A stretch of 64,000 nt of DNA from Streptomyces niveus (GTDB lineage: Bacteria; Actinomycetota; Actinomycetes; Streptomycetales; Streptomycetaceae). Every line of letters starts with the position of its first letter. Within the stretch, counting starts at the first letter, position 1. Under the pieces are notes generated by a model that saw only the letters and a list, made by a program, of their open reading frames with translations, was not told where the DNA came from and searched no databases. The translations under genes and the position numbers were made by a program. Where the stretch lies: contig NZ_CP018047.1 in NCBI RefSeq assembly GCF_002009175.1, positions 7,431,001 through 7,495,000 on the forward strand, given 5' to 3'. Of this stretch, positions 1-64,000 are shown in pieces.

Positions 1-467
1 CGTTCGGCGTCGGAATCGCCGCGATGAGCCGTTGCCGTCGGCGGCTCGCCGGCCGAAACGAGTTCCTCCGCGCCGGAATCACCTGCTCGCGCCTCCGTGG
101 ACTGTACCGGCGGCAGAACCGGCTGCCGCGGGCCTGTCCCGGCGTCCCGACGCGCGAGCCGACGCCGGAGCACGGGCCGGACGGCCTCACCCGCCGACAC
201 CGCGAGCAGCAGGTACACGAACAGTGCCATCCACAGGTACCCGGGCCAGGCCAGGATCCGCTGCAGCAGGAAGGGGACAGCGTCGCCCTCCGCTGTCATG
301 GCCGCCATCGACAGCAGCGGCCCGGCGACAAAGAGGACACTTCCTGCCCGCCGGAGCGGCGAGCCCTTGAGGGTTGTGTCCCGTACGAGACGACGCCACA
401 CGTACCAGTGGAGTGCGCCGAACAGCGCCAGTACGACGGCACTGACGAACATGAATATGACGACCAC
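1..467 (-). CDS. Metallophosphoesterase, N-terminal membrane part (partial, runs off left edge)
   Basis: The reading frame continues past position 1, so only about 155 N-terminal residues are present. They begin with a hydrophobic segment and the typical WYVWRRLVRDTT stretch. Two further hydrophobic segments follow (around LFVAGPLLSMAAM and YLWMALFVYLLLAV), then a basic, Pro/Ala-rich linker. This is the usual N-terminal membrane domain of streptomycete metallophosphoesterases, whose catalytic domain would lie outside the window. I chose GTG at 467 because an AGGAAGGG ribosome-binding sequence overlaps the stop codon of the upstream FMN-binding gene, so the two are probably co-transcribed. The metal-binding domain is not visible, so the enzymatic call rests on N-terminal resemblance only. 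Confidence 0.65.
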   Translation of the reverse strand, partial: MVVIFMFVSAVVLALFGALHWYVWRRLVRDTTLKGSPLRRAGSVLFVAGPLLSMAAMTAEGDAVPFLLQRILAWPGYLWMALFVYLLLAVSAGEAVRPVLRRRLARRDAGTGPRQPVLPPVQSTEARAGDSGAEELVSAGEPPTATAHRGDSDAE

Positions 468-485
468 GACTTTGCGCAGCCCTTC

Positions 486-944
486 CTATGAGTTGCCGGA
501 GGCTTCGGCCTTGATCTTTTCGAGCGCGTCGTTGAAGCCGGCGGGCGTGTGGCTGTTGCCTGCCACCCGGTCGAGACGCACGTCGTCGATGTCCTTGCCG
601 ACCACGAGCGCCGGTACCGCGTCGGCGAAACGCCGCTGCAACCCGAGCGAGGTCTCGTCCGTCGCGTGAGGGGTGACGTCGGCAGCGGTGATCTCGTCGT
701 CCTCGAGCGTGACGTCCACCCCGATGCTCGAGCCCCGAGTTCCGTACTCGCCGTCCACGGTGTACTCACCGTCCTCGTACGGGCCGTGCCTCGAAGCAGA
801 ACCGGGCGGAGCGGCGCCGACGCTCGAAGCGGACGGGGACGCCGCGCTGTCCGGCTCGGTGTCCGTGGCGGCGCAGCCGGCGATCGTGGCGGTGACAGAG
901 ATTCCCACCAGCGCCGTGGTGATCTTCCTTCTGAGGACTGGCAT
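486..944 (-). CDS. FMN-binding domain lipoprotein (copy A)
   Basis: A 152-residue exported protein. A short signal peptide ends in a lipobox (IAGC, Cys24), followed by a Ser/Ala/Pro linker. An FMN_bind-like domain runs from about residue 55 to 150, with the DGEY..DGEYGTRGSSIGV repeat and a C-terminal VAGNSHTPAGFNDALEKI segment where this family attaches FMN through a Thr/Ser ester. It probably acts as a membrane-anchored one-electron carrier outside the cytoplasm. It lies 49 bp downstream of the ApbE gene, the enzyme family that flavinylates such domains, and is clearly paralogous to the lipoprotein at 5345-5803. The exact attachment residue (Thr in SHTP) is inferred by position. Confidence 0.85.
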   Translation of the reverse strand: MPVLRRKITTALVGISVTATIAGCAATDTEPDSAASPSASSVGAAPPGSASRHGPYEDGEYTVDGEYGTRGSSIGVDVTLEDDEITAADVTPHATDETSLGLQRRFADAVPALVVGKDIDDVRLDRVAGNSHTPAGFNDALEKIKAEASGNS

Positions 945-993
945 GTGTTCCCTGCTTGTCTACGTCGTGTGTGAGTACGTGCGTGGCATGTCC

Positions 994-1947
994 TCAGGTG
1001 AAGAGTTCTCCGGTGAAATCCGACGATCGGTCGACGCGTCCGTCGGCGTGCATCCGCACGTACGCGAACCGGAAGGTCTCCGCGAGCCGCTGCGCGGCGG
1101 TGAAGAACAGCGCTGTCGCCAGGCCGTCGGCGAGTGCGGTCTCGTCGGCGACGACCCAGGTGGCGACCACCCCTTCGACCGGGACACCTGTTCTCGCGTC
1201 GAGCATGTGGTGCAGACCGTCGCCCCACGCACGCCGGGTGACCCCGGAAGCGCACAACGCCTGGTTTCTCAGCCGGCTCACTCCGATCACCTGCCTTGGA
1301 TCGAAAGGGTGCTCCAGTCCGATCCGGACGGTCCGCTCGCCGGCGTGGAGCAGGTCGCCGCTCCCGTCGACGACGAACCGGGTGTGTCCGGCCTCGCGGA
1401 GGATCGCCGCGAGGAGGTCGACCAGGTAGCCCTTTCCGGCCGCTCCTACGTCGATCACCAGTGGTCGCTGTGTGACAAGTGTCGTTCCGTCCCGGACGAC
1501 GTCAGCGGCCCAGGACGCGTGGCCCCGGGAGCGCTCGGCCGCCCGCACCTCGTCGGGCGCGGGCGTGAGGGAGTACGCCGGGTCGTAGCCGAGGAGCTCC
1601 AGCTGCCGGCCGACGAGGGGGTCCACGGCACCCTCGGTGGCCGTGTACAGACGGTCGTAGAGGTCGAACAGCCTGAGCGAGTCCTCGGGGAACTCGAATC
1701 GGCCCCCGTCACGAGCGGCGGCGATCCGGGTCACCGTTGAGTCCGCACGGAAGCGGGAGTACGTGGCGTCGAACTGCCGGATTCTGTCGAGGACATGGGT
1801 GCGCAGGCCGTCGCTCATCGGCTTGTCCGTGTCGATCTGCCAATCCGTGCCGATGGCTTCGAAGACGAACCGGTCGGTTCGCGGCTCCGGCCCGAACGGG
1901 GCGGCCTGGCCCGAGGCCTTTGCCGTGGCTGGTTCGACATCGTTCAC
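994..1947 (-). CDS. apbE: FAD:protein FMN transferase (ApbE family)
   Basis: This 317-residue protein has the ApbE signature in order: AIGTDWQI near residue 32, DATYSRFRADS, VDPLVGRQLELLGYD, VIDVGAAGKGYLVD, VDGSGDLLHAG, HMLDARTGVPV and ADETALADGLATALF near the C terminus. The last segments form the Mg/FAD site. The family transfers FMN from FAD onto Thr/Ser of FMN-binding proteins. The likely substrates here are the two lipoproteins at 486-944 and 5345-5803. I see no signal peptide or lipobox, unlike many exported ApbE proteins, so flavinylation may precede export. The start is GTG at 1947. The gene lies 53 bp downstream of the flavodoxin gene, in the same orientation. Confidence 0.92.
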   Translation of the reverse strand: MNDVEPATAKASGQAAPFGPEPRTDRFVFEAIGTDWQIDTDKPMSDGLRTHVLDRIRQFDATYSRFRADSTVTRIAAARDGGRFEFPEDSLRLFDLYDRLYTATEGAVDPLVGRQLELLGYDPAYSLTPAPDEVRAAERSRGHASWAADVVRDGTTLVTQRPLVIDVGAAGKGYLVDLLAAILREAGHTRFVVDGSGDLLHAGERTVRIGLEHPFDPRQVIGVSRLRNQALCASGVTRRAWGDGLHHMLDARTGVPVEGVVATWVVADETALADGLATALFFTAAQRLAETFRFAYVRMHADGRVDRSSDFTGELFT

Positions 1948-2000
1948 GACTGCTGCTTCCTGTGGGATGTCCTTGCGGTCCTACCGTGCCTGCCTCTTTT

Positions 2001-2690
2001 CTAGCCGAGGCTGTCGAGCCAGTCGCTCACCTCCGCCTCGGCATTTTCCATGTCGTCTCGCGAGATCGTGAACGCATTACTGATCACAGTGGATTCGGGA
2101 AGCTTATCGGTGATGACTCCCACGGTTTCGCCGAGACGATTCCCGCCGTGGGTGCTGAACAGGATGATGTTCTTTCCGGTGAAGTCATGCTGCTCGAGGA
2201 ATGTGTACACCGGCATCGGCAGGTCGTACCACCAGATCGGATAGCCGACAAAAACGGTGTCGTATTCTTCGAGGTTCGGGATCGAGGCTTTGAGTTTCGG
2301 CCTCTCATTTGCCTCCTGTTGTTCGAGTGCGAGGTCTTCGAGCGTTCCGTGGTCAAGAGGAAGGCCTTCTGCCGTCTCTATGCGGAAGACCTCTGCGCCG
2401 GTGCGCTTCTCAATGATCTGTGCGACATGCTGGGTGTTTCCTAGGACCTTCCCGCCGACGACGTGTGTGCTGTTCTCCTCGTCCTCTGTCATGTTGTTCG
2501 GATCGTCGGTCTCCGGCACCGAAAAATATGTGACCAACGTGCGTGTTTTGTTCAGGGGGCGGTCGATCTTCGCGGGTCCCGAACCGGTGGACTTGTCGTC
2601 TCCCTCTATCATCGAGCACCCTGCGGCACCGGCCCCCGCCAAAGCTGCGCCTGCCAGAGAAAGGAATGTGCGGCGTGTCGTTCCGGTCAT
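2001..2690 (-). CDS. Exported flavodoxin-like lipoprotein
   Basis: The 229-residue product starts with a Tat-like TRRTFLSLAG motif and a lipobox (AAGC, Cys25). A flavodoxin fold follows: the strand TRLVTYFSVPETD near residue 50, an FMN-site region KVLGNTQHVAQIIEKRTG, the family segment DTVFVGYPIWWYDLPMPVYTFLEQHDFTGK near 145-170, and FSTHGGNRLGETVG. Most flavodoxins are cytoplasmic, so an exported lipidated form suggests shuttling of electrons at the outer face of the membrane. It lies between the ferric-reductase-like gene and apbE in one co-directional set. NAD(P)H-dependent reduction of a quinone or metal by this protein is inference. Confidence 0.87.
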   Translation of the reverse strand: MTGTTRRTFLSLAGAALAGAGAAGCSMIEGDDKSTGSGPAKIDRPLNKTRTLVTYFSVPETDDPNNMTEDEENSTHVVGGKVLGNTQHVAQIIEKRTGAEVFRIETAEGLPLDHGTLEDLALEQQEANERPKLKASIPNLEEYDTVFVGYPIWWYDLPMPVYTFLEQHDFTGKNIILFSTHGGNRLGETVGVITDKLPESTVISNAFTISRDDMENAEAEVSDWLDSLG

Positions 2691-2754
2691 ATTGATGAAC
2701 TCCGTACCTTCGGTGGGTATCGATCTTGTTCAGGTGGTGGTGTGCCTGCATCGG

Positions 2755-4029
2755 CTACATGGTGAGCCGTTCTTGGTGTATGCGTCGCGCGGAGACTCCT
2801 ATTCGCCGAAGCATGCGCTGATTTGCCAACACGGCGAGGTTCGGACCCACGATGAAGAACGCACCCTTCGCGATGACCTCCGCGGGCAATATGCCGACGA
2901 GATCTTCGCGACGGAACCGCCCGACATTGACAGTGGCCCGCAATCGGCTGCCAGTCGCTGCTTCGTACTCCTTGAGCACGTCCCGGAAATAGGCGTCTTC
3001 CGGGCTGCGTACGGCCCACAACAGGTGGATCTCTCGCGAGGTGTGGTGAGCTGCCGCCAGGCTGAGCAGCGCTGATACGCCTGCACCCATCCCGATCAGG
3101 ACGAGCGGAGCTTCACGGTCTCGATTCTGGACGATCGATTCGAAGCGGCCGAACGGCCCCTCAAGACGCACCCGTGTTCCCACCTCGACCCTGTCGAGAC
3201 GGCGTGTGAAGTCTCCGTGCTGACGAATGGTGAAGGTCAAGGTCTTCTGGTTGTCGTCGGTCACTGAGAATGGATGCCATTCTCCGCTCACGGAAGGCGA
3301 TCCTTCGAAACTGAGGAAGAAGAAGTCGCCCGGCCGCAGGGTCGCCGCCTTGCTGTCGAGATCCACACACACTCTGCGGGTCGACTCACCGAGAGCGTCA
3401 TTGATCATGATGGAACCGCGCAGGAAGGTGTCGGGTGCTATCCACTTCTTCCAGGTGTAGATGGCCAGCACCGTCACCGTGTACAGATCGAACAGCGTCA
3501 TGAACGCGAAGTACTGATTCACTCTCACGAGCAGGTGGGCGTGCAGCCAGATCATCCCTACGACCACCAGGTTGATGCGATGGATCCACACAGTGAACCG
3601 GTGACGGAAAACGGTCTCCAGAAGTCCCTTGGCTCTCAGTAGAAGTTTTGACCTGTCGACCAGCCACCCGCTCAGGAAGAACACCGAGTAGCACAGCACG
3701 CCGAGAGCCCCGTAAAAAGCCCAGTCCCCCAGATCCCGAGCCAGCTGGCTCGGCGAGTAGGAGTAGTCACTGTGCACATAGGCCAAGGCGATGGCCAGGA
3801 CGCCGAGCATTCCATGCAGGCCGTAGATGGACGGCAGGCCCACGAAGCGGTCCAGCCACGACGGCCGCACGCTGAGCGCGATGGACAACAGCCACCACGC
3901 GTACGCGATCAGACCGAGGAAGATGTAGAACTTCAGGGATGGAGGCACCGTGGCCACGAAGTCATACGTGAATACCAGCGGGAGCGGAAAGACGACCGCG
4001 AAGCCCCAGAACAGCAGCTTATGTAGCAT
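2755..4029 (-). CDS. Ferric-reductase-like transmembrane FAD/NAD(P)H oxidoreductase
   Basis: This 424-residue protein joins about six membrane helices (residues 5-195) to a cytoplasmic ferredoxin-reductase-like module. His72/His86 and His150/His163 are each 13-14 residues apart, the spacing expected for two haem b groups stacked across the membrane. The FAD site shows EWHPFSV (about 251) and GPFGRF (about 291). The NAD(P)H site shows LIGMGAGV (about 311). The C terminus has VGP followed by GVSARRIHQERLTM. It should move electrons from NAD(P)H across the membrane. The start at 4029 is nearly joined to the stop of the small upstream gene (4032), indicating translational coupling. The external acceptor is not determinable, but the neighbouring flavoproteins are good candidates. 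Confidence 0.88.
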   Translation of the reverse strand: MLHKLLFWGFAVVFPLPLVFTYDFVATVPPSLKFYIFLGLIAYAWWLLSIALSVRPSWLDRFVGLPSIYGLHGMLGVLAIALAYVHSDYSYSPSQLARDLGDWAFYGALGVLCYSVFFLSGWLVDRSKLLLRAKGLLETVFRHRFTVWIHRINLVVVGMIWLHAHLLVRVNQYFAFMTLFDLYTVTVLAIYTWKKWIAPDTFLRGSIMINDALGESTRRVCVDLDSKAATLRPGDFFFLSFEGSPSVSGEWHPFSVTDDNQKTLTFTIRQHGDFTRRLDRVEVGTRVRLEGPFGRFESIVQNRDREAPLVLIGMGAGVSALLSLAAAHHTSREIHLLWAVRSPEDAYFRDVLKEYEAATGSRLRATVNVGRFRREDLVGILPAEVIAKGAFFIVGPNLAVLANQRMLRRIGVSARRIHQERLTM

Positions 4030-4031
4030 TG

Positions 4032-4223
4032 TCAGGACTCCACCCGGTCTATTCGGTTGAGCTCGTTCGGCCATGGCCCGGCGGCAGGCGTTCTGCTTGT
4101 ACTCGCCGAGGAAACGACACGCGGGACTGTGTCCCGCACGTTCTGCAGGTTCACGTAGATGAGCGCCGCCATGGCCAGGACCGCGATAGTGATCAGGACG
4201 ACCACCTTGTATTTCGGTTTCAC
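4032..4223 (-). CDS. Small single-pass membrane protein
   Basis: A 63-residue product: a basic N terminus, one membrane helix (VVVLITIAVLAMAALIYV) and a polar tail. GTG at 4223 is preceded by AAAAGG nine bases upstream. The stop ends two bases before the start codon of the ferric-reductase-like gene, so the pair is almost certainly one translational unit. It may be an accessory or anchoring subunit of that reductase. I recognise no family. Confidence 0.65.
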   Translation of the reverse strand: MKPKYKVVVLITIAVLAMAALIYVNLQNVRDTVPRVVSSASTSRTPAAGPWPNELNRIDRVES

Positions 4224-4494
4224 GCGCAGGGCCTTTTCGATGAAATGTTGTCGGACTGGTCTGTACGAGCCGGTCGCGCACCGCGGTATTGGCGCAGGTC
4301 GTCGACACAGTTCGCAGATCTCACCGGGGCGCGCCGATGACCGGAGAGTGGACGGCCATGAGCTGGCGCGGGTGGTGATCAGAAGCTGGGGAAGGCCGGC
4401 CCTGCGCTCAGGCGGGCATGGCGGCTGCACTCTTGTCGAAACACCGGGCGAAGGTGGTGCTGGCATGCGGGGCGTCAGCCCAGCCGTGGCCGAC

Positions 4495-4878
4495 TCAGCA
4501 GCGGAACACCTGAAGTGATGCGAGAGCGGGTGCGGAGGCGGATCTCGACGCGACGTGCGACGCGGAGAGGTTGCCGTGCGGCAGGCCCGTGAGTGCGTAT
4601 CCCCGGGCACCGCTCATGGAGGGCTCCACGACGGGGCGGTAGCGGTCACGACCTGCCAGCCGTGAGGACGGGTCCACGATCTCTCCGACGTCGCGGCAGG
4701 TAGCGAACTCGTCGGTGTCGTCGGCGGCATCCGCGCTGGTGGACCAGGCCAAGGGCGCCGGGGCGGAGTCATGGGCGGGGGATCCGGACACGCCGGGTAC
4801 CAGCACACCGATGAAATGCAGGGCCACCAGGAGAGCGGCCAGAGCAAGGACGCATAGGGGTGCCTTGTCTCGTGGCAC
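4495..4878 (-). CDS. Secreted or membrane-anchored hypothetical protein
   Basis: About 127 residues with an N-terminal hydrophobic segment (CVLALAALLVALHFIGVLV). A low-complexity region rich in Ser, Asp and Ala follows, with two isolated cysteines (one in ATCRD) and a C-terminal VFRC. I chose GTG at 4878 because GAAAGG sits six bases upstream. An in-frame ATG at 4902 would add eight residues. It precedes the flavin redox genes on the same strand with a gap of about 270 bp. No domain is recognised. Confidence 0.5.
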   Translation of the reverse strand: MPRDKAPLCVLALAALLVALHFIGVLVPGVSGSPAHDSAPAPLAWSTSADAADDTDEFATCRDVGEIVDPSSRLAGRDRYRPVVEPSMSGARGYALTGLPHGNLSASHVASRSASAPALASLQVFRC

Positions 4879-5106
4879 GCACATCCTTTCGGCCGTCCTC
4901 ATTGGTTCGACTTTCGTCCGGGGGAGCGGGAAAGACCGTCGCTCTGACGGCGCTCCGGGATTCCTCGGTGGCCGAAGGCTGTACGCCGATGAGTGACCGA
5001 CCGGTCGCACTTCTGTGTGAGACCGGCGACCCACCGCGGACGGCGGGTCAACCGAGAGCGCGAGAATCGGCGCTCGTGACTCAGCTTGCCGGAAGGGCTC
5101 ATCACG

Positions 5107-5159
5107 CGACAGGGCGTGCTGTGCCAGGGAGCGCTGGTCAGGGGACTGACAGGGCCCCC
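5107..5159 (+). promoter_or_regulatory. Copy A of the long XRE/MmyB-associated conserved sequence
   Basis: The sequence reads like the elements upstream of the three XRE regulators: a TGTGCCAGGGA block followed by GGTCAGGGGACTGACAGGGC. It lies between the divergent genes at 4878 (minus) and 5345 (plus), but more than 180 bp from each. The surrounding 4879-5344 stretch shows no gene, so this may be left over from a lost gene pair. Confidence 0.55.
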
Positions 5160-5227
5160 AACAATTCTCCCGAGCGGACGGCCTGTCTGCTATGGGCGGC
5201 GTCGGACGGCTTGCAGAGGGACGCCGT

Positions 5228-5266
5228 GGGGGGCCCTGCCACAGCCCTGAACAGCGCGGTCTGCCA
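5228..5266 (-). promoter_or_regulatory. Copy B (shortened, inverted) of the same conserved sequence
   Basis: On the minus strand it has GGCAGACCGCGC followed directly by TGTTCAGGGCTGTGGCAGGG. It matches the two ends of the 52-bp element but lacks its middle CTGCCGGGGAAC block. It is inverted relative to copy A and lies about 80 bp upstream of the FMN-binding lipoprotein start at 5345. Confidence 0.45.
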
Positions 5267-5344
5267 CGCGCGCGGCCGGAGCAGCAGGCTGGATGTCAGC
5301 CGAGGATTCCAAACGGTTCGGCAACCCACGGAGGAACGGAAGAC

Positions 5345-5803
5345 ATGGCAGCCCTGAACAGGAAGATCGCGACCGCGGCGATGATGGGGGTTTCCGTCAC
5401 CGCGGCCCTCGCCGGGTGCTCGTCATCGGACGACGCGGACACGAAGAGCTCGCCGCCGGCTTCGAGCAGCAGTTCCGCCATCGCTACCGGCGCGCCCGCA
5501 ACGCCGGACGGCGACTACGCGGACGGTGAATACAGCGCAGACGGCGAGTACGGCACCCAGGATTCCAGCATCGGCGTGTCACTCACCCTGGACAACGGTG
5601 TGATCACTGAGGCCGAGGTGGAATCGCACGCGACGAACCAGACGTCACGTGACTTCCAGGAACGCTTCGCCGACGCCGCCCCGGAGCTTGTCGTCGGCCA
5701 GGACATCGACGACGTGGACCTCGACCGCGTCGCAGGTTCGAGCGGCACCCCGGACGGCTTCAACGACGCCATCCGGAAGATCAAGGAAGAAGCGTCGCAG
5801 TGA
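5345..5803 (+). CDS. FMN-binding domain lipoprotein (copy B)
   Basis: A 152-residue paralogue of the protein at 486-944. It has a signal peptide with lipobox LAGC (Cys25), a Ser/Ala linker and an FMN_bind-like domain with GDYADGEYSADGEYGTQ and a C-terminal VAGSSGTPDGFNDAIRKI segment. The start at 5345 has a clear GGAGG upstream. Transcribed away from the rest of the flavin module, it is probably flavinylated by the nearby ApbE and could accept electrons from the membrane reductase. Having two near-equal lipoproteins suggests an electron relay or differential expression. Confidence 0.87.
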   Translation: MAALNRKIATAAMMGVSVTAALAGCSSSDDADTKSSPPASSSSSAIATGAPATPDGDYADGEYSADGEYGTQDSSIGVSLTLDNGVITEAEVESHATNQTSRDFQERFADAAPELVVGQDIDDVDLDRVAGSSGTPDGFNDAIRKIKEEASQ

Positions 5804-6001
5804 GGCAGCCGGTCTCGTAGGAGGGCGGAGGTCGTGTGCTGGAGGGCTGAAGCCGAACGCCGGGACATCGCGCACGCCGCCGGGGACAGGGCGACCGCCG
5901 CGAGACCTTCCTCTCGCGGCTTCGCCGTCGGGCCTGACCTGCTGGGGCGAGGGCGAGGTACCGGTGCGGCGCGTCGACGTGCTCTGCTCGACGGCGGCGC
6001 G

Positions 6002-6751
6002 TCACTTGAAGATCTTCCGCTCCACGACGCGTGAGTCGTGGCTCGGAATCACCTCGCAGGCGAGTGACTCGATCTTGTGAAGGCTGTTTTCGTGGGCGAT
6101 GAGATCGGTGAAATAGCCCGGAGGGATGTGGTCGGCGTCGTCATCGCTGTGCCAGTTGTCGTAGAGGTAGACGCAGTCACCGGCGATGAGATAGCGGCCT
6201 CCCGCAGTCTCGACGAGTACCCCCTGAGACCCTGGTGTGTGACCGGGCAGAGCGACGAGATCGACTCCGGGAGCCAGCTCGTTGTCGCCTTCGACCGGAG
6301 ACAGCTGCGCCTCGGCCTGCTGCCACGCGGGACTCAGACCGGGGACGATGTCGAAGAGACGCCGGTTCCAGCTGACCGGATTCCGGGCAAAGTCCAGCTC
6401 GCGCTGCTGAACGAGGACTCGGGCGTTGGGGAACAGGTGATTGTTGGCACTGTGGTCCCAGTGCATATGAGTGTTCACGACGATCCGCACTTCGTCCGGC
6501 TCAATGCCCAACGACCGTAGCGCGACGTCAGGCCGCTCGTCGGCGGTCTGCTCCATACGGAGACCGTGGGCGTCCCAGGCGCGTGAGACATCCGCACCGG
6601 TGTCGACGACAATCGGCGCGTCGCCCCCTTCAACGACGAAGATGATGAGCGGGATGTCGGCGGATTCTCCCCACCCTCGCATGTAGGTGAGGCACGGCAT
6701 GTGCAGACCGAAAGCACGTCCGACCGACAGCGCTGTGATGGACAGTGCCAC
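6002..6751 (-). CDS. Metallo-beta-lactamase-fold hydrolase (lactonase-like)
   Basis: A 249-residue MBL-fold protein with the full metal site: NTHMHWDHSANN (HxHxDH) near residue 118, GHTPGSQG, AGDCVYLYDNW and a late PSHDSRV. The arrangement resembles N-acyl-homoserine lactonases and related lactone hydrolases, but the substrate cannot be read from the sequence. GTG at 6751 has GGGAG seven bases upstream. A GTTC-N8-GAAC palindrome lies 29 bp upstream, suggesting regulation in common with the catabolic island further along. Confidence 0.8.
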   Translation of the reverse strand: MALSITALSVGRAFGLHMPCLTYMRGWGESADIPLIIFVVEGGDAPIVVDTGADVSRAWDAHGLRMEQTADERPDVALRSLGIEPDEVRIVVNTHMHWDHSANNHLFPNARVLVQQRELDFARNPVSWNRRLFDIVPGLSPAWQQAEAQLSPVEGDNELAPGVDLVALPGHTPGSQGVLVETAGGRYLIAGDCVYLYDNWHSDDDADHIPPGYFTDLIAHENSLHKIESLACEVIPSHDSRVVERKIFK

Positions 6752-6779
6752 GAAGTGTCTCCCAGGACAGTAGAGTGTA

Positions 6780-6795
6780 GTTCGTATATCGGAAC
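6780..6795. promoter_or_regulatory. GTTCGTATATACGAAC-type palindrome (site 1)
   Basis: GTTCGTATATCGGAAC has perfect outer half-sites GTTC/GAAC with an 8-bp spacer. It sits just upstream of the MBL-fold gene start (6751, minus) and matches the family of sites around the catabolic genes at 26-52 kb. Confidence 0.6.
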
Positions 6796-6870
6796 CGGGG
6801 GGCGTATCAACGGTCGTGGAACGGGTTGCTCCGTGGGAACGCACTCACCTCCGCACCATACTTCTGCGGC

Positions 6871-7279
6871 CTACTCGGTGGTTCCTTCGTACTCGTCGTC
6901 CGTCACGTGCTCACCCCACTCGACATCGGGCACCCCGGGGTAGCCCGCAGTCTCCGACATGGCGAGGTGGGCCATCGAAGTGGTCGGGTGCGGCGCCGTG
7001 CCAGTGCCACACGCCGGGAGGGGTGTGGACGGTGTAGCCAGGACGCATCACCATGACTTCGCCGTCGCGGGCCTGTACCAGGCCGACTCCCTCGGTGACG
7101 TGCAGGGTCTGCCCGACGGCGTGCCGATGCCAGGCGGTGCGGGCGCAGGGTGCGAAGCGCACCACCCCCACCCGCAGCCGTGAGGGCGCCACACCCTCCG
7201 CGATCATGTCCACCCAGACGTCCCCGGTGAACCGCTCCGCCGGGCCCTTGGACGAAGGCTTCTTCTCAAGGAATTCCAT
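6871..7279 (-). pseudogene. Cupin-domain protein, frameshifted near its C terminus
   Basis: The first ~100 codons encode a single-domain cupin with metal-ligand-like TAWHRHAVGQTLHVTEG and WHWHGAAPDHF. This is the carboxymuconolactone-decarboxylase-associated cupin type. After APDHF the frame runs into unrelated residues and stops at 6911. Removing one base near 6976 restores a family-like ending that starts MAHLAM, continues through VEWGEHVTDDEYEG and stops at 6871. Either the gene is a recent pseudogene or there is a sequencing error at this base. It follows the CMD gene by 15 bp, so the two form an operon. Confidence 0.75.
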
Positions 7280-7294
7280 GTCGCGTCGGCGCCC

Positions 7295-7618
7295 CTAGTC
7301 CGTTTCCTCGACGATGGCTTTCAGCTGTGTGAGAGCGCCCATTCCGCTGGGCCATCCGGCGTAGAAGGCCAGATGGGTGAGGGCTTCTACGAGTTCGTCT
7401 TTCGTGACACCGTTCTGCAAGGCCAGGCGCAGGTGGCTGTTGAGCTGCTCGGGCCGATAGGTGGCCGCGAGGGTGGAGACCGTGATCAGGCTGCGATCGC
7501 GCGGAGACAGGCCCTCCCGCTTCCACACATCGCCGAACAACACCTCATCGGTCAGCTCGACCATCTTCGGTGCGAGATCGCCGAGCAGTTGTTGAGCTCG
7601 TGAGGGTTCGTCTGCCAT
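7295..7618 (-). CDS. Carboxymuconolactone decarboxylase family protein
   Basis: A 107-residue protein with the CMD/AhpD-like helical pattern: LFGDVWKREGLSPRDRSLITVSTLAA, LNSHLRLALQNGVTKDELVEALTHLAFYAGWP, ending QLKAIVEE. I chose ATG at 7618 because homology begins there. There is no CxxC pair, so AhpD-type peroxidase activity is unlikely. The true reaction is unknown, since the family is broad. It is divergent from the XRE regulator at 7897 and shares the conserved element at 7692-7742 with it. Confidence 0.85.
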   Translation of the reverse strand: MADEPSRAQQLLGDLAPKMVELTDEVLFGDVWKREGLSPRDRSLITVSTLAATYRPEQLNSHLRLALQNGVTKDELVEALTHLAFYAGWPSGMGALTQLKAIVEETD

Positions 7619-7691
7619 GTGGGTACGGCCCTTCCGCGTGTGTGGGGTGATCTTCGGCGCAGATTCAGCGTGCCTCGCCAAGCTGACCTGT

Positions 7692-7742
7692 GGCAGACCG
7701 TGTCCTGCCGGGGAGCGATGTTCAGGGGAGTGACAGGGCACC
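7692..7742 (+). promoter_or_regulatory. Copy C of the long XRE/MmyB-associated conserved sequence
   Basis: GGCAGACCGTG, CTGCCGGGGAGC and TGTTCAGGGGAGTGACAGGG occur in the fixed order seen at 17115-17165 and 19139-19190. It lies 73 bp upstream of the CMD gene and also upstream of the divergent regulator at 7897. Best read as the control region and operator of this divergent pair. Confidence 0.65.
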
Positions 7743-7896
7743 CGACGGGTATGGCCGAACGTGACTGCTGATGGCAGGGTGTCGCGCGGAGCCGGCCGGC
7801 GATCTTCCGGACTCTTACGTCTCGACGCCGCCTGCCGTTGCGGTCGGGCATGCCCGCACCGGCCGGTTGCGGGCGGAGGCTGTCACACTGAGGGGT

Positions 7897-8793
7897 GTGG
7901 CACGTGAGCAGCAGGGGAGAAACAGCGGAACCGAACTCGGGCGCTTCCTGCGCGCCCGCCGCACGGAGGTCAGTCCTGAAGAGGCCGGTATCACCGTGGG
8001 CCCAGGACTGCGGCGTACCCCTGGCCTGCGGCGGGAGGAGCTGGCAACCCTCGCCGGGGTGAGCATCGACTACTACGCCCGCTTGGAACGCGGCCGAGAG
8101 GTCCACCCCAGCCCAGCCGTCCTCGACGCCCTGGCACGGGCGTTGCAGCTCGGTGAGATCGAGCACAAGCACCTGCACGACCTCTGTCTGCGTGCAGCTC
8201 GCGGGCAGTCCCCGGACCGGAGCACGCCCAGTCGCACGGTGGACCCCGGGACCGAGCTCCTGCTGGAGCGCCTGCGGCCCTTTCCGGCCCGCGTGCTCAG
8301 CCGCACCATGGACCTGCTGGCCTCCAATCCGGGAGGGTTGCGGACGTTGCCGGGGATCGAACGCTGGCCAGTCGAGCAGCGCAACATCGCGACATACGTC
8401 TTCCTCCACCCCATGGCTCGTGAGCTCTTCCCCGACTGGGAGGTGGTGACTCGTGGCTGCGTTGCCCGACTGCGTGCCTTGGCAGGTACCGACCCGGACG
8501 CGCCCGACCTTGCCGAGCTCGTTGAGGAACTGCTCTTCAAGAGCCCGGACTTCACCCGGCTGTGGGAGTTCTACGATGTGAGGGGATTCGCCCAGGGGCA
8601 CAAGACGATGCATCATCCTGAGGTCGGCGCTCTCACCCTCCGCTACCAGTCCTTGCTGATCGAAGGCACGCCAGGGCATCGCCTGGTGACGTACTACGCC
8701 CTGCCGGACACGCCGGATCACGACGCCCTGGTCCTCCTCGACCAGGCGGATCAAGACCGTGGCGCGAGCCCCACCGAGGAATACCAGGGCTGA
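7897..8793 (+). CDS. XRE-family regulator with MmyB-like ligand-binding domain (1)
   Basis: 298 residues. The N-terminal HTH covers about residues 5-85, with GLRRTPGLRREELATLAGVSIDYYARLERGRE as the recognition region (cited in part). The MmyB-like sensor domain (about 105-285) follows, with FLHPMARELFPDWE and HHPEVGALTLRYQSL. Such proteins repress or activate an adjacent oxidoreductase gene. GTG at 7897 follows a GAGGGGT ribosome-binding sequence, and in-frame starts further upstream lack family homology. It faces away from the CMD/cupin operon and is one of three full-length paralogues in the window. Confidence 0.9.
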   Translation: MAREQQGRNSGTELGRFLRARRTEVSPEEAGITVGPGLRRTPGLRREELATLAGVSIDYYARLERGREVHPSPAVLDALARALQLGEIEHKHLHDLCLRAARGQSPDRSTPSRTVDPGTELLLERLRPFPARVLSRTMDLLASNPGGLRTLPGIERWPVEQRNIATYVFLHPMARELFPDWEVVTRGCVARLRALAGTDPDAPDLAELVEELLFKSPDFTRLWEFYDVRGFAQGHKTMHHPEVGALTLRYQSLLIEGTPGHRLVTYYALPDTPDHDALVLLDQADQDRGASPTEEYQG

Positions 8794-8995
8794 GCCGAAC
8801 GGTCCGAAAGCGCGACAATACTTCGAACGCCTCGCCCGCGTACCCAGGGGCGAGGAGACTCATGGGCAACAGCCGTTCCCTCCCGCTTCGTTACCCGCCC
8901 GGATCGTCAACGATCCCGACAGGAACGAGAGGCTGTTCTGGGAGAACCGCGATTGAGCCAGGCCTTCGACGTCACAGGTCAGAGGTCACTGGGCC

Positions 8996-9067
8996 TGCTG
9001 TCCTGGGTGGTGCGACCAGGCCGCCCCGTCGTCGGCGCGTTCACCTGTTCGGTGAGCCAGGACAGCA
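8996..9067. repeat. Inverted repeat between convergent genes
   Basis: TGCTGTCCTGG at 8996-9006 pairs exactly with CCAGGACAGCA at 9057-9067. It lies in the 290-bp gap between the regulator (ends 8793) and the XdhC gene (ends 9084), so it could form part of a bidirectional termination structure. The 50-base loop is long for a terminator. Confidence 0.3.
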
Positions 9068-9083
9068 CGTCGGCGCCGGTACC

Positions 9084-10223
9084 TCACGCTTGAGCAGACA
9101 TCGTCGACCGCGCCGTCTGGTGATGGATGGGTCCTGTGCTCCAGGTCAGGGGTGTGCCCGAGCCATGATGTGTGTGGGCGACGATCTCGGCCGCGATGGA
9201 GACGGCCGTCTCTTCGGGAGTGTGGGCGCCGAGGTCGAGGCCGATCGGGGAGTGCAGGCGAATCAGGTGCTCCTCAGGGACGCCTGCCTCCCGCAGTAGT
9301 TCCAGGCGGTGCGTATGAGTGCGGCGCGAGCCCATCGCGCCCACGTAGCCAGCCGGCATGCTCAGCGCCAGGTGCAGCAGGGGAATGTCGAACTTGGCGT
9401 CGTGGGTGAGGACACAGACGGCGGTGCGTGCGTCCACCTCGGTGGCGGCGAGATAGCGGTGCGGCCAGTCGGCCACGACTTCGTCGGCGTGCGGGAAACG
9501 GGCGGGGGTGGCAAAGACGGGGCGGGCGTCGCACACCGTGACCCGGTAGCCGAGAAAGTGGCCGACCTGGCTCAGCGCACCGGCGAAGTCGACGGCGCCG
9601 AAGATCAGCATTCGGGGGCGGGCAGCGTGGGTGTGGACGAGAACGGACAGCTTTTCCGGGCAGGTGGCCGCGTCACCGCCGACCTCGACCCGGCCCGTGC
9701 GGCCCGCGCGCAACAGTGCGCGAGCCTGCGCCGTGACCGTGTCTTCCCAGTCCTCGCCGCCCACCGGCCCCTCGTGCGTGCAGGTGTCGCCGGTGACTCC
9801 GAGGGTGTGGCCGAGGAGTTCTTCAGGTCCGTCGATGATGTGGGCCACGGCCGTGGGACGGCCGGCTGCCACCTCGTCGAGGGCCGCGGAGAGGTGGGGC
9901 TGCTCGGTGGAGTCGATCCGCTGTACCAGGACGTCGAGTTCACCGCCGCAGGTCAGGCCGACGGTGAAGGCTTCGTCGTCGGAGTAGCCGAAGCGTGCCC
10001 GGGTCGGGGGCTCGTCGGCTTCGAGCACCTGTTGGCACAGCTGGTAGACGGCGCCCTCGACACATCCTCCGGACACACTGCCGACCGCGTTGCCGTCGGC
10101 GTCCACGGCCAGCGCGGTACCGATGGGCAACGGGGCGCTTCCGCTGACCTGGACGACGGTGGCGAGGGCGAAAGGCTGGGCCTCGCGGCACCAGACGCGC
10201 AGCGTGTCCGCGATGTTGAGCAT
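9084..10223 (-). CDS. XdhC-family molybdenum-enzyme maturation factor
   Basis: A 379-residue protein with the two XdhC segments. The N-terminal XdhC_CoxI region has ATVVQVSGSAPLPIGT and VSGGCVEGAVYQLC (about 20-65) and TCGGELDVLVQ. The C-terminal Rossmann region has RMLIFGAVDFAGALSQVGHFLGY (about 215) and GYVGAMGSRRTHTHRLELL. The family binds Moco and helps insert the sulfurated cofactor into xanthine-dehydrogenase-type enzymes. It ends the paoABC-like operon, 77 bp after the molybdenum subunit, matching PaoD in E. coli. ATG at 10223 follows a TGGAG sequence. Confidence 0.9.
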   Translation of the reverse strand: MLNIADTLRVWCREAQPFALATVVQVSGSAPLPIGTALAVDADGNAVGSVSGGCVEGAVYQLCQQVLEADEPPTRARFGYSDDEAFTVGLTCGGELDVLVQRIDSTEQPHLSAALDEVAAGRPTAVAHIIDGPEELLGHTLGVTGDTCTHEGPVGGEDWEDTVTAQARALLRAGRTGRVEVGGDAATCPEKLSVLVHTHAARPRMLIFGAVDFAGALSQVGHFLGYRVTVCDARPVFATPARFPHADEVVADWPHRYLAATEVDARTAVCVLTHDAKFDIPLLHLALSMPAGYVGAMGSRRTHTHRLELLREAGVPEEHLIRLHSPIGLDLGAHTPEETAVSIAAEIVAHTHHGSGTPLTWSTGPIHHQTARSTMSAQA

Positions 10224-10300
10224 GACGGAATCTCCAGGAAGGGCAGCAGTCGCACGGAGGTCCCGCGCAGCGGCGTCGGCACCGCTGCCCGGGACGAGGC

Positions 10301-12505
10301 TCAGAGCAGGGACTCGGCGGTGATGGGCAACTCGCGCACGCGTCGTCCGGTGGCGTGGAAGACGGCGTTGGCGATGGCGGGTGCCACGCCTACCAGGACG
10401 ACCTCGCCGAGGCCCTTGACTCCGAGGGGGTCGGCCTCGTCGTCCCGGCCGTCGACGTAGATCGCCTTCAGGTCGGTGACGTCGGCGTTGACCGGGACGA
10501 GGTAGTCGGCGAGGTTGGCGTCGACGATCCGGCCGTCGCGGTGGTCGGTGATGGTGTGCTCCAGGAGGGCAGCGCCGATGCCGCCGGTCATGGCGCCGAT
10601 GGCCTGGCTGTCGGCGAGCTTGGGGCTGATGATGCGGCCCGCGTCGAAGACGCCGAGCATGCGCCGCACCCGGACCAGACCGAGGCGGGCGTCGACGGCC
10701 ACCTCGGCGAACACCGCGCCGTAGGCGTACATGGAGGACCGGGACTGGTCCGGAGTCCACGAGCCCAGGGCTTCGAGGTGGGTGCGGTTGTTGCGGGTGA
10801 GGAGCTGCCGGTAGGTCTCGCCCCGCGCGGGGTTGTCCTTCAGGTGCAGCCGCCCTCCCCGTACGACGATGTCGTCGGCGTCGGCGCCGGACAGCGGTGA
10901 GTCCTCGTCCTCGACGGCCAGCCGGATCGCCTGCTGTCGCAGCTTGTCGCAGCCGTCCTGGACGGTGGAACCGACGCTGGCCATGGTCAGCGAGCCGCCG
11001 TGGAGCGGGGCTGTGGGCATGCTCGTGTCGCCGAGCCGGAAGGTCACGTTGCGTACCGCGAGACCCAGGGCGTCGGCGGCGACCTGGGTCATGGACGTGT
11101 AGGTGCCGGGGCCCATGTCACTGGTCGAGGACTCGACCAGGGCGGTGCCATCGGCGTCCAGCCGCACCGAGGCCTGGCCCGGGGCGCGCAGGGTGTCGTA
11201 GAGGGCCGTCGCCATGCCGGTGCCGATCAGCCAGTCGCCGTCACGGGTGGAGCGGGGCCGGGGGTCGCGGCGGCTCCAGCCGAACTCGCGGGCGCCGATG
11301 GTGTAGCACTCGCGCAGCCGCCGGGTGGAGAACGGCCGCCCGCTGGCCTGGTCGTTCTCGGGTTCGTTGCGCCGGCGCAGTTCGAGGGGGTCGATGCCGA
11401 GCTCGTGGGCGAGTTCGTCCATCGCGCTCTCGACGGGGAAGGCGGCGCTGGAGTAGCCCGGACCACGCATAGGTGTCGGCGTGTTCACGTCCAGCGGTAC
11501 CGTCCGGGCCGTCTGGGAGACGTTGGGGGTGGTGTAGAGCATCTGTCCCGGCGCGACGACGCCGCGCTCGGAGAACGTCTCGTACCTGGACGTCTCGGCG
11601 CGCAGGTCGTGGGTCATCGCGGTCAGCAGGCCGCGCCGGTTGCTGCCCAGGCGCACCTTGTACTCGTACGCCGGCCGAAAGCCCACCCCGAAGTAGAGCT
11701 GCCTGCGCGTCAGTACGAGTTTGACCGGGCGGCCCGTCTCGCGGGCGGCGAGGGCGGCGATGGTGATGTGCGGCCAGGCACGGGCGGCATTGCCGAACGC
11801 GCCGCCGACGAACGGCGAGATGACACGGATGTTGCCCGCCGGGATCCCGAAGTTGGCGGCGACTTCGTTCCGCGGGCTCTGCACCCACTGGGTCTTGTCC
11901 CACAGCGTGAGTCTGTCACCGTCCCATTGGGCGACGGTGGCGTGAAGCTCCATCGCGTTGTGGTGGTTGCGGGAGGTCCGGTAGGTCATCTCCAGCCGTA
12001 CGGGGGAGGACTGCAGGGCCGCCTCCGCGTCGCCGCGCGCGTAGGTCCTGGGCTCGCCCGCCGCCGGAGCATCTGCGAGGTCGGTGGTGGGCTGCTCGCT
12101 GTCGTAGTCGAGCTTCACCAGGCTCGCCGCGTGCTGGGCGGCCTCCAGGGTGGTGGCGACGACGACGGCGACCGGCTGCCCGTGGAAGCGGACCCGGTCG
12201 TCCTGGAAGACGCGCAGCCGCTCGCCGGGCAGGTTGAGCGAGCCGGGGTTGGGTCCGTACGGCAACCTGGGGGCGTTGCGGTGGTGGAGCACCTTCAGCA
12301 CGCCGGGCTGGGCCTCGGCGGTGCCCGTGTCGATGCCGGTGATCCTGCCGAGGGCGACGCTGCTGTCGACGACGACGGCGTGCACCACGCCTTCGGGCCC
12401 GTCGGGCTCCTGGTCGGCGGCGTACTTCGCCTGCCCGGTCACCTTCAGGCGGCCGTCGACCCGGGAGAGCGGTGCGCCGACGGCTGCCTGCGGCTGGGGG
12501 CTCAT
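10301..12505 (-). CDS. paoC: Aldehyde oxidoreductase molybdenum-binding subunit (PaoC-like)
   Basis: A 734-residue xanthine-oxidase-family large subunit. It starts PLSRVDGRLKVTGQAKYAAD (domain 1), then has FVGGAFGNAARAWPH and the cofactor-contact regions PTPMRGPGYSSAAFPVESAMDELA (cited in part), EPENDQASG and SDMGPGTYTSMTQVAADALG. Near the C terminus is GVKGLGEVVLVGVAPAIANAV, whose Glu is the usual catalytic base. It oxidises aldehydes to acids with water as oxygen donor. The start overlaps the stop of the FAD subunit by four bases (ATGA), showing tight coupling. Confidence 0.9.
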   Translation of the reverse strand: MSPQPQAAVGAPLSRVDGRLKVTGQAKYAADQEPDGPEGVVHAVVVDSSVALGRITGIDTGTAEAQPGVLKVLHHRNAPRLPYGPNPGSLNLPGERLRVFQDDRVRFHGQPVAVVVATTLEAAQHAASLVKLDYDSEQPTTDLADAPAAGEPRTYARGDAEAALQSSPVRLEMTYRTSRNHHNAMELHATVAQWDGDRLTLWDKTQWVQSPRNEVAANFGIPAGNIRVISPFVGGAFGNAARAWPHITIAALAARETGRPVKLVLTRRQLYFGVGFRPAYEYKVRLGSNRRGLLTAMTHDLRAETSRYETFSERGVVAPGQMLYTTPNVSQTARTVPLDVNTPTPMRGPGYSSAAFPVESAMDELAHELGIDPLELRRRNEPENDQASGRPFSTRRLRECYTIGAREFGWSRRDPRPRSTRDGDWLIGTGMATALYDTLRAPGQASVRLDADGTALVESSTSDMGPGTYTSMTQVAADALGLAVRNVTFRLGDTSMPTAPLHGGSLTMASVGSTVQDGCDKLRQQAIRLAVEDEDSPLSGADADDIVVRGGRLHLKDNPARGETYRQLLTRNNRTHLEALGSWTPDQSRSSMYAYGAVFAEVAVDARLGLVRVRRMLGVFDAGRIISPKLADSQAIGAMTGGIGAALLEHTITDHRDGRIVDANLADYLVPVNADVTDLKAIYVDGRDDEADPLGVKGLGEVVLVGVAPAIANAVFHATGRRVRELPITAESLL

Positions 12506-13488
12506 TTGCTGTCTCCTACGATGCGCAGTTGGCGTTCGACGGTCCGCTGGAGCAGCTCGACCTTGAAGCGGTTGTGCGTGAGAGGCCGCGCCCCGTCGGC
12601 GGCCGACTCGGCGGCCCGGGCCCAGAGCCGGTCGGAGGGCCGCTCGCCGATGAGGGCTTCTTCGACGGCGGTCAGCTGCCACGGCACGGTGCCGACCCCG
12701 CCCGCGGCGACCTTGGCCTCGCGGATCACGCCGCCCCGCACATACAGGGCCACGGCGGCCGAGGTGAGGGCGAACTCGTAGGACTGACGGTCGCGGACCT
12801 TCAGATAGCCGGACTCGAGCGGGCGCGGGTAGGCCGGTATCTCCACGGCGGTTATGAGCTCGCCCTGTCGGAGAGCCTGTTCACGGTTCGGTGTGCTTCC
12901 TGGCCGGAGCAGGAAGTCGGCGAACGGAACGGCACGCTCCCCACCCGTACCGAGCAGGTGCACGCGTGCTTCCAGTGCCGCGAAAGCGACGGCCACGTCG
13001 GAGGGGTGGGTGGCCACACAGTCCTCGGAGGTGCCCAGGATCGCGTGTGTGCGGTTGTAGCCCTCGCGGGCCGCGCAACCGGAGCCGGGCTCGCGTTTGT
13101 TGCAGGCGGCGGTCACGTCACGGAAGTACGTGCAGCGGGTGCGCTGCATGATGTTGCCGCCGATGGTGGCCATGTTCCGCAGCTGGGCGGACGCGCTCAG
13201 CTCCAGGGCCTGCGCGACGACCGGGTAGAGGGTGCGCACCTTGCGGTGGGCTGCGGCCTCGGTCATGGTCACCAGCGCGCCGATGCGCAGCCCGCCGCGT
13301 TCGGTCACGGTGACCTCGTCGAGCGGCAGTCCGCTGATGTCGACCAGCGTCTCGGGGCGTTCGACGGTCTCGCGCATCAGGTCGACCAGGGTGGTGCCGC
13401 CGGCGATGTACCGGCCGCCGCGCCGACCGGCTGCGAGAGCCTCACGCGTGCTGGGTGCCTTGGTGAAGGAGAAGGGATACATGGGCAC
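12502..13488 (-). CDS. paoB: Aldehyde oxidoreductase FAD subunit with Fe-S cysteines (PaoB-like)
   Basis: A 328-residue FAD-binding subunit. YIAGGTTLVDLM near residue 28 and ATIGGNIMQRTRC near 107 are the FAD-binding loops of the xanthine dehydrogenase FAD domain. Four cysteines (119, 129, 138, 157) in the insertion RCTYFRD..ACNKR..GSGCAA..SEDC match the extra [4Fe-4S] site of PaoB-type subunits, which ordinary XDH FAD subunits lack. The GTG start lies directly after the stop codon of the 2Fe-2S subunit. Confidence 0.9.
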   Translation of the reverse strand: MPMYPFSFTKAPSTREALAAGRRGGRYIAGGTTLVDLMRETVERPETLVDISGLPLDEVTVTERGGLRIGALVTMTEAAAHRKVRTLYPVVAQALELSASAQLRNMATIGGNIMQRTRCTYFRDVTAACNKREPGSGCAAREGYNRTHAILGTSEDCVATHPSDVAVAFAALEARVHLLGTGGERAVPFADFLLRPGSTPNREQALRQGELITAVEIPAYPRPLESGYLKVRDRQSYEFALTSAAVALYVRGGVIREAKVAAGGVGTVPWQLTAVEEALIGERPSDRLWARAAESAADGARPLTHNRFKVELLQRTVERQLRIVGDSK

Positions 13489-14133
13489 TCACTTCCGGCC
13501 TGCGGCCTGCTCGACCGCGCGCACGATCTTGACGTAGCAGCCGCAGCGGCAGATGTTGCCGCTCATCGACTCCCGGATTTCCGCCGCGGAGCCGGTGTGG
13601 CCTTCCTGGATGCAGCCGACTCCGGACATGATCTGGCCGGGGGTGCAGTAGCCGCACTGGAAGGCGTCCTGGTCGATGAACGCCTGCTGCAGGGGATGCA
13701 GGCGCTCGCCCCTGGCCAGTCCTTCGACGGTGGTGACTTCGGCTCCGTCCAGGCGTACGGCCAGGGTGAGGCAGGAGTTGACCCGGTGTCCGTCGATCAG
13801 GACCGTGCAGGCCCCGCAGGCGCCGGCGTTGCAGCCCTTTTTCGAGCCGGTCAGGCCGAGGTGCTCGCGCAGCAGGTCGAGGAGTGAGGTGCGGTTGTCG
13901 ACCGTGACGGTGTGGCGCTTGCCGTTGACGGTCAAGGAGACGCGGCTGCTGGGAGACCCCTCGGCGGCGGCCTCCTCGGCACCGAGTAGCGCCGGGCCCG
14001 CGGCCAGACCGCCCGCCGCGACGACGCCGCCGACCGCGGAGGTCGTCGCGATGAAGGTGCGACGCGAGGGTGCGGCAGTGGACCGGGTGGGAGGGGACGC
14101 GGCTGACTCGGGAGTTTCGGTGGACATGCTCAC
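13489..14133 (-). CDS. paoA: Aldehyde oxidoreductase [2Fe-2S] subunit with Tat signal (PaoA-like)
   Basis: A 214-residue subunit. It has a twin-arginine signal (PSRRTFIATTSAVGG, residues 22-36) and an Ala/Gly-rich hydrophobic region. Two [2Fe-2S] clusters follow: Cys101, 106, 109 and 121 (GCNAGACGACTV) and Cys160, 163, 195 and 197 (QCGYCTPG and NICRCGC). The Tat signal implies export of the assembled complex by piggy-back, as for E. coli PaoABC, which detoxifies aromatic aldehydes. The start could be GTG 14133 or ATG 14127. A copy of the conserved element lies 117 bp upstream. Confidence 0.9.
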   Translation of the reverse strand: MSMSTETPESAASPPTRSTAAPSRRTFIATTSAVGGVVAAGGLAAGPALLGAEEAAAEGSPSSRVSLTVNGKRHTVTVDNRTSLLDLLREHLGLTGSKKGCNAGACGACTVLIDGHRVNSCLTLAVRLDGAEVTTVEGLARGERLHPLQQAFIDQDAFQCGYCTPGQIMSGVGCIQEGHTGSAAEIRESMSGNICRCGCYVKIVRAVEQAAGRK

Positions 14134-14249
14134 TCTCTCGGCACGAGGACGGTGGGGACTTGCTGATCGGTGTGAGCCCGGGATGGAGGTTCACCGTTGC
14201 CCTGTGCCATCCCGGCTGCCGCCCAGCCTGGTGGGCCAACCGGCTGGGT

Positions 14250-14301
14250 GGCAGGGCGTGTTGTGCCAGGGAACGGTGAGCCGGGGGTATGACAGGGCCC
14301 C
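14250..14301 (+). promoter_or_regulatory. Copy D of the long XRE/MmyB-associated conserved sequence
   Basis: GGCAGGGCGTGTTGTGCCAGGGAAC (cited in part) is followed by GGGGGTATGACAGGGCCCC. It precedes the paoABC-like operon but has no adjacent XRE regulator. The gene on the other side is only a flavodoxin remnant. A paralogous regulator elsewhere in the window may therefore act here. Confidence 0.6.
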
Positions 14302-14365
14302 TCTCCCGCCTGTCACATAGGCCACAGAGCTGTCAAAATGGGCAGTTTGGGCAAGATTGACGACG

Positions 14366-14638
14366 TCAGTCCTGAAGAAGGCCGATGCGCCGCAGCCACG
14401 ACCGGACTTCGGCTTCGGTGTCGGTTTCCCGGACCTTCTCGCCCTGTATTGCGACCCCTTCCCCGATGGTCGCGCCCGGGCAGGACCACGCGTAGTCGCG
14501 CTCGGTGGTGCCCAGTCCGCTCATCGCGTACGTCGTGACTGGATGAACCGTCTTGCCGCCGAAGTCGTACCGCTCGGCGAAGGTCAACATGATCATGGAG
14601 GCTCGCACGTTCCAGATCGGGCTGGCCGCCTCGGTCCG
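14366..14638 (-). pseudogene. Flavodoxin, C-terminal remnant
   Basis: About 90 residues read SPIWNVRASMIMLTF, then YDFGGKTVHPVTTYAMSGLGTT (cited in part), ERDYAWSCPGATIGEG and SWLRRIGL. This is the C-terminal half of a standard streptomycete flavodoxin/NAD(P)H oxidoreductase. The N-terminal FMN-phosphate loop is missing, and upstream sequence toward 14695 does not continue the homology. It is best treated as a truncated gene. It lies between the PaoA promoter and the aldo/keto reductase. Confidence 0.65.
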
Positions 14639-14695
14639 GGCGGACGAAGGGACCCGCCCGCGAGAGTTGTGCAGCGGCTGCCGCCGCCCGCCAGG

Positions 14696-15547
14696 TCAGG
14701 CGTCCAGGCGCCGCGCGCTGAGCCAGCTGACCATCTTCGGGTCGTGGTGATCGAAGAACAGCGAGCCGCCGGTCTCCAGGGTGGCGATGGAGGCCATCTG
14801 GTCGTCGGTGAGCTCGAAGTCGAAGATGCCGAAGTTCTCCGCCATCCGGTCGGGGCGGACCGACTTGGGGATGGCGACGACTCCGCGCTGGGTCAGCCAG
14901 CGGAGCACGACCTGCGCCACCGACTTGCCGTGCTTCTCACCGATCCCGCTCAGGACCGGATTGCTGAAGAGGTCGTTCTTGCCCTCGGCGAACCCGCCCC
15001 ACGACTCGATCTGGACCCCGTGCTCACGCATGAGTTCCTGGTAGTCGGCGCGCTGGAAGAAGGGGTGGGTCTCGATCTGGTTGACCGCCGGGGTGATCTC
15101 GTTGTTGATGACGAGGTCGAGGAGCCGGTCGGGGTAGAAGTTGGAGACACCGATCGCCTTGGCGCGGCCCGCGCGGTGCAGCGCCTCCATGGCGCGCCAC
15201 TGGCCGTACACGTCCCCGTAGGGCTGGTGCATCAGGTACAGGTCGACGTAGTCCAGGCCGAGCTTGTTCAGCGAGGTCTCGAAGGCGCGCTCGGTGTTCT
15301 CCTCGGCGGGAGCGTCCTGGACGTACAGCTTGGTCGTGATGAACAGTTCCTCGCGCGGGATGCCGCTGTTCTTGACGGCGCGGCCGACGGACTGCTCGTT
15401 GCCGTACGAGGAAGCGGTGTCGAGCAGCCGGTAGCCGGCGGCCAGCGCGTCGGTGACGGCCTGCTCGGTCTCCTCGGCCGGGATCTGGAACACGCCGAAA
15501 CCGAGGATGGGCATTGCGGCGCCGGTGTTGAGCGTGACGGTCTGCAT
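14696..15547 (-). CDS. Aldo/keto reductase
   Basis: A 283-residue (beta/alpha)8 NADPH oxidoreductase. The catalytic tetrad is visible: Asp in [11 protein letters not shown] with its Tyr, Lys in ITTKLYV and His in YLMHQP. The cofactor region is [24 protein letters not shown]. The substrate is unknown, though aldehydes or ketones are likely. AAGGAAAATCCT precedes ATG 15547. It lies downstream of the DHA2 transporter with a gap of about 70 bp, so both may be controlled by the XRE regulator at 17210. Confidence 0.92.
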
Positions 15548-15619
15548 AGGATTTTCCTTCTGTGCGGAACAGGTACGGAACAAGGTGGGGTAGTTGACTG
15601 GCCGGCGTCCGAGCGGGCG

Positions 15620-17047
15620 TCACCCCGCTTCGGTGGCGGCGGCCGGGGTGCGGTGGGGGGCTTGGGGGCGGAGGAGCACGGTGGCTATGACGCTGACCGC
15701 CACGATCGCCGCGGCGGTCAGCAGGCTGGTGTGCAGCCCGGAGACGAACCTGGCGCGGTCGGCCACCAGTGCACCGAAGACGGCGACGGCCAGGGCGCCC
15801 CCGAGCTGGCGGGCCGCGTTCAGCACACCACTGGCGACGCCGGCCCGCTCGGCGGGCATCTTCTCCAGCACCAGCGACACCAGCGCGGTCACGGCCATCG
15901 CGCCGCCGGAGCCGATGGGCACCATCAGCAGCACCGACAGCCACACTGGTGCGCCTACGGGCACCGTCACCATCGCCAGCAGGCCGGCGGCCATAAGGCC
16001 CTGGCCGATGACGACCGGTACACGCGGACCGAACCGGGTGGCGAGACGGGCGGCGACTGGGCCCATGAAGGAGGTGAGGACGGTCATCGGCAGGAAAGCC
16101 ATGCCGGTGGCCAGGGCGCTCAGCCCGTGCACCTGCTGGAGGTACAGGCCCAGCAGGAAGATCATCCCGTAGAAGCCGACGTTCAGGGCAAATCCGATGG
16201 CAGCCGCGAGTGACATCGTGCGGGAGCGCAGCAGCGGCAGCGGCGTCATCGGGTGCCGACCACGGGCCTGCGCGAGCGCGTAGACGACGGCCGCCACGAC
16301 CGCAACGGCGAAGGCGACCAGGACCCGTCCGGTACCGAACCCGTCGGCACCGGCCTCGATGACCGCGTACGTCAGCGCACCCATGGCGGTGACGGCGGCC
16401 ACCTGGCCGATCCAGTCGAAGGGCACAGCCTGGCGCGGCGAGGGCTGGGCGCGCCGCAGGAGTATCAGGGCCACCGCGCCGATGGGCAGATTGACAAAGA
16501 AGATCATCCGCCAATCGACGAGAGTGAGCAGGCCACCGGCCACAGGCCCGGCAGCCGCGCCGACGGATCCGCCCACGCCCCACAGGGCAATGGCCTTCGT
16601 GCGTGCCGCCGGGTCGGGGAACGTTTCGCGCAGCAGCGCGAGGGAGGACGGGACGACCATCGCGGCCCCGGCGCCCTGCACCAGCCGAGCTGCTACCAGT
16701 ACGCCCAGATTCGGTGCCGCCGCGCAGACCGCGGACGCTGCCACGAAGAGCCCCAGGCCCCAGACGAACGCCTGACGGGCGCCGATACGGTCACTGATCG
16801 CGCCGGCGGACAGCAGGAACGCGGCGAAAGCCAGGGTGTACCCGTCGACCACCCACTGCAGCCCGGTCATGTCGCTGTCGAAGCCGCGTCCGATCGAGGG
16901 CAGGGCCACATTCACGATCATCGCGTCGACCATGATGATGAAGAAGCCGAGCAGTACGGCGGTCAGTGCCGTGCGGGAGCCGGGTGTGCTCGGCGGCGGA
17001 CCGGCCGCGCCGACTTGGAGCGATGTGGGCGAGGCGGACGTGGACAC
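15620..17047 (-). CDS. MFS drug/metabolite exporter (DHA2, 14-helix-like)
   Basis: A 475-residue EmrB/QacA-type permease. Helix 1 is TALTAVLLGFFIIMVDAMIVNVALPSIG (cited in part), with motif D1 in helix 1, QWVVDGYTLAFAAFLLSAGAISDRIGAR as motif A and RLVQGAGAAMVVPSSLALL as motif B. WGVGGSVGAAAGPVAGGLL is motif C, typical of antiporters. GTG 17047 is preceded by AGGAGAA. It is divergent from the XRE regulator at 17210 across copy E of the conserved element, suggesting direct control of efflux by that regulator. Confidence 0.92.
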   Translation of the reverse strand: MSTSASPTSLQVGAAGPPPSTPGSRTALTAVLLGFFIIMVDAMIVNVALPSIGRGFDSDMTGLQWVVDGYTLAFAAFLLSAGAISDRIGARQAFVWGLGLFVAASAVCAAAPNLGVLVAARLVQGAGAAMVVPSSLALLRETFPDPAARTKAIALWGVGGSVGAAAGPVAGGLLTLVDWRMIFFVNLPIGAVALILLRRAQPSPRQAVPFDWIGQVAAVTAMGALTYAVIEAGADGFGTGRVLVAFAVAVVAAVVYALAQARGRHPMTPLPLLRSRTMSLAAAIGFALNVGFYGMIFLLGLYLQQVHGLSALATGMAFLPMTVLTSFMGPVAARLATRFGPRVPVVIGQGLMAAGLLAMVTVPVGAPVWLSVLLMVPIGSGGAMAVTALVSLVLEKMPAERAGVASGVLNAARQLGGALAVAVFGALVADRARFVSGLHTSLLTAAAIVAVSVIATVLLRPQAPHRTPAAATEAG

Positions 17048-17114
17048 GGTTCTCCTGCGCTGAAAAGTCGGGTGTACTGACAGATACCGAGCCTCACGCC
17101 TTTCCGTGCCCAGT

Positions 17115-17165
17115 GGCAGGCCGGGCTGTGCCGGGGAATCACGTTCAGGGGTGTGACAGGGCCCC
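17115..17165 (+). promoter_or_regulatory. Copy E of the long XRE/MmyB-associated conserved sequence
   Basis: GGCAGGCCGGG, CTGTGCCGGGGAATC and GTTCAGGGGTGTGACAGGGC. It lies 68 bp from the exporter start and 45 bp from the regulator start (17210). The same 45-bp spacing to the regulator is seen at copy F. Confidence 0.68.
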
Positions 17166-17209
17166 CCACGCGCCCGCCAGGCAGGTCAGGGCGAGGAGAC
17201 ACTGGCGTT

Positions 17210-18124
17210 ATGGCATCCGAGCAGAGCAGCAGCAGCGCCGAGATGGAACTGGCCCGGTTCCTGCGCGCACGTCGTACGCAGACCAGCCCCGACCAGGTCG
17301 GTCTCACCGTGGGCGCCGGTCTGCGCCGCACCCCCGGTCTGCGCAGGGAGGAACTGGCCACGCTCTCCGGCATCAGCATCGACTACTACGTCCGTCTGGA
17401 GCGCGGCAAGGAGACGCGTCCCAGTCCCGCCGTGCTCGACTCCCTCGCCCGAGCCCTGCAACTCGACGACGCCGAGCGCCAGCACCTGCGCGAGCTGGCC
17501 GCCCGTGCGGCCAGGTACGCTCCCGAGCCCTCTGCGCCGCCAAGCCGAACCGTGGGTCCGCACCTGGAGGTGCTCCTGGAAACGCTACGACCCAGCCCGG
17601 CCTACGTCATCAGCCGCAGCATGGACCTGCTCGCCTGGAACGCTGGTGGCCTCGCCCTGTACGCAGGTCTCGCAGACTGGCCCGCGACTCAGCGCAACCT
17701 CGCCCGCTACCTGTTCCTCCATCCCACCGCGCGCGCCCTCTTCCCCGACTGGGACTACCAGGTCCGCGGTTGTGTGGCCCGGCTCCGCGCCGTGGCAGGA
17801 ACCGACCCCGACGCACCGGATCTCACCGGCCTGGTGGGCGAGCTCCTACTGAAGAGCCCGGACTTCGTCAAGCTCTGGGAGCGCTACGACGTCGTCGGGC
17901 GCAAGAAGAGCCAGAAGACCTTCCACCACCCCCGGGTCGGGATCCTCACCCTCAGCGGCCAGAGCATGCAGCTCGAGGACACTCCTGGCCAACGCCTCGG
18001 CGTCTACACCGCCGAGTCTGATACCCCCGACCGCGACGCCATGCTCCTGCTCGACATGGCAGCGCCGCAGCCCGTCGCGCCTTCCGATACGGAGGCCGGA
18101 CAGCAACGACGCACGGAATCCTGA
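17210..18124 (+). CDS. XRE-family regulator with MmyB-like ligand-binding domain (2)
   Basis: 304 residues with an N-terminal HTH (ARFLRARRTQTSPDQVGL, then LRREELATLSGISIDYYVRL) and an MmyB-like sensor domain ending with HHPRVGILTLSGQSMQLEDTPG (cited in part). ATG 17210 follows GGCGAGGAG. It is probably the local repressor of the divergent DHA2 exporter and the aldo/keto reductase. It converges on its paralogue at 18179-19093, with a shared terminator between them. Confidence 0.9.
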   Translation: MASEQSSSSAEMELARFLRARRTQTSPDQVGLTVGAGLRRTPGLRREELATLSGISIDYYVRLERGKETRPSPAVLDSLARALQLDDAERQHLRELAARAARYAPEPSAPPSRTVGPHLEVLLETLRPSPAYVISRSMDLLAWNAGGLALYAGLADWPATQRNLARYLFLHPTARALFPDWDYQVRGCVARLRAVAGTDPDAPDLTGLVGELLLKSPDFVKLWERYDVVGRKKSQKTFHHPRVGILTLSGQSMQLEDTPGQRLGVYTAESDTPDRDAMLLLDMAAPQPVAPSDTEAGQQRRTES

Positions 18125-18139
18125 CGGCACCCAGTGCGA

Positions 18140-18166
18140 GGCGCCTTTTTCTTTCCACGAAAGGCG
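18140..18166. terminator. Bidirectional hairpin terminator
   Basis: GCGCCTTT (18140-18147) pairs with AAAGGCGC (18159-18166) around an 11-base loop, and T-rich sequence lies within the structure. It sits in the 54-bp gap between two convergent regulator genes. Confidence 0.6.
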
Positions 18167-18178
18167 CGCCGGGCGGGC

Positions 18179-19093
18179 TCAGCTTGAGGACGACGTGGTC
18201 TCGTCCTCGGAAGACGTCGGCGCGTGAGGCGTCGGCTGGGAGCCGAGCATGTCGAGGAGGACGAGCGCGTCATGGTCGGCGGTGCCCGGCTCGTCGTAGT
18301 ACGTGATGAGCCGGTGGCCCGGCGTGCCCTCCAGTTCCAGGGACTGATAGCCGAGGGTGAGGTCGCCGACCTCGGGGTGGTGGAAGGTCTTACGGCCGTA
18401 GGAGTTGCCCCTGATGTCGTAGCGTTCCCACAGACGGGCGAACTCCGGGCTCTTCAACAGGAGTTCACCGGCGAGCCGGGCCAGGTCGGGAGCATCCGGG
18501 TCGGTGCCGGCCAGCGCGCGTAGGCGGGCCACACAGCCTCGGGCCTGGGTGGCCCAGTCGTGGAAGAGGTCGCGGGCGGTGGGGTGCAGGAAGACGTACC
18601 GGGCGAGGTTGCGCTGCCGGACCGGCCACTCCTCGATTCCGGCCAGAAGCCTCAGCCCGCCCGGGTTGGCCGCGAGCAGGCCGTTGGTGCGACTGACCAC
18701 ATGCGCGGCATTCGGCCGCAGGCTCTCCAGCAGCAGCTTCACACCAGGCCGGATGGTCCGGCTGGGCGGCGACGGAGGTTGCGGCACGGTGCGGGCGGCC
18801 AGGACGGCGAGGCTGCGCAGATGCTCGTGTTCGTCTTCTTCGAGGTGCAGAGCGCGGGCCAGGGAGTCGACGACGGCCTGACTGGGCCGGGTCTCCCTCC
18901 CGCGCTCCATGCGGGTGTAGTAGCCGATGCTGATCCCGGTGAGGGTGGCCAGTTCCTCACGGCGCAAGCCCGGCGTGCGGCGCAATCCCGGGCTGACCGT
19001 GAGACCGGCCTCGGCGGGGGTGATCCGAGCGCGGCGAGCGCGCAGGAAGCGACCCAGCTCGGTGTCCCCGCTGGTGGATTGCTCACGTGTCAT
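18179..19093 (-). CDS. XRE-family regulator with MmyB-like ligand-binding domain (3)
   Basis: 304 residues, closely similar to the other two regulators. The HTH includes GRFLRARRARITPAEAGL and LRREELATLTGISIGYYTRM. The sensor domain includes VFLHPTARDLFHDWA and FHHPEVGDLTLGYQSLELEG. ATG 19093 lies 46 bp from copy F of the conserved element. Its former divergent target gene appears to be lost: only fragments of SDR and SMP-30 genes remain to the right. Confidence 0.9.
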   Translation of the reverse strand: MTREQSTSGDTELGRFLRARRARITPAEAGLTVSPGLRRTPGLRREELATLTGISIGYYTRMERGRETRPSQAVVDSLARALHLEEDEHEHLRSLAVLAARTVPQPPSPPSRTIRPGVKLLLESLRPNAAHVVSRTNGLLAANPGGLRLLAGIEEWPVRQRNLARYVFLHPTARDLFHDWATQARGCVARLRALAGTDPDAPDLARLAGELLLKSPEFARLWERYDIRGNSYGRKTFHHPEVGDLTLGYQSLELEGTPGHRLITYYDEPGTADHDALVLLDMLGSQPTPHAPTSSEDETTSSSS

Positions 19094-19138
19094 GCTTTCG
19101 AGTGTGCTGGTGCGGGTGACCTGCTCGGAAGGTGTGTG

Positions 19139-19190
19139 GGGGGCCCTGTCATACCCCTGAACACGGTTCCCCGGCAGAGCGCGGTCTGGC
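19139..19190 (-). promoter_or_regulatory. Copy F of the long XRE/MmyB-associated conserved sequence
   Basis: On the minus strand it has CCAGACCGCGC, CTGCCGGGGAACC and GTTCAGGGGTATGACAGGGC. It lies directly upstream of regulator 3. The 19191-19434 stretch beyond it holds no gene I can support. Confidence 0.65.
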
Positions 19191-19434
19191 ACATGACTCG
19201 TGCGCGAGGGAGCGTCGCCGGTGTGGGATCCCCGTTCTGACGGTCCTGTGCGCCGGGTGGCCGAGCCCCAGGAGCGCGATCGTACTGCCCGAGGACATGG
19301 TGGAGGACGAACCCGCAGCCGGGCTGCTGCCCTCCCGCGCCTCAGTGCCCACCCCGCCACGGAACCGAACGCGCTGCTTGGCGGTCAGCTCCGCGCCCCT
19401 TCGACCGACCTGGGGAAAGGGCGCAACACCATGC

Positions 19435-19515
19435 CTACTTGGATGCTTGAGAGCGCACCGATGAGACGTTCCGTGCGGTGACGACGGCGTTCCAGCCCCG
19501 TTCGAGCAGGGCGTC
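19435..19515 (-). pseudogene. Short-chain dehydrogenase fragment
   Basis: Only about 25 codons remain, reading LLADALLERGWNAVVTARN. This is the beta1-alpha-beta2 part of the Rossmann fold of an SDR. The frame ends at 19435. It is joined on its upstream side to the SMP-30 remnant in another frame, so it marks a rearrangement junction. SDR genes commonly accompany MmyB-type regulators, so this may be the lost partner of regulator 3 (inference). Confidence 0.5.
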
Positions 19516-20231
19516 CGCGAGAAGCGCAGGCCGTTCGCGCCGAGCGGTACGGCCGCGGAGGTGTTGGGCGCGGGAGCGGGATCGGCCAGCCATGCCTTCG
19601 CGGTGCCGCCCGACACGGGCACGGTTCAGACGATGGCCTCGTGGCTGTCTGCGGCGTACAGGGTCCCGCCCGCCGGGGCAAGAGTCAGGCCATTGGGGAG
19701 ACCATCCGCGGGCAGGGCGGCGATACGCCTGGGCTGGCCGCCGGGCGGCAGATTCCACGCGCCTGCGCGTTCGGGGCTCTCGGACCAGACGTTGTAGTAG
19801 ACGGTGCCGTCGCCGCCCTGCAAGTTTCCGATAATCCCGTAGCCCGGCTGCCCCGTGACCAGAACGGTCCGGTGCCCGGAGGCCGAGATCCTTATCAGCC
19901 GCGGCCTCTGTCCGGCGTGGTCCACGATCAGCGAGAGCGTCACAGAAGCGTCCGGGTTGACCGTGATGTTCTCCGGCACCTAACCGTCGGAGTAGTCGAA
20001 GGAGGCCACGGTCCTCACGTGGCCGACGACCGGACTGTCGTCGTGGCGCGTGGTTGCTGCGGAGGCATGCGTCGTGGACGCCAGGACCGCCGCTGTCGCT
20101 GTCGCCGCGACGGCCGTGACGAGGGCCGTGACGAGGTGCGAGGGGTGCACTGTTCGGAGGCAATCGCTGACGAACGACCGGGAGTTGGCATCCGGCTTTC
20201 GGTGCAGGCGCATCAGCGCACGCGCGGGCAT
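19516..20231 (-). pseudogene. SMP-30/gluconolactonase-like secreted protein, disrupted
   Basis: One frame can be followed from about 20231. It has a signal-peptide-like segment (LVTALVTAVAATATAAVLAS), VVGHVRTVASFDYSDG, then PENITVNPDASVTLSLIVD, GHRTVLVTGQPGYGI, DGTVYYNVWSESPERAGAW, LPADGLPNGLTLAPAGGTLYAAD, VPVSGGTAKAWLADPA and VPLGANGLRF. It is the beta-propeller pattern of SMP-30-like proteins. Two in-frame stops interrupt it: TAG at 19980-19982 and TGA at 19626-19628, the latter where Trp is expected. The 3' end is lost at the junction with the SDR fragment. Confidence 0.7.
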
Positions 20232-20366
20232 GGCGTGATGCGCCACCGCTCGCTGAGAGCGCGGCCGTCCGGGGTCCACGACCAGTTTTACGTCGTGGAA
20301 ACCCGCATGACAGCGGCCTGGGGTGCCTTGCTGCTCTCCGGAACGCCGCTCCCTGGCATGAGGTGG

Positions 20367-20396
20367 TTGACAGCTCATTCGGCCCACTCTTATGGT
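20367..20396 (+). promoter_or_regulatory. Sigma-70-like promoter of the MFS gene
   Basis: TTGACA (20367-20372), an 18-bp spacer, then TATGGT (20391-20396). This is an unusually good -35/-10 match for a streptomycete. The operator-like palindrome at 20417-20432 lies just downstream, a position suited to repression. Confidence 0.55.
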
Positions 20397-20416
20397 GCTC
20401 TGAATGGCGAACTGTG

Positions 20417-20432
20417 GTTCGTAAATAGGAAC
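20417..20432. promoter_or_regulatory. GTTCGTATATACGAAC-type palindrome (site 2)
   Basis: GTTCGTAAATAGGAAC has perfect GTTC/GAAC half-sites. It sits at about +13 relative to the predicted promoter of the MFS transporter at 20542. Confidence 0.58.
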
Positions 20433-20541
20433 CGCCGTGGGTCATCACGGGCTGCCGCCCGCGGAGCCGACTCCGTGTGCTGCGCGACCACGCCTTCGTC
20501 GTCGGCGCGAACCACCCGGGCGGTCAAGGGAGATGGGGCCC

Positions 20542-21783
20542 ATGAGTGCCGACGAGCATGTCAAGAGGCCCGCCCGGCCGCGAAGCGTGCTGCAGCTTCT
20601 CACCGGCCGGGACTTCGGTGGTTTCTTCTGGGGACGGCTCGTCACGGCCACTGCCGTCTATCTGCATTCCGTGGTGGCGGCGATCGTGGTCTACGGGGCG
20701 ACCGGCTCCGCGTTCGCGGTCGCGCTCGTGCCGATCGCCCAGTTCGCCCCTCAGCTCCTCCTGGCTCTGGTGGCCGGTGCCTGGGCCGATCGGGGCGACG
20801 TCGCGCGGCAGATCATCCTCGGCCGACTGCTGTGCAGCGCCGGCTCAGGGGGACTCGGGCTGTGGTTGCTGGTCGACGACGACGCCACCGGCCGGGTGCT
20901 CGCGTCGGTGGTGGTCACCGCGTCCCTGGTCAACGGGCTCGGTTTCGTCATCGGCGGTCCGGCCATGCAGTCGGTTACCCCGCTGCTGGTCCGGCGTGAC
21001 GAGCTGCCGACGGCGATGGCCCTGAACACCGCGCCGATGACGGTGGGGCGGGTCGTGGGCCCGGCGGTAGGTGCGGTGATGACGCAGCTGACAGGCCCGG
21101 CCCAGGCCTTCGCGGTGGCCGCGATCGGGCATCTCCTGTTCGCCGGACTGATGCTGATCATCCGCATCCCCGACATTGAACGCCCCGAGCGGGACGCCGA
21201 CGAGTCCTACTCGATCGCAGCCGCCCTCCGGTACGTCTGGCGCGACCGTCCCCTGCGGTTGCTGATCCTGGTGGTGACGGGGCTTGGGTTTGGCTCGGAG
21301 CCGACTGCCACGTTGGCGCCGGCGCTGGCACATGACCTCGGAGGAGGGGCCGGCACCGTCGGCGCACTCACGTCGAGCTTCGGGGCCGGAGCCGGACTCG
21401 GCATCATCGTCAGTTCATGGATGGCGCCACGGGTGCGCCACGAAGCCGTCGTCAGCGTCGGCATCGTGCTGATGGCTGTCGGCGTGGCCGGCTGCGCGGC
21501 GGCGATCAACGTCGAACTCGCCATGCTGGCCATGGCCGGCGCCGGCGGAGGATTCATCATCGCCAGCTCCAGTGCGGGCACCCTGGTCCAGTTGCGCGTG
21601 CCCGACCATTTGCGCGGCCGGGTCATGGCCCTGTGGATGATGGGTTTCGTCGGGGCGCGGCCGGTCGCTGCCGTCATCTCCGGTGCTGTCGCCGACGCTC
21701 TGTCGGTGCAGGCGGCCTGGCTCGTCGTCGCCGCCTGTCTGGCAGCCATCGGCGCCTGGTGTCGCCCCCGCTCCCTGGTGTAG
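20542..21783 (+). CDS. MFS transporter (EntS/MFS_3 type)
   Basis: A 413-residue, 12-helix permease. RSVLQLLTGRDFGGFFWGRLV (cited in part) begins helix 1, LLLALVAGAWADRGDVARQII holds motif A, and TAMALNTAPMTVGRVVGPAVGAV is a family hallmark. VRVPDHLRGRVMALWMMGFVG-like sequence marks the second-half motif A. The type exports siderophores, macrolides or other small molecules. ATG 20542 has AGGGAG ten bases upstream, and ATG 20533 is too close to it. Expression is probably controlled through the promoter/palindrome at 20367-20432. Confidence 0.9.
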   Translation: MSADEHVKRPARPRSVLQLLTGRDFGGFFWGRLVTATAVYLHSVVAAIVVYGATGSAFAVALVPIAQFAPQLLLALVAGAWADRGDVARQIILGRLLCSAGSGGLGLWLLVDDDATGRVLASVVVTASLVNGLGFVIGGPAMQSVTPLLVRRDELPTAMALNTAPMTVGRVVGPAVGAVMTQLTGPAQAFAVAAIGHLLFAGLMLIIRIPDIERPERDADESYSIAAALRYVWRDRPLRLLILVVTGLGFGSEPTATLAPALAHDLGGGAGTVGALTSSFGAGAGLGIIVSSWMAPRVRHEAVVSVGIVLMAVGVAGCAAAINVELAMLAMAGAGGGFIIASSSAGTLVQLRVPDHLRGRVMALWMMGFVGARPVAAVISGAVADALSVQAAWLVVAACLAAIGAWCRPRSLV

Positions 21784-21925
21784 GCGGATGCCACGGAGCG
21801 CGTTCGACCAAGGCTCGGGAACGCGCCCGGATCCGGGTCGCGATCGGCGCCGTGCTGCCGACGGTCGCACGACCACTCCCCCACTACTTCACTGATTCAC
21901 CACTTCAACGACGAGGGAGATCGAT

Positions 21926-22663
21926 ATGGCGACGGAGCCTTCCCGGCCGTTCGTACTGGTCCACGGCGGCAGACACGGAGGGTGGTGCTGGCAGCCGGTC
22001 GCGCGCCGGCTGCGTGCGCGGGGGCACGAGGTGTTCACCCCGACGCTGACCGGTCTCGGCGAACGTGCGCACCTGCTCAGCCGCGAGATCGGCCTGGACA
22101 CACATATCGAGGACATCGTCGCGACGTTCGAGTACGAGGACATCCGGGACGCCGTGCTGGTCGGGCACAGCTACGGGGGAATGGTGGTCACCGGCGCGCT
22201 GGAACGGATCGGAGACAGGGCCCGCGGGCATGTCCTGCTCGACGGACACATGCCCCGGACCGGTGAGTCGGTCTTCGACCTCATCGGCCCGGAGCGCGCG
22301 AAGGCGATGCTCGCGCTGGCGGAACAACACGGCGAGGGGTGGTACATCCCTAGGGCGGACGCAGCCAGGTACGGCGTGACGGACCCGGTCGCCGCGGGCT
22401 GGGTGAACAGCAGGATGACGGCTCAGCCGCTCAAGACCTACCAGGACCCGATCGGCCCGACCGACCGAGCCTGGCAGCACCCGGGGACCTTCATCGAATG
22501 TGTCCCCTCGTCCCTGGAGCCCCACCTGCTGGAGCGGGCGCGGACACGCAGCGAGACTGATGCCCGCTTTCACCGCCAGGTGCTGAACACCGCGCACAAC
22601 GCCATGGTCACCGACCCCGAAGCGGTCACCGCGCTGCTGCTCGACGCGCTCGATCTGGGCTGA
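21926..22663 (+). CDS. Alpha/beta hydrolase (esterase-like, copy 1)
   Basis: A 245-residue alpha/beta hydrolase of the plant-esterase/hydroxynitrile-lyase-like group. It has FVLVHGGRHGGWCW (oxyanion loop) and VLVGHSYGGMVVTGAL (Ser nucleophile), and AHNAMVTDPEAV places the His near the C terminus. It is clearly paralogous to the protein at 47551-48297 (for example TPTLTGLGER, GEGWYIP and QPLKTYQDP are shared). GAGGGAG precedes ATG 21926. The substrate is unknown. It may release an acid or alcohol from an ester entering the neighbouring pathway. Confidence 0.9.
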   Translation: MATEPSRPFVLVHGGRHGGWCWQPVARRLRARGHEVFTPTLTGLGERAHLLSREIGLDTHIEDIVATFEYEDIRDAVLVGHSYGGMVVTGALERIGDRARGHVLLDGHMPRTGESVFDLIGPERAKAMLALAEQHGEGWYIPRADAARYGVTDPVAAGWVNSRMTAQPLKTYQDPIGPTDRAWQHPGTFIECVPSSLEPHLLERARTRSETDARFHRQVLNTAHNAMVTDPEAVTALLLDALDLG

Positions 22664-22756
22664 TCGAAACAGCGGTCGCGGCCGGACCCAGCGATACCGA
22701 GGGCGCGCCAGCACGGGGACACCGCGCTGTCCCCGTCCCGCGAACGCACGCGAAGG

Positions 22757-22795
22757 GGCCGGGTCCCGGCCCCACGAAGGGGCCGGGACCCGGCC
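22757..22795. terminator. Strong bidirectional terminator hairpin
   Basis: A perfect 17-bp inverted repeat (GGCCGGGTCCCGGCCCC at 22757-22773 and its complement at 22779-22795) with a five-base loop. It lies between the convergent hydrolase (ends 22663) and ABC permease (ends 22847) genes. Confidence 0.8.
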
Positions 22796-22846
22796 TCGAT
22801 CTCGACGACGCGCGTCCCGGTGGGAGGACCGGAGCCGTGCGACGGA

Positions 22847-23767
22847 CTACAGCGTGGTGGAGCCTGTCAGGTTGCGCGGCTTCCACCGCAGCAGACGCTT
22901 CTCCAGCAGCGTCACCAGTGCGTTGATGACGACCGACACCACCACCAGCACGGCGATACCCGCGAAGACGCCGGCGGTGAAGAAGTTGCCCGCAGACCGC
23001 TGAATCAGGTAGCCGATACCGGTGTTGGCGCCGATGATCTCGGCGGTGACCGCGGCGACCAGCGCGTAGGGCACCGAGACTCGCAGGCCCTGGATGATCC
23101 AGGTCGCGGCCGAGGGGATCCGGACCTTCAGCTGAACCGTCAGCCGGGACGCGTTCATCACCTTGAGTACGTCGATGAGGCGCTGCTCGACGTCGCGCAC
23201 CCCCTCGTAGGTGCTGTAGAAGACAAGGAAGAAGACGATGAGGGTGACAAGAGCGACCTTGGAACCCAGACCGAACCCGAACCACAAGATGAACAGCGGC
23301 ACGAGGGCCAGTCGCGGGACCGCGTTGAGCGCGACGATGAACGGTTTGAAGATGTCGCCGAGCATCGGACTGCTGCCCAGCACGATGCCCACGAGAATGC
23401 CGAGTACGGCGCCGATGGTGAACCCGTAGAGCATCGCGACCACGGTGGCCTGAATACTCTCCAGCAGCACGCCCTCCTCGACCCAGCCTTCCAGCGCCGC
23501 CCAGATCTCGGACGGCTTGCTGATGAAGAAGCTGTCGAACAGCACGCCGGGCTCGGTCTTCGGGTCCCCTGTGGAGGTTTCCCAGCCCAGCAGCAGCGCG
23601 AGGGGCAGCACCACCCGCGAGACGCGGACGATCACCCGTTTGACGTCGATCCGGCGGCGCGGGTCACGGGCCGGACCCGCAGTCGCGGACGGCGGTCCTG
23701 CCGGAGCCGCGGCGGGGCCGGCGTTCGCTCCGGTCGGCGTCAGCGTCGACACAGGTGTCTGTTTCAC
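22847..23767 (-). CDS. ABC transporter permease (SsuC/TauC-like)
   Basis: A 306-residue permease. A Pro/Ala-rich N terminus precedes about six helices. The coupling-loop region is VLKVMNASRLTVQLKVRIPSAATWIIQGLRVSV (cited in part), with TAEIIGANTGIGYLI after it, as in nitrate/sulfonate/taurine-type importers. The GTG start overlaps the stop of the ATPase gene (GTGA). It forms an importer with the two genes upstream. There is no sulfonate monooxygenase nearby, so the substrate is probably an organic acid or amine rather than a sulfonate (inference). Confidence 0.9.
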   Translation of the reverse strand: MKQTPVSTLTPTGANAGPAAAPAGPPSATAGPARDPRRRIDVKRVIVRVSRVVLPLALLLGWETSTGDPKTEPGVLFDSFFISKPSEIWAALEGWVEEGVLLESIQATVVAMLYGFTIGAVLGILVGIVLGSSPMLGDIFKPFIVALNAVPRLALVPLFILWFGFGLGSKVALVTLIVFFLVFYSTYEGVRDVEQRLIDVLKVMNASRLTVQLKVRIPSAATWIIQGLRVSVPYALVAAVTAEIIGANTGIGYLIQRSAGNFFTAGVFAGIAVLVVVSVVINALVTLLEKRLLRWKPRNLTGSTTL

Positions 23768-24630
23768 GGTGCCTCCTCGGAGTTCTCCAACAGCTTCCAC
23801 AGTCGTTCCCAGATCGCGCCGTAGACCGGGCTGAGCCGCAACTCGGCGAAATCGCGCGGACGCTCCAGCGGCACATCCTCCACGTGGACGACACGGCCCG
23901 GGCGGGTCCCGAAGACGACGATCTTGTCGGCCAGGAGGATGGCCTCGTCCAGGTCGTGCGTCACGAAGATGATGGTCTTGCGGTCCCGCTCCCAGATCCG
24001 CAGCAGCTCGTTTTGCATCGAGAACCGCAGTTGCGCATCCAGCGCTCCGAACGGCTCGTCCATCAGCAGCGTCGAGGGGCCGTAGACCAAGCCGCGCGCG
24101 AGCGACGCGCGCTTTTGCATGCCGCCCGACAGCTGCGACGGGTACTGGTGCGCGAACCCCTTGAGACCCACCAGCTCGATCACCTCGGCGACTCGTAGGC
24201 GGCGCTCCGCCCGTGGCACCTTCTCGATTTCGAGCGCGATCCCTACGTTCTTCTCCACGGTGCGCCACGGCAGGAGGTTGTCGTGCTGCGTGATGAACCC
24301 GACCCCGGTGTTCACGCCGTTCAGCGGCGCACCGCGGAAGTGCACGGCGCCGTCGGACGGCGCCAGCAACCCGGCCGACATGTTCAACAGGGTCGTCTTG
24401 CCGCATCCGCTCGGCCCGATGAAGCAGACGAACGAACCGCTGTCGATGTCGAGACTGACCGACTCGAGCGCCACGAACTCATCGTCGTTGCCGGACCGGA
24501 ACCGACGGGTGATGCCCTGGAAGGAGAACTCAGGGGTCTTCACCGTCGATGTCGTGGTGCTTGATGTCACGGTGGTCGATGTCATGGTGCCCCCGGGCCT
24601 TGTCTGCTCGGCCGCTGAATCCCTCGGCAT
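23764..24630 (-). CDS. ABC transporter ATP-binding protein (SsuB/TauB-like)
   Basis: 288 residues. Walker A is GPSGCGKTTLL (about 92-102), the Q-loop is FITQHDNLLPWRTVEKNV, the signature is LSGGMQKRASLARGL, Walker B is TLLMDEPFGALD and the H-loop is IFVTHDLDEAI. The ribosome-binding GAGGAGG overlaps the stop codon of the binding-protein gene. ATG 24630 has better spacing than ATG 24633. It energises import through the permease at 22847. Confidence 0.92.
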   Translation of the reverse strand: MPRDSAAEQTRPGGTMTSTTVTSSTTTSTVKTPEFSFQGITRRFRSGNDDEFVALESVSLDIDSGSFVCFIGPSGCGKTTLLNMSAGLLAPSDGAVHFRGAPLNGVNTGVGFITQHDNLLPWRTVEKNVGIALEIEKVPRAERRLRVAEVIELVGLKGFAHQYPSQLSGGMQKRASLARGLVYGPSTLLMDEPFGALDAQLRFSMQNELLRIWERDRKTIIFVTHDLDEAILLADKIVVFGTRPGRVVHVEDVPLERPRDFAELRLSPVYGAIWERLWKLLENSEEAP

Positions 24631-24640
24631 CATTGCCTCC

Positions 24641-25756
24641 TCATCGGGGTTGCGCGGCCTTGGCAGCGCTCAGGTCGTAGATGTCGTCGAAGCCGAACCG
24701 CAGCGGCTTGGCCCGGTCGGCGTTCACGAGCGAGGCTTCGTTGTCGAACATCTTCTTGGTCGTCAGAGGAGTCGCCCCCTTGTAGGCACCGACGGCGAGT
24801 TCCCAGCCCGCCCTGAACGCGTCCTCGTTGAGATCGATGAAATCGGGGAGCTTGCGGACCTGCTCCCGCAGTTCGGCTGTCGGGTTCTGCAGGTCCCGGT
24901 GCGCGAGCCACATAGCCTTCATGACCCGCTTCGCGACCTCGGGGTTCTTCGAGAGCCAAGCGCGAGTGGTGTAGTAGTCGTGCGAGGCCAGTGGCAGGAG
25001 CTCGGGAAGATCGACCGCCCAGTTCAGCCACAACCCGCCCCAACTCTCCGACCCGGGGAAGTTGACCCGCGGGAAGGACTGGGCGAATCCGTCGGTGCGG
25101 CCCTGGCGGGTGCTGGCGATCTGGGCCGTGGGGTCGTTGTTGGGGACGATCGTGACGTCTTGGTCCGGGTCGAGGCCGTACTCGCTGAGCATGCGGCGCA
25201 AGTAGGAGTTGCCCGTCGAGCCCTGCGGCGAAGCGGCGAGGTCGAGGCCCCGCAGTGCCCGGACCCGGTCGCGTACCGGAGACTTCGGCGTCACCCCGCG
25301 CTCCGCGAGCGTGTCGATCGTGTCCTGGTTCAACGCGAGCCCGAAGGTGATGCTGGGGTTAGTGGTTCCGAGGCTGACAAGGTCGGTCATACCCTCGGCA
25401 TAGGCGTTGTACAACGCTCCGGTCCCGGACGTGCCGATCTCGGCGTCCCCGGAGATCACGGTCTGAGTGATCAGGGAGGCGTTGCCGGCTCCGTGGTCGA
25501 CAGTCGCGTCGAGGCCGACCTTCGCGAAGTAGTCCCGGGCAAGGATCACCACGGTCGGGAGGTCGGTGAAGGTCGATGTGGTCGAAATGACCCGGACCTT
25601 CAGGGACCCGTCCTCGGCCGCGCCTCCTGAGGAACCCGCTCGGTCCGCGTTCGCGCACCCGGCGAGCACGACGACGAGCGCGGTGAGCGCAGCGACAAGC
25701 GGGGTCCGTGGTGTTCTACGTGCGGTGGAGGCGAACAGAAATCGCCTGATAACCAT
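24641..25756 (-). CDS. ABC transporter substrate-binding lipoprotein (NMT1/SsuA-like)
   Basis: 371 residues with a signal peptide ending in lipobox LAGC. A two-lobed periplasmic-binding fold follows: VISTTSTFTDLPTVVILARDYF (cited in part), HGAGNASLITQTVISGDAEIGTSGT (cited in part), and SPQGSTGNSYLRRMLSEYGLDPDQDV (cited in part). These are typical of the NMT1/SsuA group. AAGGAG precedes ATG 25756. First gene of the importer operon, it is transcribed from the region carrying palindrome sites 3 and 4. Confidence 0.9.
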   Translation of the reverse strand: MVIRRFLFASTARRTPRTPLVAALTALVVVLAGCANADRAGSSGGAAEDGSLKVRVISTTSTFTDLPTVVILARDYFAKVGLDATVDHGAGNASLITQTVISGDAEIGTSGTGALYNAYAEGMTDLVSLGTTNPSITFGLALNQDTIDTLAERGVTPKSPVRDRVRALRGLDLAASPQGSTGNSYLRRMLSEYGLDPDQDVTIVPNNDPTAQIASTRQGRTDGFAQSFPRVNFPGSESWGGLWLNWAVDLPELLPLASHDYYTTRAWLSKNPEVAKRVMKAMWLAHRDLQNPTAELREQVRKLPDFIDLNEDAFRAGWELAVGAYKGATPLTTKKMFDNEASLVNADRAKPLRFGFDDIYDLSAAKAAQPR

Positions 25757-26010
25757 GCCGGACTCCTTTGTCACGGTGTCGAAGCGGCCTCGAGTCGTCG
25801 CACGACCACGGCGTGGTCACGACCGTGACTGCTCCGGTTCCCCGGTGGAAGTCGGTGGGCCGCTGGCGTCGATCGGAGAGTGCGCTGGTGTCGTCGGAGA
25901 GATGGGGGAGAACGTGCGGTGCGGTATGTGTGACTCGCTCGCCATGGCCGCCGCAGCATCAGCACGGACGAATCCGTCAGATCTCGGCCTCTCCACAGCG
26001 GACCATGCGA

Positions 26011-26026
26011 GTTCGTATATACGTTT
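26011..26026. promoter_or_regulatory. GTTCGTATATACGAAC-type palindrome (site 3)
   Basis: GTTCGTATATACGTTT has a perfect left half and core. It lies in the 25757-26364 gap between the ABC importer operon and the divergent alcohol dehydrogenase. The rest of that gap shows no gene. Confidence 0.6.
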
Positions 26027-26246
26027 GTGCGATCGTAGTGGCGACTGAAGGAAACGTAAGGTGAGCGACTGGCCCTGTCAACGGGTGCGAAAGGCTCCGA
26101 TCGCGGAGAGGGTCGCGGTCGGCGAGTCCAGGGGCGGTCGACCTGCCGCATCGCCGAAATCGCTGCCCGGGTCGCCGTGGCAGTTCGTGGTCATTGACCG
26201 TGGCCGGCGGGCGCTGTACCGTCACCGATCGCAATAGGAAACGGTC

Positions 26247-26262
26247 ATTCGTATATACGATT
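26247..26262. promoter_or_regulatory. GTTCGTATATACGAAC-type palindrome (site 4)
   Basis: ATTCGTATATACGATT is symmetrical except in the outermost bases. It is the second site in the divergent region between importer and dehydrogenase genes, upstream of the aldehyde dehydrogenase remnant. Confidence 0.6.
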
Positions 26263-26364
26263 CGCGATCCCCGCTGGGCGTGCCACTCTGTCCTCGGTGG
26301 TGATCGCAGACGAGAAAGCGGGCCCGCCGGCGCAGGAGGCGGCGCGGCGCGTCCGCACCGGACG

Positions 26365-26415
26365 CGCCGGTACGGGATAGAGGGCTACCTCGAGTACCGG
26401 TCGCTCATCGGCTGA
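26365..26415 (+). pseudogene. Aldehyde dehydrogenase, C-terminal remnant
   Basis: Sixteen codons read RRYGIEGYLEYRSLIG before a stop. They match the extreme C terminus of the window's intact aldehyde dehydrogenases (RYGIEEFLEYKSIG) almost residue for residue. The intact ALDH at 52543 is followed by an ADH at the same kind of spacing (17 bp, here 37 bp). An ALDH gene in front of the ADH at 26453 was therefore deleted, leaving only its tail. Confidence 0.7.
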
Positions 26416-26452
26416 GTCCCACATACCGACGCGTTGGCGAAAGGCGATCAGC

Positions 26453-27493
26453 GTGATCACCACACAGGCCCGGGCCATGACCGGCCCTACAGCACCGTTC
26501 AGCACCATCACCGTTCAGCGCCGCGATGTCGGCCCGCAGGACGTCCTGCTGGACATCGCCTACTCCGGTGTCTGCCACACCGATGTCCACCATGCCCGCG
26601 CGGAGTTCGGGCACACCCGCTACCCGATCGTGCCCGGCCACGAGATCGCCGGTGTCATCCGCGAGGTCGGCGCCGAGGTCGAGGGGCTGGCCCCCGGTGA
26701 CCGCGGCGGCGTCGGCTGCCTCATCGACTCCTGCCGGGATTGCCCTGCCTGTCGCGCGGGCCAGGAGTCCTACTGCCGTCGCGGCAAGGTGCTGACCTAC
26801 AACGGCGTCGGCCGCGACAGGGCGACCACACTGGGCGGCTACAGCGAACTGATAGTCGTCGACCAGCGGTTCGTCGCCCGAATCCCGGACCTCCTCCCGC
26901 TGGACGCCGCAGCTCCGCTGCTCTGCGCGGGCATCACCATGTACCAGCCGCTGCGGCGCTGGGACGCGGCCCCCGGCAAGCGGGTCGGCATTCTGGGCTT
27001 CGGAGGGCTCGGGCACATCGGCGTCCAGATCTCCCACGCCCTGGGCGCACACACGACGGTCCTGGAACTCACCGAGGACCGCCGCGCGGACGCCGAGCGC
27101 CTTGGTGCGGACGACTACCGCACGACCGACGACCTGGACGCGCTGCGCGACTCGTTCGACCTGATCGTGTCGACTGTCCCGACGAACTACGACCTGTCCG
27201 CCCACCTCGACCTGCTCGGCCTGGGCGGCACCTTCGTCAACCTCGGGGTGCCCGACGAGCCGCTGCGCATCGACCCGTACACCCTGCTGACGAACCATCG
27301 GACGCTGGCCGGTTCGATGAGCGGCGGCATGCCGGAGACGCGGGAGATGCTCGACTTCTGCGCGGACAACGGCATTAGGGCCGAGGTGGAGGTCATCGAG
27401 GCAAAGGAACTCGACGAGGTCTACGACCGCCTCACCGCGGGCGATGTGCGGTATCGGTTCGTGCTCGACGTCGCGACGATCGCCGAGACCTGA
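26453..27493 (+). CDS. Zinc-dependent alcohol dehydrogenase (MDR family)
   Basis: A 346-residue medium-chain dehydrogenase. Catalytic zinc ligands are in SGVCHTDVHHAR and VPGHEIAG. The structural zinc site has four cysteines in CLIDSCRDCPACRAGQESYC. The NAD(P) motif is ILGFGGLGHIGVQ. The overall pattern matches the cinnamyl-alcohol/YahK-like branch, which prefers NADPH and aromatic or branched aldehydes. It is paralogous to the ADH at 53973. The start is GTG 26453 with a weak ribosome site. Confidence 0.9.
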   Translation: MITTQARAMTGPTAPFSTITVQRRDVGPQDVLLDIAYSGVCHTDVHHARAEFGHTRYPIVPGHEIAGVIREVGAEVEGLAPGDRGGVGCLIDSCRDCPACRAGQESYCRRGKVLTYNGVGRDRATTLGGYSELIVVDQRFVARIPDLLPLDAAAPLLCAGITMYQPLRRWDAAPGKRVGILGFGGLGHIGVQISHALGAHTTVLELTEDRRADAERLGADDYRTTDDLDALRDSFDLIVSTVPTNYDLSAHLDLLGLGGTFVNLGVPDEPLRIDPYTLLTNHRTLAGSMSGGMPETREMLDFCADNGIRAEVEVIEAKELDEVYDRLTAGDVRYRFVLDVATIAET

Positions 27494-27508
27494 GTCAGGC
27501 ACCGACAG

Positions 27509-27538
27509 CCACCGCGCGAAGGGACGGTCGCGCGGTGG
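27509..27538 (+). terminator. Hairpin after the ADH gene
   Basis: CCACCGCGCG (27509-27518) and CGCGCGGTGG (27529-27538) form a perfect 10-bp stem with a 10-base loop, starting 15 bp after the ADH stop codon. Confidence 0.7.
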
Positions 27539-28078
27539 CCGGGCCGGCTCAGCGCGGCCGGAGCAGCCCGCCCGCGGCCCCGGAAACGTCCAGCCGTTCC
27601 CTACGGGGATCGGGTCCTGCGGTGATCGTCCCGCCCGGCCCGAAGCCAGTGATCGAGTCGCGACCGACGACCTGCCTCGGCCACTGCGAGACCGTCCTGC
27701 CGTTCGGATTGCCGGTGCGCGCGAAAGTAGCCCAGTAGGTGTTCGTGATCCGTGCGACCGCGCTGTCGTGCGTCGCCGGCTGGGTGCCGCCGTCGGCGGC
27801 GAGCGTGTCGAAGACGAAGGAAATCTCCGCCGTGTGCGGAACGCCGTCCACCCACTGCCCACGACGCGCCGTCGGGACCTAGGAGAACCGATAGAGATAG
27901 GTCGGCACGCCCGTGCCCGCGAAGGCATGGGCGGTGAAGCGGGCGGGCTCGGCCTGCGCGCGGTCGACTCCGACCCTCGTCAGCAGTCGCTGGGGGGGCC
28001 TCTATGTTCTTTGTCAAGCGTGTGGGCAGCTTTGGCTCGGTGGCCGATCTTCTTCGTGGGGCATGAGACTGTCTGGTC

Positions 28079-28495
28079 GTGCCAGAGATGATGAGTGGGT
28101 TGGAGGCGGCCTTGGCTGAGGCGTCGTCTCCTTCGTGGACGCAACGTGCTCGTGCCGGGCGCGATCTTGCTTCCTTCCCTGATGTTCCTGAGGCTGCGGA
28201 AGCGCTGGTGGGGCTGCTGCTGGATGTCGAGGACACGGCGGTGATTCGGCAGACGGCAGAGGCCCTGGCCCGGGTGGGGACGGTGGCCGCTGTAAGGCTC
28301 ATCGCTCTCGCGGTTGCCGAGGCTGACGACAGCCAGGCTGACTGGCTGCAGGCCGGGGTGCATGACGCGCTCGTGGGACCGGACGGTATGCCGGACGTCG
28401 CAGCGGCCTGCGCGAACCTCGCCCGGGACCGGAAGGACGCTGTCCGACGGGCTGCCGCAGATATCTCTGCGTGGACGGACGACACAAGGCGTTGA
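28079..28495 (+). CDS. Small HEAT-repeat protein
   Basis: 138 residues, largely helical repeats: AAEALVGLLLDVEDTAVIRQTAEALARVG (cited in part), VRLIALAVAEADD and RDRKDAVRRAAADISAW. This is the pattern of PBS-lyase/HEAT repeats, which mediate protein binding. No enzymatic motif is seen. The start may be GTG 28079 or ATG 28088, and neither has a good ribosome site. Its base use is a little less G/C-rich at third positions than its neighbours. It lies inside the insertion next to the transposase gene, in the opposite orientation. Confidence 0.6.
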   Translation: MPEMMSGLEAALAEASSPSWTQRARAGRDLASFPDVPEAAEALVGLLLDVEDTAVIRQTAEALARVGTVAAVRLIALAVAEADDSQADWLQAGVHDALVGPDGMPDVAAACANLARDRKDAVRRAAADISAWTDDTRR

Positions 28496-28522
28496 CCTGA
28501 GTCGACCTGCCTGTGGGCTGCT

Positions 28523-29734
28523 TCACGCAGCCGTCGCCTGGGGGAGGCGCGGTTCGTAGAAGGTGCCGTCGCGGAGCATCGCGAACGGGACGCTGATGCG
28601 CTGGCGGGCGAGGCGGAGAAGAGCTTGGGTGTGGGTCTTTCCGCGGGCGCGTTGTCTGTCGTAGTAGGACCGGGAGGCGGCATCGGCGTTCATGCAGGCG
28701 AAGGCGGAAAGGAACATGGCGCGTTTGAGCTGGCGGTTTCCGCCTCGGGGCGCGTATTCGCCGTGGATCGATGTGCCGGACGATTTCGTGGTGGGGGCGA
28801 GTCCGGCGTAGGAGGCGAGGTGGGCGGCGGTGGGGAAGCTGGTGCCATCGCCGACGGTGGTCAGCAGGACGGCGGCGGTCCTGACGCCGACGCCGGGCAT
28901 CGAGGTCAGGACCGGGGAAAGAGGGTGGGCCTCCAGCAGGGTGTTGATCTGGGCTTCCAGGACCCGGCGCTGTTCGTGGACGGCGGCGAGCGAGCGGGCC
29001 AGGGAGGGCACGACGATGTCGAGGGTGCCGGTCCCCGGGACCACGACGGTCTGTTCGTCCAACGCGTCGAAGACGTCGTCGATCAGCCGCTGGGCCATGC
29101 GCGGGGCCATGGGCCGGATGAGCTCGACGAGGCGGCGGCGGCCGGCTCTGCGCAGGGCGGCCGGGGATCCGTAGCGCTCCAGGAGCCAGGTGACGGCCTG
29201 GTGGTCGAGTCGGGGTCCCAGGATGCGCTCCAGCGACGGATGGAACTGGGTGAGCAGGCCGCGTATCCGGTTGGAGGTGCGGGTGGCCTCGGCGGCGAGG
29301 TCCTGGTCGAGGCCCACCAGGACGGTCAGTTCGGCGGTGATCTCGTCAGTGAGTTCCAGGGAGCGCAGGGTGTGCGGCAGGGTGCGGGCGGCGTCCGCGA
29401 TCACCGCCGCGTCACGCGCGTCGGTCTTCGCCTCGCCCGGATACAGGTCGGCGATCCGCCGCATGGCGAGGCCGGGCAGGTAGGCGACCTGGCATCCGGC
29501 GTCCCGGGCCACGGCCAGCGGGAGGGCCCCGATGGAGGCGGGCTGGTCAACGATCACCAGGACGGTGCCGAACTTCGCGGTCAGTTTGTCGAAGACGGCC
29601 CGCAGTTTCGGCTCGCTGTTGGGCAACTGCTTGTCGAGGACCTTCTTCCCGGCCGGCGTGAGTCCGTGGCCATGGTGAGTGGTCTTGCCGACGTCCAGGC
29701 CGAGGAACACGCCCACGTCTTCGGTGTCGAACAT
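28523..29734 (-). CDS. IS110-family transposase (DEDD recombinase)
   Basis: 403 residues. The N-terminal DEDD RuvC-like domain starts FDTEDVGVFLGLDVGKTTHH (first Asp), then VLVIVDQPASIGALP and GEAKTDARDAAVIADAART. The C-terminal Transposase_20 domain has LTSMPGVGVRTAAVLLTTVG and YAGLAPTTKSSGTSIHG with the candidate catalytic Ser, then RGGNRQLKRAMFLSAFACM. It appears intact and full-length. ATG 29734 starts exactly where family homology does. Confidence 0.93.
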   Translation of the reverse strand: MFDTEDVGVFLGLDVGKTTHHGHGLTPAGKKVLDKQLPNSEPKLRAVFDKLTAKFGTVLVIVDQPASIGALPLAVARDAGCQVAYLPGLAMRRIADLYPGEAKTDARDAAVIADAARTLPHTLRSLELTDEITAELTVLVGLDQDLAAEATRTSNRIRGLLTQFHPSLERILGPRLDHQAVTWLLERYGSPAALRRAGRRRLVELIRPMAPRMAQRLIDDVFDALDEQTVVVPGTGTLDIVVPSLARSLAAVHEQRRVLEAQINTLLEAHPLSPVLTSMPGVGVRTAAVLLTTVGDGTSFPTAAHLASYAGLAPTTKSSGTSIHGEYAPRGGNRQLKRAMFLSAFACMNADAASRSYYDRQRARGKTHTQALLRLARQRISVPFAMLRDGTFYEPRLPQATAA

Positions 29735-29993
29735 CGCGCCCCTCCAGGCGGGTTGAACGTGCCGGCCTCGGCATGGGTGTCGTACGCGCGCATCCACGTT
29801 ATGCAGACCTGCCGCCCGCGAGTCGTCCGGCATTGCGCCGGACCGGACGGTGGCCGGACCTCTCATCAGCGTCTCCGACGGCACCTCCCGGGCCCGGTGA
29901 CACCACCCCCCAGGTCATCCGTTCGACAGGGGGACATAGTCATGCCGGGCCCGGAGGCCAGCGGCCCTCTTGCAGGACCGCGAAAAACATAAC
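29735..29993 (-). other. Non-coding left end of the IS110-type element, candidate bridge RNA region
   Basis: 259 bp lie between the transposase start and the boundary with the esterase gene, with no convincing reading frame. In the IS110 group the long non-coding end upstream of the transposase gene encodes the bridge RNA that guides target choice. This region has the right position and size. I did not fold it, so the loops are not assigned. Confidence 0.45.
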
Positions 29994-30291
29994 GGGGGGG
30001 CGGTGCCGTGGGGATCGTTGGCGGCCCGTGCCCGCGCGGCGCCGGTCCCGAACTGCGCGAACAGTGCGTCCTTGCTGTCGGTGGCGACGAAGCCGATGAA
30101 GTCGTTGCGGGTCGTTCCGATCAGCAGCGTCACACGGATCTGGCGGCCGGCACGGTAGGTGATCTCCGCGGTCTCGACAGCGAGGTGGCCATCAAGGATC
30201 GGCCCCGGACAGGTCGGTGGACCGCCCGGCCCCTCGGCCGAGCCCGGGTAGAACGGATGGGCCCAGTCCGCGCGAAGCGGCCGACCGGTCA

Positions 30292-30669
<378 letters not shown>

Positions 30670-31121
30670 TCACGGGCAACGCTGCGACCCCCGCGGGGCA
30701 CCACACGTTGGCGAACAGGCAGTCCTCCGACGAACTCGACGTGCTGCGCCCCGCTTCCGCGCCGAACCGCTGCCGTCGCGCTCGCCGCTTCACGGCTCAG
30801 CCGGCCGGGGCGGGCGCCAGCGTTGGGAGCCGACCGGTGGCGCGGCACAGGGGGATGCCCTTGAAGCTCTGCACCACTGCCGCCGTCACCCCGCGCACAG
30901 CGCCGGAAGCGGTGCGCACCACCTGTGGGTCGGCGGGACGGGAGGTCTCGACGGTTGGGGAACCGCTGCTCACTGCGGCTGAACCGTAGCCCGACAGCAA
31001 GCCCATTGCGATGCTCGCGAACAGCAGAGCGCGCATGGGCGCTCCGAGCACCCGTAATTCGCGCATGGACGGCTCACAGCACCCCTCCCGTACTTACGAT
31101 CTCCTATTCAGGCATAGGGCG

Positions 31122-31829
31122 TTACTGAAGAGGCTGGTGTTGGCAATCCCGTTCGGCGACGAATTTGAGCCTGAGGCTGTTGGTGAGTTCGTAGCGGATC
31201 GGTTCGCCGGTGGGCACCCTGATCCGACGGATCGCGTCGCGCGGGATCTGCTCGAGGTGGCTGATCAGGACGCGCAGGACATTGCCGTGTGCGACGAGCA
31301 GAACGGTCCGGCCGGCGTGCAGGTCGGCGCAGACGGCCGACTCCCAGTAGGGGAGCAGCCGGGCCAGTACGTCCTTCAGTGATTCGGTCGCGGGAACAGT
31401 GATGCCGAGATGTTGGTAGCGCACGTCGAGCTCCCCGTCGACGACGGCTCCCTGCCCGGCCGGAGGCGGAGCGACGTCGTAGGACCGGCGCCAGGCCATG
31501 AACCGTTCGTCGCCGAACCGGGTGCGGACCTCCTCGCGAAGCCGGCCCTGGAGAGCGCCGTAGTGCCGTTCGTTGAGGCGCCAGGTCCGCCGGACCGGGA
31601 TCCAGTGCCGTTCGGCCGCGTCGAGTGCGATGTCGGCGGTCGAGATCGCGCGCCGCAGGAGTGAGGTGTGGACGACATCGGGCAGGAGACCGGCCTTCGC
31701 AAGCAGTGCGCCGGCTCCGGCAGCTTCCTCGCGGCCGACGTCCGACAGCGGGACGTCCACCCACCCGGCGAATCTGTCGGCGGCGTTCCAGACGCTCTGG
31801 CCGTGCCGGAGCAGTATCAGCGTGCGCAT
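31122..31829 (-). CDS. Phosphoglycerate mutase family protein
   Basis: 235 residues. It begins TLILLRHGQSVWNAADRFAGWVDVPLS (cited in part) with the phosphorylated His, then WRLNERHYGALQGRLREEV, MAWRRSYDVAPPP and LLVAHGNVLRVLISHLEQI. These match the dPGM (GpmA) subgroup, slightly shorter than the usual ~250 residues. Because it sits in a catabolic island it is probably a paralogue of the housekeeping glycolytic enzyme, with possible phosphatase activity. It is downstream of the CMD gene with a 140-bp gap. Confidence 0.85.
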   Translation of the reverse strand: MRTLILLRHGQSVWNAADRFAGWVDVPLSDVGREEAAGAGALLAKAGLLPDVVHTSLLRRAISTADIALDAAERHWIPVRRTWRLNERHYGALQGRLREEVRTRFGDERFMAWRRSYDVAPPPAGQGAVVDGELDVRYQHLGITVPATESLKDVLARLLPYWESAVCADLHAGRTVLLVAHGNVLRVLISHLEQIPRDAIRRIRVPTGEPIRYELTNSLRLKFVAERDCQHQPLQ

Positions 31830-31968
31830 GTCGGTGAACTGCCGGTCCTCTCGGTTCCTGTGCCTGCCCACATCGGCGGCAACGGACGTGAGTGCGCCGC
31901 GGCCGGGGCTCTGGGCCGAAGCGGCCCCGGCCGCGAGGAGCCGGTGGCCGGCCTGCGCGGGAGCGGGC

Positions 31969-32355
31969 TCAGTCCAGGTGTCCGCCGGCCCGCAGGGATT
32001 CCTCGGCGACCTTGAAGGCCTCACCGGCCGCGGGCAGCCCGCAGTAGACCGCGGTCTGCAGTAGGACTTCCTTGATCTCGGCGACGGTGCAGCCGTTGCT
32101 GATCGCGCCCTCTACGTGGTGGGCCAGCTGTGCCGGGCGGTTGAGCGCGGTCAGGATGGCGAGATTGATGATGCTGCGGGTCTTGCGGTCGATGTCCTCG
32201 CGGGCCCAGACCCGTCCGAAGCAGACCTCGGCCGAGTAATCCTGGATGACGTCGTTGAAGCTGTTGCGGTTCTGGTCCTTCTTCTCGACGTAGCCGTCGC
32301 CCATGAGTTCGTTCATGATGCGGCGGCCGTTGTCCCTGGCGTCCGTCGTGTCCAC
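31969..32355 (-). CDS. Carboxymuconolactone decarboxylase family protein (PcaC-like)
   Basis: 128 residues. YVEKKDQNRNSFNDVIQDYSAEVCFGRVWARE (cited in part) leads into the core RSIINLAILTALNRPAQLAHHVEGAISNG (cited in part), followed by EIKEVLLQTAVYCGLPAAGEAF. The pattern is closer to true gamma-carboxymuconolactone decarboxylase than the CMD at 7295, yet no other beta-ketoadipate genes are present. GTG 32355 is preceded by AGGAG. It lies 33 bp after the HIBADH-like gene and is probably co-transcribed with it. A decayed copy lies at 49.9 kb. Confidence 0.87.
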   Translation of the reverse strand: MDTTDARDNGRRIMNELMGDGYVEKKDQNRNSFNDVIQDYSAEVCFGRVWAREDIDRKTRSIINLAILTALNRPAQLAHHVEGAISNGCTVAEIKEVLLQTAVYCGLPAAGEAFKVAEESLRAGGHLD

Positions 32356-32388
32356 AGTGTCTCCTGGTCGTGAGTGGGTGCGGCTCGG

Positions 32389-33315
32389 TCAGCCCTGGTC
32401 GAGGACGGCTCGGACCTCGTCGGGGGAGAGCTTGATCGCCACGCCCGCCCGCTCGTTCTGCAGGAGCAGCGGCGTCTGTGAATCCCGGCCGCCCCAGCCG
32501 CGTTCGAGTGCCTCCTGGAAGTCCTCCCGCACCAACTGGGCGGAACGCATGGGGACATCGAGCTGCTCGGCGAGCTCCAGGGCGAGCCGCAGGTCCTTGT
32601 CCGCCAGGAGCAGTGCGAACGACGGTGGGTCGAAGGCCTCCTGCAGATACCGGTCACCGACCCGGTCGAAGGTCCGCGACCGGCCGATCGCGCCCTGTCG
32701 CATGGCGTGCCAGAGAGCGGCGGGCTCGACACCGGCCTTGACCCCCAAGGTGAAGACCTCGGAGATCGCCATACGGATGATCATGCTTCCGCAGTTGTGC
32801 ACGAGCTTCGCGGTGTTGCCCGCGCCGATCTCGCCGACATGGAGGACCTGGTCGCCGATGGCGTCGAGCACCGCGCCGTGCCGGTCGAACGCCTGACGGT
32901 CGCCGCCGACGTAGATGGCGAGTTTGCCCGAGCGCGCGCCCTTGGGCCCGCCGCTCACCGGGGCGTCGAAGAGTTCGATGTCGTGCTTGCGGGAGGCCTC
33001 GTGCACCTCCCGGACCACGGCGGGGGAGTTGGTGGTCAGGTCGAACCAGACGCTGCCGGGCCTGAGCGCGCTCAGCAGTCCTTCCTTGCCGAGGCCGACC
33101 TGCCGCATCTCCACAGGGCCGGGCAGGGAGGTGAAGACAACATCGACCGACCGCGCGAGGTCGGCGACCGAGTCCGACCACGTCGCCCCGGCCTCCTCCA
33201 GCGGCGTCCCGCTGGCCCGGTTGAGGTCGTGGACGACGAGCTCGTGGCCCGCTCGCCGCAGGTTGTGTGCCATGCCCGACCCCATGCCGCCGAGCCCGAT
33301 GAAGCCGACCTTCAT
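32389..33315 (-). CDS. NAD(P)-dependent beta-hydroxyacid dehydrogenase (HIBADH-like)
   Basis: 308 residues. The Rossmann start is MKVGFIGLGGMGSGMAHNL. Next come TSLPGPVEMRQVGLGKEGLL and the substrate loop FDAPVSGGPKGARSGKL. The catalytic Lys is in GAGNTAKLVHNCGSM. These are the signatures of the 3-hydroxyisobutyrate/tartronate-semialdehyde reductase family. It oxidises or reduces a beta-hydroxyacid, but the precise acid is unknown. AAAGGA precedes ATG 33315. Palindrome site 5 lies 68 bp upstream. It is divergent from the aldehyde dehydrogenase at 33616. Confidence 0.9.
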   Translation of the reverse strand: MKVGFIGLGGMGSGMAHNLRRAGHELVVHDLNRASGTPLEEAGATWSDSVADLARSVDVVFTSLPGPVEMRQVGLGKEGLLSALRPGSVWFDLTTNSPAVVREVHEASRKHDIELFDAPVSGGPKGARSGKLAIYVGGDRQAFDRHGAVLDAIGDQVLHVGEIGAGNTAKLVHNCGSMIIRMAISEVFTLGVKAGVEPAALWHAMRQGAIGRSRTFDRVGDRYLQEAFDPPSFALLLADKDLRLALELAEQLDVPMRSAQLVREDFQEALERGWGGRDSQTPLLLQNERAGVAIKLSPDEVRAVLDQG

Positions 33316-33382
33316 GCGTTGTCCTTTCGCCGGTGCGCAGGCGGCGCCGGTGTCTGTGATGCCTGACCGGCCTACGCAGAGG

Positions 33383-33398
33383 GGTCGCATTTACGAAC
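33383..33398. promoter_or_regulatory. GTTCGTATATACGAAC-type palindrome (site 5)
   Basis: GGTCGCATTTACGAAC, read on the minus strand, is GTTCGTAAATGCGACC. It is in front of the HIBADH-like operon (start 33315, minus). Confidence 0.5.
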
Positions 33399-33525
33399 GT
33401 GCGACCGTGTGAGCGAATGAAACGTAGGACGCGAGTGCGGGTGTGTCAATGCCGTGACCGGCTGCGACCTCCGTTGACACCGGCAGGGGTCCACCTTAGT
33501 CTCGTGGCTGTAATTGCGGACTCAA

Positions 33526-33541
33526 GTTCGTAATGCTGAAC
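33526..33541. promoter_or_regulatory. GTTCGTATATACGAAC-type palindrome (site 6)
   Basis: GTTCGTAATGCTGAAC has perfect GTTC/GAAC half-sites. It lies 75 bp before the ALDH start at 33616. With site 5 it fills the 300-bp divergent promoter region 33316-33615. Confidence 0.6.
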
Positions 33542-33615
33542 TTCGCTATCAATGAGGGCATCGGTCGGAGTGAGCCCCGACTCGCCGGTGATGCCGCGTG
33601 GCCCGGGAGGCTGAC

Positions 33616-35028
33616 GTGATCGAGCGACGTGACGTCCTGATCGACGGTGAGTGGGTGCCGTCTGCGGGTGACGGGGTGATCGAGGTCGAGAACCCCGTCA
33701 CCGAGGAGGTCTTCGCGACCGTTCCTCGCGGGGACGCCCAGGATGTCGGGCGTGCCGCCGAGGCCGCGGCCACGGCCTTCGACTCCTGGTCCGGGTCCGC
33801 GCTGCCCGAGCGCGCCGCCGTGCTGCGTGCCCTCGCTGACATCGTCGAGAAGCGCACCGACGAGATCACCCGCACCATCGTGACCGAGATCGGCGAGCCG
33901 CTGTCCATCGCGACGGCGCACCAGACGCTCTCGACCGTGGCGCATCTGCGCAACACCGCGAAGGCGCTGGAGGAGGTCGACTGGGACGTCCAGGTAGGTG
34001 ACACGCTCGTGCACCGGGCCCCCGTTGGCGTCGTCGGCGCGATCACCCCGTGGAACGTCCCGCTGCTGATGATCGCGATGAAGGTCGGCGCCGCCATCGC
34101 GGCGGGCTGCACGGTGGTGCTCAAGGGCACCGAGATCGCACCCATGAGCTCGTACTTCTTCGCCGAGGCAACCCTGGACGCCGGCCTGCCGTCGGGCGTG
34201 TTTAACCTGGTGTCGGGCAACGGGCCGGAGATCGGCGAAGCGATCACCACGCACCCCAAGGTCGATATGATCTCGCTGACGGGGTCCCCACGGGCCGGCA
34301 GCAGGGTCATGGAGCTGGCCTCGGCGTCGGTCAAGCGGGTCGCCCTCGAACTCGGGGGCAAGTCCGCGAACCTCATCCTCGAGGACGCCGACCTCGAACG
34401 GGCGGTGACCGCCGGCATCGCGGACGCGTTCCGCAACAGCGGTCAGGTCTGCGGCGGGCTGACCCGGATGCTCGTCCCGCGGGCCCGGCTCGCCGAGGCG
34501 GAGGAGATCGCCGCCGCCACCGTCGCGAAGTACGTGCTCGGCGACCCGTTCGCCACGGAAACCACCCTCGGGCCCGTGGTCACCGGCGCTCAGCGCGATC
34601 GGGTGCGCACCCTGATCCAGGCCGGCCTCGACGAGGGCGCCCGCCTGGTCGCCGGCGGGCCTGACCGCCCCGAGGGCCTCGACCGGGGCCACTTCGTGAA
34701 GCCGACCGTCCTGACCGGACGCCCGGACATGAGGATCGCCCAGGAGGAGATCTTCGGACCGGTGGTGACAATCCTGCCGTTCGACACCGAGGAACAGGCC
34801 ATCGCCATCGCCAACGACTCCAAGTACGGCCTGGCGGGCGGTGTCTGGGCCGGCACGACCGACCGTGCCCGTGCGGTGGCGCTGCGGCTGCGCACCGGCC
34901 GCATCCGGCTCAACGGCTCGGCGGTCAACCCGCGGGCGCCGCACGGCGGGTTCAAGCTCTCGGGCATCGGCAGGGAGAACGGCCGCTTCGGCATCGAGGA
35001 GTTCCTCGAGTACCAGTCGATCGGCTGA
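33616..35028 (+). CDS. Aldehyde dehydrogenase (NAD(P)+)
   Basis: 470 residues with all catalytic elements: Asn in TPWNVPLLMIAM, the general base Glu in VALELGGKSANLIL and Cys in FRNSGQVCGGLTRM. A C-terminal ALDH tail (RFGIEEFLEYQSIG) follows. GTG 33616 is chosen because GGGAGG lies six bases upstream; an earlier GTG at 33598 would overlap that site. It is first in a co-directional run of seven genes to 42272. It probably oxidises the aldehyde made by one of the alcohol dehydrogenases. Confidence 0.93.
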   Translation: MIERRDVLIDGEWVPSAGDGVIEVENPVTEEVFATVPRGDAQDVGRAAEAAATAFDSWSGSALPERAAVLRALADIVEKRTDEITRTIVTEIGEPLSIATAHQTLSTVAHLRNTAKALEEVDWDVQVGDTLVHRAPVGVVGAITPWNVPLLMIAMKVGAAIAAGCTVVLKGTEIAPMSSYFFAEATLDAGLPSGVFNLVSGNGPEIGEAITTHPKVDMISLTGSPRAGSRVMELASASVKRVALELGGKSANLILEDADLERAVTAGIADAFRNSGQVCGGLTRMLVPRARLAEAEEIAAATVAKYVLGDPFATETTLGPVVTGAQRDRVRTLIQAGLDEGARLVAGGPDRPEGLDRGHFVKPTVLTGRPDMRIAQEEIFGPVVTILPFDTEEQAIAIANDSKYGLAGGVWAGTTDRARAVALRLRTGRIRLNGSAVNPRAPHGGFKLSGIGRENGRFGIEEFLEYQSIG

Positions 35029-35079
35029 CATGCGCGCCCTCGCTCCCGCCCATGCCAACGGACCCCACGGAGGCCCGCG

Positions 35080-36267
35080 ATGACTGCCCTCGAGGGGGTG
35101 AAGGTGATCTGTGTCGGACAGTTCTACTTCGCCCCGTACTGCACCATGCTGATGGCCCGCCTGGGCGCGGACGTCATCAAGATCGAATCACCGGAAGGTG
35201 ACCCGTACCGGCGGCTGCCAGCTGTGGACGAGGACGGGACCCCCTACCAGTTCCGTTTCCTCAACTCCGGCAAGCGCACGATCCGGCTGGACCTCAAGAA
35301 CCCGGCGGGGCAGGAGGTGCTGCGCGATCTGGTCCGCAACGCGGACGTCGTCGTGCAGAACCTCTCACCCGGGGCGATGGACCGGTTCGGGCTGGGCTAC
35401 GAGCAGCTCAGCGAGGTCAACCCGCGCCTGATCATGGCGTCCGGCACGGGCTTCGGCTCGTTCGGCCCCTACGCGGGGGAGTCGGCGATGGACCTGACCA
35501 TCCAGGCCCGCACCGCGATCATGAGCACCACCGGGTTCGAGGACGGTGTCCCCGTCCGCACGGGGCCCTCGGTGGTCGACTTCATGGCCGGCACGCACAT
35601 TCTCGCCGGTGTGCTGGCGGCGCTGTTCCAGCGCACCCGCACCGGCCGCGGCCAGCACGTCGAGGTCGCGTTGCAGGACGCGATCCTGCCCTCGCTGACC
35701 TCGAACATCGCCGGCCTGCTCAGCGCGGGCATCGCCAGCCACGAGCGGACGGGCAACAGGCACGGTGGGATGGCGGTCGCACCCTACAACGCCTACCCGG
35801 CCGCTGACGGCTGGGTGACCGTGCTGTGCCCGACCGACGCGCACTGGCAGCGTCTGCGCGCTCTCATGCACGACCCGGTGGCCGACGATCCGAGGTTCGC
35901 GACCATGACCGGGCGCTGCGACCACATGGACGAGGTCGACGCCGTAGTCGGTCGCTGGACCCGGACCTGGACCAAGGACGACCTGGCCCGCACGCTCAAG
36001 GACCTCAAGATCCCGTGCGCTCCGGTGGTCACACTCCCGGAACTGCTGGAGGACCCGCACGTCCGGGCCCGCGGTGTCCTGCGGACCGTCACCGACGAGA
36101 AGGGTTCCTTCGTCACCCTGGGCAGTCCACTGCACCTGTCCGACTCGCCCATGGTCGACCCGACACGGTCGGGGGGACTGGGCGAGCACACCGACGCGGT
36201 GTTGAGCGAGGAGCTCGGGATGTCCGCGGACCAGATCGCGAAGCTGCGCGACGCAGGAGTCATCTGA
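35080..36267 (+). CDS. CaiB/BaiF (family III) CoA transferase
   Basis: 395 residues. LEGVKVICVGQFYFAPYCTMLMARLGADVIKIE (cited in part) begins the family fold. The conserved Asp that forms the CoA-anhydride intermediate is probably that in GESAMDLTIQA (about 142). The C-terminal half has GWVTVLCPTDAHWQRL and the family repeat RTWTKDDLARTLKDLKIPCAPV (cited in part). It transfers CoA between carboxylic acids, supplying an acyl-CoA to the downstream beta-oxidation-type enzymes. GGAGG precedes ATG 35080. Confidence 0.92.
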   Translation: MTALEGVKVICVGQFYFAPYCTMLMARLGADVIKIESPEGDPYRRLPAVDEDGTPYQFRFLNSGKRTIRLDLKNPAGQEVLRDLVRNADVVVQNLSPGAMDRFGLGYEQLSEVNPRLIMASGTGFGSFGPYAGESAMDLTIQARTAIMSTTGFEDGVPVRTGPSVVDFMAGTHILAGVLAALFQRTRTGRGQHVEVALQDAILPSLTSNIAGLLSAGIASHERTGNRHGGMAVAPYNAYPAADGWVTVLCPTDAHWQRLRALMHDPVADDPRFATMTGRCDHMDEVDAVVGRWTRTWTKDDLARTLKDLKIPCAPVVTLPELLEDPHVRARGVLRTVTDEKGSFVTLGSPLHLSDSPMVDPTRSGGLGEHTDAVLSEELGMSADQIAKLRDAGVI

Positions 36268-36320
36268 GCGTCCGCCCCCGGCGGTCCGGACGCGATCACA
36301 GTGGACAAGGAGCACAGAAC

Positions 36321-37403
36321 ATGACCGTGGACGCGCGCATCGCCGTACTTCCGGCGGGGCAGGAGCAGCTCGAGCTTCGTGAGGTGACACTCGACGCCCT
36401 CGGCCCCCACGAGGTCATCGTCCGGCAGCGGGCGTTCGGCGTCTGCCACAGTCAGCTGGACCGGATCTTCGATCCGCACCGGACCGGCACCATGCTGCTC
36501 GGACACGAGTCCATCGGGACCGTGGTCGAGGTGGGGGCCGACGTCGGCTACGTCCGTCCCGGCGACGAGGTCCTGACCACCTGGATCCCGCGCACTCCGC
36601 TCGCCGGACGCCCGCCCGTGCCCTCGCGGATCGTGTTCCCCGACGGGGACGAGGCCCGCACGCACAACACGTTCACCTGGGGTACGCACGCCGTCGTCGA
36701 CGAGCAGTGGGTGGTCAAGGCTCCGCAGGGCACCCCGCTCGATCTCGGCTCGGTCATCGGCTGCGCTCTGATGACCGGCGCGGGCGCGGTGATGAACACC
36801 GCCGAGGTCCAGCCCGGACAGAGCGTCGCGGTCTGGGGCGCCGGAGGTGTGGGCCTGTGCGCGGTCGCCGGCGCGTCGATCCTGGGCGCCTCGCGGGTCA
36901 TCGCGGTCGATATCGACGCCGAAAAGCTCCAGTTGGCCAAGCAGTTCGGAGCGACCGACGTGGTCGACGCCCGCGCCGGTGACCCCGTCGAGGCCATCCG
37001 GGCACTGACTCCGCACTCGGACGGCACTCGCGGTGTCGACTTCGCCTTCGACTGCACCGGGCTCGGGAAGAACATCCCGACAAGCCTCGCGGCCGTGCGC
37101 CCCGGGATCCGGGGCTCCGGGATCCGCGGCGGCGCGGACGTGCTCGTGGGAATCCCACGCGTGCCGTTCGAGCTGGACGCCATGGATCTGCTTACCGGAG
37201 AGAAGCGACTGGTCGGCTGTGTCGGCGGGAGCTGCGACCCCCTGCGCGACTTCCCCGTCTTCGTCGACTGGACCCGCGACGGCAGGTTCGACCCGAGTGC
37301 CCTGGTGACCGACCGCTACTCGCTCGACCAGCTCAACACCGCGGTCGACGACCTGCACCACGGCCGTGTCCGCGGCCGCGCGGTCGTTGAGGTGGACCTG
37401 TGA
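36321..37403 (+). CDS. Zinc-type alcohol dehydrogenase (class-III-like MDR)
   Basis: 360 residues. The catalytic zinc region is AFGVCHSQLDRIF and LLGHESIGTVVEVG. Notably the four-cysteine structural zinc loop is absent: the corresponding segment reads TTWIPRTPLAGRPPVPSR. The cofactor motif is VAVWGAGGVGLCAVAGASILGAS (cited in part), with Asp in VIAVDID favouring NAD. It is distinct from the other two ADHs in the island. AAGGAG precedes ATG 36321. Confidence 0.88.
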   Translation: MTVDARIAVLPAGQEQLELREVTLDALGPHEVIVRQRAFGVCHSQLDRIFDPHRTGTMLLGHESIGTVVEVGADVGYVRPGDEVLTTWIPRTPLAGRPPVPSRIVFPDGDEARTHNTFTWGTHAVVDEQWVVKAPQGTPLDLGSVIGCALMTGAGAVMNTAEVQPGQSVAVWGAGGVGLCAVAGASILGASRVIAVDIDAEKLQLAKQFGATDVVDARAGDPVEAIRALTPHSDGTRGVDFAFDCTGLGKNIPTSLAAVRPGIRGSGIRGGADVLVGIPRVPFELDAMDLLTGEKRLVGCVGGSCDPLRDFPVFVDWTRDGRFDPSALVTDRYSLDQLNTAVDDLHHGRVRGRAVVEVDL

Positions 37404-37530
37404 GCAGGCCGGCGCGCGGACCCGTCCGATCGCCGAGCGCGCCCACGGGTGCGGCCCGACCGGTCTCGGCGACGCGACACAACCAGGCGCGATACCACTC
37501 GACGCGGCACCACCAGAGGAGTGACTGCAC

Positions 37531-38703
37531 GTGAGCCCTGAACCTGATCTGAAACTCCGACATCTGAGCCCGGCCTTCCGTACGTTCGCCGGTGACGGCG
37601 CGCTCGACGCACTGCCGCGCGAGCTGGCGCGGGTCGGGGCGCGCCGGGCGGTGATCGTCTGCATTCCCGCCGTCGCCGCGCACAGCGACGCGATGGGCAG
37701 GCTTCACGAGGCACTCGGCGACCGGCTCGCAGGCCAGTTCGAGGGTGTGGAGGAGCACAGCCCGCTCCCCTCCGTCGAGCAGGCCCGGGCGTTCCTGGCC
37801 GACCACGACGCGGACGCGGTGATCGCCGTCGGCGGTGGCTCGTCGGTGGTCACGGCACGAGCGGCCACGATCCTGCTCGGCGAGGGCAGGGACGTACGAG
37901 AGCTGTGCACCCGGCGGGAGGCGGACGGCAGGCTCGTGAGCCCTAAGCTGGCGGCGCCGAAACTGCCGCAGTGGGTGGTGCCGAGTTCCCCGACGACGGC
38001 ATACGCCAAGGCGGGCGCCGCGGTGCGGGATCCCGAGACGGAGGAGCGGCTCGCCCTCTACGACCCGAAGGCCCGCGCCCAGGGAGTCGTGCTCGACCCC
38101 GTCATGGCGCTCACCGCCCCCGCGCGGCTGAGCTGGTCGGCCGCTCTGAACGTCTTCTCCATGGCGGTGGAGGGCCTGCAGTCACGCCGCGTCGACCCGC
38201 TTGCCGACGCTGCACTGGCGCATGCCGTGCGCACGGTCGTGACGTGGCTTCCGCGCGTCGCGCAGGAGCCGGACTCCGCAGTGCCACGACTGCAGTTGAT
38301 GCTTGCCGCCATCATGAGCGGTCAGGGGAGCGACCACACGGGCGGCGGGCTCGCGCAGGCCCTTTCCCATGCGATCGGTCCGCGGTCCTCCGCCCCGAAC
38401 GGCGTCGTGGAAGCCCTCCTGCTGCCGCACGCCATGCGCTTCAACGCCGAAGTCGTAAGTCATCGTCTGGACGCGATCGCGGACTGCCTGGGGCTTGCCG
38501 ACCGCAGCGCGGCGGGAGCGGTCGCGGAGGTCGAGCGTCTGCTGGGCGTCTTCGAGGCTCCCCGCCGGCTTCAGGACATCGGCGTGGCAAAGGAGTCGCT
38601 CGCCGAGGCCGCTACCTACGCGATGGACGACTGGGCGATCACCGCCGGGCCGCGCGTGCCCGAGGCACAGGACGTGCACGACCTGCTCGACAGCGCCTGG
38701 TAG
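37531..38703 (+). CDS. Iron-containing alcohol dehydrogenase/maleylacetate-reductase-like protein with altered metal site
   Basis: 390 residues of the Fe-ADH fold. The NAD motif is VIAVGGGSSVVTARAA (about 95-110), with LPQWVVPSSPTTAYAKAG. The family's metal-binding region normally reads like DALxHAxE. Here it is LNVFSMAVEGLQS, with Asn and Met in place of Asp and His. Later His ligands also seem replaced (LAQALSHAIG, SSAPNGVVEA). Maleylacetate reductases also carry Asn at the first position, so this is the closest type, but the His losses are unusual. The alignment is by eye. GTG 37531 follows GAGGAG. Confidence 0.8.
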   Translation: MSPEPDLKLRHLSPAFRTFAGDGALDALPRELARVGARRAVIVCIPAVAAHSDAMGRLHEALGDRLAGQFEGVEEHSPLPSVEQARAFLADHDADAVIAVGGGSSVVTARAATILLGEGRDVRELCTRREADGRLVSPKLAAPKLPQWVVPSSPTTAYAKAGAAVRDPETEERLALYDPKARAQGVVLDPVMALTAPARLSWSAALNVFSMAVEGLQSRRVDPLADAALAHAVRTVVTWLPRVAQEPDSAVPRLQLMLAAIMSGQGSDHTGGGLAQALSHAIGPRSSAPNGVVEALLLPHAMRFNAEVVSHRLDAIADCLGLADRSAAGAVAEVERLLGVFEAPRRLQDIGVAKESLAEAATYAMDDWAITAGPRVPEAQDVHDLLDSAW

Positions 38704-38743
38704 GGCGTCCCCCGACCACTGACGACCACACTTGAGGACTGCG

Positions 38744-39919
38744 ATGACAACGACGGAGACCCCGCAGGACACCGGGATCGGCAAGGAGCTGGCCACCGGC
38801 AGGTTCACCGACGAGATGCTCGCCCAGATGCGCGAGCTGATCGGCACGGAGTTGCGGACCGACGCCTGTGTCAACAACGAGTACGCCACCCGGCTGGCCG
38901 TCCTGCGGTTCGCCGAGGGCATCGGCGACGACAATCCGCTCTGGACCGACGAGGCGTACGCGGCCTCGGGGCCTTTCGGTGAGATCATCGCTCCGCCCAG
39001 CTTCATCTTCGCCTGTCTCGGCTCCGTACAAGTAGGGTGGCGCGGCCTCGGCGGGTTCCACGCCGAGACCGACGTGACCTTCCACGCCCCCATCAAGGTC
39101 GGGGACAAGATCACGGCCCGCGTCTGGTTCGACGGCTTCGACGGTCCTACCGACAGCAGCTTCGGCGGCCGCCGGATCAAGGACTACCTGCGCCAGGAGT
39201 ACTGGAACCAGGACGGCGTCCTCGTCGCCCGGTTCATCTGCGCGCGGATGCGCTTCGAACGCGGCGAGATGCAAAAGCGCCGCACGTCCCGCACGATCGA
39301 GCTGCCGCACCCCTGGTCCGACGCCGAGTTGGAGCGGATCGAGGAGGACATCCTCGCGGAGACGCCTCGCGGCGCGGAGCCACGGTACTGGGACGACGTC
39401 CAGGTCGGCGACGAGCTCGACACCCTGACCAAGGGTCCCATCGGGCTCACCGACGAGATCGCCTACGTGGCGTCCGGCGCCGCCCCGATCCCGCGGCTGT
39501 CCGCGCACGGCGTCGCCCTGCGCCGCTACCGCAAGCACCCGAAGTGGGCCTTCCGCGACCCCAGCACGCACGCCCTCGAGCCGGTGTACTCGGTGCACTA
39601 CAACGACTACGCGGCAAGGCTGCAGGGCGCCCAGATCGCCTACGACGTCGGCATCCAGCGCACCTGTTGGCAGCTGCACTCGCTGACGCACTGGATCGGC
39701 GACACCGGTTCGGTCAAGGCGGTCCACGGCCAGTACCGGGCGCATGTCTACCTCTCCGACGTCGTACGGCTGGGCGGCAAGGTCGTCGGCAAGGAGATCG
39801 ACGCCGACGGCGACGCCGTGCTGCACCTCGAGACCTGGGCCCACAACCAGCGGGAGCAGAACTGCATGCCGGGCACCGCGACCGTCGCCCTCCCGCGCCG
39901 CGCCGAGGGGACCGTGTGA
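38744..39919 (+). CDS. MaoC-type double hot-dog hydratase/dehydratase
   Basis: 391 residues, two hot-dog halves. The N-terminal MaoC_dehydrat_N half has FAEGIGDDNPLWTDEAYAASG (cited in part) and IIAPPSFIFACLG. The C-terminal half has YSVHYNDYAARLQGAQIAYDVG (cited in part) and a late DAVLHLETWAHNQREQNCMPGTATV (cited in part). Such proteins hydrate branched or dicarboxylic enoyl-CoAs (mesaconyl-, itaconyl- or 3-methylfumaryl-CoA hydratases are relatives). The stop overlaps the ligase start (TGATG). The actual substrate is not inferable. Confidence 0.85.
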   Translation: MTTTETPQDTGIGKELATGRFTDEMLAQMRELIGTELRTDACVNNEYATRLAVLRFAEGIGDDNPLWTDEAYAASGPFGEIIAPPSFIFACLGSVQVGWRGLGGFHAETDVTFHAPIKVGDKITARVWFDGFDGPTDSSFGGRRIKDYLRQEYWNQDGVLVARFICARMRFERGEMQKRRTSRTIELPHPWSDAELERIEEDILAETPRGAEPRYWDDVQVGDELDTLTKGPIGLTDEIAYVASGAAPIPRLSAHGVALRRYRKHPKWAFRDPSTHALEPVYSVHYNDYAARLQGAQIAYDVGIQRTCWQLHSLTHWIGDTGSVKAVHGQYRAHVYLSDVVRLGGKVVGKEIDADGDAVLHLETWAHNQREQNCMPGTATVALPRRAEGTV

Positions 39920-41529
39920 TGGGCGAACAGCATGGGGTGCCGGCCTCCGAGGTGTGGGGCAAGGAGATCGGGACCGAGGAGATCCGCGGCATCCCTTTCC
40001 GCACCTACACCGAGCGGCCCCACGACATCGCCGGTGTGCTCGCGTTCGCCGACCGCTGGGGCGACCGGCCCCACATCGTGCAGGGCGACACCGTGGTGAC
40101 CTTCGCCGGGCTGCGCCGCGCGGCCGACGCCAAGGCCGCCCTGCTGCGCGCGAGGGGACTCGGCCCGGGTGACCGGGTCCTGCTGCTGGGCTTCAACAGC
40201 CCGGAGTGGATCATCAACTTCTGGGCCTGCGTGAGCGCGAAGGCGGTTCCGGTCCTCGGCAACGCCTGGTGGGGGCCCGCCGAGCTCGCCGACAGCATCG
40301 CCCTCCTGAAGCCGAGCCTTGTGCTCGCCGACTCGCGCGGCGCGCGCTCGCTGCCCGACGACATCACCGTAGGCCCCTGGGCGTGCGAGATTCCTGACGG
40401 CGGTGGCACGAAGCCCGATCCGCGGCTTGCGGACGCGCACCACGAGGACGATCCCGCCGCGTTCGTCTTCACCTCAGGAACCTCGGGCAAGCCCAAGGCG
40501 GTCGTGCTTTCGCACAGGTCCCTGCTCGCCGGGCTGCACATGCTGCTGCACATCACCCGGCGGCTGCCCCAGCAGGTCGACGAGGCCACCGGGGACGCCG
40601 GCCTGCACACCGGGCCGATGTTCCACATCGGCGGGATCCAGACCCTCATCCGGGCGGTCACGGTCGGAGACACGCTGGTCATGCCGGCCGGCAAGTTCGA
40701 TCCGGCCGAAGCACTGCGGCTGATCGAGCAGTGGCGCGTCGTCCGGTGGAGCGCCGTGCCGACGATGGTCTCGCGGGTGCTGGAACACCCAGAGGTGCAC
40801 CGCAGGGACCTGACCTCCCTGCGCTCCCTCACGGTCGGCGGTGCTCCGGTGCACTCGGAGTTCCTGGCGCAACTGCGTGCCGGGCTACCTGGGATCGAGC
40901 CCCGGGTGGCGACCGGATACGGGCTGACCGAGAACGGCGGCCAGGCCACCGCGGCGTCCGGCAAGGACACCACCGAGCGGCCCGGCAGCAGTGGGCGCCC
41001 GCTGCCGTGCGTCGAGCTGAAGATCCTCGACCCGACCGAGCACCAGGACGGCGAGATCCTCATCCGGTGCCCCACACAGATGATCGGATACTTCGGTGTC
41101 GACGACTCAACCATCGACGACGAGGGCTGGCTGCACACCGGTGATCTCGGGCACCTGGACGAGGAGAACTACCTCTGGATCACCGGTCGGGCGAAGGACA
41201 TGATCATTCGCGGTGGCGAGAACATCGCCCCGGCCGCCGTGGAGGTAGCCCTGGCCGGCATCGGGGGTGTGGTCGAGTCCGCCGTCTTCGGCGTGCCGCA
41301 CCCTGACCTGGGGGAGGAGGTCATGGCCGTGGTCGTCGTCGAGAACGGCGTGACGGCCGACGACCTCGCCCGCGAGCTGCGTTCCCGTCTGGTCTCCTTC
41401 GCGGTGCCGACCCGGTGGCGGATCGAACGGGAGCCTCTCCGCACGACACATTCCGGCAAGATCGACAAGAAGGAGCTTGCCGCGGTGGCGCGCTCCGAGC
41501 TCGCCGCCACGACGGGGGACGCCGTATGA
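39919..41529 (+). CDS. Acyl-CoA synthetase (AMP-forming)
   Basis: 536 residues. The P-loop is FTSGTSGKPKAVVLSHR (about 184-200), motif A5 is GYGLTENGGQA, the hinge region is LHTGDLGHLDE and ITGRAKDMIIRGGENI, and the catalytic Lys near the C terminus is in THSGKIDKKEL. It activates a carboxylic acid to its CoA thioester with ATP. It is translationally coupled to the genes on both sides (TGATG and ATGA overlaps), so ligase, MaoC hydratase and crotonase act together. Confidence 0.93.
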   Translation: MGEQHGVPASEVWGKEIGTEEIRGIPFRTYTERPHDIAGVLAFADRWGDRPHIVQGDTVVTFAGLRRAADAKAALLRARGLGPGDRVLLLGFNSPEWIINFWACVSAKAVPVLGNAWWGPAELADSIALLKPSLVLADSRGARSLPDDITVGPWACEIPDGGGTKPDPRLADAHHEDDPAAFVFTSGTSGKPKAVVLSHRSLLAGLHMLLHITRRLPQQVDEATGDAGLHTGPMFHIGGIQTLIRAVTVGDTLVMPAGKFDPAEALRLIEQWRVVRWSAVPTMVSRVLEHPEVHRRDLTSLRSLTVGGAPVHSEFLAQLRAGLPGIEPRVATGYGLTENGGQATAASGKDTTERPGSSGRPLPCVELKILDPTEHQDGEILIRCPTQMIGYFGVDDSTIDDEGWLHTGDLGHLDEENYLWITGRAKDMIIRGGENIAPAAVEVALAGIGGVVESAVFGVPHPDLGEEVMAVVVVENGVTADDLARELRSRLVSFAVPTRWRIEREPLRTTHSGKIDKKELAAVARSELAATTGDAV

Positions 41530-42272
41530 GCGACATCGTCCGCGCGACGGTCGCCGACCGGGTCGCGCTGCTGGAGATGCGACGCCCTCCGAACAACTTC
41601 TTCGACGAGGCGCTGCTGACCGAGCTGGCCGACGCCCTGCTCGCGCTCGACGACGAGAAGGACGTCACCAGCGTGGTGCTGTGCTCGCAGGGGAAGCACT
41701 TCTGTGCCGGAGCCGACCTGCGGGGAATGGGAGAAGCGGGCATCCGCCGGGTCTACCGGCAGGCATTCCGGTTGTTCTCCGGTCGCAAACCGGTCGTCGC
41801 CGCGGTGCAGGGTGCCGCGATCGGAGGCGGCCTCGGTCTGGCGATGTCGGCGGACTTCCGCATCGCCGCTCCCGGAGCGCGGCTCACGGCGAACTTCGCA
41901 CGCCTCGGCTTCCATCAGGGCTTCGCGCTGTCGGTGACGCTGCCGAGGGCCGTCGGCCCGCAGCGCGCCCAGGAGCTGCTCTACACCGGCCGCTCGGTCG
42001 ATGGAGGGGAAGCGGCTGCGATGGGCCTGTGCGACGCGGTGGCGGACGACCCGCGCGAAGCCGCGATCGAGTTCGCGACCCGCATCGCGGCGGCGGCGCC
42101 GCTTTCGGTGCCGTTCATCAGGGCCACGCTGCGCCGCTCACTGGTCTCCGAGGTCTCCGCCGCTCTCGACTGCGAGGCGGCCGCGCAGGCCGCGCTCCTG
42201 GAAACCGCTGATTTCGCCGAGGGCGTCGCGGCGTCGATCGCGAAGCGCCCACCTCACTTCGTGGGGTCCTGA
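41526..42272 (+). CDS. Enoyl-CoA hydratase/isomerase (crotonase) family protein
   Basis: 248 residues. Oxyanion-hole segments are GKHFCAGADLRGMG (about 56-69) and GAAIGGGLGLAMSADFRIA (about 96-114). Where classical hydratases have two catalytic Glu (FxxPExxLGL and GGT regions), this protein has TANFARLGFHQGFALSVTLP. Both Glu appear to be missing. It may instead be an isomerase, thioesterase-like enzyme or C-C hydrolase. It overlaps the ligase gene by four bases and ends the operon started at 33616. Confidence 0.88.
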   Translation: MSDIVRATVADRVALLEMRRPPNNFFDEALLTELADALLALDDEKDVTSVVLCSQGKHFCAGADLRGMGEAGIRRVYRQAFRLFSGRKPVVAAVQGAAIGGGLGLAMSADFRIAAPGARLTANFARLGFHQGFALSVTLPRAVGPQRAQELLYTGRSVDGGEAAAMGLCDAVADDPREAAIEFATRIAAAAPLSVPFIRATLRRSLVSEVSAALDCEAAAQAALLETADFAEGVAASIAKRPPHFVGS

Positions 42273-42377
42273 TGACGAGTGTCGGGGCGCCAATCGGCTG
42301 AGGCAGCGCGCGAAAGAAGGTGACGTTAACACCGTCACGCACCGGTCATAGCGCCGCAGTCGTAATCCTGATCGATA

Positions 42378-42393
42378 GTTCTTATATCCGTAC
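42378..42393. promoter_or_regulatory. GTTCGTATATACGAAC-type palindrome (site 7)
   Basis: GTTCTTATATCCGTAC is a weaker match, 54 bp before the ALDH start at 42447, in the only sizeable gap (42273-42446) of the plus-strand run. Confidence 0.45.
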
Positions 42394-42433
42394 TCAATGC
42401 CCGTATCGGCGGGCCATCAATATCGATGATTCG

Positions 42434-43860
42434 AGGGGTGTGTCCGGTGAGTGAACGCGGCCAGATCTTCATCAATGGAAAGTGGGTGCCCTCTGCGGGC
42501 ACCGGTGTGATCGAGGTGATCAACCCGGTCACGGAGGAGCGTGTCGCGACGGTCCCGGCGGGGACCGCTGCGGATGTCGACCTCGCGGCCCGCGCTGCCG
42601 CCGAGGCGTTCCCCGCCTGGTCGCGGACGTCGGTCGACGAGCGTGCGGCATTGCTGCGCAAGCTGGCCCAGCTGACGGAGGCGCGGAGCGAGGAGATCAC
42701 CCGGGCTGTCGTGAGCGAGATCGGCCAGCCCTACTCGGTCGCCATCCGGTCCCAAGGCGCCTCCGCGGTCGAGGACCTGCGGAGTATCGCCGAGAGCCTG
42801 CCGGAGATCAGCTGGGAGGAGCAGGTCGGGCACACCGTTGTGGTCCGTGAGGCGGCCGGTGTGGTCGGTGCGATCACGCCGTGGAACGGGCCGATGCGCA
42901 TGATCTGTATGAAGGCGGGGGCGGCGATCGCCGCCGGCTGCACGGTCGTGCTCAAGGGCACGGAGGTGGCGCCGCTCAGTTCGTTCATCTTTGCCGAGAT
43001 CGCCGAAGAGGCCGGTCTGCCCGACGGGGTGTTCAACCTCGTCTCCGGCAGCGGTCCGGACGTCGGTGAGGCGCTGGTGACCCATCCGTTGGTCGACATG
43101 GTGTCGCTCACCGGCTCCGTACGTGCCGGACGTCGGGTGATGGAACTGGCCTCGCGGTCTGTCAAGAAGGTCGCCCTCGAACTCGGCGGCAAGTCGGCGA
43201 ACGTCATTCTGGAGGACGCCGACCTCACCCGGGCGATCGAGGTCGGTATCGAGGATGCCTTTCGCAACTCCGGCCAGGTGTGCGGCGGGCTCTCCCGCGT
43301 TCTTGTCCCGCGCTCCCGCCTCGCCGAGGCGGAGGAGATCGCCGTCCGCAAGGCAGAGAGTTATGTGCTCGGCGACCCGTACGATCCGGCCACCACGCTC
43401 GGTCCCGTCGCCAACGTTCACCAGCGGCAGCGCATCCGTGACTACATCCGTTCCGGCCTCGACGAGGGTGTGCGGCTGCTCACGGGCGGTCCCGAAGCGC
43501 CGGAGGGACTCGACCGGGGCTTCTTCGTGCGGCCCACCGTCTTCTCCGGTGACAACACCTCCAGGATTGCAAGGGAGGAGATCTTCGGACCCGTCGTCGT
43601 GATCATCCCCTTCGACAGCGAGGAGGAGGCCTTCGAGATCGCCAACGACACCCAGTACGGACTCGCCGGGGCGATCTGGGCTGGCGACGACGACCGTGCC
43701 CGAGCGCTCGCCCGCAACCTGCGTACCGGCCGGATCCGTATCAACGGCTCGGCGGTCAACCAGCGCGCCCCGCACGGCGGGTTCAAACTCTCCGGCATCG
43801 GCCGGGAGTTCGGGCGCTACGGCATCGAGGAATTCCTCGAGTACAAGTCCATCGGCTGAC
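42434..43860 (+). repeat. Direct repeat copy 1 (1,427 bp, whole ALDH gene)
   Basis: This segment recurs at 52530-53956 with an offset of exactly 10,096 bp. The translations of the two copies agree in the coding frame and in several other frames on both strands, so they are identical or nearly so at DNA level. It starts 13 bp before the GTG and ends one base after the stop, so only the gene itself is duplicated. Confidence 0.9.
42447..43859 (+). CDS. Aldehyde dehydrogenase (duplicate copy 1)
   Basis: 470 residues. Catalytic Asn in TPWNGPMRMICM, Glu in VALELGGKSANVIL, Cys in FRNSGQVCGGLSRV. The C terminus is RYGIEEFLEYKSIG. GTG 42447 has GAGGGG upstream. It is paralogous to the ALDH at 33616 and the same protein as the ALDH at 52543. 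This copy heads a run with MmgE/PrpD, acyl-CoA dehydrogenase and 3-hydroxyacyl-CoA dehydrogenase genes and has its own promoter palindrome. Confidence 0.93.
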   Translation: MSERGQIFINGKWVPSAGTGVIEVINPVTEERVATVPAGTAADVDLAARAAAEAFPAWSRTSVDERAALLRKLAQLTEARSEEITRAVVSEIGQPYSVAIRSQGASAVEDLRSIAESLPEISWEEQVGHTVVVREAAGVVGAITPWNGPMRMICMKAGAAIAAGCTVVLKGTEVAPLSSFIFAEIAEEAGLPDGVFNLVSGSGPDVGEALVTHPLVDMVSLTGSVRAGRRVMELASRSVKKVALELGGKSANVILEDADLTRAIEVGIEDAFRNSGQVCGGLSRVLVPRSRLAEAEEIAVRKAESYVLGDPYDPATTLGPVANVHQRQRIRDYIRSGLDEGVRLLTGGPEAPEGLDRGFFVRPTVFSGDNTSRIAREEIFGPVVVIIPFDSEEEAFEIANDTQYGLAGAIWAGDDDRARALARNLRTGRIRINGSAVNQRAPHGGFKLSGIGREFGRYGIEEFLEYKSIG

Positions 43861-43914
43861 AGACGTCCGCCGTCGGATCTCGGATCCGCCGGGCTGGAGA
43901 GGAAAGGGATTGAG

Positions 43915-45291
43915 ATGCAGGCGACGGAAAAGCCCGACCTGACCGGCACGCTCGCGGAGTATGCCGCGTTCACCAGTGTCGACGCGCTCCCCGGCAACAT
44001 TCGGGAGCGAGCGAAACTCATCATCCTCGACGAACTCGCGAGCTCCTACTTCGGCGCGAACTGCCCGGCCGGCCAGCTGGCAGCCCGTTACGTGGCCGGC
44101 CAGGGGGCCCATGGCGAGGTCCAGGTGCTGGGAACCGCACACCGTTCGTCGGCCGAGCTCGCCGCGCTGGCGAACGGCACGGCGGGACACGCCGACGAGA
44201 TCGACGGCGCGCACGTCGTCGGCGGTCACCCGGGTGCGACGCTCGTCCACGCCGCGACCGCCGTCGCCCAGCTGCGGCACTGCTCGGGGGGCGAGCTGGT
44301 CAACGCCGTGGTGCTGGGCTACGACGTCGGCACACGGCTGATCGACGCGTGTGGTGGCCTCTTCCGGTTGAAGGACGAGTTCCACCTGCACTCGGACTTT
44401 CTGCACGCCGTCGGCGCCGCTGTGGCCTGTGGCCGGCTGCTCGGACTCGAACCCCGTCAGATGGCGAACGCGATGGCCCTGGCCACGTTCCGGGCAAACG
44501 GGCTGTGCGCGCTGTTCCGAGAGGACAACCACATCAGCAAGGCGTTCTGCAACGGCCAGTACGCCTCGGCCGGAGTGGGTGCCGCGTTGATGGCCGAGGC
44601 TGGCATGGAAGGAGTCGCCGACGTCATCGGCGAGCGCCACGGGCTGCTCGACGCCTGGGGCGTGGAGGACGGGCGCGAGCGCGTTCTTCGCGGCCTGGGA
44701 ACCGACTTCGCGGTGACCGGTGCCAACTTCAAGTTCCTGCGCGCCGGTTACCCGATTCACGCCGCCGTCGAGGCCGCGACGCATCTGACGGCGGAGCACG
44801 AGATCACCCCGGAGATGATCGGCTCGATACGCGTCGGCATGCCGGGCAATGCGATGCGTGTGGTGGACGGACGGACCATGCACAACATCTGCCTCCAGGA
44901 CATGCTGGGCGTGGCCCTGACCCGTGGCGGGATCAGTCTGGCCGGATCCCCCTTCCCGGAGATCGAGTCGGATCCCGTGTTCCTGGCGCTGCGGAAGCAG
45001 ATCACCCTTCGGGTCGACCCCGACCTCGATCGCGACCAGCCGAACGGGCGAGGTGCGGTCGTCACCATCCGCCTGACAGACGGAAGGACCGTCACCCGGC
45101 GCGTGGACGCCCCGCGTGGCCACAGCCTTCGCGGGGCGCCGACCTGGCCGGAACTATCCGCGAAGTGGCGCGAAGCGCTGAGCGGTGTCGACACCGATGC
45201 CTGGATCAGCACCGCGGCGGCACTGGAGGACCTCGACGACGTCGTGACCTTCGCCGACCAGTTCGCGACCGGTGGCGACTCACACGCCTGA
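43915..45291 (+). CDS. MmgE/PrpD family protein
   Basis: 458 residues. The family pattern is visible: AKLIILDELASSYFGANCPAG, NGTAGHADEIDGAHVVGGHPGATLVHAATAVA (cited in part), GYDVGTRLI and FHLHSDFLHAVGAAVACGRLLGL (cited in part). The family includes 2-methylcitrate dehydratase and cis-aconitate decarboxylase, which act on substituted tricarboxylic acids. No prpBC partners are seen. GAAAGGGATTG precedes ATG 43915. The role is probably hydration/dehydration or decarboxylation of a polar branched acid. Confidence 0.88.
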   Translation: MQATEKPDLTGTLAEYAAFTSVDALPGNIRERAKLIILDELASSYFGANCPAGQLAARYVAGQGAHGEVQVLGTAHRSSAELAALANGTAGHADEIDGAHVVGGHPGATLVHAATAVAQLRHCSGGELVNAVVLGYDVGTRLIDACGGLFRLKDEFHLHSDFLHAVGAAVACGRLLGLEPRQMANAMALATFRANGLCALFREDNHISKAFCNGQYASAGVGAALMAEAGMEGVADVIGERHGLLDAWGVEDGRERVLRGLGTDFAVTGANFKFLRAGYPIHAAVEAATHLTAEHEITPEMIGSIRVGMPGNAMRVVDGRTMHNICLQDMLGVALTRGGISLAGSPFPEIESDPVFLALRKQITLRVDPDLDRDQPNGRGAVVTIRLTDGRTVTRRVDAPRGHSLRGAPTWPELSAKWREALSGVDTDAWISTAAALEDLDDVVTFADQFATGGDSHA

Positions 45292-45380
45292 GTCGTACGA
45301 CGCTCTCGTGTCCCGGCAAGAACCGGAGCTACGCCGCTTTGGTAGGTACTGAGTGCCACAAGTGTGGGAGTGGAATATTC

Positions 45381-46535
45381 GTGAGTGACTTCGACCTGTA
45401 CCGTCCGTCCGAAGAGCACGACATGCTCCGGGACGCGATCCGTTCCCTGGCCGAGGCGAAGATCGCACCGCATGCCGCGTTGGTGGACGAGGAGGCGCGC
45501 TTCCCCCGGGAGGCCCTGGACGCGCTGGTCGCGGCCGACCTGCACGCCGTACACGTACCGGAGTCGTACGGCGGTTCGGGCGCGGACGCCCTGGCCACGG
45601 TCATCGTGATCGAGGAGGTGGCGCGGGTCTGCGCCTCCTCGTCCCTGATCCCGGCGGTGAACAAGCTCGGCTCGCTGCCCGTCATCCTCTCGGGCTCCGA
45701 GGACCTGAAGAAGAAGTACATGATGCCGCTGGCCAAGGGCGACGGCATGTTCTCCTACTGCCTCTCCGAGCCGGACGCGGGCTCGGACGCGGTCGGCATG
45801 AAGACGAAGGCGGTCCGGGACGGCGACTTCTACGTCCTGAACGGTGTGAAGCGCTGGATCACCAACGCTGGCGAGTCGCAGTACTACACGGTGCTGGCTG
45901 TGACCGACCCCAGCAAGCGTTCGAAGGGCATCTCGGCGTTCGTCGTCGAGAAGTCGGACGAGGGTGTCTCCTTCGGCGCCCCGGAGCGCAAGCTGGGCAT
46001 CAAGGGCAGTCCGACCCGCGAGGTGTACCTCGACAACGTTCGCATCCCGGCCGACCGCATGATCGGCGCCGAGGGCACGGGCTTCGCCACCGCGATGAAG
46101 ACCCTGGACCACACCCGCGTCACGATCGCCGCGCAGGCGGTCGGTATCGCCCAGGGCGCCCTGGACTACGCCAAGGGCTACGTCCAGGAGCGCAAGCAGT
46201 TCGGCAAGCCGATCGCCGACTTCCAGGGCATCCAGTTCATGCTCGCCGACATGGCGATGAAGCTGGAGGCCGCCCGGCAGCTGACGTACTCGGCGGCGGC
46301 GAAGTCCGAGCGCGGCGACAGCGATCTGACCTTCTTCGGCGCGTCGGCCAAATGCTTCGCCTCCGACGCCGCCATGGAGATCACCACCGACGCCGTCCAG
46401 CTCCTGGGCGGCTACGGCTACACCCGCGACTACCCGGTCGAGCGCATGATGCGCGACGCCAAGATCACCCAGCTGTACGAAGGGACGAACCAAGTCCAGC
46501 GGATCGTCATGGCCCGCAACCTGCCCGGCGCATGA
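45381..46535 (+). CDS. Acyl-CoA dehydrogenase
   Basis: 384 residues, all three ACAD domains. The helical N-terminal domain starts SDFDLYRPSEEHDMLRDAIR. FAD-contact motifs are YCLSEPDAGSD and WITNAGESQYYTVLAV. The catalytic base Glu is in ITQLYEGTNQVQRIVMARNL. It strongly resembles the short-chain (butyryl/isobutyryl) type common in Streptomyces. It oxidises acyl-CoA to enoyl-CoA and passes electrons to ETF. GTG 45381 is preceded by GGGAG. It is followed at 11 bp by the 3-hydroxyacyl-CoA dehydrogenase. Confidence 0.94.
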   Translation: MSDFDLYRPSEEHDMLRDAIRSLAEAKIAPHAALVDEEARFPREALDALVAADLHAVHVPESYGGSGADALATVIVIEEVARVCASSSLIPAVNKLGSLPVILSGSEDLKKKYMMPLAKGDGMFSYCLSEPDAGSDAVGMKTKAVRDGDFYVLNGVKRWITNAGESQYYTVLAVTDPSKRSKGISAFVVEKSDEGVSFGAPERKLGIKGSPTREVYLDNVRIPADRMIGAEGTGFATAMKTLDHTRVTIAAQAVGIAQGALDYAKGYVQERKQFGKPIADFQGIQFMLADMAMKLEAARQLTYSAAAKSERGDSDLTFFGASAKCFASDAAMEITTDAVQLLGGYGYTRDYPVERMMRDAKITQLYEGTNQVQRIVMARNLPGA

Positions 46536-46546
46536 GGAGACCCACG

Positions 46547-47440
46547 ATGACAGGGAACACGAGTATGACCGACGTGCGCGCCGTGGGCGTGGTGGGCTGC
46601 GGACTGATGGGCGCCGGAATCGCCGAGCTCTGCGCCCGGAAAGGCCTCGACACCCTCGTCCATGAAGTCGACGCCCGGGCCGTCGAGGCCGGGCGCGACA
46701 GGATCGGGAGTTCCCTGGCCCGCGCGGTGGAACGGGGCAAGCTCGCCGCGGACGAGCGTGACGCGACGCTGAAGCGGGTGGCGTTCACCACCGACCTCGC
46801 GGACCTCGCCGACCGGGACCTGGCCATCGAGGCGGTGCCCGAGGACGAGGAGCTGAAACTGCGTGTCTTCGCCGTCCTCGACCGAACCATGGTCCGCCCC
46901 GACGCGCTGCTCGCGTCCAACACCTCGTCCATCCCCATCATGAAGCTCGCAGCCGCCACGAGCCGCCCCGGCCAGGTGGTGGGCCTGCACTTCTTCAATC
47001 CTGTGCCGGTCCTCGACCTGGTCGAGCTGGTGCCCTCGCTGGTGACCGCCGACGAGGCCTGGGAGCGGATCCACGCCTTCGCCGCCGAGACCCTGGGCCG
47101 GCATGTGATCGTCTCCCAGGACCGGGCCGGATTCGTCGTCAACTCCCTGCTCATCCCCTACATCGTCGCGGCGGTCCGGATGTTCGAGTCGGGCTTCGCG
47201 GCGGCACACGACATCGACGATGGCATGGTCCGCGGCTGCGCCCACCCCATGGGCCCGCTGCGGCTCGCCGACCACATCGGTCTCGACACCACACTCGCCG
47301 TCGCCGAGTCCCTCTACGCGGAATTCCGCGAACCCCACCTCGCGCCGCCGGCCCTGCTGCAGCGGATGGTCCAGGCAGGGCACCTGGGCCGCAAGACCGG
47401 TATCGGTTTCTACAGGTACCCTGCCGGCAAAGCCGCGTAG
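46547..47440 (+). CDS. 3-hydroxyacyl-CoA dehydrogenase (3-hydroxybutyryl-CoA type)
   Basis: 297 residues. The NAD-binding start is VGVVGCGLMGAGIAELCARKG (cited in part). The acidic cluster LAIEAVPEDEELKLRVF follows, SNTSSIPIMKLAAAT leads to the catalytic His in VGLHFFNPVPVLDLVELV, and the C-terminal domain has MVRGCAHPMGPLRLADHIGLD (cited in part). It oxidises 3-hydroxyacyl-CoA to 3-ketoacyl-CoA. GAGGAG precedes ATG 46547. It is the last gene of the run, followed by a strong terminator. Confidence 0.93.
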   Translation: MTGNTSMTDVRAVGVVGCGLMGAGIAELCARKGLDTLVHEVDARAVEAGRDRIGSSLARAVERGKLAADERDATLKRVAFTTDLADLADRDLAIEAVPEDEELKLRVFAVLDRTMVRPDALLASNTSSIPIMKLAAATSRPGQVVGLHFFNPVPVLDLVELVPSLVTADEAWERIHAFAAETLGRHVIVSQDRAGFVVNSLLIPYIVAAVRMFESGFAAAHDIDDGMVRGCAHPMGPLRLADHIGLDTTLAVAESLYAEFREPHLAPPALLQRMVQAGHLGRKTGIGFYRYPAGKAA

Positions 47441-47456
47441 GCGCAGCCGGGCCTGC

Positions 47457-47481
47457 GGGGCGTACGTCAGACGTACGCCCC
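47457..47481 (+). terminator. Hairpin terminator
   Basis: GGGGCGTACGTC and GACGTACGCCCC form a perfect 12-bp inverted repeat with a single central base, 16 bp after the dehydrogenase stop codon and before the convergent hydrolase gene. Confidence 0.7.
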
Positions 47482-47550
47482 TGGCGTCCGTGTCAGCGGC
47501 CGGCGCGCCCGTGGGCTCCGTACCGTCCGAGTGCGAGTGTCGTCAGTGAC

Positions 47551-48297
47551 TCACTCACTGCCTACCGCTTCGAGGAGCAGTTCGGACACCGCTTCGGGCG
47601 CCGTGACCATGGCATCGTGCGTCGCGTGGAGGAGCCGATACGACAACGCCGGGTCCTCGGCATGTCGCTTGCGTACCCTCTCGAGGATGTGCGGCTGCAT
47701 GGACGACGGCACGCATTCGATGAACATGCCGGGGTGGCTCCACGCACGGTCCGTACTGCCTACCGGGTCCTGGTACGTCTTCAACGGCTGTGATGTGGTG
47801 TGGCTGTTGACCCATGCGGCGTCGTCCGGGTCGGTGACGCCGTACCAGGAGGCGTCGGAGGGCGGGATGTACCAGCCCTCGCCGCCGCGCTCCGCCATCG
47901 CGGCGTGTTCCGCGGCGCGAGCGGCACCGACCATGTCGCCGTGCGACTCTCCGGTCCGGGGGAAGTGCGCATCGAGAAAGACGATCCTCCTGACGCGGTC
48001 GGCGATCCGTTCCATCGCGCCGGAGGCGACCATGCCTCCGTAGCTGTGGGCGACGAGGACGGCGTCCTCGATGTCCTCGAACTCGAAGGTGGCCACGAGG
48101 TCTTGGACATGAATGTCCAGGCCGATGTCGCGGCTCAGCAGATGTGATCGCTCGCCGAGTCCTGTCAGCGTGGGTGTGTACACGACGTGCCCGGCCTGTC
48201 TGAGTACGGCGGCCACTCGCTTCCAGCACCAGCCGCCGTGGCGGCCACCGTGCAGGAGCACGAAGGGAGGAGGGGGCGAGATCGGTGCTGCGGACAT
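47551..48297 (-). CDS. Alpha/beta hydrolase (esterase-like, copy 2)
   Basis: 248 residues, paralogous to the protein at 21926-22663. It has FVLLHGGRHGGWCW, the nucleophile in VLVAHSYGGMVASGAM and late His in LHATHDAMVTAPEAV. The shared EGWYIPPSDASWYGVTDPDDA (cited in part) is found in this subgroup. It converges with the beta-oxidation genes across the terminator. It is transcribed on the same strand as, and downstream of, the MHS permease. It probably hydrolyses an ester or lactone feeding the pathway (inference). Confidence 0.9.
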   Translation of the reverse strand: MSAAPISPPPPFVLLHGGRHGGWCWKRVAAVLRQAGHVVYTPTLTGLGERSHLLSRDIGLDIHVQDLVATFEFEDIEDAVLVAHSYGGMVASGAMERIADRVRRIVFLDAHFPRTGESHGDMVGAARAAEHAAMAERGGEGWYIPPSDASWYGVTDPDDAAWVNSHTTSQPLKTYQDPVGSTDRAWSHPGMFIECVPSSMQPHILERVRKRHAEDPALSYRLLHATHDAMVTAPEAVSELLLEAVGSE

Positions 48298-48363
48298 CGC
48301 AGGTCAGCTCCTGGTCCGGTGAGATATGGGGGTCGTGGGTTCGGGTGGTGCCGAACGATGGAA

Positions 48364-48406
48364 CCTGTGCCACCTGCGCTCCGATCGCGGACGTAGGTGG
48401 CACAGG
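48364..48406 (-). terminator. Hairpin between the permease and hydrolase genes
   Basis: CCTGTGCCACCT (48364-48375) pairs perfectly with AGGTGGCACAGG (48395-48406) around a 19-base loop. It lies 34 bp beyond the permease stop on the minus strand, and could terminate or attenuate read-through into the hydrolase gene. Confidence 0.5.
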
Positions 48407-48439
48407 GTGTCTCATGGCCGGTACCGGCATCGCACGGGA

Positions 48440-49795
48440 TCAGGCCGTGGTTTGCGCGGTGTCCCGGTCGAGTTCGAGCTCTCGTGTCTCGCCGACGGTG
48501 AGCACACATGTCAGGCTGACGAGGCAGACGCCCGCCAGGATGCAGCCGAACGCGAAGCCTCCGAAGGAGTCGATCACGGAGGCGGCGATCAGGGGTGGCA
48601 CACCGCCGCCGAGCATGCCGGCCAGGCTGTAGCTGAGACCGGCCGCCGTGTAGCGGTAGCGGGTGTGGAAGAGCTCGGAGAGGAACGCTCCCTGTGGTCC
48701 GGTGGCCACCCCGGAGATGAACATCGTCACGGGGAGCCCGATCGCGAAGACCGTGCGGGAGCCGATGTCGAGGATGGGGAACAGGGCCAGTGCCCACACG
48801 ACAGCGACGGACGCCGCGCCCACGATGACCCAGCGTCGTCCGATGCGGTCGGAGAGGATCGCGCCGAGTACCACTCCGGCAGAGATCGATATACCGCCCA
48901 CCATGGCCATTCCCAGGACGAAGGTGCGGGGCAGTTCGAGTACCACCGTGCCGTAGCTGACCAGGTAGGTTCCGCCGATGTAGGTCAGGGCGAAACCGAC
49001 CATCACCGTGCCCGCGGCGAGCAGCACCTGCTTGGGCTGGTTGGTGAATGCCTCGACGAACGGCATCCGGGACGTACCCGCTTGCGCGGCCTGCTTCTTG
49101 AACACTGGGGTCTCGTCCATCCGCAGCCGGACCCAGAGTCCGAAGATGACGAGCAGGAAGCTGGAGAGGAACGGGATACGCCAGCCCCAGCTGGTGAACG
49201 TGCTGTCGCTCATGAAGACCGCGGTCAGGAAGAAAGTAGCGTTGGCGAGAATGATCGCCGCGCCGCCGCCGAGGTTGGCGAACGACGACCAGAACCCGCG
49301 TTTGCCCTGCGGGGCGTGCTCGGAGGAGAAGAGGACGGCGCCGGCGAACTCGCCGCCCGCGGCCAGGCCCTGGAGGACGCGCAGCATCACGATCATGATG
49401 GGTGCGGCAACGCCGATCTGGGTGGCGGTGGGCATACAGCCGACGAGGATGGTGGCCACGCCCATCAGCAACATGGTGGCGATCAGGGATTTCTTGCGTC
49501 CCAGGCGGTCGCCGAAGTGCCCGAACAGGATGCTGCCGAACGGACGCGCCACGAACGCCACGCCATATGTCGCGAAGGAAGCGACGGTGCCTTCGGCCTG
49601 TCCCAGGGCGGGGAAGAATATCTGAGGGAAGACGAGGGCGGCCGCCGTGCCGTAGATGCCGAAGTCGTAGAACTCGATCACGGTGCCGACGAAGCTGGCG
49701 GTCGCGACGCGCCTCATCCCTGGCTGAGGCGCCTCTTCGGTCGATGAGTCGGGTGTTCCGACGGGCGGAATCGTCTTTTCTGGTGAGTGCGTCAT
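48440..49795 (-). CDS. MHS-family metabolite:H+ symporter
   Basis: 451 residues, 12 helices. It begins RRVATASFVGTVIEFYDFGIYGTAAALVF (cited in part), the MHS hallmark. Motif A is SILFGHFGDRLGRKKSL, RVLQGLAAGGEFAGAVLFSSEHAP (cited in part) is the second hallmark, and GAILSDRIGRRWV is the repeated motif A. The family imports organic acids (shikimate, citrate, ketoglutarate, aromatic acids). GGGAG precedes ATG 49795. It is a good candidate for the proton-coupled uptake route of the island's substrate. Confidence 0.92.
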   Translation of the reverse strand: MTHSPEKTIPPVGTPDSSTEEAPQPGMRRVATASFVGTVIEFYDFGIYGTAAALVFPQIFFPALGQAEGTVASFATYGVAFVARPFGSILFGHFGDRLGRKKSLIATMLLMGVATILVGCMPTATQIGVAAPIMIVMLRVLQGLAAGGEFAGAVLFSSEHAPQGKRGFWSSFANLGGGAAIILANATFFLTAVFMSDSTFTSWGWRIPFLSSFLLVIFGLWVRLRMDETPVFKKQAAQAGTSRMPFVEAFTNQPKQVLLAAGTVMVGFALTYIGGTYLVSYGTVVLELPRTFVLGMAMVGGISISAGVVLGAILSDRIGRRWVIVGAASVAVVWALALFPILDIGSRTVFAIGLPVTMFISGVATGPQGAFLSELFHTRYRYTAAGLSYSLAGMLGGGVPPLIAASVIDSFGGFAFGCILAGVCLVSLTCVLTVGETRELELDRDTAQTTA

Positions 49796-49906
49796 TGCAT
49801 CTCCCTGTGGTCGATGCGGCTTGGCCGCGGCGTCAGAAGGGCCGATTGCCGGGCAGGGCCGGTCAGTCGACAAGGCGCGGTGTTACGCCGCGAAAGGCTT
49901 GGAGCG

Positions 49907-50443
49907 TCAGTGGAGAAGTCCGCGGGTACGCGGAATCGTCTTTGCGACGCGGAAGGCCTCACCGGAGAGCAGTCCGCGGTAGACGGCGTCCGGTGGAGGG
50001 TTTCCGCCGGATCGTCGACCGTGCGGCCGTTGGTGAGGGCGCCCTCGATGCCGTCCCGGGCCTGGATCCGCCCGAAGCGGACCTCTTGCGGCTGCGGCTG
50101 CGGGAGCGGCCGCAGGTGCGTGGGCGACTGCGAGTCGCGGTGACCCCAGCCGCGGGTCAGGGAGTCCTGCGCGTTCTCGTAGGCCGCTTCGACGCACTTC
50201 GTCGGTGCGTCGAGCTGTTTTGCCGACTCCGAAGCCGTCGCAGTCACCGCGGACGTGGTTCGCGACTACGTCCGCGACGGGTCCCACCTCGGAGACTGTT
50301 TCTGCCCAGGTCGCGCCTTGCTCCTGCAGAGGGCTCGCTTCATCCCGGCGGAGGTTGTGAACGACGAGATCGTAGCCCGCCCCGTGCGGATCGAGCGCCG
50401 TCCCGGCACCCACGACACCAGGCGCGATAAAGCCAGCCTTCAT
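49907..50443 (-). pseudogene. Fused relics of a HIBADH-like gene and a CMD gene
   Basis: From 50443, MKAGFIAPGVVGAGTALDP, YDLVVHNLRRDEASPLQEQGATW (cited in part) and VADVV reproduce the start of the HIBADH-like protein at 32389. After a large deletion and frame change comes KQLDAPTKCVEAAYENAQDSL with GWGHRDSQSP, its C-terminal part. Then EVRFGRIQARDGIEGALTNGRTV (cited in part) and, in a further frame, AVYRGLLSGEAFRVAK reproduce pieces of the CMD at 31969. Gene order equals that of the intact pair, so this is a decayed duplicate of the HIBADH-CMD module. Confidence 0.72.
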
Positions 50444-50516
50444 GAACCTGTCCCTTTGGGTCGATGAACGAGATCTCGGCGGCGGGCTCGTGACGCGGTT
50501 GAGCTTCGAGAAGGGA

Positions 50517-50532
50517 GTTCGTATATGGGCAC
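50517..50532. promoter_or_regulatory. GTTCGTATATACGAAC-type palindrome (site 8)
   Basis: GTTCGTATATGGGCAC has an intact left half and degenerate right half. It lies in front of the decayed HIBADH-like gene (50443, minus), in the position site 5 holds before the intact gene. Confidence 0.5.
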
Positions 50533-50681
50533 TCAAGAGCGTATGTGCGATCGACCGTAAGGTTCCACACCATGCGTGTCAACGCTCGCGCGGAAGGCTC
50601 TTTTTTCGTGGGTGCAACATGGGGCGGCTGAGGAGTGGCGTCGACGGGTGGCCCCGCGGGAGGCGGCCACCTGCTTCGCGA

Positions 50682-50697
50682 GTTCGTAACTATGAAT
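50682..50697. promoter_or_regulatory. GTTCGTATATACGAAC-type palindrome (site 9)
   Basis: GTTCGTAACTATGAAT lies 31 bp before the IclR regulator start (50728), suggesting autoregulation. Confidence 0.5.
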
Positions 50698-50727
50698 TCC
50701 TGATCGGGCTCCGCTACATTGGGCCCT

Positions 50728-51498
50728 GTGACGGACACGCCTTCAGCTCCCGACGACAGCGGCCCGAAGAACCATCGGACCGTCGACCGCGTGACCCGGA
50801 TCCTGGAGGAGGTTGTCTACCACCCAGGCATCGGCTTCGCCGAGATCGCTCGGGCGCTAGGGGCTCCGAAGAGCTCCGTGCACGGCTTCATTCGGGGCTT
50901 GCAGGCCCAGGGATGGCTGTACGAGGACAACCGCCGCTTCTATCTCGGCCCCGCCGTGTACGGTCTCACCCTGGCCAGCGGCCACATCCGTGCCGGACAG
51001 GTGACGCAGACGGATCTCGACGCGCTCCACAACGCGACCGGCCTGACCGTCTTCCTCGGGGTCGAGGCCGGCGACCACCTGATCTACATCGGCGAGTCGG
51101 GCACGGACGCTCTCACCGGGTTCGCGGCCCGCAGCAACATCCGGCGCACGCTCCTGACGACTGCGGGCGGCAAGGCCCTGCTGGTGGCGCGCCCGGACGT
51201 CGACCGGGATGCCTATCTGCGCCGGCAGCAGTCGGAGAACCCCGAGCTCGTCTCCGAGTTCCTCGCTGCGTTCGCCGACATCGCCAAGACTCGCGTGGCG
51301 ACGAACCTTCGCCATCGCGAGGCTCAGCTCGCGCTCGCCGCCGTCGTGCGCAATCAGGCCGGGAACAGTGTCGCCGCGGCCATCCTGATCGGCCAGACCG
51401 CCGAGATGAGGCCTCGCGAGGCCAAGCTGCGCAAAGTACTCCTCAAGCACGTCGACTCCTGGTCGCGCCAGGCCGTTTCAGCGAGGGAACCGATCTGA
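50728..51498 (+). CDS. IclR-family transcriptional regulator
   Basis: 256 residues. The N-terminal winged HTH has TVDRVTRILEEVVYHPGIGFAEIARALGAPKSSVHGFIRGL (cited in part). The IclR effector domain has VFLGVEAGDHLIYIGESGTDAL (cited in part), RRTLLTTAGGKALLVARPDVD (cited in part) and VAAAILIGQTAEM. GTG 50728 is chosen at the start of homology. It is the only dedicated regulator inside the catabolic island and is flanked by palindrome sites 8 and 9, so it is the best candidate for the factor that binds all ten sites (inference). Its 3' end overlaps the convergent hydrolase gene by 21 bp. Confidence 0.9.
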   Translation: MTDTPSAPDDSGPKNHRTVDRVTRILEEVVYHPGIGFAEIARALGAPKSSVHGFIRGLQAQGWLYEDNRRFYLGPAVYGLTLASGHIRAGQVTQTDLDALHNATGLTVFLGVEAGDHLIYIGESGTDALTGFAARSNIRRTLLTTAGGKALLVARPDVDRDAYLRRQQSENPELVSEFLAAFADIAKTRVATNLRHREAQLALAAVVRNQAGNSVAAAILIGQTAEMRPREAKLRKVLLKHVDSWSRQAVSAREPI

Positions 51499-52362
51499 CC
51501 ACCGACCGGCCGCGAGGTTCAGCAGATCGTGGACCTCGCGGGTGAAGACGTCGTTGTCGTCGCCCGCGACCATGTGGCCCGCGGGGACCTCGACCAGACG
51601 CGCGGTGGGGATGAGACCGAGCAGTTCGGTGGCGGCCTCGGCGGTCACCATGTCCGATTGCCGGCCGCGAACGAGCAGCGTGGGCGCCGTGATGTGACGG
51701 GCGGCCCGGATCATCCGCTCTGCGGAGGTGTTCGCCGGGTCGGCCGTGAAACTCAGGAAATCCGGATCCCAGTGCCAGTACCAGCGGCCGTCCTCGCCCA
51801 GCCGGACGTTCTTCTTCAGGCCGTCCAGTCCGGCCGTCCGCCTGCGGCGCGGATTGTAGGAGCGGACCGCCTCCGCGACCTCCTCCAGTGAGGAGAAGCC
51901 GTCCGGAGCGCCCCGCATGAAAGCCCGGACCCGGGCCTGTCCGGCCGGATCCAGCCGGGGTGCGATGTCCACGAGCACGAGCCCCGCAACGGTGCCCGGA
52001 TGCTCGCCCTCGGCGACCAGGGCGGTGCGTCCGCCCATCGAAGCGCCGATCACCACGGGTGGTTCGTCGAGCACTTCCACCGCTCGTAGAAGGTCTCCGA
52101 CCATGTCGTCCAGCGTGTAAGTGCCCGTCGGGGACCAAGCGCTGTCGCCGTGCCCCCGGGCGTCCAGGGTGATGGCGCTGAAGCCCTGTGCGGCCAGCCG
52201 CCGCGCCGTTCGTGCCCATGAGTGCCGCGTCTGCCCGCCGCCGTGCAGCAGCAACACCGTGCCCTGCGGGTCCTCGGGTTCCCAGCAGTCGGCAGCAAGG
52301 CCGATGCCGTGGACTCCTTCGAATGTGACCTGTTCGCGCGGGGCGCGGTCTGTCTCCGTCAC
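51478..52362 (-). CDS. Alpha/beta hydrolase (3-oxoadipate enol-lactonase/haloperoxidase-like)
   Basis: 294 residues. It has TVLLLHGGGQTRHSW, ITLDARGHGDS, the nucleophile in VVIGASMGGRTAL, PTLLVRGRQSDMV with the acid region and the His in VEVPAGHMVAGDDND. AAAGGAG precedes GTG 52362. It resembles hydrolases used in aromatic or cyclic-ketone breakdown rather than the two small esterase-like hydrolases of the window. Palindrome site 10 lies 74 bp upstream, between it and the second ALDH copy. Confidence 0.9.
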   Translation of the reverse strand: MTETDRAPREQVTFEGVHGIGLAADCWEPEDPQGTVLLLHGGGQTRHSWARTARRLAAQGFSAITLDARGHGDSAWSPTGTYTLDDMVGDLLRAVEVLDEPPVVIGASMGGRTALVAEGEHPGTVAGLVLVDIAPRLDPAGQARVRAFMRGAPDGFSSLEEVAEAVRSYNPRRRRTAGLDGLKKNVRLGEDGRWYWHWDPDFLSFTADPANTSAERMIRAARHITAPTLLVRGRQSDMVTAEAATELLGLIPTARLVEVPAGHMVAGDDNDVFTREVHDLLNLAAGRWSDRFPR

Positions 52363-52435
52363 AGCCTCTCCTTTGAACCGTTGACACTGTCGGCGGCCGA
52401 GCGTAGCTTGCAGGCAGTCGAAATTGCGACATTGA

Positions 52436-52451
52436 ATTCGCATATACGAAT
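52436..52451. promoter_or_regulatory. GTTCGTATATACGAAC-type palindrome (site 10)
   Basis: ATTCGCATATACGAAT is nearly perfectly symmetrical, between the divergent hydrolase (52362, minus) and ALDH (52543, plus) genes. Confidence 0.6.
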
Positions 52452-52529
52452 TACTTGTGGGGTGTCAGGGACGGCACCCGATGTCACCAACCGCCGGACG
52501 AGAGCTGCCTGCCTGGCGTCCGGAAGATC

Positions 52530-53956
52530 AGGGGTGTGTCCGGTGAGTGAACGCGGCCAGATCTTCATCAATGGAAAGTGGGTGCCCTCTGCGGGCACCG
52601 GTGTGATCGAGGTGATCAACCCGGTCACGGAGGAGCGTGTCGCGACGGTCCCGGCGGGGACCGCTGCGGATGTCGACCTCGCGGCCCGCGCTGCCGCCGA
52701 GGCGTTCCCCGCCTGGTCGCGGACGTCGGTCGACGAGCGTGCGGCATTGCTGCGCAAGCTGGCCCAGCTGACGGAGGCGCGGAGCGAGGAGATCACCCGG
52801 GCTGTCGTGAGCGAGATCGGCCAGCCCTACTCGGTCGCCATCCGGTCCCAAGGCGCCTCCGCGGTCGAGGACCTGCGGAGTATCGCCGAGAGCCTGCCGG
52901 AGATCAGCTGGGAGGAGCAGGTCGGGCACACCGTTGTGGTCCGTGAGGCGGCCGGTGTGGTCGGTGCGATCACGCCGTGGAACGGGCCGATGCGCATGAT
53001 CTGTATGAAGGCGGGGGCGGCGATCGCCGCCGGCTGCACGGTCGTGCTCAAGGGCACGGAGGTGGCGCCGCTCAGTTCGTTCATCTTTGCCGAGATCGCC
53101 GAAGAGGCCGGTCTGCCCGACGGGGTGTTCAACCTCGTCTCCGGCAGCGGTCCGGACGTCGGTGAGGCGCTGGTGACCCATCCGTTGGTCGACATGGTGT
53201 CGCTCACCGGCTCCGTACGTGCCGGACGTCGGGTGATGGAACTGGCCTCGCGGTCTGTCAAGAAGGTCGCCCTCGAACTCGGCGGCAAGTCGGCGAACGT
53301 CATTCTGGAGGACGCCGACCTCACCCGGGCGATCGAGGTCGGTATCGAGGATGCCTTTCGCAACTCCGGCCAGGTGTGCGGCGGGCTCTCCCGCGTTCTT
53401 GTCCCGCGCTCCCGCCTCGCCGAGGCGGAGGAGATCGCCGTCCGCAAGGCAGAGAGTTATGTGCTCGGCGACCCGTACGATCCGGCCACCACGCTCGGTC
53501 CCGTCGCCAACGTTCACCAGCGGCAGCGCATCCGTGACTACATCCGTTCCGGCCTCGACGAGGGTGTGCGGCTGCTCACGGGCGGTCCCGAAGCGCCGGA
53601 GGGACTCGACCGGGGCTTCTTCGTGCGGCCCACCGTCTTCTCCGGTGACAACACCTCCAGGATTGCAAGGGAGGAGATCTTCGGACCCGTCGTCGTGATC
53701 ATCCCCTTCGACAGCGAGGAGGAGGCCTTCGAGATCGCCAACGACACCCAGTACGGACTCGCCGGGGCGATCTGGGCTGGCGACGACGACCGTGCCCGAG
53801 CGCTCGCCCGCAACCTGCGTACCGGCCGGATCCGTATCAACGGCTCGGCGGTCAACCAGCGCGCCCCGCACGGCGGGTTCAAACTCTCCGGCATCGGCCG
53901 GGAGTTCGGGCGCTACGGCATCGAGGAATTCCTCGAGTACAAGTCCATCGGCTGAC
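52530..53956 (+). repeat. Direct repeat copy 2 (1,427 bp, whole ALDH gene)
   Basis: Second copy of the segment at 42434-43860. Left flanks differ immediately outside (TTCG versus GATC before AGGGGTGTG-type sequence) and right flanks diverge one base after the stop codon. Confidence 0.9.
52543..53955 (+). CDS. Aldehyde dehydrogenase (duplicate copy 2)
   Basis: The same 470-residue protein as at 42447-43859, with the same catalytic Asn, Glu and Cys motifs. Here it is followed after 17 bp by a zinc alcohol dehydrogenase, an arrangement echoed at 26.4 kb where only the ALDH tail survives. The alcohol and aldehyde dehydrogenases probably act in sequence on one substrate. It may be the parent copy, since the ALDH-ADH pairing looks ancestral (inference). 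Confidence 0.93.
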   Translation: MSERGQIFINGKWVPSAGTGVIEVINPVTEERVATVPAGTAADVDLAARAAAEAFPAWSRTSVDERAALLRKLAQLTEARSEEITRAVVSEIGQPYSVAIRSQGASAVEDLRSIAESLPEISWEEQVGHTVVVREAAGVVGAITPWNGPMRMICMKAGAAIAAGCTVVLKGTEVAPLSSFIFAEIAEEAGLPDGVFNLVSGSGPDVGEALVTHPLVDMVSLTGSVRAGRRVMELASRSVKKVALELGGKSANVILEDADLTRAIEVGIEDAFRNSGQVCGGLSRVLVPRSRLAEAEEIAVRKAESYVLGDPYDPATTLGPVANVHQRQRIRDYIRSGLDEGVRLLTGGPEAPEGLDRGFFVRPTVFSGDNTSRIAREEIFGPVVVIIPFDSEEEAFEIANDTQYGLAGAIWAGDDDRARALARNLRTGRIRINGSAVNQRAPHGGFKLSGIGREFGRYGIEEFLEYKSIG

Positions 53957-53972
53957 GAGGGCGAGGAGAACC

Positions 53973-55022
53973 ATGACCACCGTCAACGCACGCTCCACAG
54001 CCGGACCCGGCGAGCCGTTCAAAGCCGCAACGATAGACCGACGCGACGTCGGCCCGACGGACGTCCTCATCGACATCGCCTACTGCGGGGTCTGCCACAC
54101 CGACGTCAGCCGCGCACGCGGCGAGTTCGGGACAACCACGTACCCGCTGGTGCCCGGGCACGAGATCGCAGGCATCGTGTCGCTGGCGGGGCCCGAGGTG
54201 ACCAGATTCTCGGTCGGAGACCGGGTGGGAGTCGGCTGCCTGGTCGACTCCTGCCGGAAGTGCGACTACTGCCGGGCCGGCCTGGAGCCGTACTGCCGCA
54301 CCGGACACGTGAGGACCTACAACGACACCGGCCGCGATGGACAGCCCACGCTGGGCGGGTACAGCGAGAAGATCGTCGTCGATGAGGCCTATGTGGTCCG
54401 CATCCCCAACTCCATCCCCCTGCACACCGCCGCGCCCCTGCTCTGCGCCGGGATCACGATGTACTCGCCGCTTCGCCACTGGAAGGCAGGTCCGGACACG
54501 CGCGTCGCGATCGTCGGTTTCGGTGGCCTCGGCCACGTCGGAGTGCCCATCGCGGCGGCGCTGGGCACTCCCCCCACCGTCCTCGACCTGACCCCGGACA
54601 AGCGGGATGACGCGCTGCGGCGCGGGGCCCGCGACTACCGGGTCACCACCGACCCCGCCACGTTCACCGACCTCGCGGGAACCTTCGATCTCATCGTGTC
54701 GACCGCACCGGCGAACCTCGACTACGAGGCCTTCCTCGAACTGCTCACACTTGACGGCACGTTCGTCAACCTGGGCGTGCCGAAGAAGCCGATCAGCGTC
54801 GACGTCTTCTCCCTTCTCTACAACCGGCGTTCCATGGCGGGCACGCTGGTCGGAGGTATCCAGGAAACGCAGGAGATGCTCGACTTCTGCGCCGAGCACG
54901 ACATCGCCGCCGAGGTCGAGGTCATCCGGGCCGGCCAGATCGACGTCGCTTTCGACCGGCTCGCGGCTGGCGATGTCCGCTATCGGTTCGTGATCGACGT
55001 CAGCACGATGGCGGCCGGCTGA
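53973..55022 (+). CDS. Zinc-dependent alcohol dehydrogenase (MDR family)
   Basis: 349 residues, paralogue of the ADH at 26453. Catalytic zinc is in CGVCHTDVSRAR and VPGHEIAG. Four structural cysteines lie in CLVDSCRKCDYCRAGLEPYC, the cofactor loop is IVGFGGLGHVGVP, and LNLGVPKKP-like sequence follows. GGCGAGGAG precedes ATG 53973. It is the last intact gene of the catabolic island. Broken recombinase genes follow. Confidence 0.92.
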   Translation: MTTVNARSTAGPGEPFKAATIDRRDVGPTDVLIDIAYCGVCHTDVSRARGEFGTTTYPLVPGHEIAGIVSLAGPEVTRFSVGDRVGVGCLVDSCRKCDYCRAGLEPYCRTGHVRTYNDTGRDGQPTLGGYSEKIVVDEAYVVRIPNSIPLHTAAPLLCAGITMYSPLRHWKAGPDTRVAIVGFGGLGHVGVPIAAALGTPPTVLDLTPDKRDDALRRGARDYRVTTDPATFTDLAGTFDLIVSTAPANLDYEAFLELLTLDGTFVNLGVPKKPISVDVFSLLYNRRSMAGTLVGGIQETQEMLDFCAEHDIAAEVEVIRAGQIDVAFDRLAAGDVRYRFVIDVSTMAAG

Positions 55023-55156
55023 CGACGGACAGTTGCACAACCGGCCCGTCCGCGTCATGGGACTGACGGCCCCACGCACGGCTGTCGTTTGGTTTACATC
55101 CCACGACACCGTCGCGAGGGACTCCGTGCGTGCGGTCGGCCGCTTCGGGACAGCGA

Positions 55157-55408
55157 CGCCGCGTTGGACTGCGTAGCCCGCCCGCCCGGCCCCGCGTTCC
55201 GCTCCATTGTCTTGGTGAACCCGTCCACCATCTTGTGGTCGAAGGCATCCATCCGTCGGCTGTCCAGCGCCAGGAAGTTGTGATGCTTCAGGAGAGAGTC
55301 CAGATGCCGCAGGCAGGATCCTTCCAGATGAGGCTCACTCTCCCGCCCCTCCTGCACGTACTCCTTGGCCCTGTTCTCGTATAGATGATCCGTTGTTAAT
55401 GGCACCAC
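55157..55408 (-). pseudogene. Tyrosine-type integrase, N-terminal remnant
   Basis: TTDHLYENRAKEYVQ, ESEPHLEGSCLRHLD, HHNFLALDSRRMDAFDHKMV and DGFTKTMERN form the SAM-like core-binding domain of an actinomycete phage-type integrase. After about TQSNA homology stops. The catalytic domain with the R..HxxR..Y residues is absent. The region has TTA and CTA codons and lower G+C than its neighbours, as expected for imported DNA. Confidence 0.6.
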
Positions 55409-55690
55409 GGAGCAGGCGCCCGGGTCCGCTGGGGTCGTACATTCCCGGCAGCGGTCCGGCGAGCATCTCCAGGAGCAGGCCGCGCGCGGTGAGATGGGCC
55501 GCGAGCGCGGTCAGTCCGGCCGCGTCCCGTCCTAGCCGCTTCATTTCGTTCGCCGTGAAGATGACCCGGCAGTGCGGTACGTGGGCTTTGATCTCCCTCG
55601 CGGCGGCGAGCGAGGCCTCGAACCGCGGGCGGACCCATACCCCGCGTACCCGATCCGGATGTCCGTGGTGGGGGTGTCCGGATGTGCCAT
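55409..55690 (-). pseudogene. Serine recombinase (resolvase) remnant
   Basis: A start-like IRIGYAG, then after a shift RFEASLAAAREIKAH, CRVIFTANEMKRLGRDAAGL, TALAAHLTARGLLLEMLAGPL (cited in part) and GMYDPSGPGRLL are the central part of a small resolvase. The catalytic-serine region is garbled and the C-terminal HTH is missing. It runs directly into the integrase remnant, so two different recombinase genes are fused head to tail in fragments. Confidence 0.6.
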
Positions 55691-55731
55691 TGCGATTGTG
55701 AGGTGGGACGCCTGGTTTCTGGCCGGATCGG

Positions 55732-56200
55732 TCAGGACGGTGTGCGGACGTCTGTGGTGGCGAGGCTGCCGAGGAGTTTGATCCGCTCTTCGGTGGGTGA
55801 TCCGGGGGCGCTGGTGTAGGCGTACATCATCCATCCGGGGTGGTCGGGCAAGTCCACGCCCTCGTAGATGAATTCGAGGTCGCCGACGTCGGGGTGGTGG
55901 ATGTGTTTGGTGCCGGTGTGGTGCAGGCGGATGTCGTGGGCGGACCAGCGGCGGTTGAAGGCGTTGCTGCGGGTGACCAGTTCTCCGATGAGGTCGGTCA
56001 GTTGCCTGTCGCGAGGGTTGCGGCCCGCCGCGGTGCGCAGGCGGGCCGCGGTGGCGTCCGCTGCGTCTTCCCAGTGGGGGTAGAAGGCGCGGGAGGCGGG
56101 GCTGAGGAAGATGAACCGGGCGGTGTTGTTCTGGGTGTCGCGGTCTTCGAGCATCGGGGCGAGAAGCGCCCGCCCGAGCGCCTTCTCGAAGGGATGTCCT
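55732..56200 (-). pseudogene. MmyB-like regulator, ligand-binding domain remnant
   Basis: About 155 residues: ALGRALLAPMLED, NTARFIFLSPASRAFYPHWED (cited in part), LRTAAGRNPRDRQLTDLIGEL (cited in part), HHPDVGDLEFIYEGVDLP and a C-terminal SPTEERIKLLGSLATTD. It is a second subtype of MmyB-like sensor domain, different from the three full-length regulators. The HTH domain that should precede it is absent, and the adjacent upstream bases do not encode one. Confidence 0.6.
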
Positions 56201-56395
56201 GGCCGACGGGGCGACCGCGTACCTGGCACGAGGGCGTATGCGAGAGGTCCTACGAGCAGCACGGAGACTTCCTGCACGAGTACGCCAAAAGAGGGACCAG
56301 GAACGCGCTGGCCGTAGTTCCCACGCTCAGCGGCGAGCTGCCCACCTAGATCAAAGTCGGGCGCCTATGCATGTACGACTTCTCTCTCGGGGAGC

Positions 56396-56608
56396 ATGCG
56401 GTTCATCTCAACTCTCGTACCCGGCAAGACCGCATTGCACGCGGTCACCTGCGGCGTCTTCGTCGGTCTCCTGATTCTCGGCGTGACACCCGCTCACGCC
56501 GTCGAGAGGGTGCTCTCCGACACATTCACCGCCTGCCGGTCACCGACGAGTCCCGTGCTGACGGCACGTTCCGTCAATGGGGCGTTCCTGGATGCCAAGG
56601 GGCGGTAG
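56396..56608 (+). CDS. Small secreted hypothetical protein (uncertain)
   Basis: 70 residues with a convincing signal peptide: basic start, hydrophobic core VTCGVFVGLLILGV and an AHA-type cleavage site. A short mature part follows. GGGGAGC is directly before ATG 56396. The 3' end overlaps the end of the large convergent HTH/NTPase gene by 35 bp, so the protein may be truncated. No family is recognised. Confidence 0.35.
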   Translation: MRFISTLVPGKTALHAVTCGVFVGLLILGVTPAHAVERVLSDTFTACRSPTSPVLTARSVNGAFLDAKGR

Positions 56609-59042
56609 GTTCGCCGTCTGGGTCCAGACCGTAAGGCCAGTACCATCGGAAAGTCCTTGGCCAGGTAGTGACCCCGGCATCGGCGGCTTGATGGAGCAAT
56701 GCGCCGGCGCTCTCGTCGTCTCCGACCCTTTCCCGCATCGTGGCCAGTTGGAAGAGGGCCTCGGCTTCGCCGGCGTCGGCGGCTTGTTGGAGGAGGGCTT
56801 CGGCGCCCTCGGAGTCTCCGGCCTCGGCGCGCATGTCGGCGAGACTGAACAGGGCCCTGGTGTGGCCGGCGTTGACGGCTTGGCGGAAGAGGGCCTCGGC
56901 GCCCTCCCGGTACCCGGCACCCTTGCGCATGTCGGCCAGTCGCATCAGGGCGTCGGTGCTGCCGGCGGCGGCGGCCCGCCAGAGCAGGGCTCCCAAGCCT
57001 TCCCATCCGGTCATTATCCGGTTCACTGTGTACCCCATCAGGGCGTTGGCGTGGCCGGCGTTTGCGGCTTGTTGGAGGAGGGCTTCGGCGCCCTCGGGGT
57101 CTCCAGCCTCGACGCGCATGAAGGCAAGTCTGGACACGGCGTTGGCGTGGCCGGTGTTGGCGGCTTGTTGGAGGTGGGCTTCGGCGCCCTCGGGGTCTCC
57201 GGCCTTGACGCGCATGTCGGCGAGTTGGATCAGGGCGTTGGCGTGGCCGGTGTTGGCGGCTTGTTGGAGGTGGGCTTCGGCGCCCTCGGGGTCTCCGGCC
57301 TTGACGCGCATGTCGGCGAGTTGGATCAGGGCTTCGGAGTGGCCGGCGTCTGCGGCCTGTCGGAGGTGGGCTTCGGCGCCGTCCAAGTCCCCGGCCTTGA
57401 CGCGCATCCTGACCAGGCCAAGCGAGGCGTCGACGCCGCCGGCGTTTGCGGCTTGTTGGAGGTGGGCTTCGGCGCCCTCCAGGTCTCCGGCCTCCAGCCG
57501 CATCTCGGCCAGTTCGGTCAGGGCCCCGGTGCCGCCGGCCTCGGCGGCGCGGTGGCGGAGGTGGTGGGCCCACTGGAGGCGATGCCGTGCAGCGGCTGCC
57601 TTGGTGAGGTTGTCCAGGTCGTCGGGGTTGGTGAGGTGGGTGTGGGCGGCGTGCCAGAACGAGGCGGGCGGGCACAGGAAACGCCGGGTAGACCGGGCGT
57701 GCTGCTCAAGATAGTCCGCTAGACGGAAGGCTGAACCTGTGGGAGGAACCGCCGAGATGGCGGATGGCAGTGCTGTTCCCGGTGGGCGGCGGGCCGGCCG
57801 GGACTGGACACGCTGCAACGGCGCCTGCCTGCCGTGGACGTGCCGGCTGAGTTCGGCGAACGCTGATTCGGCCCAGTCGCTCTGTCCGCCGTCGGTCAGG
57901 TCGTGGAAGTCGACGTCGTCGAGGTAGTCGGTGGCGGCATCGGTGAGGAACGTGTGTGGCAGATGCAGTCCCACGCCGAGGCGGCGGGCGTCCATAGCCG
58001 CCTCCAGCAGGGCGCGGGCTTCCGGGGATCCGTGCTGGTAGACATGCAAGAGTTCCCGGGCGCCTGCCAGATCCTGTGTCACCCGCCCGCTGTCGGAGGC
58101 CCGGGTGAGGGCATCGGCCAGCAACTTGTCGCCGCCCTTGGCCAGATCACCGGCAGCTCGCAGGGCCTGTGCGTCGAACCTGTCGGGGATGTACAGGGTG
58201 TGTCCGGCCGCCAGGAGTTCACGCGCCCGGCTGTGCGGGTCCGGGTCCGGGTCCCGGGCATCGGGAAGAGCCGTGTAACGGCGGGCGTACTCGGGCCACA
58301 GGGTGCCCAGCACCAGGACGGGGGTCCGTGCGGGATCGCTGAGCAGGGCATGCACCGCAGCGGCGATCCGCTCGCCCTGGGCGTCGCCGAGGTAGTGCTG
58401 AGCCTCGTTCAGCCACACGACGGTCCGCTGTTGGACTCGGTGCAGATCGTCGAGAGCGGCTGCGGCCCGGGTCGGGTCGAACGGATGCCATAGTCGCCAG
58501 CCCTGCTCGGCGAGGGGCTGGATCGCCTCCCAGCAGGCCCTTGTCTTTCCCGTTGATGAGGTGCCGACCAGGACCACCATCCGGCTGCGGCCCGCCTGAA
58601 CCTCCCGCACCGCATCTGTCAATGCACGGTCGTGCGCCCTGCGGACGTAACCCGGCAGCAGCCGCTTCTCCAGACCATCGGGACCGCGTCCGTTCGTCGC
58701 CGGCCCGGCCGGGTGGACCTCCAGCGCGTGCGGCTCCCAGTCGCCAATCGGTCTCCCGGACGCCGGACCCTCACCCGTGAGGTCACGGTCCTCCCCGGCC
58801 GCAGTACGCTGCAGCTCCTGCAGTTCCTCTGCCGGCAGCCTCAGAGCACGGGCCAAAGTCGCCACCGTCCTGGCCGACGGCACGGGCCCGTTGGGCTGGA
58901 GAGCTTCCGACACCGTCGTACGGCCCAACTGCGCCCGAGCGGCGAGCTGCGACTTGTCCAGCCCGAGCCGGGCAAGCCCACCGCTCAGTCTTCTACGCAG
59001 CTCAATGAGTGCCGGATTCTGACCGGTCTGCTCGTCGCGCAT
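56574..59042 (-). CDS. HTH / P-loop NTPase / Sel1-TPR repeat protein
   Basis: 822 residues in three parts. An XRE-type HTH (about 10-80) includes LDKSQLAARAQLGRTTVSEAL (cited in part). A STAND-like P-loop NTPase follows, with Walker A GTSSTGKTRA (160-169) and Walker-B-like TVVWLNEAQHYL (207-218), then a helical region to about 480. Last come roughly nine Sel1/TPR-like 32-residue repeats (about 495-790) such as EGAEAHLQQAANTGHANAL. The architecture is that of signal-sensing STAND proteins: repeats detect a partner, the NTPase switches, and the HTH probably binds DNA. The gene is alone, divergent from a small membrane protein gene at 59171. Its function is unknown. Confidence 0.85.
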   Translation of the reverse strand: MRDEQTGQNPALIELRRRLSGGLARLGLDKSQLAARAQLGRTTVSEALQPNGPVPSARTVATLARALRLPAEELQELQRTAAGEDRDLTGEGPASGRPIGDWEPHALEVHPAGPATNGRGPDGLEKRLLPGYVRRAHDRALTDAVREVQAGRSRMVVLVGTSSTGKTRACWEAIQPLAEQGWRLWHPFDPTRAAAALDDLHRVQQRTVVWLNEAQHYLGDAQGERIAAAVHALLSDPARTPVLVLGTLWPEYARRYTALPDARDPDPDPHSRARELLAAGHTLYIPDRFDAQALRAAGDLAKGGDKLLADALTRASDSGRVTQDLAGARELLHVYQHGSPEARALLEAAMDARRLGVGLHLPHTFLTDAATDYLDDVDFHDLTDGGQSDWAESAFAELSRHVHGRQAPLQRVQSRPARRPPGTALPSAISAVPPTGSAFRLADYLEQHARSTRRFLCPPASFWHAAHTHLTNPDDLDNLTKAAAARHRLQWAHHLRHRAAEAGGTGALTELAEMRLEAGDLEGAEAHLQQAANAGGVDASLGLVRMRVKAGDLDGAEAHLRQAADAGHSEALIQLADMRVKAGDPEGAEAHLQQAANTGHANALIQLADMRVKAGDPEGAEAHLQQAANTGHANAVSRLAFMRVEAGDPEGAEALLQQAANAGHANALMGYTVNRIMTGWEGLGALLWRAAAAGSTDALMRLADMRKGAGYREGAEALFRQAVNAGHTRALFSLADMRAEAGDSEGAEALLQQAADAGEAEALFQLATMRERVGDDESAGALLHQAADAGVTTWPRTFRWYWPYGLDPDGEPTAPWHPGTPH
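57085..57372. repeat. Tandem 96-bp repeats inside the Sel1/TPR region
   Basis: Units begin with TCGGCGCCCTCGGGGTCTCC at 57085, 57181 and 57277, exactly 96 bp (32 codons) apart. The units at 57181 and 57277 are almost identical over their first 56 bp. This indicates recent expansion or gene conversion of the repeat array and is likely to vary between strains. Confidence 0.8.
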
Positions 59043-59170
59043 CTGCTCGCCCCCGGGCCGCCGCGGCGGTGTGTTCGCCGGTGTTCATCTTCGTCCCGGC
59101 GAACCCCGGCGCACACCGATTCCGGAACCTTCGGCCACGTCAGCACCCCATCAATCGCCGGGAGATTGCC

Positions 59171-59368
59171 GTGTCCGTCGCCATCGTCGTACTCGCCACC
59201 GCACTGATCGTCGTCGTCGCGCTGCTTGCCGGCGCCGTCGCGGCCAAGCTCGCCCGCCTCGACGGCGCCACCTACCCCACAGCCCTCACACGCGCTGCCG
59301 CCGCCTTCGCCGCCGCACTCACCCTCGCGGCTGCGGTGACAGCCGCCCTCTCCTCGCTGTACGCCTGA
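59171..59368 (+). CDS. Small two-helix membrane protein
   Basis: 65 residues, two predicted membrane segments (VAIVVLATALIVVVALLAGAV and ALTLAAAVTAALSSLY) separated by AKLARLDGATYPTALTRAA. GTG 59171 has GGGAGA upstream. It is divergent from the HTH/NTPase gene, 128 bp away. No function is recognised. Confidence 0.65.
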   Translation: MSVAIVVLATALIVVVALLAGAVAAKLARLDGATYPTALTRAAAAFAAALTLAAAVTAALSSLYA

Positions 59369-59955
59369 GACAACCGGCAGATGACCCGCTCCGGCGACGA
59401 GCGCCGGCAGCGGGCTGTTCCGGCACCCGTTGGCTTCGGGGCGGGCCTGCCGCGGCACGGCCCCCGGGGCTGCGGCGCTCCAGGGGAAGGAAGGACTGTC
59501 CGAACGGGGTGGGTGGGAAGTGCCCGGTCTGCTCGCGCGCGGTCGGCGCTGTCCGCCGCGCAAACGGCTGAAGCCGGCTACTCCATGGTGTGGGTGGGTC
59601 TTCCCAATCCCCCTGGGCCTGCGCAGTCTTGATTCACCCACGGGAGTGACTTTACGTATGAATGACGACTGTCGTTTTCAGATCCCCCGGTCAATCTCTG
59701 ACCGGAATCGCAAGCATGTGAGCACATTAAGACTCTTCGTGATTGCTGATATCGGACAAGAGGTACGCAAGACAGTGAGGGCGAGGCTGGCAGGGGAGTT
59801 CCCGGCTCCGCTTTCATGTTTGCAGACCGGGACGGATCAAGTGCCCTGGTACTAGCGTCCGAGGACAGGCATGGAGAAGGGCTCCGAGTTGGTTAGCGTC
59901 AGCCTCGAAGCCCTGCCCCTTCGTGCCGGCTCAACAACGCACCTAGGAGCGCGAA
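59369..59955. other. Intergenic region, no gene supported
   Basis: Lower G+C toward 59650-59770 and no reading frame with streptomycete codon bias. The region ends with the ribosome site TAGGAGCG of the small gene at 59956. Confidence 0.4.
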
Positions 59956-60222
59956 ATGATTCAGCACATCCGCCGGAAGTTGGCGAGCCTTCTGCCGGCA
60001 GCATCTGAGATTAGCATTCCGCTGTCCGCCGTCCTGCAAACCGCTGTTGCGAGCGTCTTTATGCTGACGCTCCGATTCAGCTCGGTCCTGCTCGTCGGGA
60101 TCCTGGCAATCACTGCCTTGCGGCTGATCTCGCTGCCGTCGGAGGCGCTCATGCTGCTGACGGCGATGGCATGGGGCGACCGCAGCACTGTCTCGTATCT
60201 GAGGGTGCGCCGTTACAGCTGA
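59956..60222 (+). CDS. Small membrane hypothetical protein
   Basis: 88 residues with one or two hydrophobic stretches (SVFMLTLRFSSVLLVGILAITAL, cited in part, and EALMLLTAMAWG) and a basic C terminus. ATG 59956 is preceded by TAGGAGCG. No family is recognised. Third-position G/C bias is weaker than in neighbouring genes, so the call is tentative. The 60223-60581 gap after it holds nothing I can support. Confidence 0.45.
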   Translation: MIQHIRRKLASLLPAASEISIPLSAVLQTAVASVFMLTLRFSSVLLVGILAITALRLISLPSEALMLLTAMAWGDRSTVSYLRVRRYS

Positions 60223-60581
60223 CGGTGCCGGCGGTCCGGGCCGCTGAACCGCGAGACCGCAGACGTGGCCGGCCGCCACTCGCCTTGTGATGGCGGCCGG
60301 CCACGGGACTGCGCAACTCCCGTCAGCAGTGACGTGCAGGTCTGGCCCAAGACGCCGGTATCTCCTGCTGCCTGCCCGGAGGCCGAGGATCTCGACGGCG
60401 CAGGTGGCGTGTCACGACAGCTGCCGGGCGCCTCGCGATTCCGCCGACGTTCTCATCCGCCTCAGGCTCTCCAGCGGTTGCGGGGTGGTGACGTGCCGGC
60501 GTTTTGGTACCGCTCACAGTCCGGTGTGGCGCGGTGAAGATGACCATGTGCGAGAGCGCGCGGCCTGATGCCGGGAGAGAG

Positions 60582-61061
60582 ATGGAGCACCAACTGTCTT
60601 TGACGTACGGGGCTTTCTGCCGCGACCGCTGGCGCGTGTACCGGCGCTTCTGCACGGCGAGTACGGGCTCTGCGTCTGCCGGCGCCGAAATCGCGCGCGG
60701 CGCACTGCGGGAACTCGCCCCGAAGTGGCCCATGGCGCTTCGGAGTTCATCCCCGGCAGCCGTGGCCTGGGAACTGCTGTCGACCAAGTCCCATACCCGC
60801 CGCACCGAGTCCGTCAGGTGCCTGCACCGAATGCTGCTCCCTCGCGAGGCCGACGCCCTGCTGCTGCGATACAGACTCGGCCTGTCCTCTCAGCAGGCCG
60901 GCGCAGCGATGGGCCTGGGCCCCGCCGAGTTCACGCTCCTGCAAACTCGCGCTCTGAGCAACGTCACGGCACGCCTCGACTTCCTGGATATGCCAATGTC
61001 GCATGCGGTAACTCATGCGCGAGGTGTACGCCGGGGCACTGGCTGGCCAGGGGGCGGCTGA
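60582..61061 (+). CDS. Sigma-region-4-like HTH protein
   Basis: About 159 residues. The C-terminal half has LLPREADALLLRYRLGLSSQQAGAAMGLGPAEFTLLQTRAL (cited in part), which resembles region 4 of sigma factors and related RNA-polymerase-associated HTH proteins. No clear region 2 is seen in the N-terminal half (HQLSLTYGAFCRDRWRVYRRF, cited in part). ATG 60582 follows GGGAGAGAG, and an in-frame ATG at 60540 is possible. It could be an atypical sigma-like or regulatory protein. Its target is unknown. Confidence 0.6.
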   Translation: MEHQLSLTYGAFCRDRWRVYRRFCTASTGSASAGAEIARGALRELAPKWPMALRSSSPAAVAWELLSTKSHTRRTESVRCLHRMLLPREADALLLRYRLGLSSQQAGAAMGLGPAEFTLLQTRALSNVTARLDFLDMPMSHAVTHARGVRRGTGWPGGG

Positions 61062-61233
61062 TTTGCATCGACAGCGTTTACCCCCTTGGTGAAGGCGGGT
61101 AGCCCCCGGTCGGTCGACGCTTCTAGGGTGGGGCTCCTACCTTCGGGGGCCGGCAACGTCCTAGGGAGACGTATGCGGCCGTGAGTGTGGGGAGCGGCTC
61201 ATTCTTGACCTCAGCAAGCCCAGCGTTGCCAGA

Positions 61234-61992
61234 ATGTACGATTTCTTGCTCGGCGGTACGGACAATTATCAAGTCGACCGTGACGCATGTGAGCAGTTAC
61301 TTCGCATCGCCCCCAGTACGCGGGAGCTTGCGCGCGTAAACAGGGCATTTCTTGTGCGCGCCGTCCGCTATCTGGCGTCGGAATGCGGTGTGCGCCGTTT
61401 CCTCGACCACGGATCAGGTCTCCCGACGCGGCCGAATGTCCATCAGGTGGCCCAGGAAGCGGATCCGTCCAGCCAGGTCGTGTACATCGACAACGACCCC
61501 GTCGTCCTCGCGCACGGACGAATGATGCTGGCCGAGGACCCGAGCACCACGGCGGTGCTTCACGCTGACATGCGTGACACCGAAACAGTATTCGACAGCG
61601 CCGAGGTCAAGCGTCTACTGAGAGGCGACCGGCCGGTCGCGGCCCTGTTCGTGTCGGTGCTCCACTGCATTCCCGACAGCCACGACCCATGGCAGCTGGT
61701 GCGCGACGTCGCCGATCGCCTCCCCCGCGGGAGTTATCTGGTGATCTCGCAGCTCGCCAGCGACAACGCCGAACTCCGCACGGAAATCACGAAATTCATG
61801 CTGAGGATCACGGACGGCTCCTGGGGGCAGGTCCGCTCGATAGGTGAAGTGAACAGGTTCTTCGAGGACGTTGATCTGCTGGAGGCGGATGAGCCGGTCG
61901 AAGTGTCCCGCTGGAGGCCGGACAGTGACCTGGCGCCTCGGCAGCGGACCGAGGAGTGGATCGAGTACGGCGGTGTCGCCCGCATCAAGTGA
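61234..61992 (+). CDS. SAM-dependent methyltransferase (DUF574/PF04672 type)
   Basis: 252 residues. The hallmark N terminus MYDFLLGGTDNYQVDRDAC is followed by motif I FLDHGSGLPTRPNVHQVA, VVYIDNDPVVLAHGRMML, VAALFVSVLHCIPD and VARI-type ending. Family members normally have about ten more residues before RMYDFLLGG. Those residues (LILDLSKPSVA) are encoded in frame just upstream, but no start codon precedes them, so the true start is unclear. Its stop abuts the stop of the convergent XRE gene. Such methyltransferases often accompany DUF5753/DUF397 pairs in Streptomyces. Confidence 0.88.
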   Translation: MYDFLLGGTDNYQVDRDACEQLLRIAPSTRELARVNRAFLVRAVRYLASECGVRRFLDHGSGLPTRPNVHQVAQEADPSSQVVYIDNDPVVLAHGRMMLAEDPSTTAVLHADMRDTETVFDSAEVKRLLRGDRPVAALFVSVLHCIPDSHDPWQLVRDVADRLPRGSYLVISQLASDNAELRTEITKFMLRITDGSWGQVRSIGEVNRFFEDVDLLEADEPVEVSRWRPDSDLAPRQRTEEWIEYGGVARIK

Positions 61993-62937
61993 CTACTCGT
62001 CAGAACCGTCGACGAGCCGGTCGATGTACTGACCCAGCAGCGTCAGCGTCTCGCCCTTGGACCCGGAACGGAGCCACAGGTCGTCCAGTGCCGCCTGGTA
62101 GCGCTCTACCTCATCGGTCTTGACCAGATAGTCGCCATTCCGGTTGTGGTTCTCCAGGTAGACCATCCGGCCGACGTCGCTGTGATGAGGCTTGAACAGG
62201 GTCATGGCCGGGTGTAGGGCGCCGCCGAGCTCCAGCGCCTGACTCGGCAGGATACGGATGTGCACGTTGGGCTTGTTCTCCGCCACGTTGTAGAGCTGCC
62301 GCAGTTGCTCGCGCATGGGCCCTCTCCCGCCCAGCGCCTGGGTGAGGACCGATTCGGCGATCAACGCCTCGTAGATCGGAGCGTCGTCCTGGTCGAGCAG
62401 GTGCTGGCGCTGCTGGCGCACATGCAGCCGCCGGCGCACCGTCTGCTCGTTCGCCCGGCGCACCTTCTCGTCCGCGTGCGCCTGGTAGAAACCGTGCATC
62501 ACGGCGCGCGCGTAGCCCGCCGTCTGAAGCATGCCGGGGATGTTGATCTGCTGGTAGGTACGGATGACCTTGGAACTGGCTTCCAAGGCGAACAGGTGAG
62601 CCAGGAATTCGGGCACCACGTCGGAGTAGCCGGCCCACCAACCCTGCTGCAGGGACTGCCGCACGAGCAGGACGGATTCCTCGACGATGATCTCGGGCGC
62701 GCCGTAGAAACGGCACAGCGCAACAACCGTGTACTCGTCGAGCTTCGTGCCCGCGTTCTCGTAACGGCTCAGCGTGGAACCGGACTTGATCCCCTGGACC
62801 TTGCCGACGACATCCGCCTGGTTCAGACGCTTCTCGGTGCGCAGATGCTGCAGCGCGGCTCCGACGAGCCGCGCTGCAGCATTCGGGGTGGAAGGCGGCT
62901 CCTCGCCGCCGACCAACGCCAGAACATGTCCGGCCAC
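61993..62937 (-). CDS. XRE-family regulator with DUF5753 domain
   Basis: 314 residues. HTH: LVGAALQHLRTEKRLNQADVVGKVQGIKSGSTLSRYE (cited in part). The DUF5753 domain starts with YQQINIPGMLQTAGYARAVM and has VLTQALGGRGPMREQLRQLYNVAE (cited in part), VHIRILPSQALELGGA and VVYLE-like GRMVYLENHNRNGDYL. GTG 62937 follows GGAGAAGG. It is paired with the DUF397 gene 95 bp upstream, the standard WhiJ-like arrangement thought to control development or DNA-binding antagonism. Confidence 0.92.
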   Translation of the reverse strand: MAGHVLALVGGEEPPSTPNAAARLVGAALQHLRTEKRLNQADVVGKVQGIKSGSTLSRYENAGTKLDEYTVVALCRFYGAPEIIVEESVLLVRQSLQQGWWAGYSDVVPEFLAHLFALEASSKVIRTYQQINIPGMLQTAGYARAVMHGFYQAHADEKVRRANEQTVRRRLHVRQQRQHLLDQDDAPIYEALIAESVLTQALGGRGPMREQLRQLYNVAENKPNVHIRILPSQALELGGALHPAMTLFKPHHSDVGRMVYLENHNRNGDYLVKTDEVERYQAALDDLWLRSGSKGETLTLLGQYIDRLVDGSDE

Positions 62938-63031
62938 GGGTCCTTCTCCTAGCGTGCGGGCGACGCACTGCACGTCGCGCGCTAAGGATGGATAGTCCGC
63001 TCTTCCTCAAGCAAGTCGTGGCCGTTCCTTT

Positions 63032-63265
63032 TCAGACAGTCATTCCGTCGAACTCCCCCTTGGTGGCTCCCTCGACGAACGCCGCGATCTCCGACCGTGT
63101 GAAGACGAGTGCGGGCCCCTGAGGGAAGCGGGAGTTCCGGACCGCGATCTCGTTTTCACCCAGACGTGCAAGTTCGACGCAGTCATGCAGAGCATCACTC
63201 GCTGATGCTTTCACCCATGTCCTGCCGGTGATCCGATCGGCCGCCATGCCGTTGCTGAAGTGAGT
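63032..63265 (-). CDS. DUF397 domain protein
   Basis: 77 residues: TWVKASASDALHDCVELARLG, EIAVRNSRFPQGPALVFTRSEIAAFVEGATKGEFD (cited in part). These are the compact DUF397 signature with WxKSS-like start and VRDS-like centre. GTG 63265 has AAGG six to seven bases upstream; ATG 63247 has no such site. It is the usual small antagonist partner of the XRE/DUF5753 regulator downstream. Confidence 0.9.
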   Translation of the reverse strand, partial: THFSNGMAADRITGRTWVKASASDALHDCVELARLGENEIAVRNSRFPQGPALVFTRSEIAAFVEGATKGEFDGMTV

Positions 63266-63809
63266 CACGCTGCACCTTGCCCTTCGTGCCTGACCAGCAG
63301 CGATACGCTCGCCACCGGCTCCCGTCGTGTCATCGCCCCCCACTGCTTTCATGTGCCCATGAATTTTCATGCAGCAGTGGGAATGCGTGGAATCATAGAG
63401 GCAGTGGAGCTCCGATCGCTGTCCCCCAAAGGGGCGTTCTCAGTAAAAGGGAAAGCATTAGTATGACGAATTGAACTCGCCCGCGCTGTTGATCTTCACG
63501 GTCGTCCGAGATTGGCCGGAGATGAACGGTGGCGAAGGGGTGGCGCACCCTGGCAGGCGGCGCTCGGGCGGGAACGTCATGGTCGTGCGCCCGGATTTGA
63601 AGGCGCACATGGTTCCCGCCGGGAGGAGAATCAACGGTCAGACGCGGCGTGGCGGCTTGATTACTTAATCCTCCGGATGCGAACGGGGTATGGCGCGGTG
63701 CGTGCCTCTATTCGTGGGAAATGCGGAGACAACAAAGCGAAAGACCTCGCAGGGCCCCGGAAATGAACGGGTCTACATTCGCCGCTCCCATACATCGCGC
63801 CCCCGTACT
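63266..63809. other. Intergenic region, no gene supported
   Basis: 544 bp between the DUF397 gene and the partial gene at the right edge. Short frames exist (for example from 63471) but lack ribosome sites with proper spacing and codon bias. Base composition is mixed. Confidence 0.4.
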
Positions 63810-64000
63810 CAGCGCCCGCCGCGGCTATCGCCCCCGGACGGGACGACCGGGCGCCGGCGTGGACGCCACAGCGGGTGTCGCGACGCGGTGGGCATCGTGT
63901 CCGTGCCGAGGCGTCATCGGCGGGTGGGTTGCTCGCGCGGAGTGGGTGAGGGCGAGGTTGTAGGTGAGGTCCTGGAGGACGGCGGCCGGGGTGTGTCGGG
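63810..64000 (-). CDS. Unidentified protein, C-terminal part (partial, runs off right edge)
   Basis: The minus-strand frame entering from the right edge reads RHTPAAVLQDLTYNLALTHSA, then a Pro/Ala/Arg-rich tail to a TGA at 63810-63812. Nearly every third codon position in the first 20 codons is C or G, which supports real coding. The family is not recognised. Confidence 0.4.

Follow-up and report, generated by a model that had tools for sequence, protein, structure and literature searches.

The ten palindromic sites in the 64-kb window, i.e. the whole stretch of DNA analysed here, are with good confidence predicted to be operators of the IclR-family regulator encoded at 50728-51498, which would repress an accessory catabolic island via tandem pairs of these sites. 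Together they very probably form a self-contained, repressive IclR regulon, a clear new case of an already established type of gene control. What looked like ten similar sites can thus be read as a regulon prediction that names the regulator, defines a 36-bp operator, places the promoters and has a testable geometry.

All ten palindromes listed in an earlier note on this DNA were found again (6780, 20417, 26011, 26247, 33383, 33526, 42378, 50517, 50682 and 52436). Eight of them match GTTCGTATATACGAAC with up to three mismatches, while shuffled sequences gave a mean of 0.02 such matches and none of 100 shuffles reached eight; sites 33526 and 50682 were detected by a looser pattern alone. The GTTC-N8-GAAC symmetry that the sites were said to share is strict in only three of them (6780, 20417, 33526). 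Four others deviate by one mismatch (33383, 42378, 50517, 50682), and 26011, 26247 and 52436 are counted as having two or more because they are absent from the list of GTTC-N8-GAAC matches. The common form is better described as KTYCRY-W4-RYGRAM, and the sites agree with the palindrome GKTYCRYW3-4RYGRAMC of IclR group-1 operators. Scored against KTYCRYWWWWRYGRAM, the window sites reach 13-15 and sites at orthologous loci 14-16 of 16 positions. LexA boxes have the arm order GAAC...GTTC; because the order here is GTTC...GAAC, LexA-type boxes were ruled out.

A stronger signal, overlooked in the earlier note, is the pairing. Nine of the ten sites are pairs (Table 1), in which a weaker second copy lies exactly 20 bp 5' on the strand of the controlled gene, within the 18-22 nt typical of tandem IclR operators. 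Over all ten sites the mean score at -20 is 11.5 of 16, versus a background mean of 6.6 (sd 1.0) over offsets other than 0; the single site 50682 has only 6 of 16 at this position. The same partner is present at seven of eight sites from orthologous loci. The secondary palindrome of the pairs is weak.

The whole-genome motif search that the earlier note had suggested shows local clustering of the matches. GTTCGTATATACGAAC with up to three mismatches is found 19 times in the 7,990,492 bases of the genome, and eight of these matches lie in the window, which represents 0.8% of it; the reversed pattern (read backwards) has no match genome-wide. The 11 matches outside the window are poor as tandem operators, the best scoring 8.6 versus 24.6-34.6 for the window pairs. 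With the same matrix, built from 16 sites of other genomes, the maximum in 400 kb sampled from the same genome was 7.6. A tandem pattern, tuned on the window and other sites and missing three of the nine window pairs, has all of its six genome matches inside the window. The same holds for all five matches with E <=10 to a sequence model built from seven sites of other species, although these are weak singly (E 0.8-3.4) and four of the nine pairs are missed. Other searches were of no use: the loose tandem skeleton TCGN6CGA-N8-TCGN6CGA gave 774 genome matches at up to two mismatches (control 364), and a degenerate pattern without mismatches had a single match at an unrelated place. The longest stop-free stretches over the sites were not used because, at this GC content, they fail to tell window sites from others.

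Table 1. Predicted operators, exact promoters and associated genes in the window (scores are those of the matrix from sites of other genomes).
Feature	Position	Strand	Details
MBL-fold hydrolase	6002-6751	-	PF00753 (scanned as 6002-6844)
Tandem operator before MBL-fold hydrolase	6780-6815	-	primary 6780-6795, secondary 6800-6815; 24.6
Tandem operator	20397-20432	+	secondary 20397-20412, primary 20417-20432; 26.4
MFS exporter	20542-21783	+	MFS_3 (scanned from 20437)
ABC importer (solute-binding protein 24641-25774, ATPase 23764-24633, permease)	22847-25774	-	NMT1_2, ABC_tran, BPD_transp_1
Tandem operator for ABC importer	26011-26046	-	primary 26011-26026, secondary 26031-26046; 27.5
Exact promoter for 26011 pair	26053-26081	-	
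Tandem operator	26227-26262	+	secondary 26227-26242, primary 26247-26262; 32.4; promoter TTGACC-N17-TACCGT
Zinc alcohol dehydrogenase 1	26453-27493	+	ADH_N, ADH_zinc_N
HIBADH-type dehydrogenase (in 32389-33390), CMD-family protein 31969-32355, histidine phosphatase 31122-32024	31122-33390	-	Pfam
Tandem operator for HIBADH and CMD genes	33383-33418	-	primary 33383-33398, secondary 33403-33418; 28.6
Exact promoter for 33383 pair	33421-33449	-	
Exact promoter for 33526 pair	33474-33502	+	
Tandem operator	33506-33541	+	secondary 33506-33521, primary 33526-33541; 29.0
Aldehyde dehydrogenase 1, CaiB-type CoA-transferase, zinc ADH, Fe-ADH, MaoC-type hydratase, acyl-CoA ligase, enoyl-CoA hydratase	33598-42272	+	Pfam; predicted operon
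Tandem operator	42358-42393	+	secondary 42358-42373, primary 42378-42393; 31.5
Aldehyde dehydrogenase 2, MmgE/PrpD protein, acyl-CoA dehydrogenase, 3-hydroxyacyl-CoA dehydrogenase	42426-47440	+	Pfam; predicted operon
MFS metabolite:H+ symporter (MHS type)	48440-49873	-	Sugar_tr/MFS_1
Tandem operator facing HIBADH remnant, then MHS-type importer	50517-50552	-	primary 50517-50532, secondary 50537-50552; 33.9
Exact promoter for 50517 pair	50554-50582	-	
Single putative autoregulatory operator	50682-50697	+	right arm overlaps iclR -35 position; no -20 partner
iclR, IclR-family regulator, 256 aa, proposed binder	50728-51498	+	Pfam HTH_IclR and IclR_C
Exact promoter for 52436 pair	52381-52409	+	
Tandem operator	52416-52451	+	secondary 52416-52431, primary 52436-52451; 34.6
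Aldehyde dehydrogenase 3 and zinc alcohol dehydrogenase 2	52522-55022	+	Pfam

Perfect TTGACA-N17-TANNNT promoters occur five times in the window, and all five belong to these sites, ending 21-26 bp ahead of the strong half of the pair. A promoter score of at least 8 at a distance of 20-27 bp was found for 20 of 25 tandem sites, versus 0.22% of positions taken at random and 1.4% of those with low GC. At site 20417 the promoter TTGACA-N18-TATGGT ends 20 bp ahead of the primary site, and site 42378 has a weak one (TTAACA-N17-TAGCGC, 7 of 12). For site 6780 the usual spacing yields no promoter (score 4); a possible one, TTGATA-N16-TATACG, falls on the operator itself. A promoter at the usual distance is also missing for two of nine pairs in G484 and one pair in L047. 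A scan of 33300-33650 for consensus promoters returned nothing at its own cut-off, yet TTGACA-N17-TANNNT is present there twice.

From this arrangement we infer that a tetramer (two dimers) would bind two palindromes 20 bp, or two helical turns, apart before nine transcription units; in eight of the nine the pair sits just behind a predicted promoter. If the start is taken as 7 nt past the -10 box, the weaker palindrome would cover the start and the stronger one would lie at about +15 to +36. The bound pair may hold up RNA polymerase as long as the repressor senses no pathway compound; on sensing one, it would release the DNA.

The opposite effect is also conceivable, namely that IclR binds the operators but activates transcription together with the pathway compound. 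Some IclR proteins, e.g. PcaU, PcaR and PobR of the beta-ketoadipate pathway, are able to activate, and the present IclR gives a weak match to their subfamily model TIGR02431, which at 42.6 bits is far below the cut-off of 284.75 and sets it apart from them. We consider activation unlikely, given that the -10 box precedes most pairs, which are located over the predicted start and not upstream of -35, and that five promoters have a perfect TTGACA.

The proposed repressor carries an N-terminal HTH domain (HTH_IclR, PF09339; 37 bits, cut-off 22) and a C-terminal effector domain (IclR_C, PF01614; 34.6 bits, cut-off 24), both above the Pfam cut-offs in a scan run from start 50719, as known for IclR-family regulators. 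The KSSVHGF sequence in the HTH is invariant in all eight aligned sequences, including its own. For BhcR (NF045644) the match has 51.1 bits, below the cut-off of 350. The best single-sequence PDB match is BlcR (3mq0), a lactone repressor responsive to GBL, GHB and succinic semialdehyde, with 30.1 bits, a low similarity, and a profile search ranked another IclR protein (1mkm) first, with 38.3 bits versus 30.8 for 3mq0. The description of iclR as flanked by two sites has to be corrected, as 50517 and 50682 are both located upstream of it, in the divergent region. The -10 hexamer of iclR, TACATT, ends 39 bp from the start of site 50682. This geometry is identical at four iclR genes (its own, that of L047 and both copies of G484); in L048 no such site was seen by eye in the 150 bp before iclR. 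At its own gene one dimer on the single palindrome over the -35 position would lead to a weaker negative autoregulation. With pairs at the targets and a single site at the regulator's gene, an arrangement that recurs elsewhere, the regulon could be a clean system for studying the reason for tandem sites in IclR regulation.

In four other genomes, operators of this form adjoin iclR orthologues. L049 (Rhodococcus) was excluded as no orthologue (29% identity over residues 12-152, one site with four mismatches), and for G484 the row 61209 was dropped, being the secondary half of 61229. Among 392 congeneric genomes the IclR was detected in two and the tandem operator in three, with 6, 6 and 1 copies. 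More than one operator occurs only in the two IclR-carrying genomes; the single operator-like copy belongs to a genome without detected IclR and is the only occurrence of the tandem pattern in all 390 genomes where this IclR has no detected counterpart. The catabolic island is rare and was probably transferred. A plasmid search for IclR (14 records) gave at best 46.3% identity, thus no close plasmid carrier was found in that collection. The local clustering, the agreement with the group-1 consensus and tandem spacing, the operators at orthologous iclR genes and the co-occurrence of IclR and operator across the 392 genomes all favour the initial idea of one local regulon with IclR as candidate binder. 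That a different regulator binds the sites, e.g. another IclR paralogue (at first look the IclR query had 28 candidates in its own genome, 17 of them scored) or one of the MLTR-type regulators encoded in or beside the island, is very improbable in view of the group-1 type of the motif, its position at orthologous iclR genes and its near absence where no IclR was detected.

Chance palindromes or duplicated upstream DNA with no regulatory role are a negligible explanation. Two of the aldehyde dehydrogenase genes share an identical stretch of 1427 bp, which shows that this region does contain duplications. However, the shared stretch sets in at about the gene starts and excludes the operators, and a self-comparison (E <=1e-20) listed no repeat containing operators, by which duplication of upstream DNA was rejected as cause of the repeats; the shuffling result, the spacing, the promoter position and the conservation speak against chance.

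In the open-licence PMC papers searched the exact 16-mer was not found, and titles and abstract openings among those listed contain nothing on the present regulator or island. Suvorova and Gelfand (2021, PMC8222616), covering 181 groups, describe group-1 operators as tandem palindromes 18-22 nt apart in 94 orthologous groups. The present sites resemble these in the KTYCRY-W4-RYGRAM palindrome of even length and in the 20 bp between centres; unlike in the even subgroup iv (CRA-W4-TYG), the inner pair is CGT-W4-ACG. The same paper gives for NpdR of Rhodococcus opacus HL PM-1, assigned to trinitrophenol utilization, the motif GTTCMRYATMRTGAWS, likewise a 16-bp even palindrome with a GTTC arm and AT centre; however, no gene of that pathway was recognised in the island. 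Boxes of the GTTCG...CGAAC type are also given there for PcaU, PcaR and PobR, with PcaU needing an additional box, but that extra half-site makes three boxes, in contrast to two full palindromes 20 bp apart. BlcR (AttJ) of Agrobacterium is, according to PMC5924552 and PMC6402643, a tetrameric repressor of the catabolic blcABC operon, whose products include a metallo-lactonase. The present regulon also includes catabolic genes with an MBL-fold hydrolase, and BlcR is the PDB match named above; besides the low similarity, it differs by its nine tandem operators and acyl-CoA enzymes. Only as a doubtful suggestion, the regulator may represent an IclR clade, as yet uncharacterised, whose HTH core is invariant and which is common to actinobacteria and beta-proteobacteria. 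It would travel with the catabolic island, distinguish two grades of operator (tandem sites over the start for catabolic and transport operons, single sites over -35 for its own gene) and sense a lactone or its hydroxy-acid/semialdehyde product. The regulon would then correspond, in actinobacteria, to the lactone catabolism of the BlcR type and might act on lactone signals.

Membership in the regulon would mark island genes of one pathway, including the MBL hydrolase and the MFS exporter outside the core. The two proposed links differ in strength. That of the hydrolase is supported by a congeneric genome, where an MBL gene with 62% identity follows another site of this kind, but not by the usual promoter spacing. 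This protein is nearest to AHL/pyridoxo-lactonases and its best PDB matches are N-acyl homoserine lactonases, while the model for AiiA-type AHL lactonases (NF045699) gives 93.1 bits, below the cut-off of 375. For the exporter the possible link draws on the sequence of its own site and on the promoter; its match to an H+ antiporter subfamily is below the NCBIfam cut-off. Control of the hydrolase at 51478-52380 by site 52436 is not supported, because promoter and tandem polarity face the aldehyde dehydrogenase. In L047 the same three ABC importer genes are found behind a site, and counterpart sites before HIBADH are present in L046, L047 and G484. The listed HIBADH frame runs into the operator, therefore the gene probably starts farther inside this frame. 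From site 50517 the HIBADH remnant comes first, followed by the MHS-type importer (TIGR00883, 390.8 bits, below the cut-off of 443.45) and an alpha/beta-hydrolase; in G484 such sites directly precede MHS-type importer genes three times. The extents of the operons at 33598-42272 and 42426-47440 are predicted from gene order. Among the NCBIfam matches listed for 20 proteins (up to 25 per protein in one scan, E <=1e-20 in the other) no equivalog is above its cut-off, and the sole match exceeding a curated cut-off is a 3-hydroxybutyryl-CoA dehydrogenase subfamily model.

All ten palindromes listed in the earlier note (6780, 20417, 26011, 26247, 33383, 33526, 42378, 50517, 50682 and 52436) are present in the window sequence, and the GTTC-N8-GAAC symmetry ascribed to them holds in its strict form for three of the ten and not for the other seven. 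The pattern GTTCGTATATACGAAC, with up to three mismatches, has 8 matches in the window versus a shuffle mean of 0.02, and in the whole genome (7,990,492 bases, with the window at 7,431,001-7,495,000) 8 of its 19 places fall within the window, as is to be expected of a local regulon; the reversed pattern, used as a control, gave no match across the genome.

Orienting the sites towards the gene they precede and scoring each offset from -60 to +60 against KTYCRYWWWWRYGRAM reveals that the operator unit is a pair, in which the strong palindrome is accompanied by a weaker copy 20 bp 5' on the strand of the controlled gene. At offset -20 the ten window sites have a mean of 11.5 out of 16 (all offsets except 0: mean 6.57, sd 0.99), and eight sites from orthologous loci in other genomes a mean of 11.6 (mean 6.71, sd 0.98). 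Each set has one exception, 50682 in the window and 9941 in the locus L047, both located in front of iclR and both single, with a score of 6 at -20. The regulon proposed in the earlier note, with the IclR protein encoded at 50728..51498 (+) as best candidate binder, is right in substance; the -20 partner had been missed. Judged from sequence, the sites represent a real, tight and self-contained IclR regulon, for which binding and repression are predicted.

With a 36-bp matrix built from seven pairs of other species the lowest window pair scores 18.4 versus a best of 14.8 in a 400 kb sample of the own genome, and with 16 outside pairs the nine window pairs reach 24.6-34.6 versus 7.6 for the best place in sampled own-genome DNA, only the secondary half being free of selection in these comparisons, as the outside primary sites were chosen by similarity to the consensus of the earlier note. 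The 11 genome matches outside the window score at most 8.6 with the 16-pair matrix. A pair pattern, designed with the window sites in view and missing three of the nine window pairs, has six genome matches, all in the window; a sequence model from seven outside pairs gives five at E <=10, again all in the window, which are individually weak and leave four of the nine pairs undetected. At 2685-2700, where a flavodoxin-like gene starts, a single GGTCATATTGATGAAC has a score of 19.4 under the 16-bp matrix but of only 8.0 as a pair, and is probably not a regulon member.

Promoters of the form TTGACA-N17-TANNNT without mismatch occur five times in the 64 kb (0.02 expected), each time just upstream of a pair. 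In eight of the nine window pairs, including 42378 with a weak promoter (7/12), the best promoter has its -10 box ending 20-26 bp ahead of the strong palindrome; at 6780, the remaining pair, the sole candidate is a possible promoter overlapping the operator. Under uniform scoring 20 of 25 pairs have at least 8/12 at a distance of 20-27 bp (window 7/9, the congeneric genome G484 7/9, named orthologous loci 6/7), compared to 0.22% of 20,000 random and 1.4% of 5,000 low-GC positions. On the assumption that transcription starts 7 nt after the -10 box, the start would be covered by the weak palindrome, and the strong palindrome would occupy about +15 to +36. In front of iclR the right arm of the site occupies the -35 position; a distance of exactly 39 bp separates the site start from the end of the -10 hexamer in the window as well as in L047 and both G484 iclR copies. 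By eye, a similar sequence was read in L046 where the upstream gene ends, and none was seen in the 150 bp ahead of iclR in L048.

Features of the predicted regulon and of related loci (L046-L048, orthologous iclR loci in other genomes)
Feature	Position	Strand	Remark
Promoter TTGACA-N17-TANNNT	26053-26081	-	exact match
Promoter TTGACA-N17-TANNNT	33421-33449	-	exact match
Promoter TTGACA-N17-TANNNT	33474-33502	+	exact match
Promoter TTGACA-N17-TANNNT	50554-50582	-	exact match
Promoter TTGACA-N17-TANNNT	52381-52409	+	exact match
IS110-type transposase gene	28523-29884		inside island
Remnant of second HIBADH-type gene	50110-50443	-	two pieces, 47-48% identity; between operator 50517 and MHS-type importer
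G484 iclR copies (L074-L075)	C1:7887080-7887841 and 7913827-7914594		
Sites in L046			ahead of HIBADH, CoA-transferase, aldehyde dehydrogenase
Sites in L047			ahead of alpha/beta-hydrolase, ABC importer, HIBADH, iclR
Site in L048			ahead of MmgE/PrpD gene

Reading operon extent from gene order, we infer that the sites precede transport genes (ABC importer, MHS-type importer, MFS exporter), alcohol dehydrogenases (two zinc ADHs that share one type, another zinc ADH and an Fe-ADH), a CMD protein together with a HIBADH-type dehydrogenase, three aldehyde dehydrogenases, a CaiB-type CoA-transferase, acyl-CoA ligase, enoyl-CoA hydratase, MaoC, MmgE/PrpD, acyl-CoA dehydrogenase, hydroxyacyl-CoA dehydrogenase and an MBL hydrolase. 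Behind site 50517 the HIBADH remnant comes first and the importer next. At site 52436 promoter and polarity point to the aldehyde dehydrogenase, and lend no support to control of the divergent hydrolase gene. The aldehyde dehydrogenase genes 42434-43860 and 52530-53956 are 100% identical over 1427 bp with differing upstream operators, indicative of a very recent duplication or gene conversion.

Relatives of IclR are found in Amycolatopsis saalfeldensis (75%), Actinoplanes lutulentus (70%) and a Betaproteobacteria-labelled MAG (62%), whose loci harbour three, four and one like sites, respectively (<=4 mismatches), ahead of homologues of island genes. The window CoA-transferase and MmgE/PrpD genes lie downstream of site-bearing aldehyde dehydrogenase genes. 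G484 possesses two iclR copies (87% and 85%), 27 kb apart within its own island version; the 80 kb examined contain nine pairs, plus two single sites at iclR. There one of the pairs precedes an MFS gene, after which comes an MBL hydrolase gene of 62% identity, and this supports the proposed link of the MBL gene 6002-6751 to the regulon. The closest named homologue (96%) is from Streptomyces phaeochromogenes, where a second one (78%) was found, each on a 12,190,075-base contig. The HTH stretch KSSVHGF is invariant in eight aligned sequences (the own protein and seven relatives, including Acidovorax and Azohydromonas). Because the latter two are 63-66% identical to IclR and the MAG protein (L048) 62%, the clade seems to cross phyla.

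Surveys that as a rule scored only some of the first-look candidates in each genome found IclR in two of 392 sampled congeneric genomes (E <=1e-50), and only in the own genome among 150 of the family (E <=1e-30) and 396 of the phylum. The tandem pattern, derived from 25 pairs including those of the window and G484 (<=2 mismatches), occurs in three of the 392 (own six times, G484 six times, G298 once); for G298 no IclR match was reported in this survey. Therefore the island is accessory.

According to Suvorova and Gelfand (PMC8222616), IclR group-1 sites read GKTYCRYW3-4RYGRAMC; tandem sites whose centres are 18-22 nt apart, known from 94 orthologous groups, are explained by tetramers whose dimers face one DNA side. 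Because motif, length and spacing agree with that description, the window regulon is, by its sequence, another case of this known type, with no earlier description among the papers listed from the open literature searched. BlcR of Agrobacterium, presented in PMC5924552 and PMC6402643 as a tetrameric repressor of lactone catabolism, may by analogy work in a similar way; among PDB entries it gives the top single-sequence match to IclR, but only at 30.1 bits, and a profile search of the PDB ranked another IclR protein ahead of it. A lactone inducer is a lead and not a result, suggested by the AiiA-like MBL gene in the regulon, whose match is below the family cut-off.

Around the island we also observed related XRE/MLTR-type regulator genes or fragments (7690-8775, 17249-18094, 18182-19360, 55735-56277), the other three showing 59%, 64% and 38% identity to 18182-19360. 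Internal repeats of 75-87% identity (56674-57564) are found within the TPR-domain AAA/HTH gene 56574-59042.
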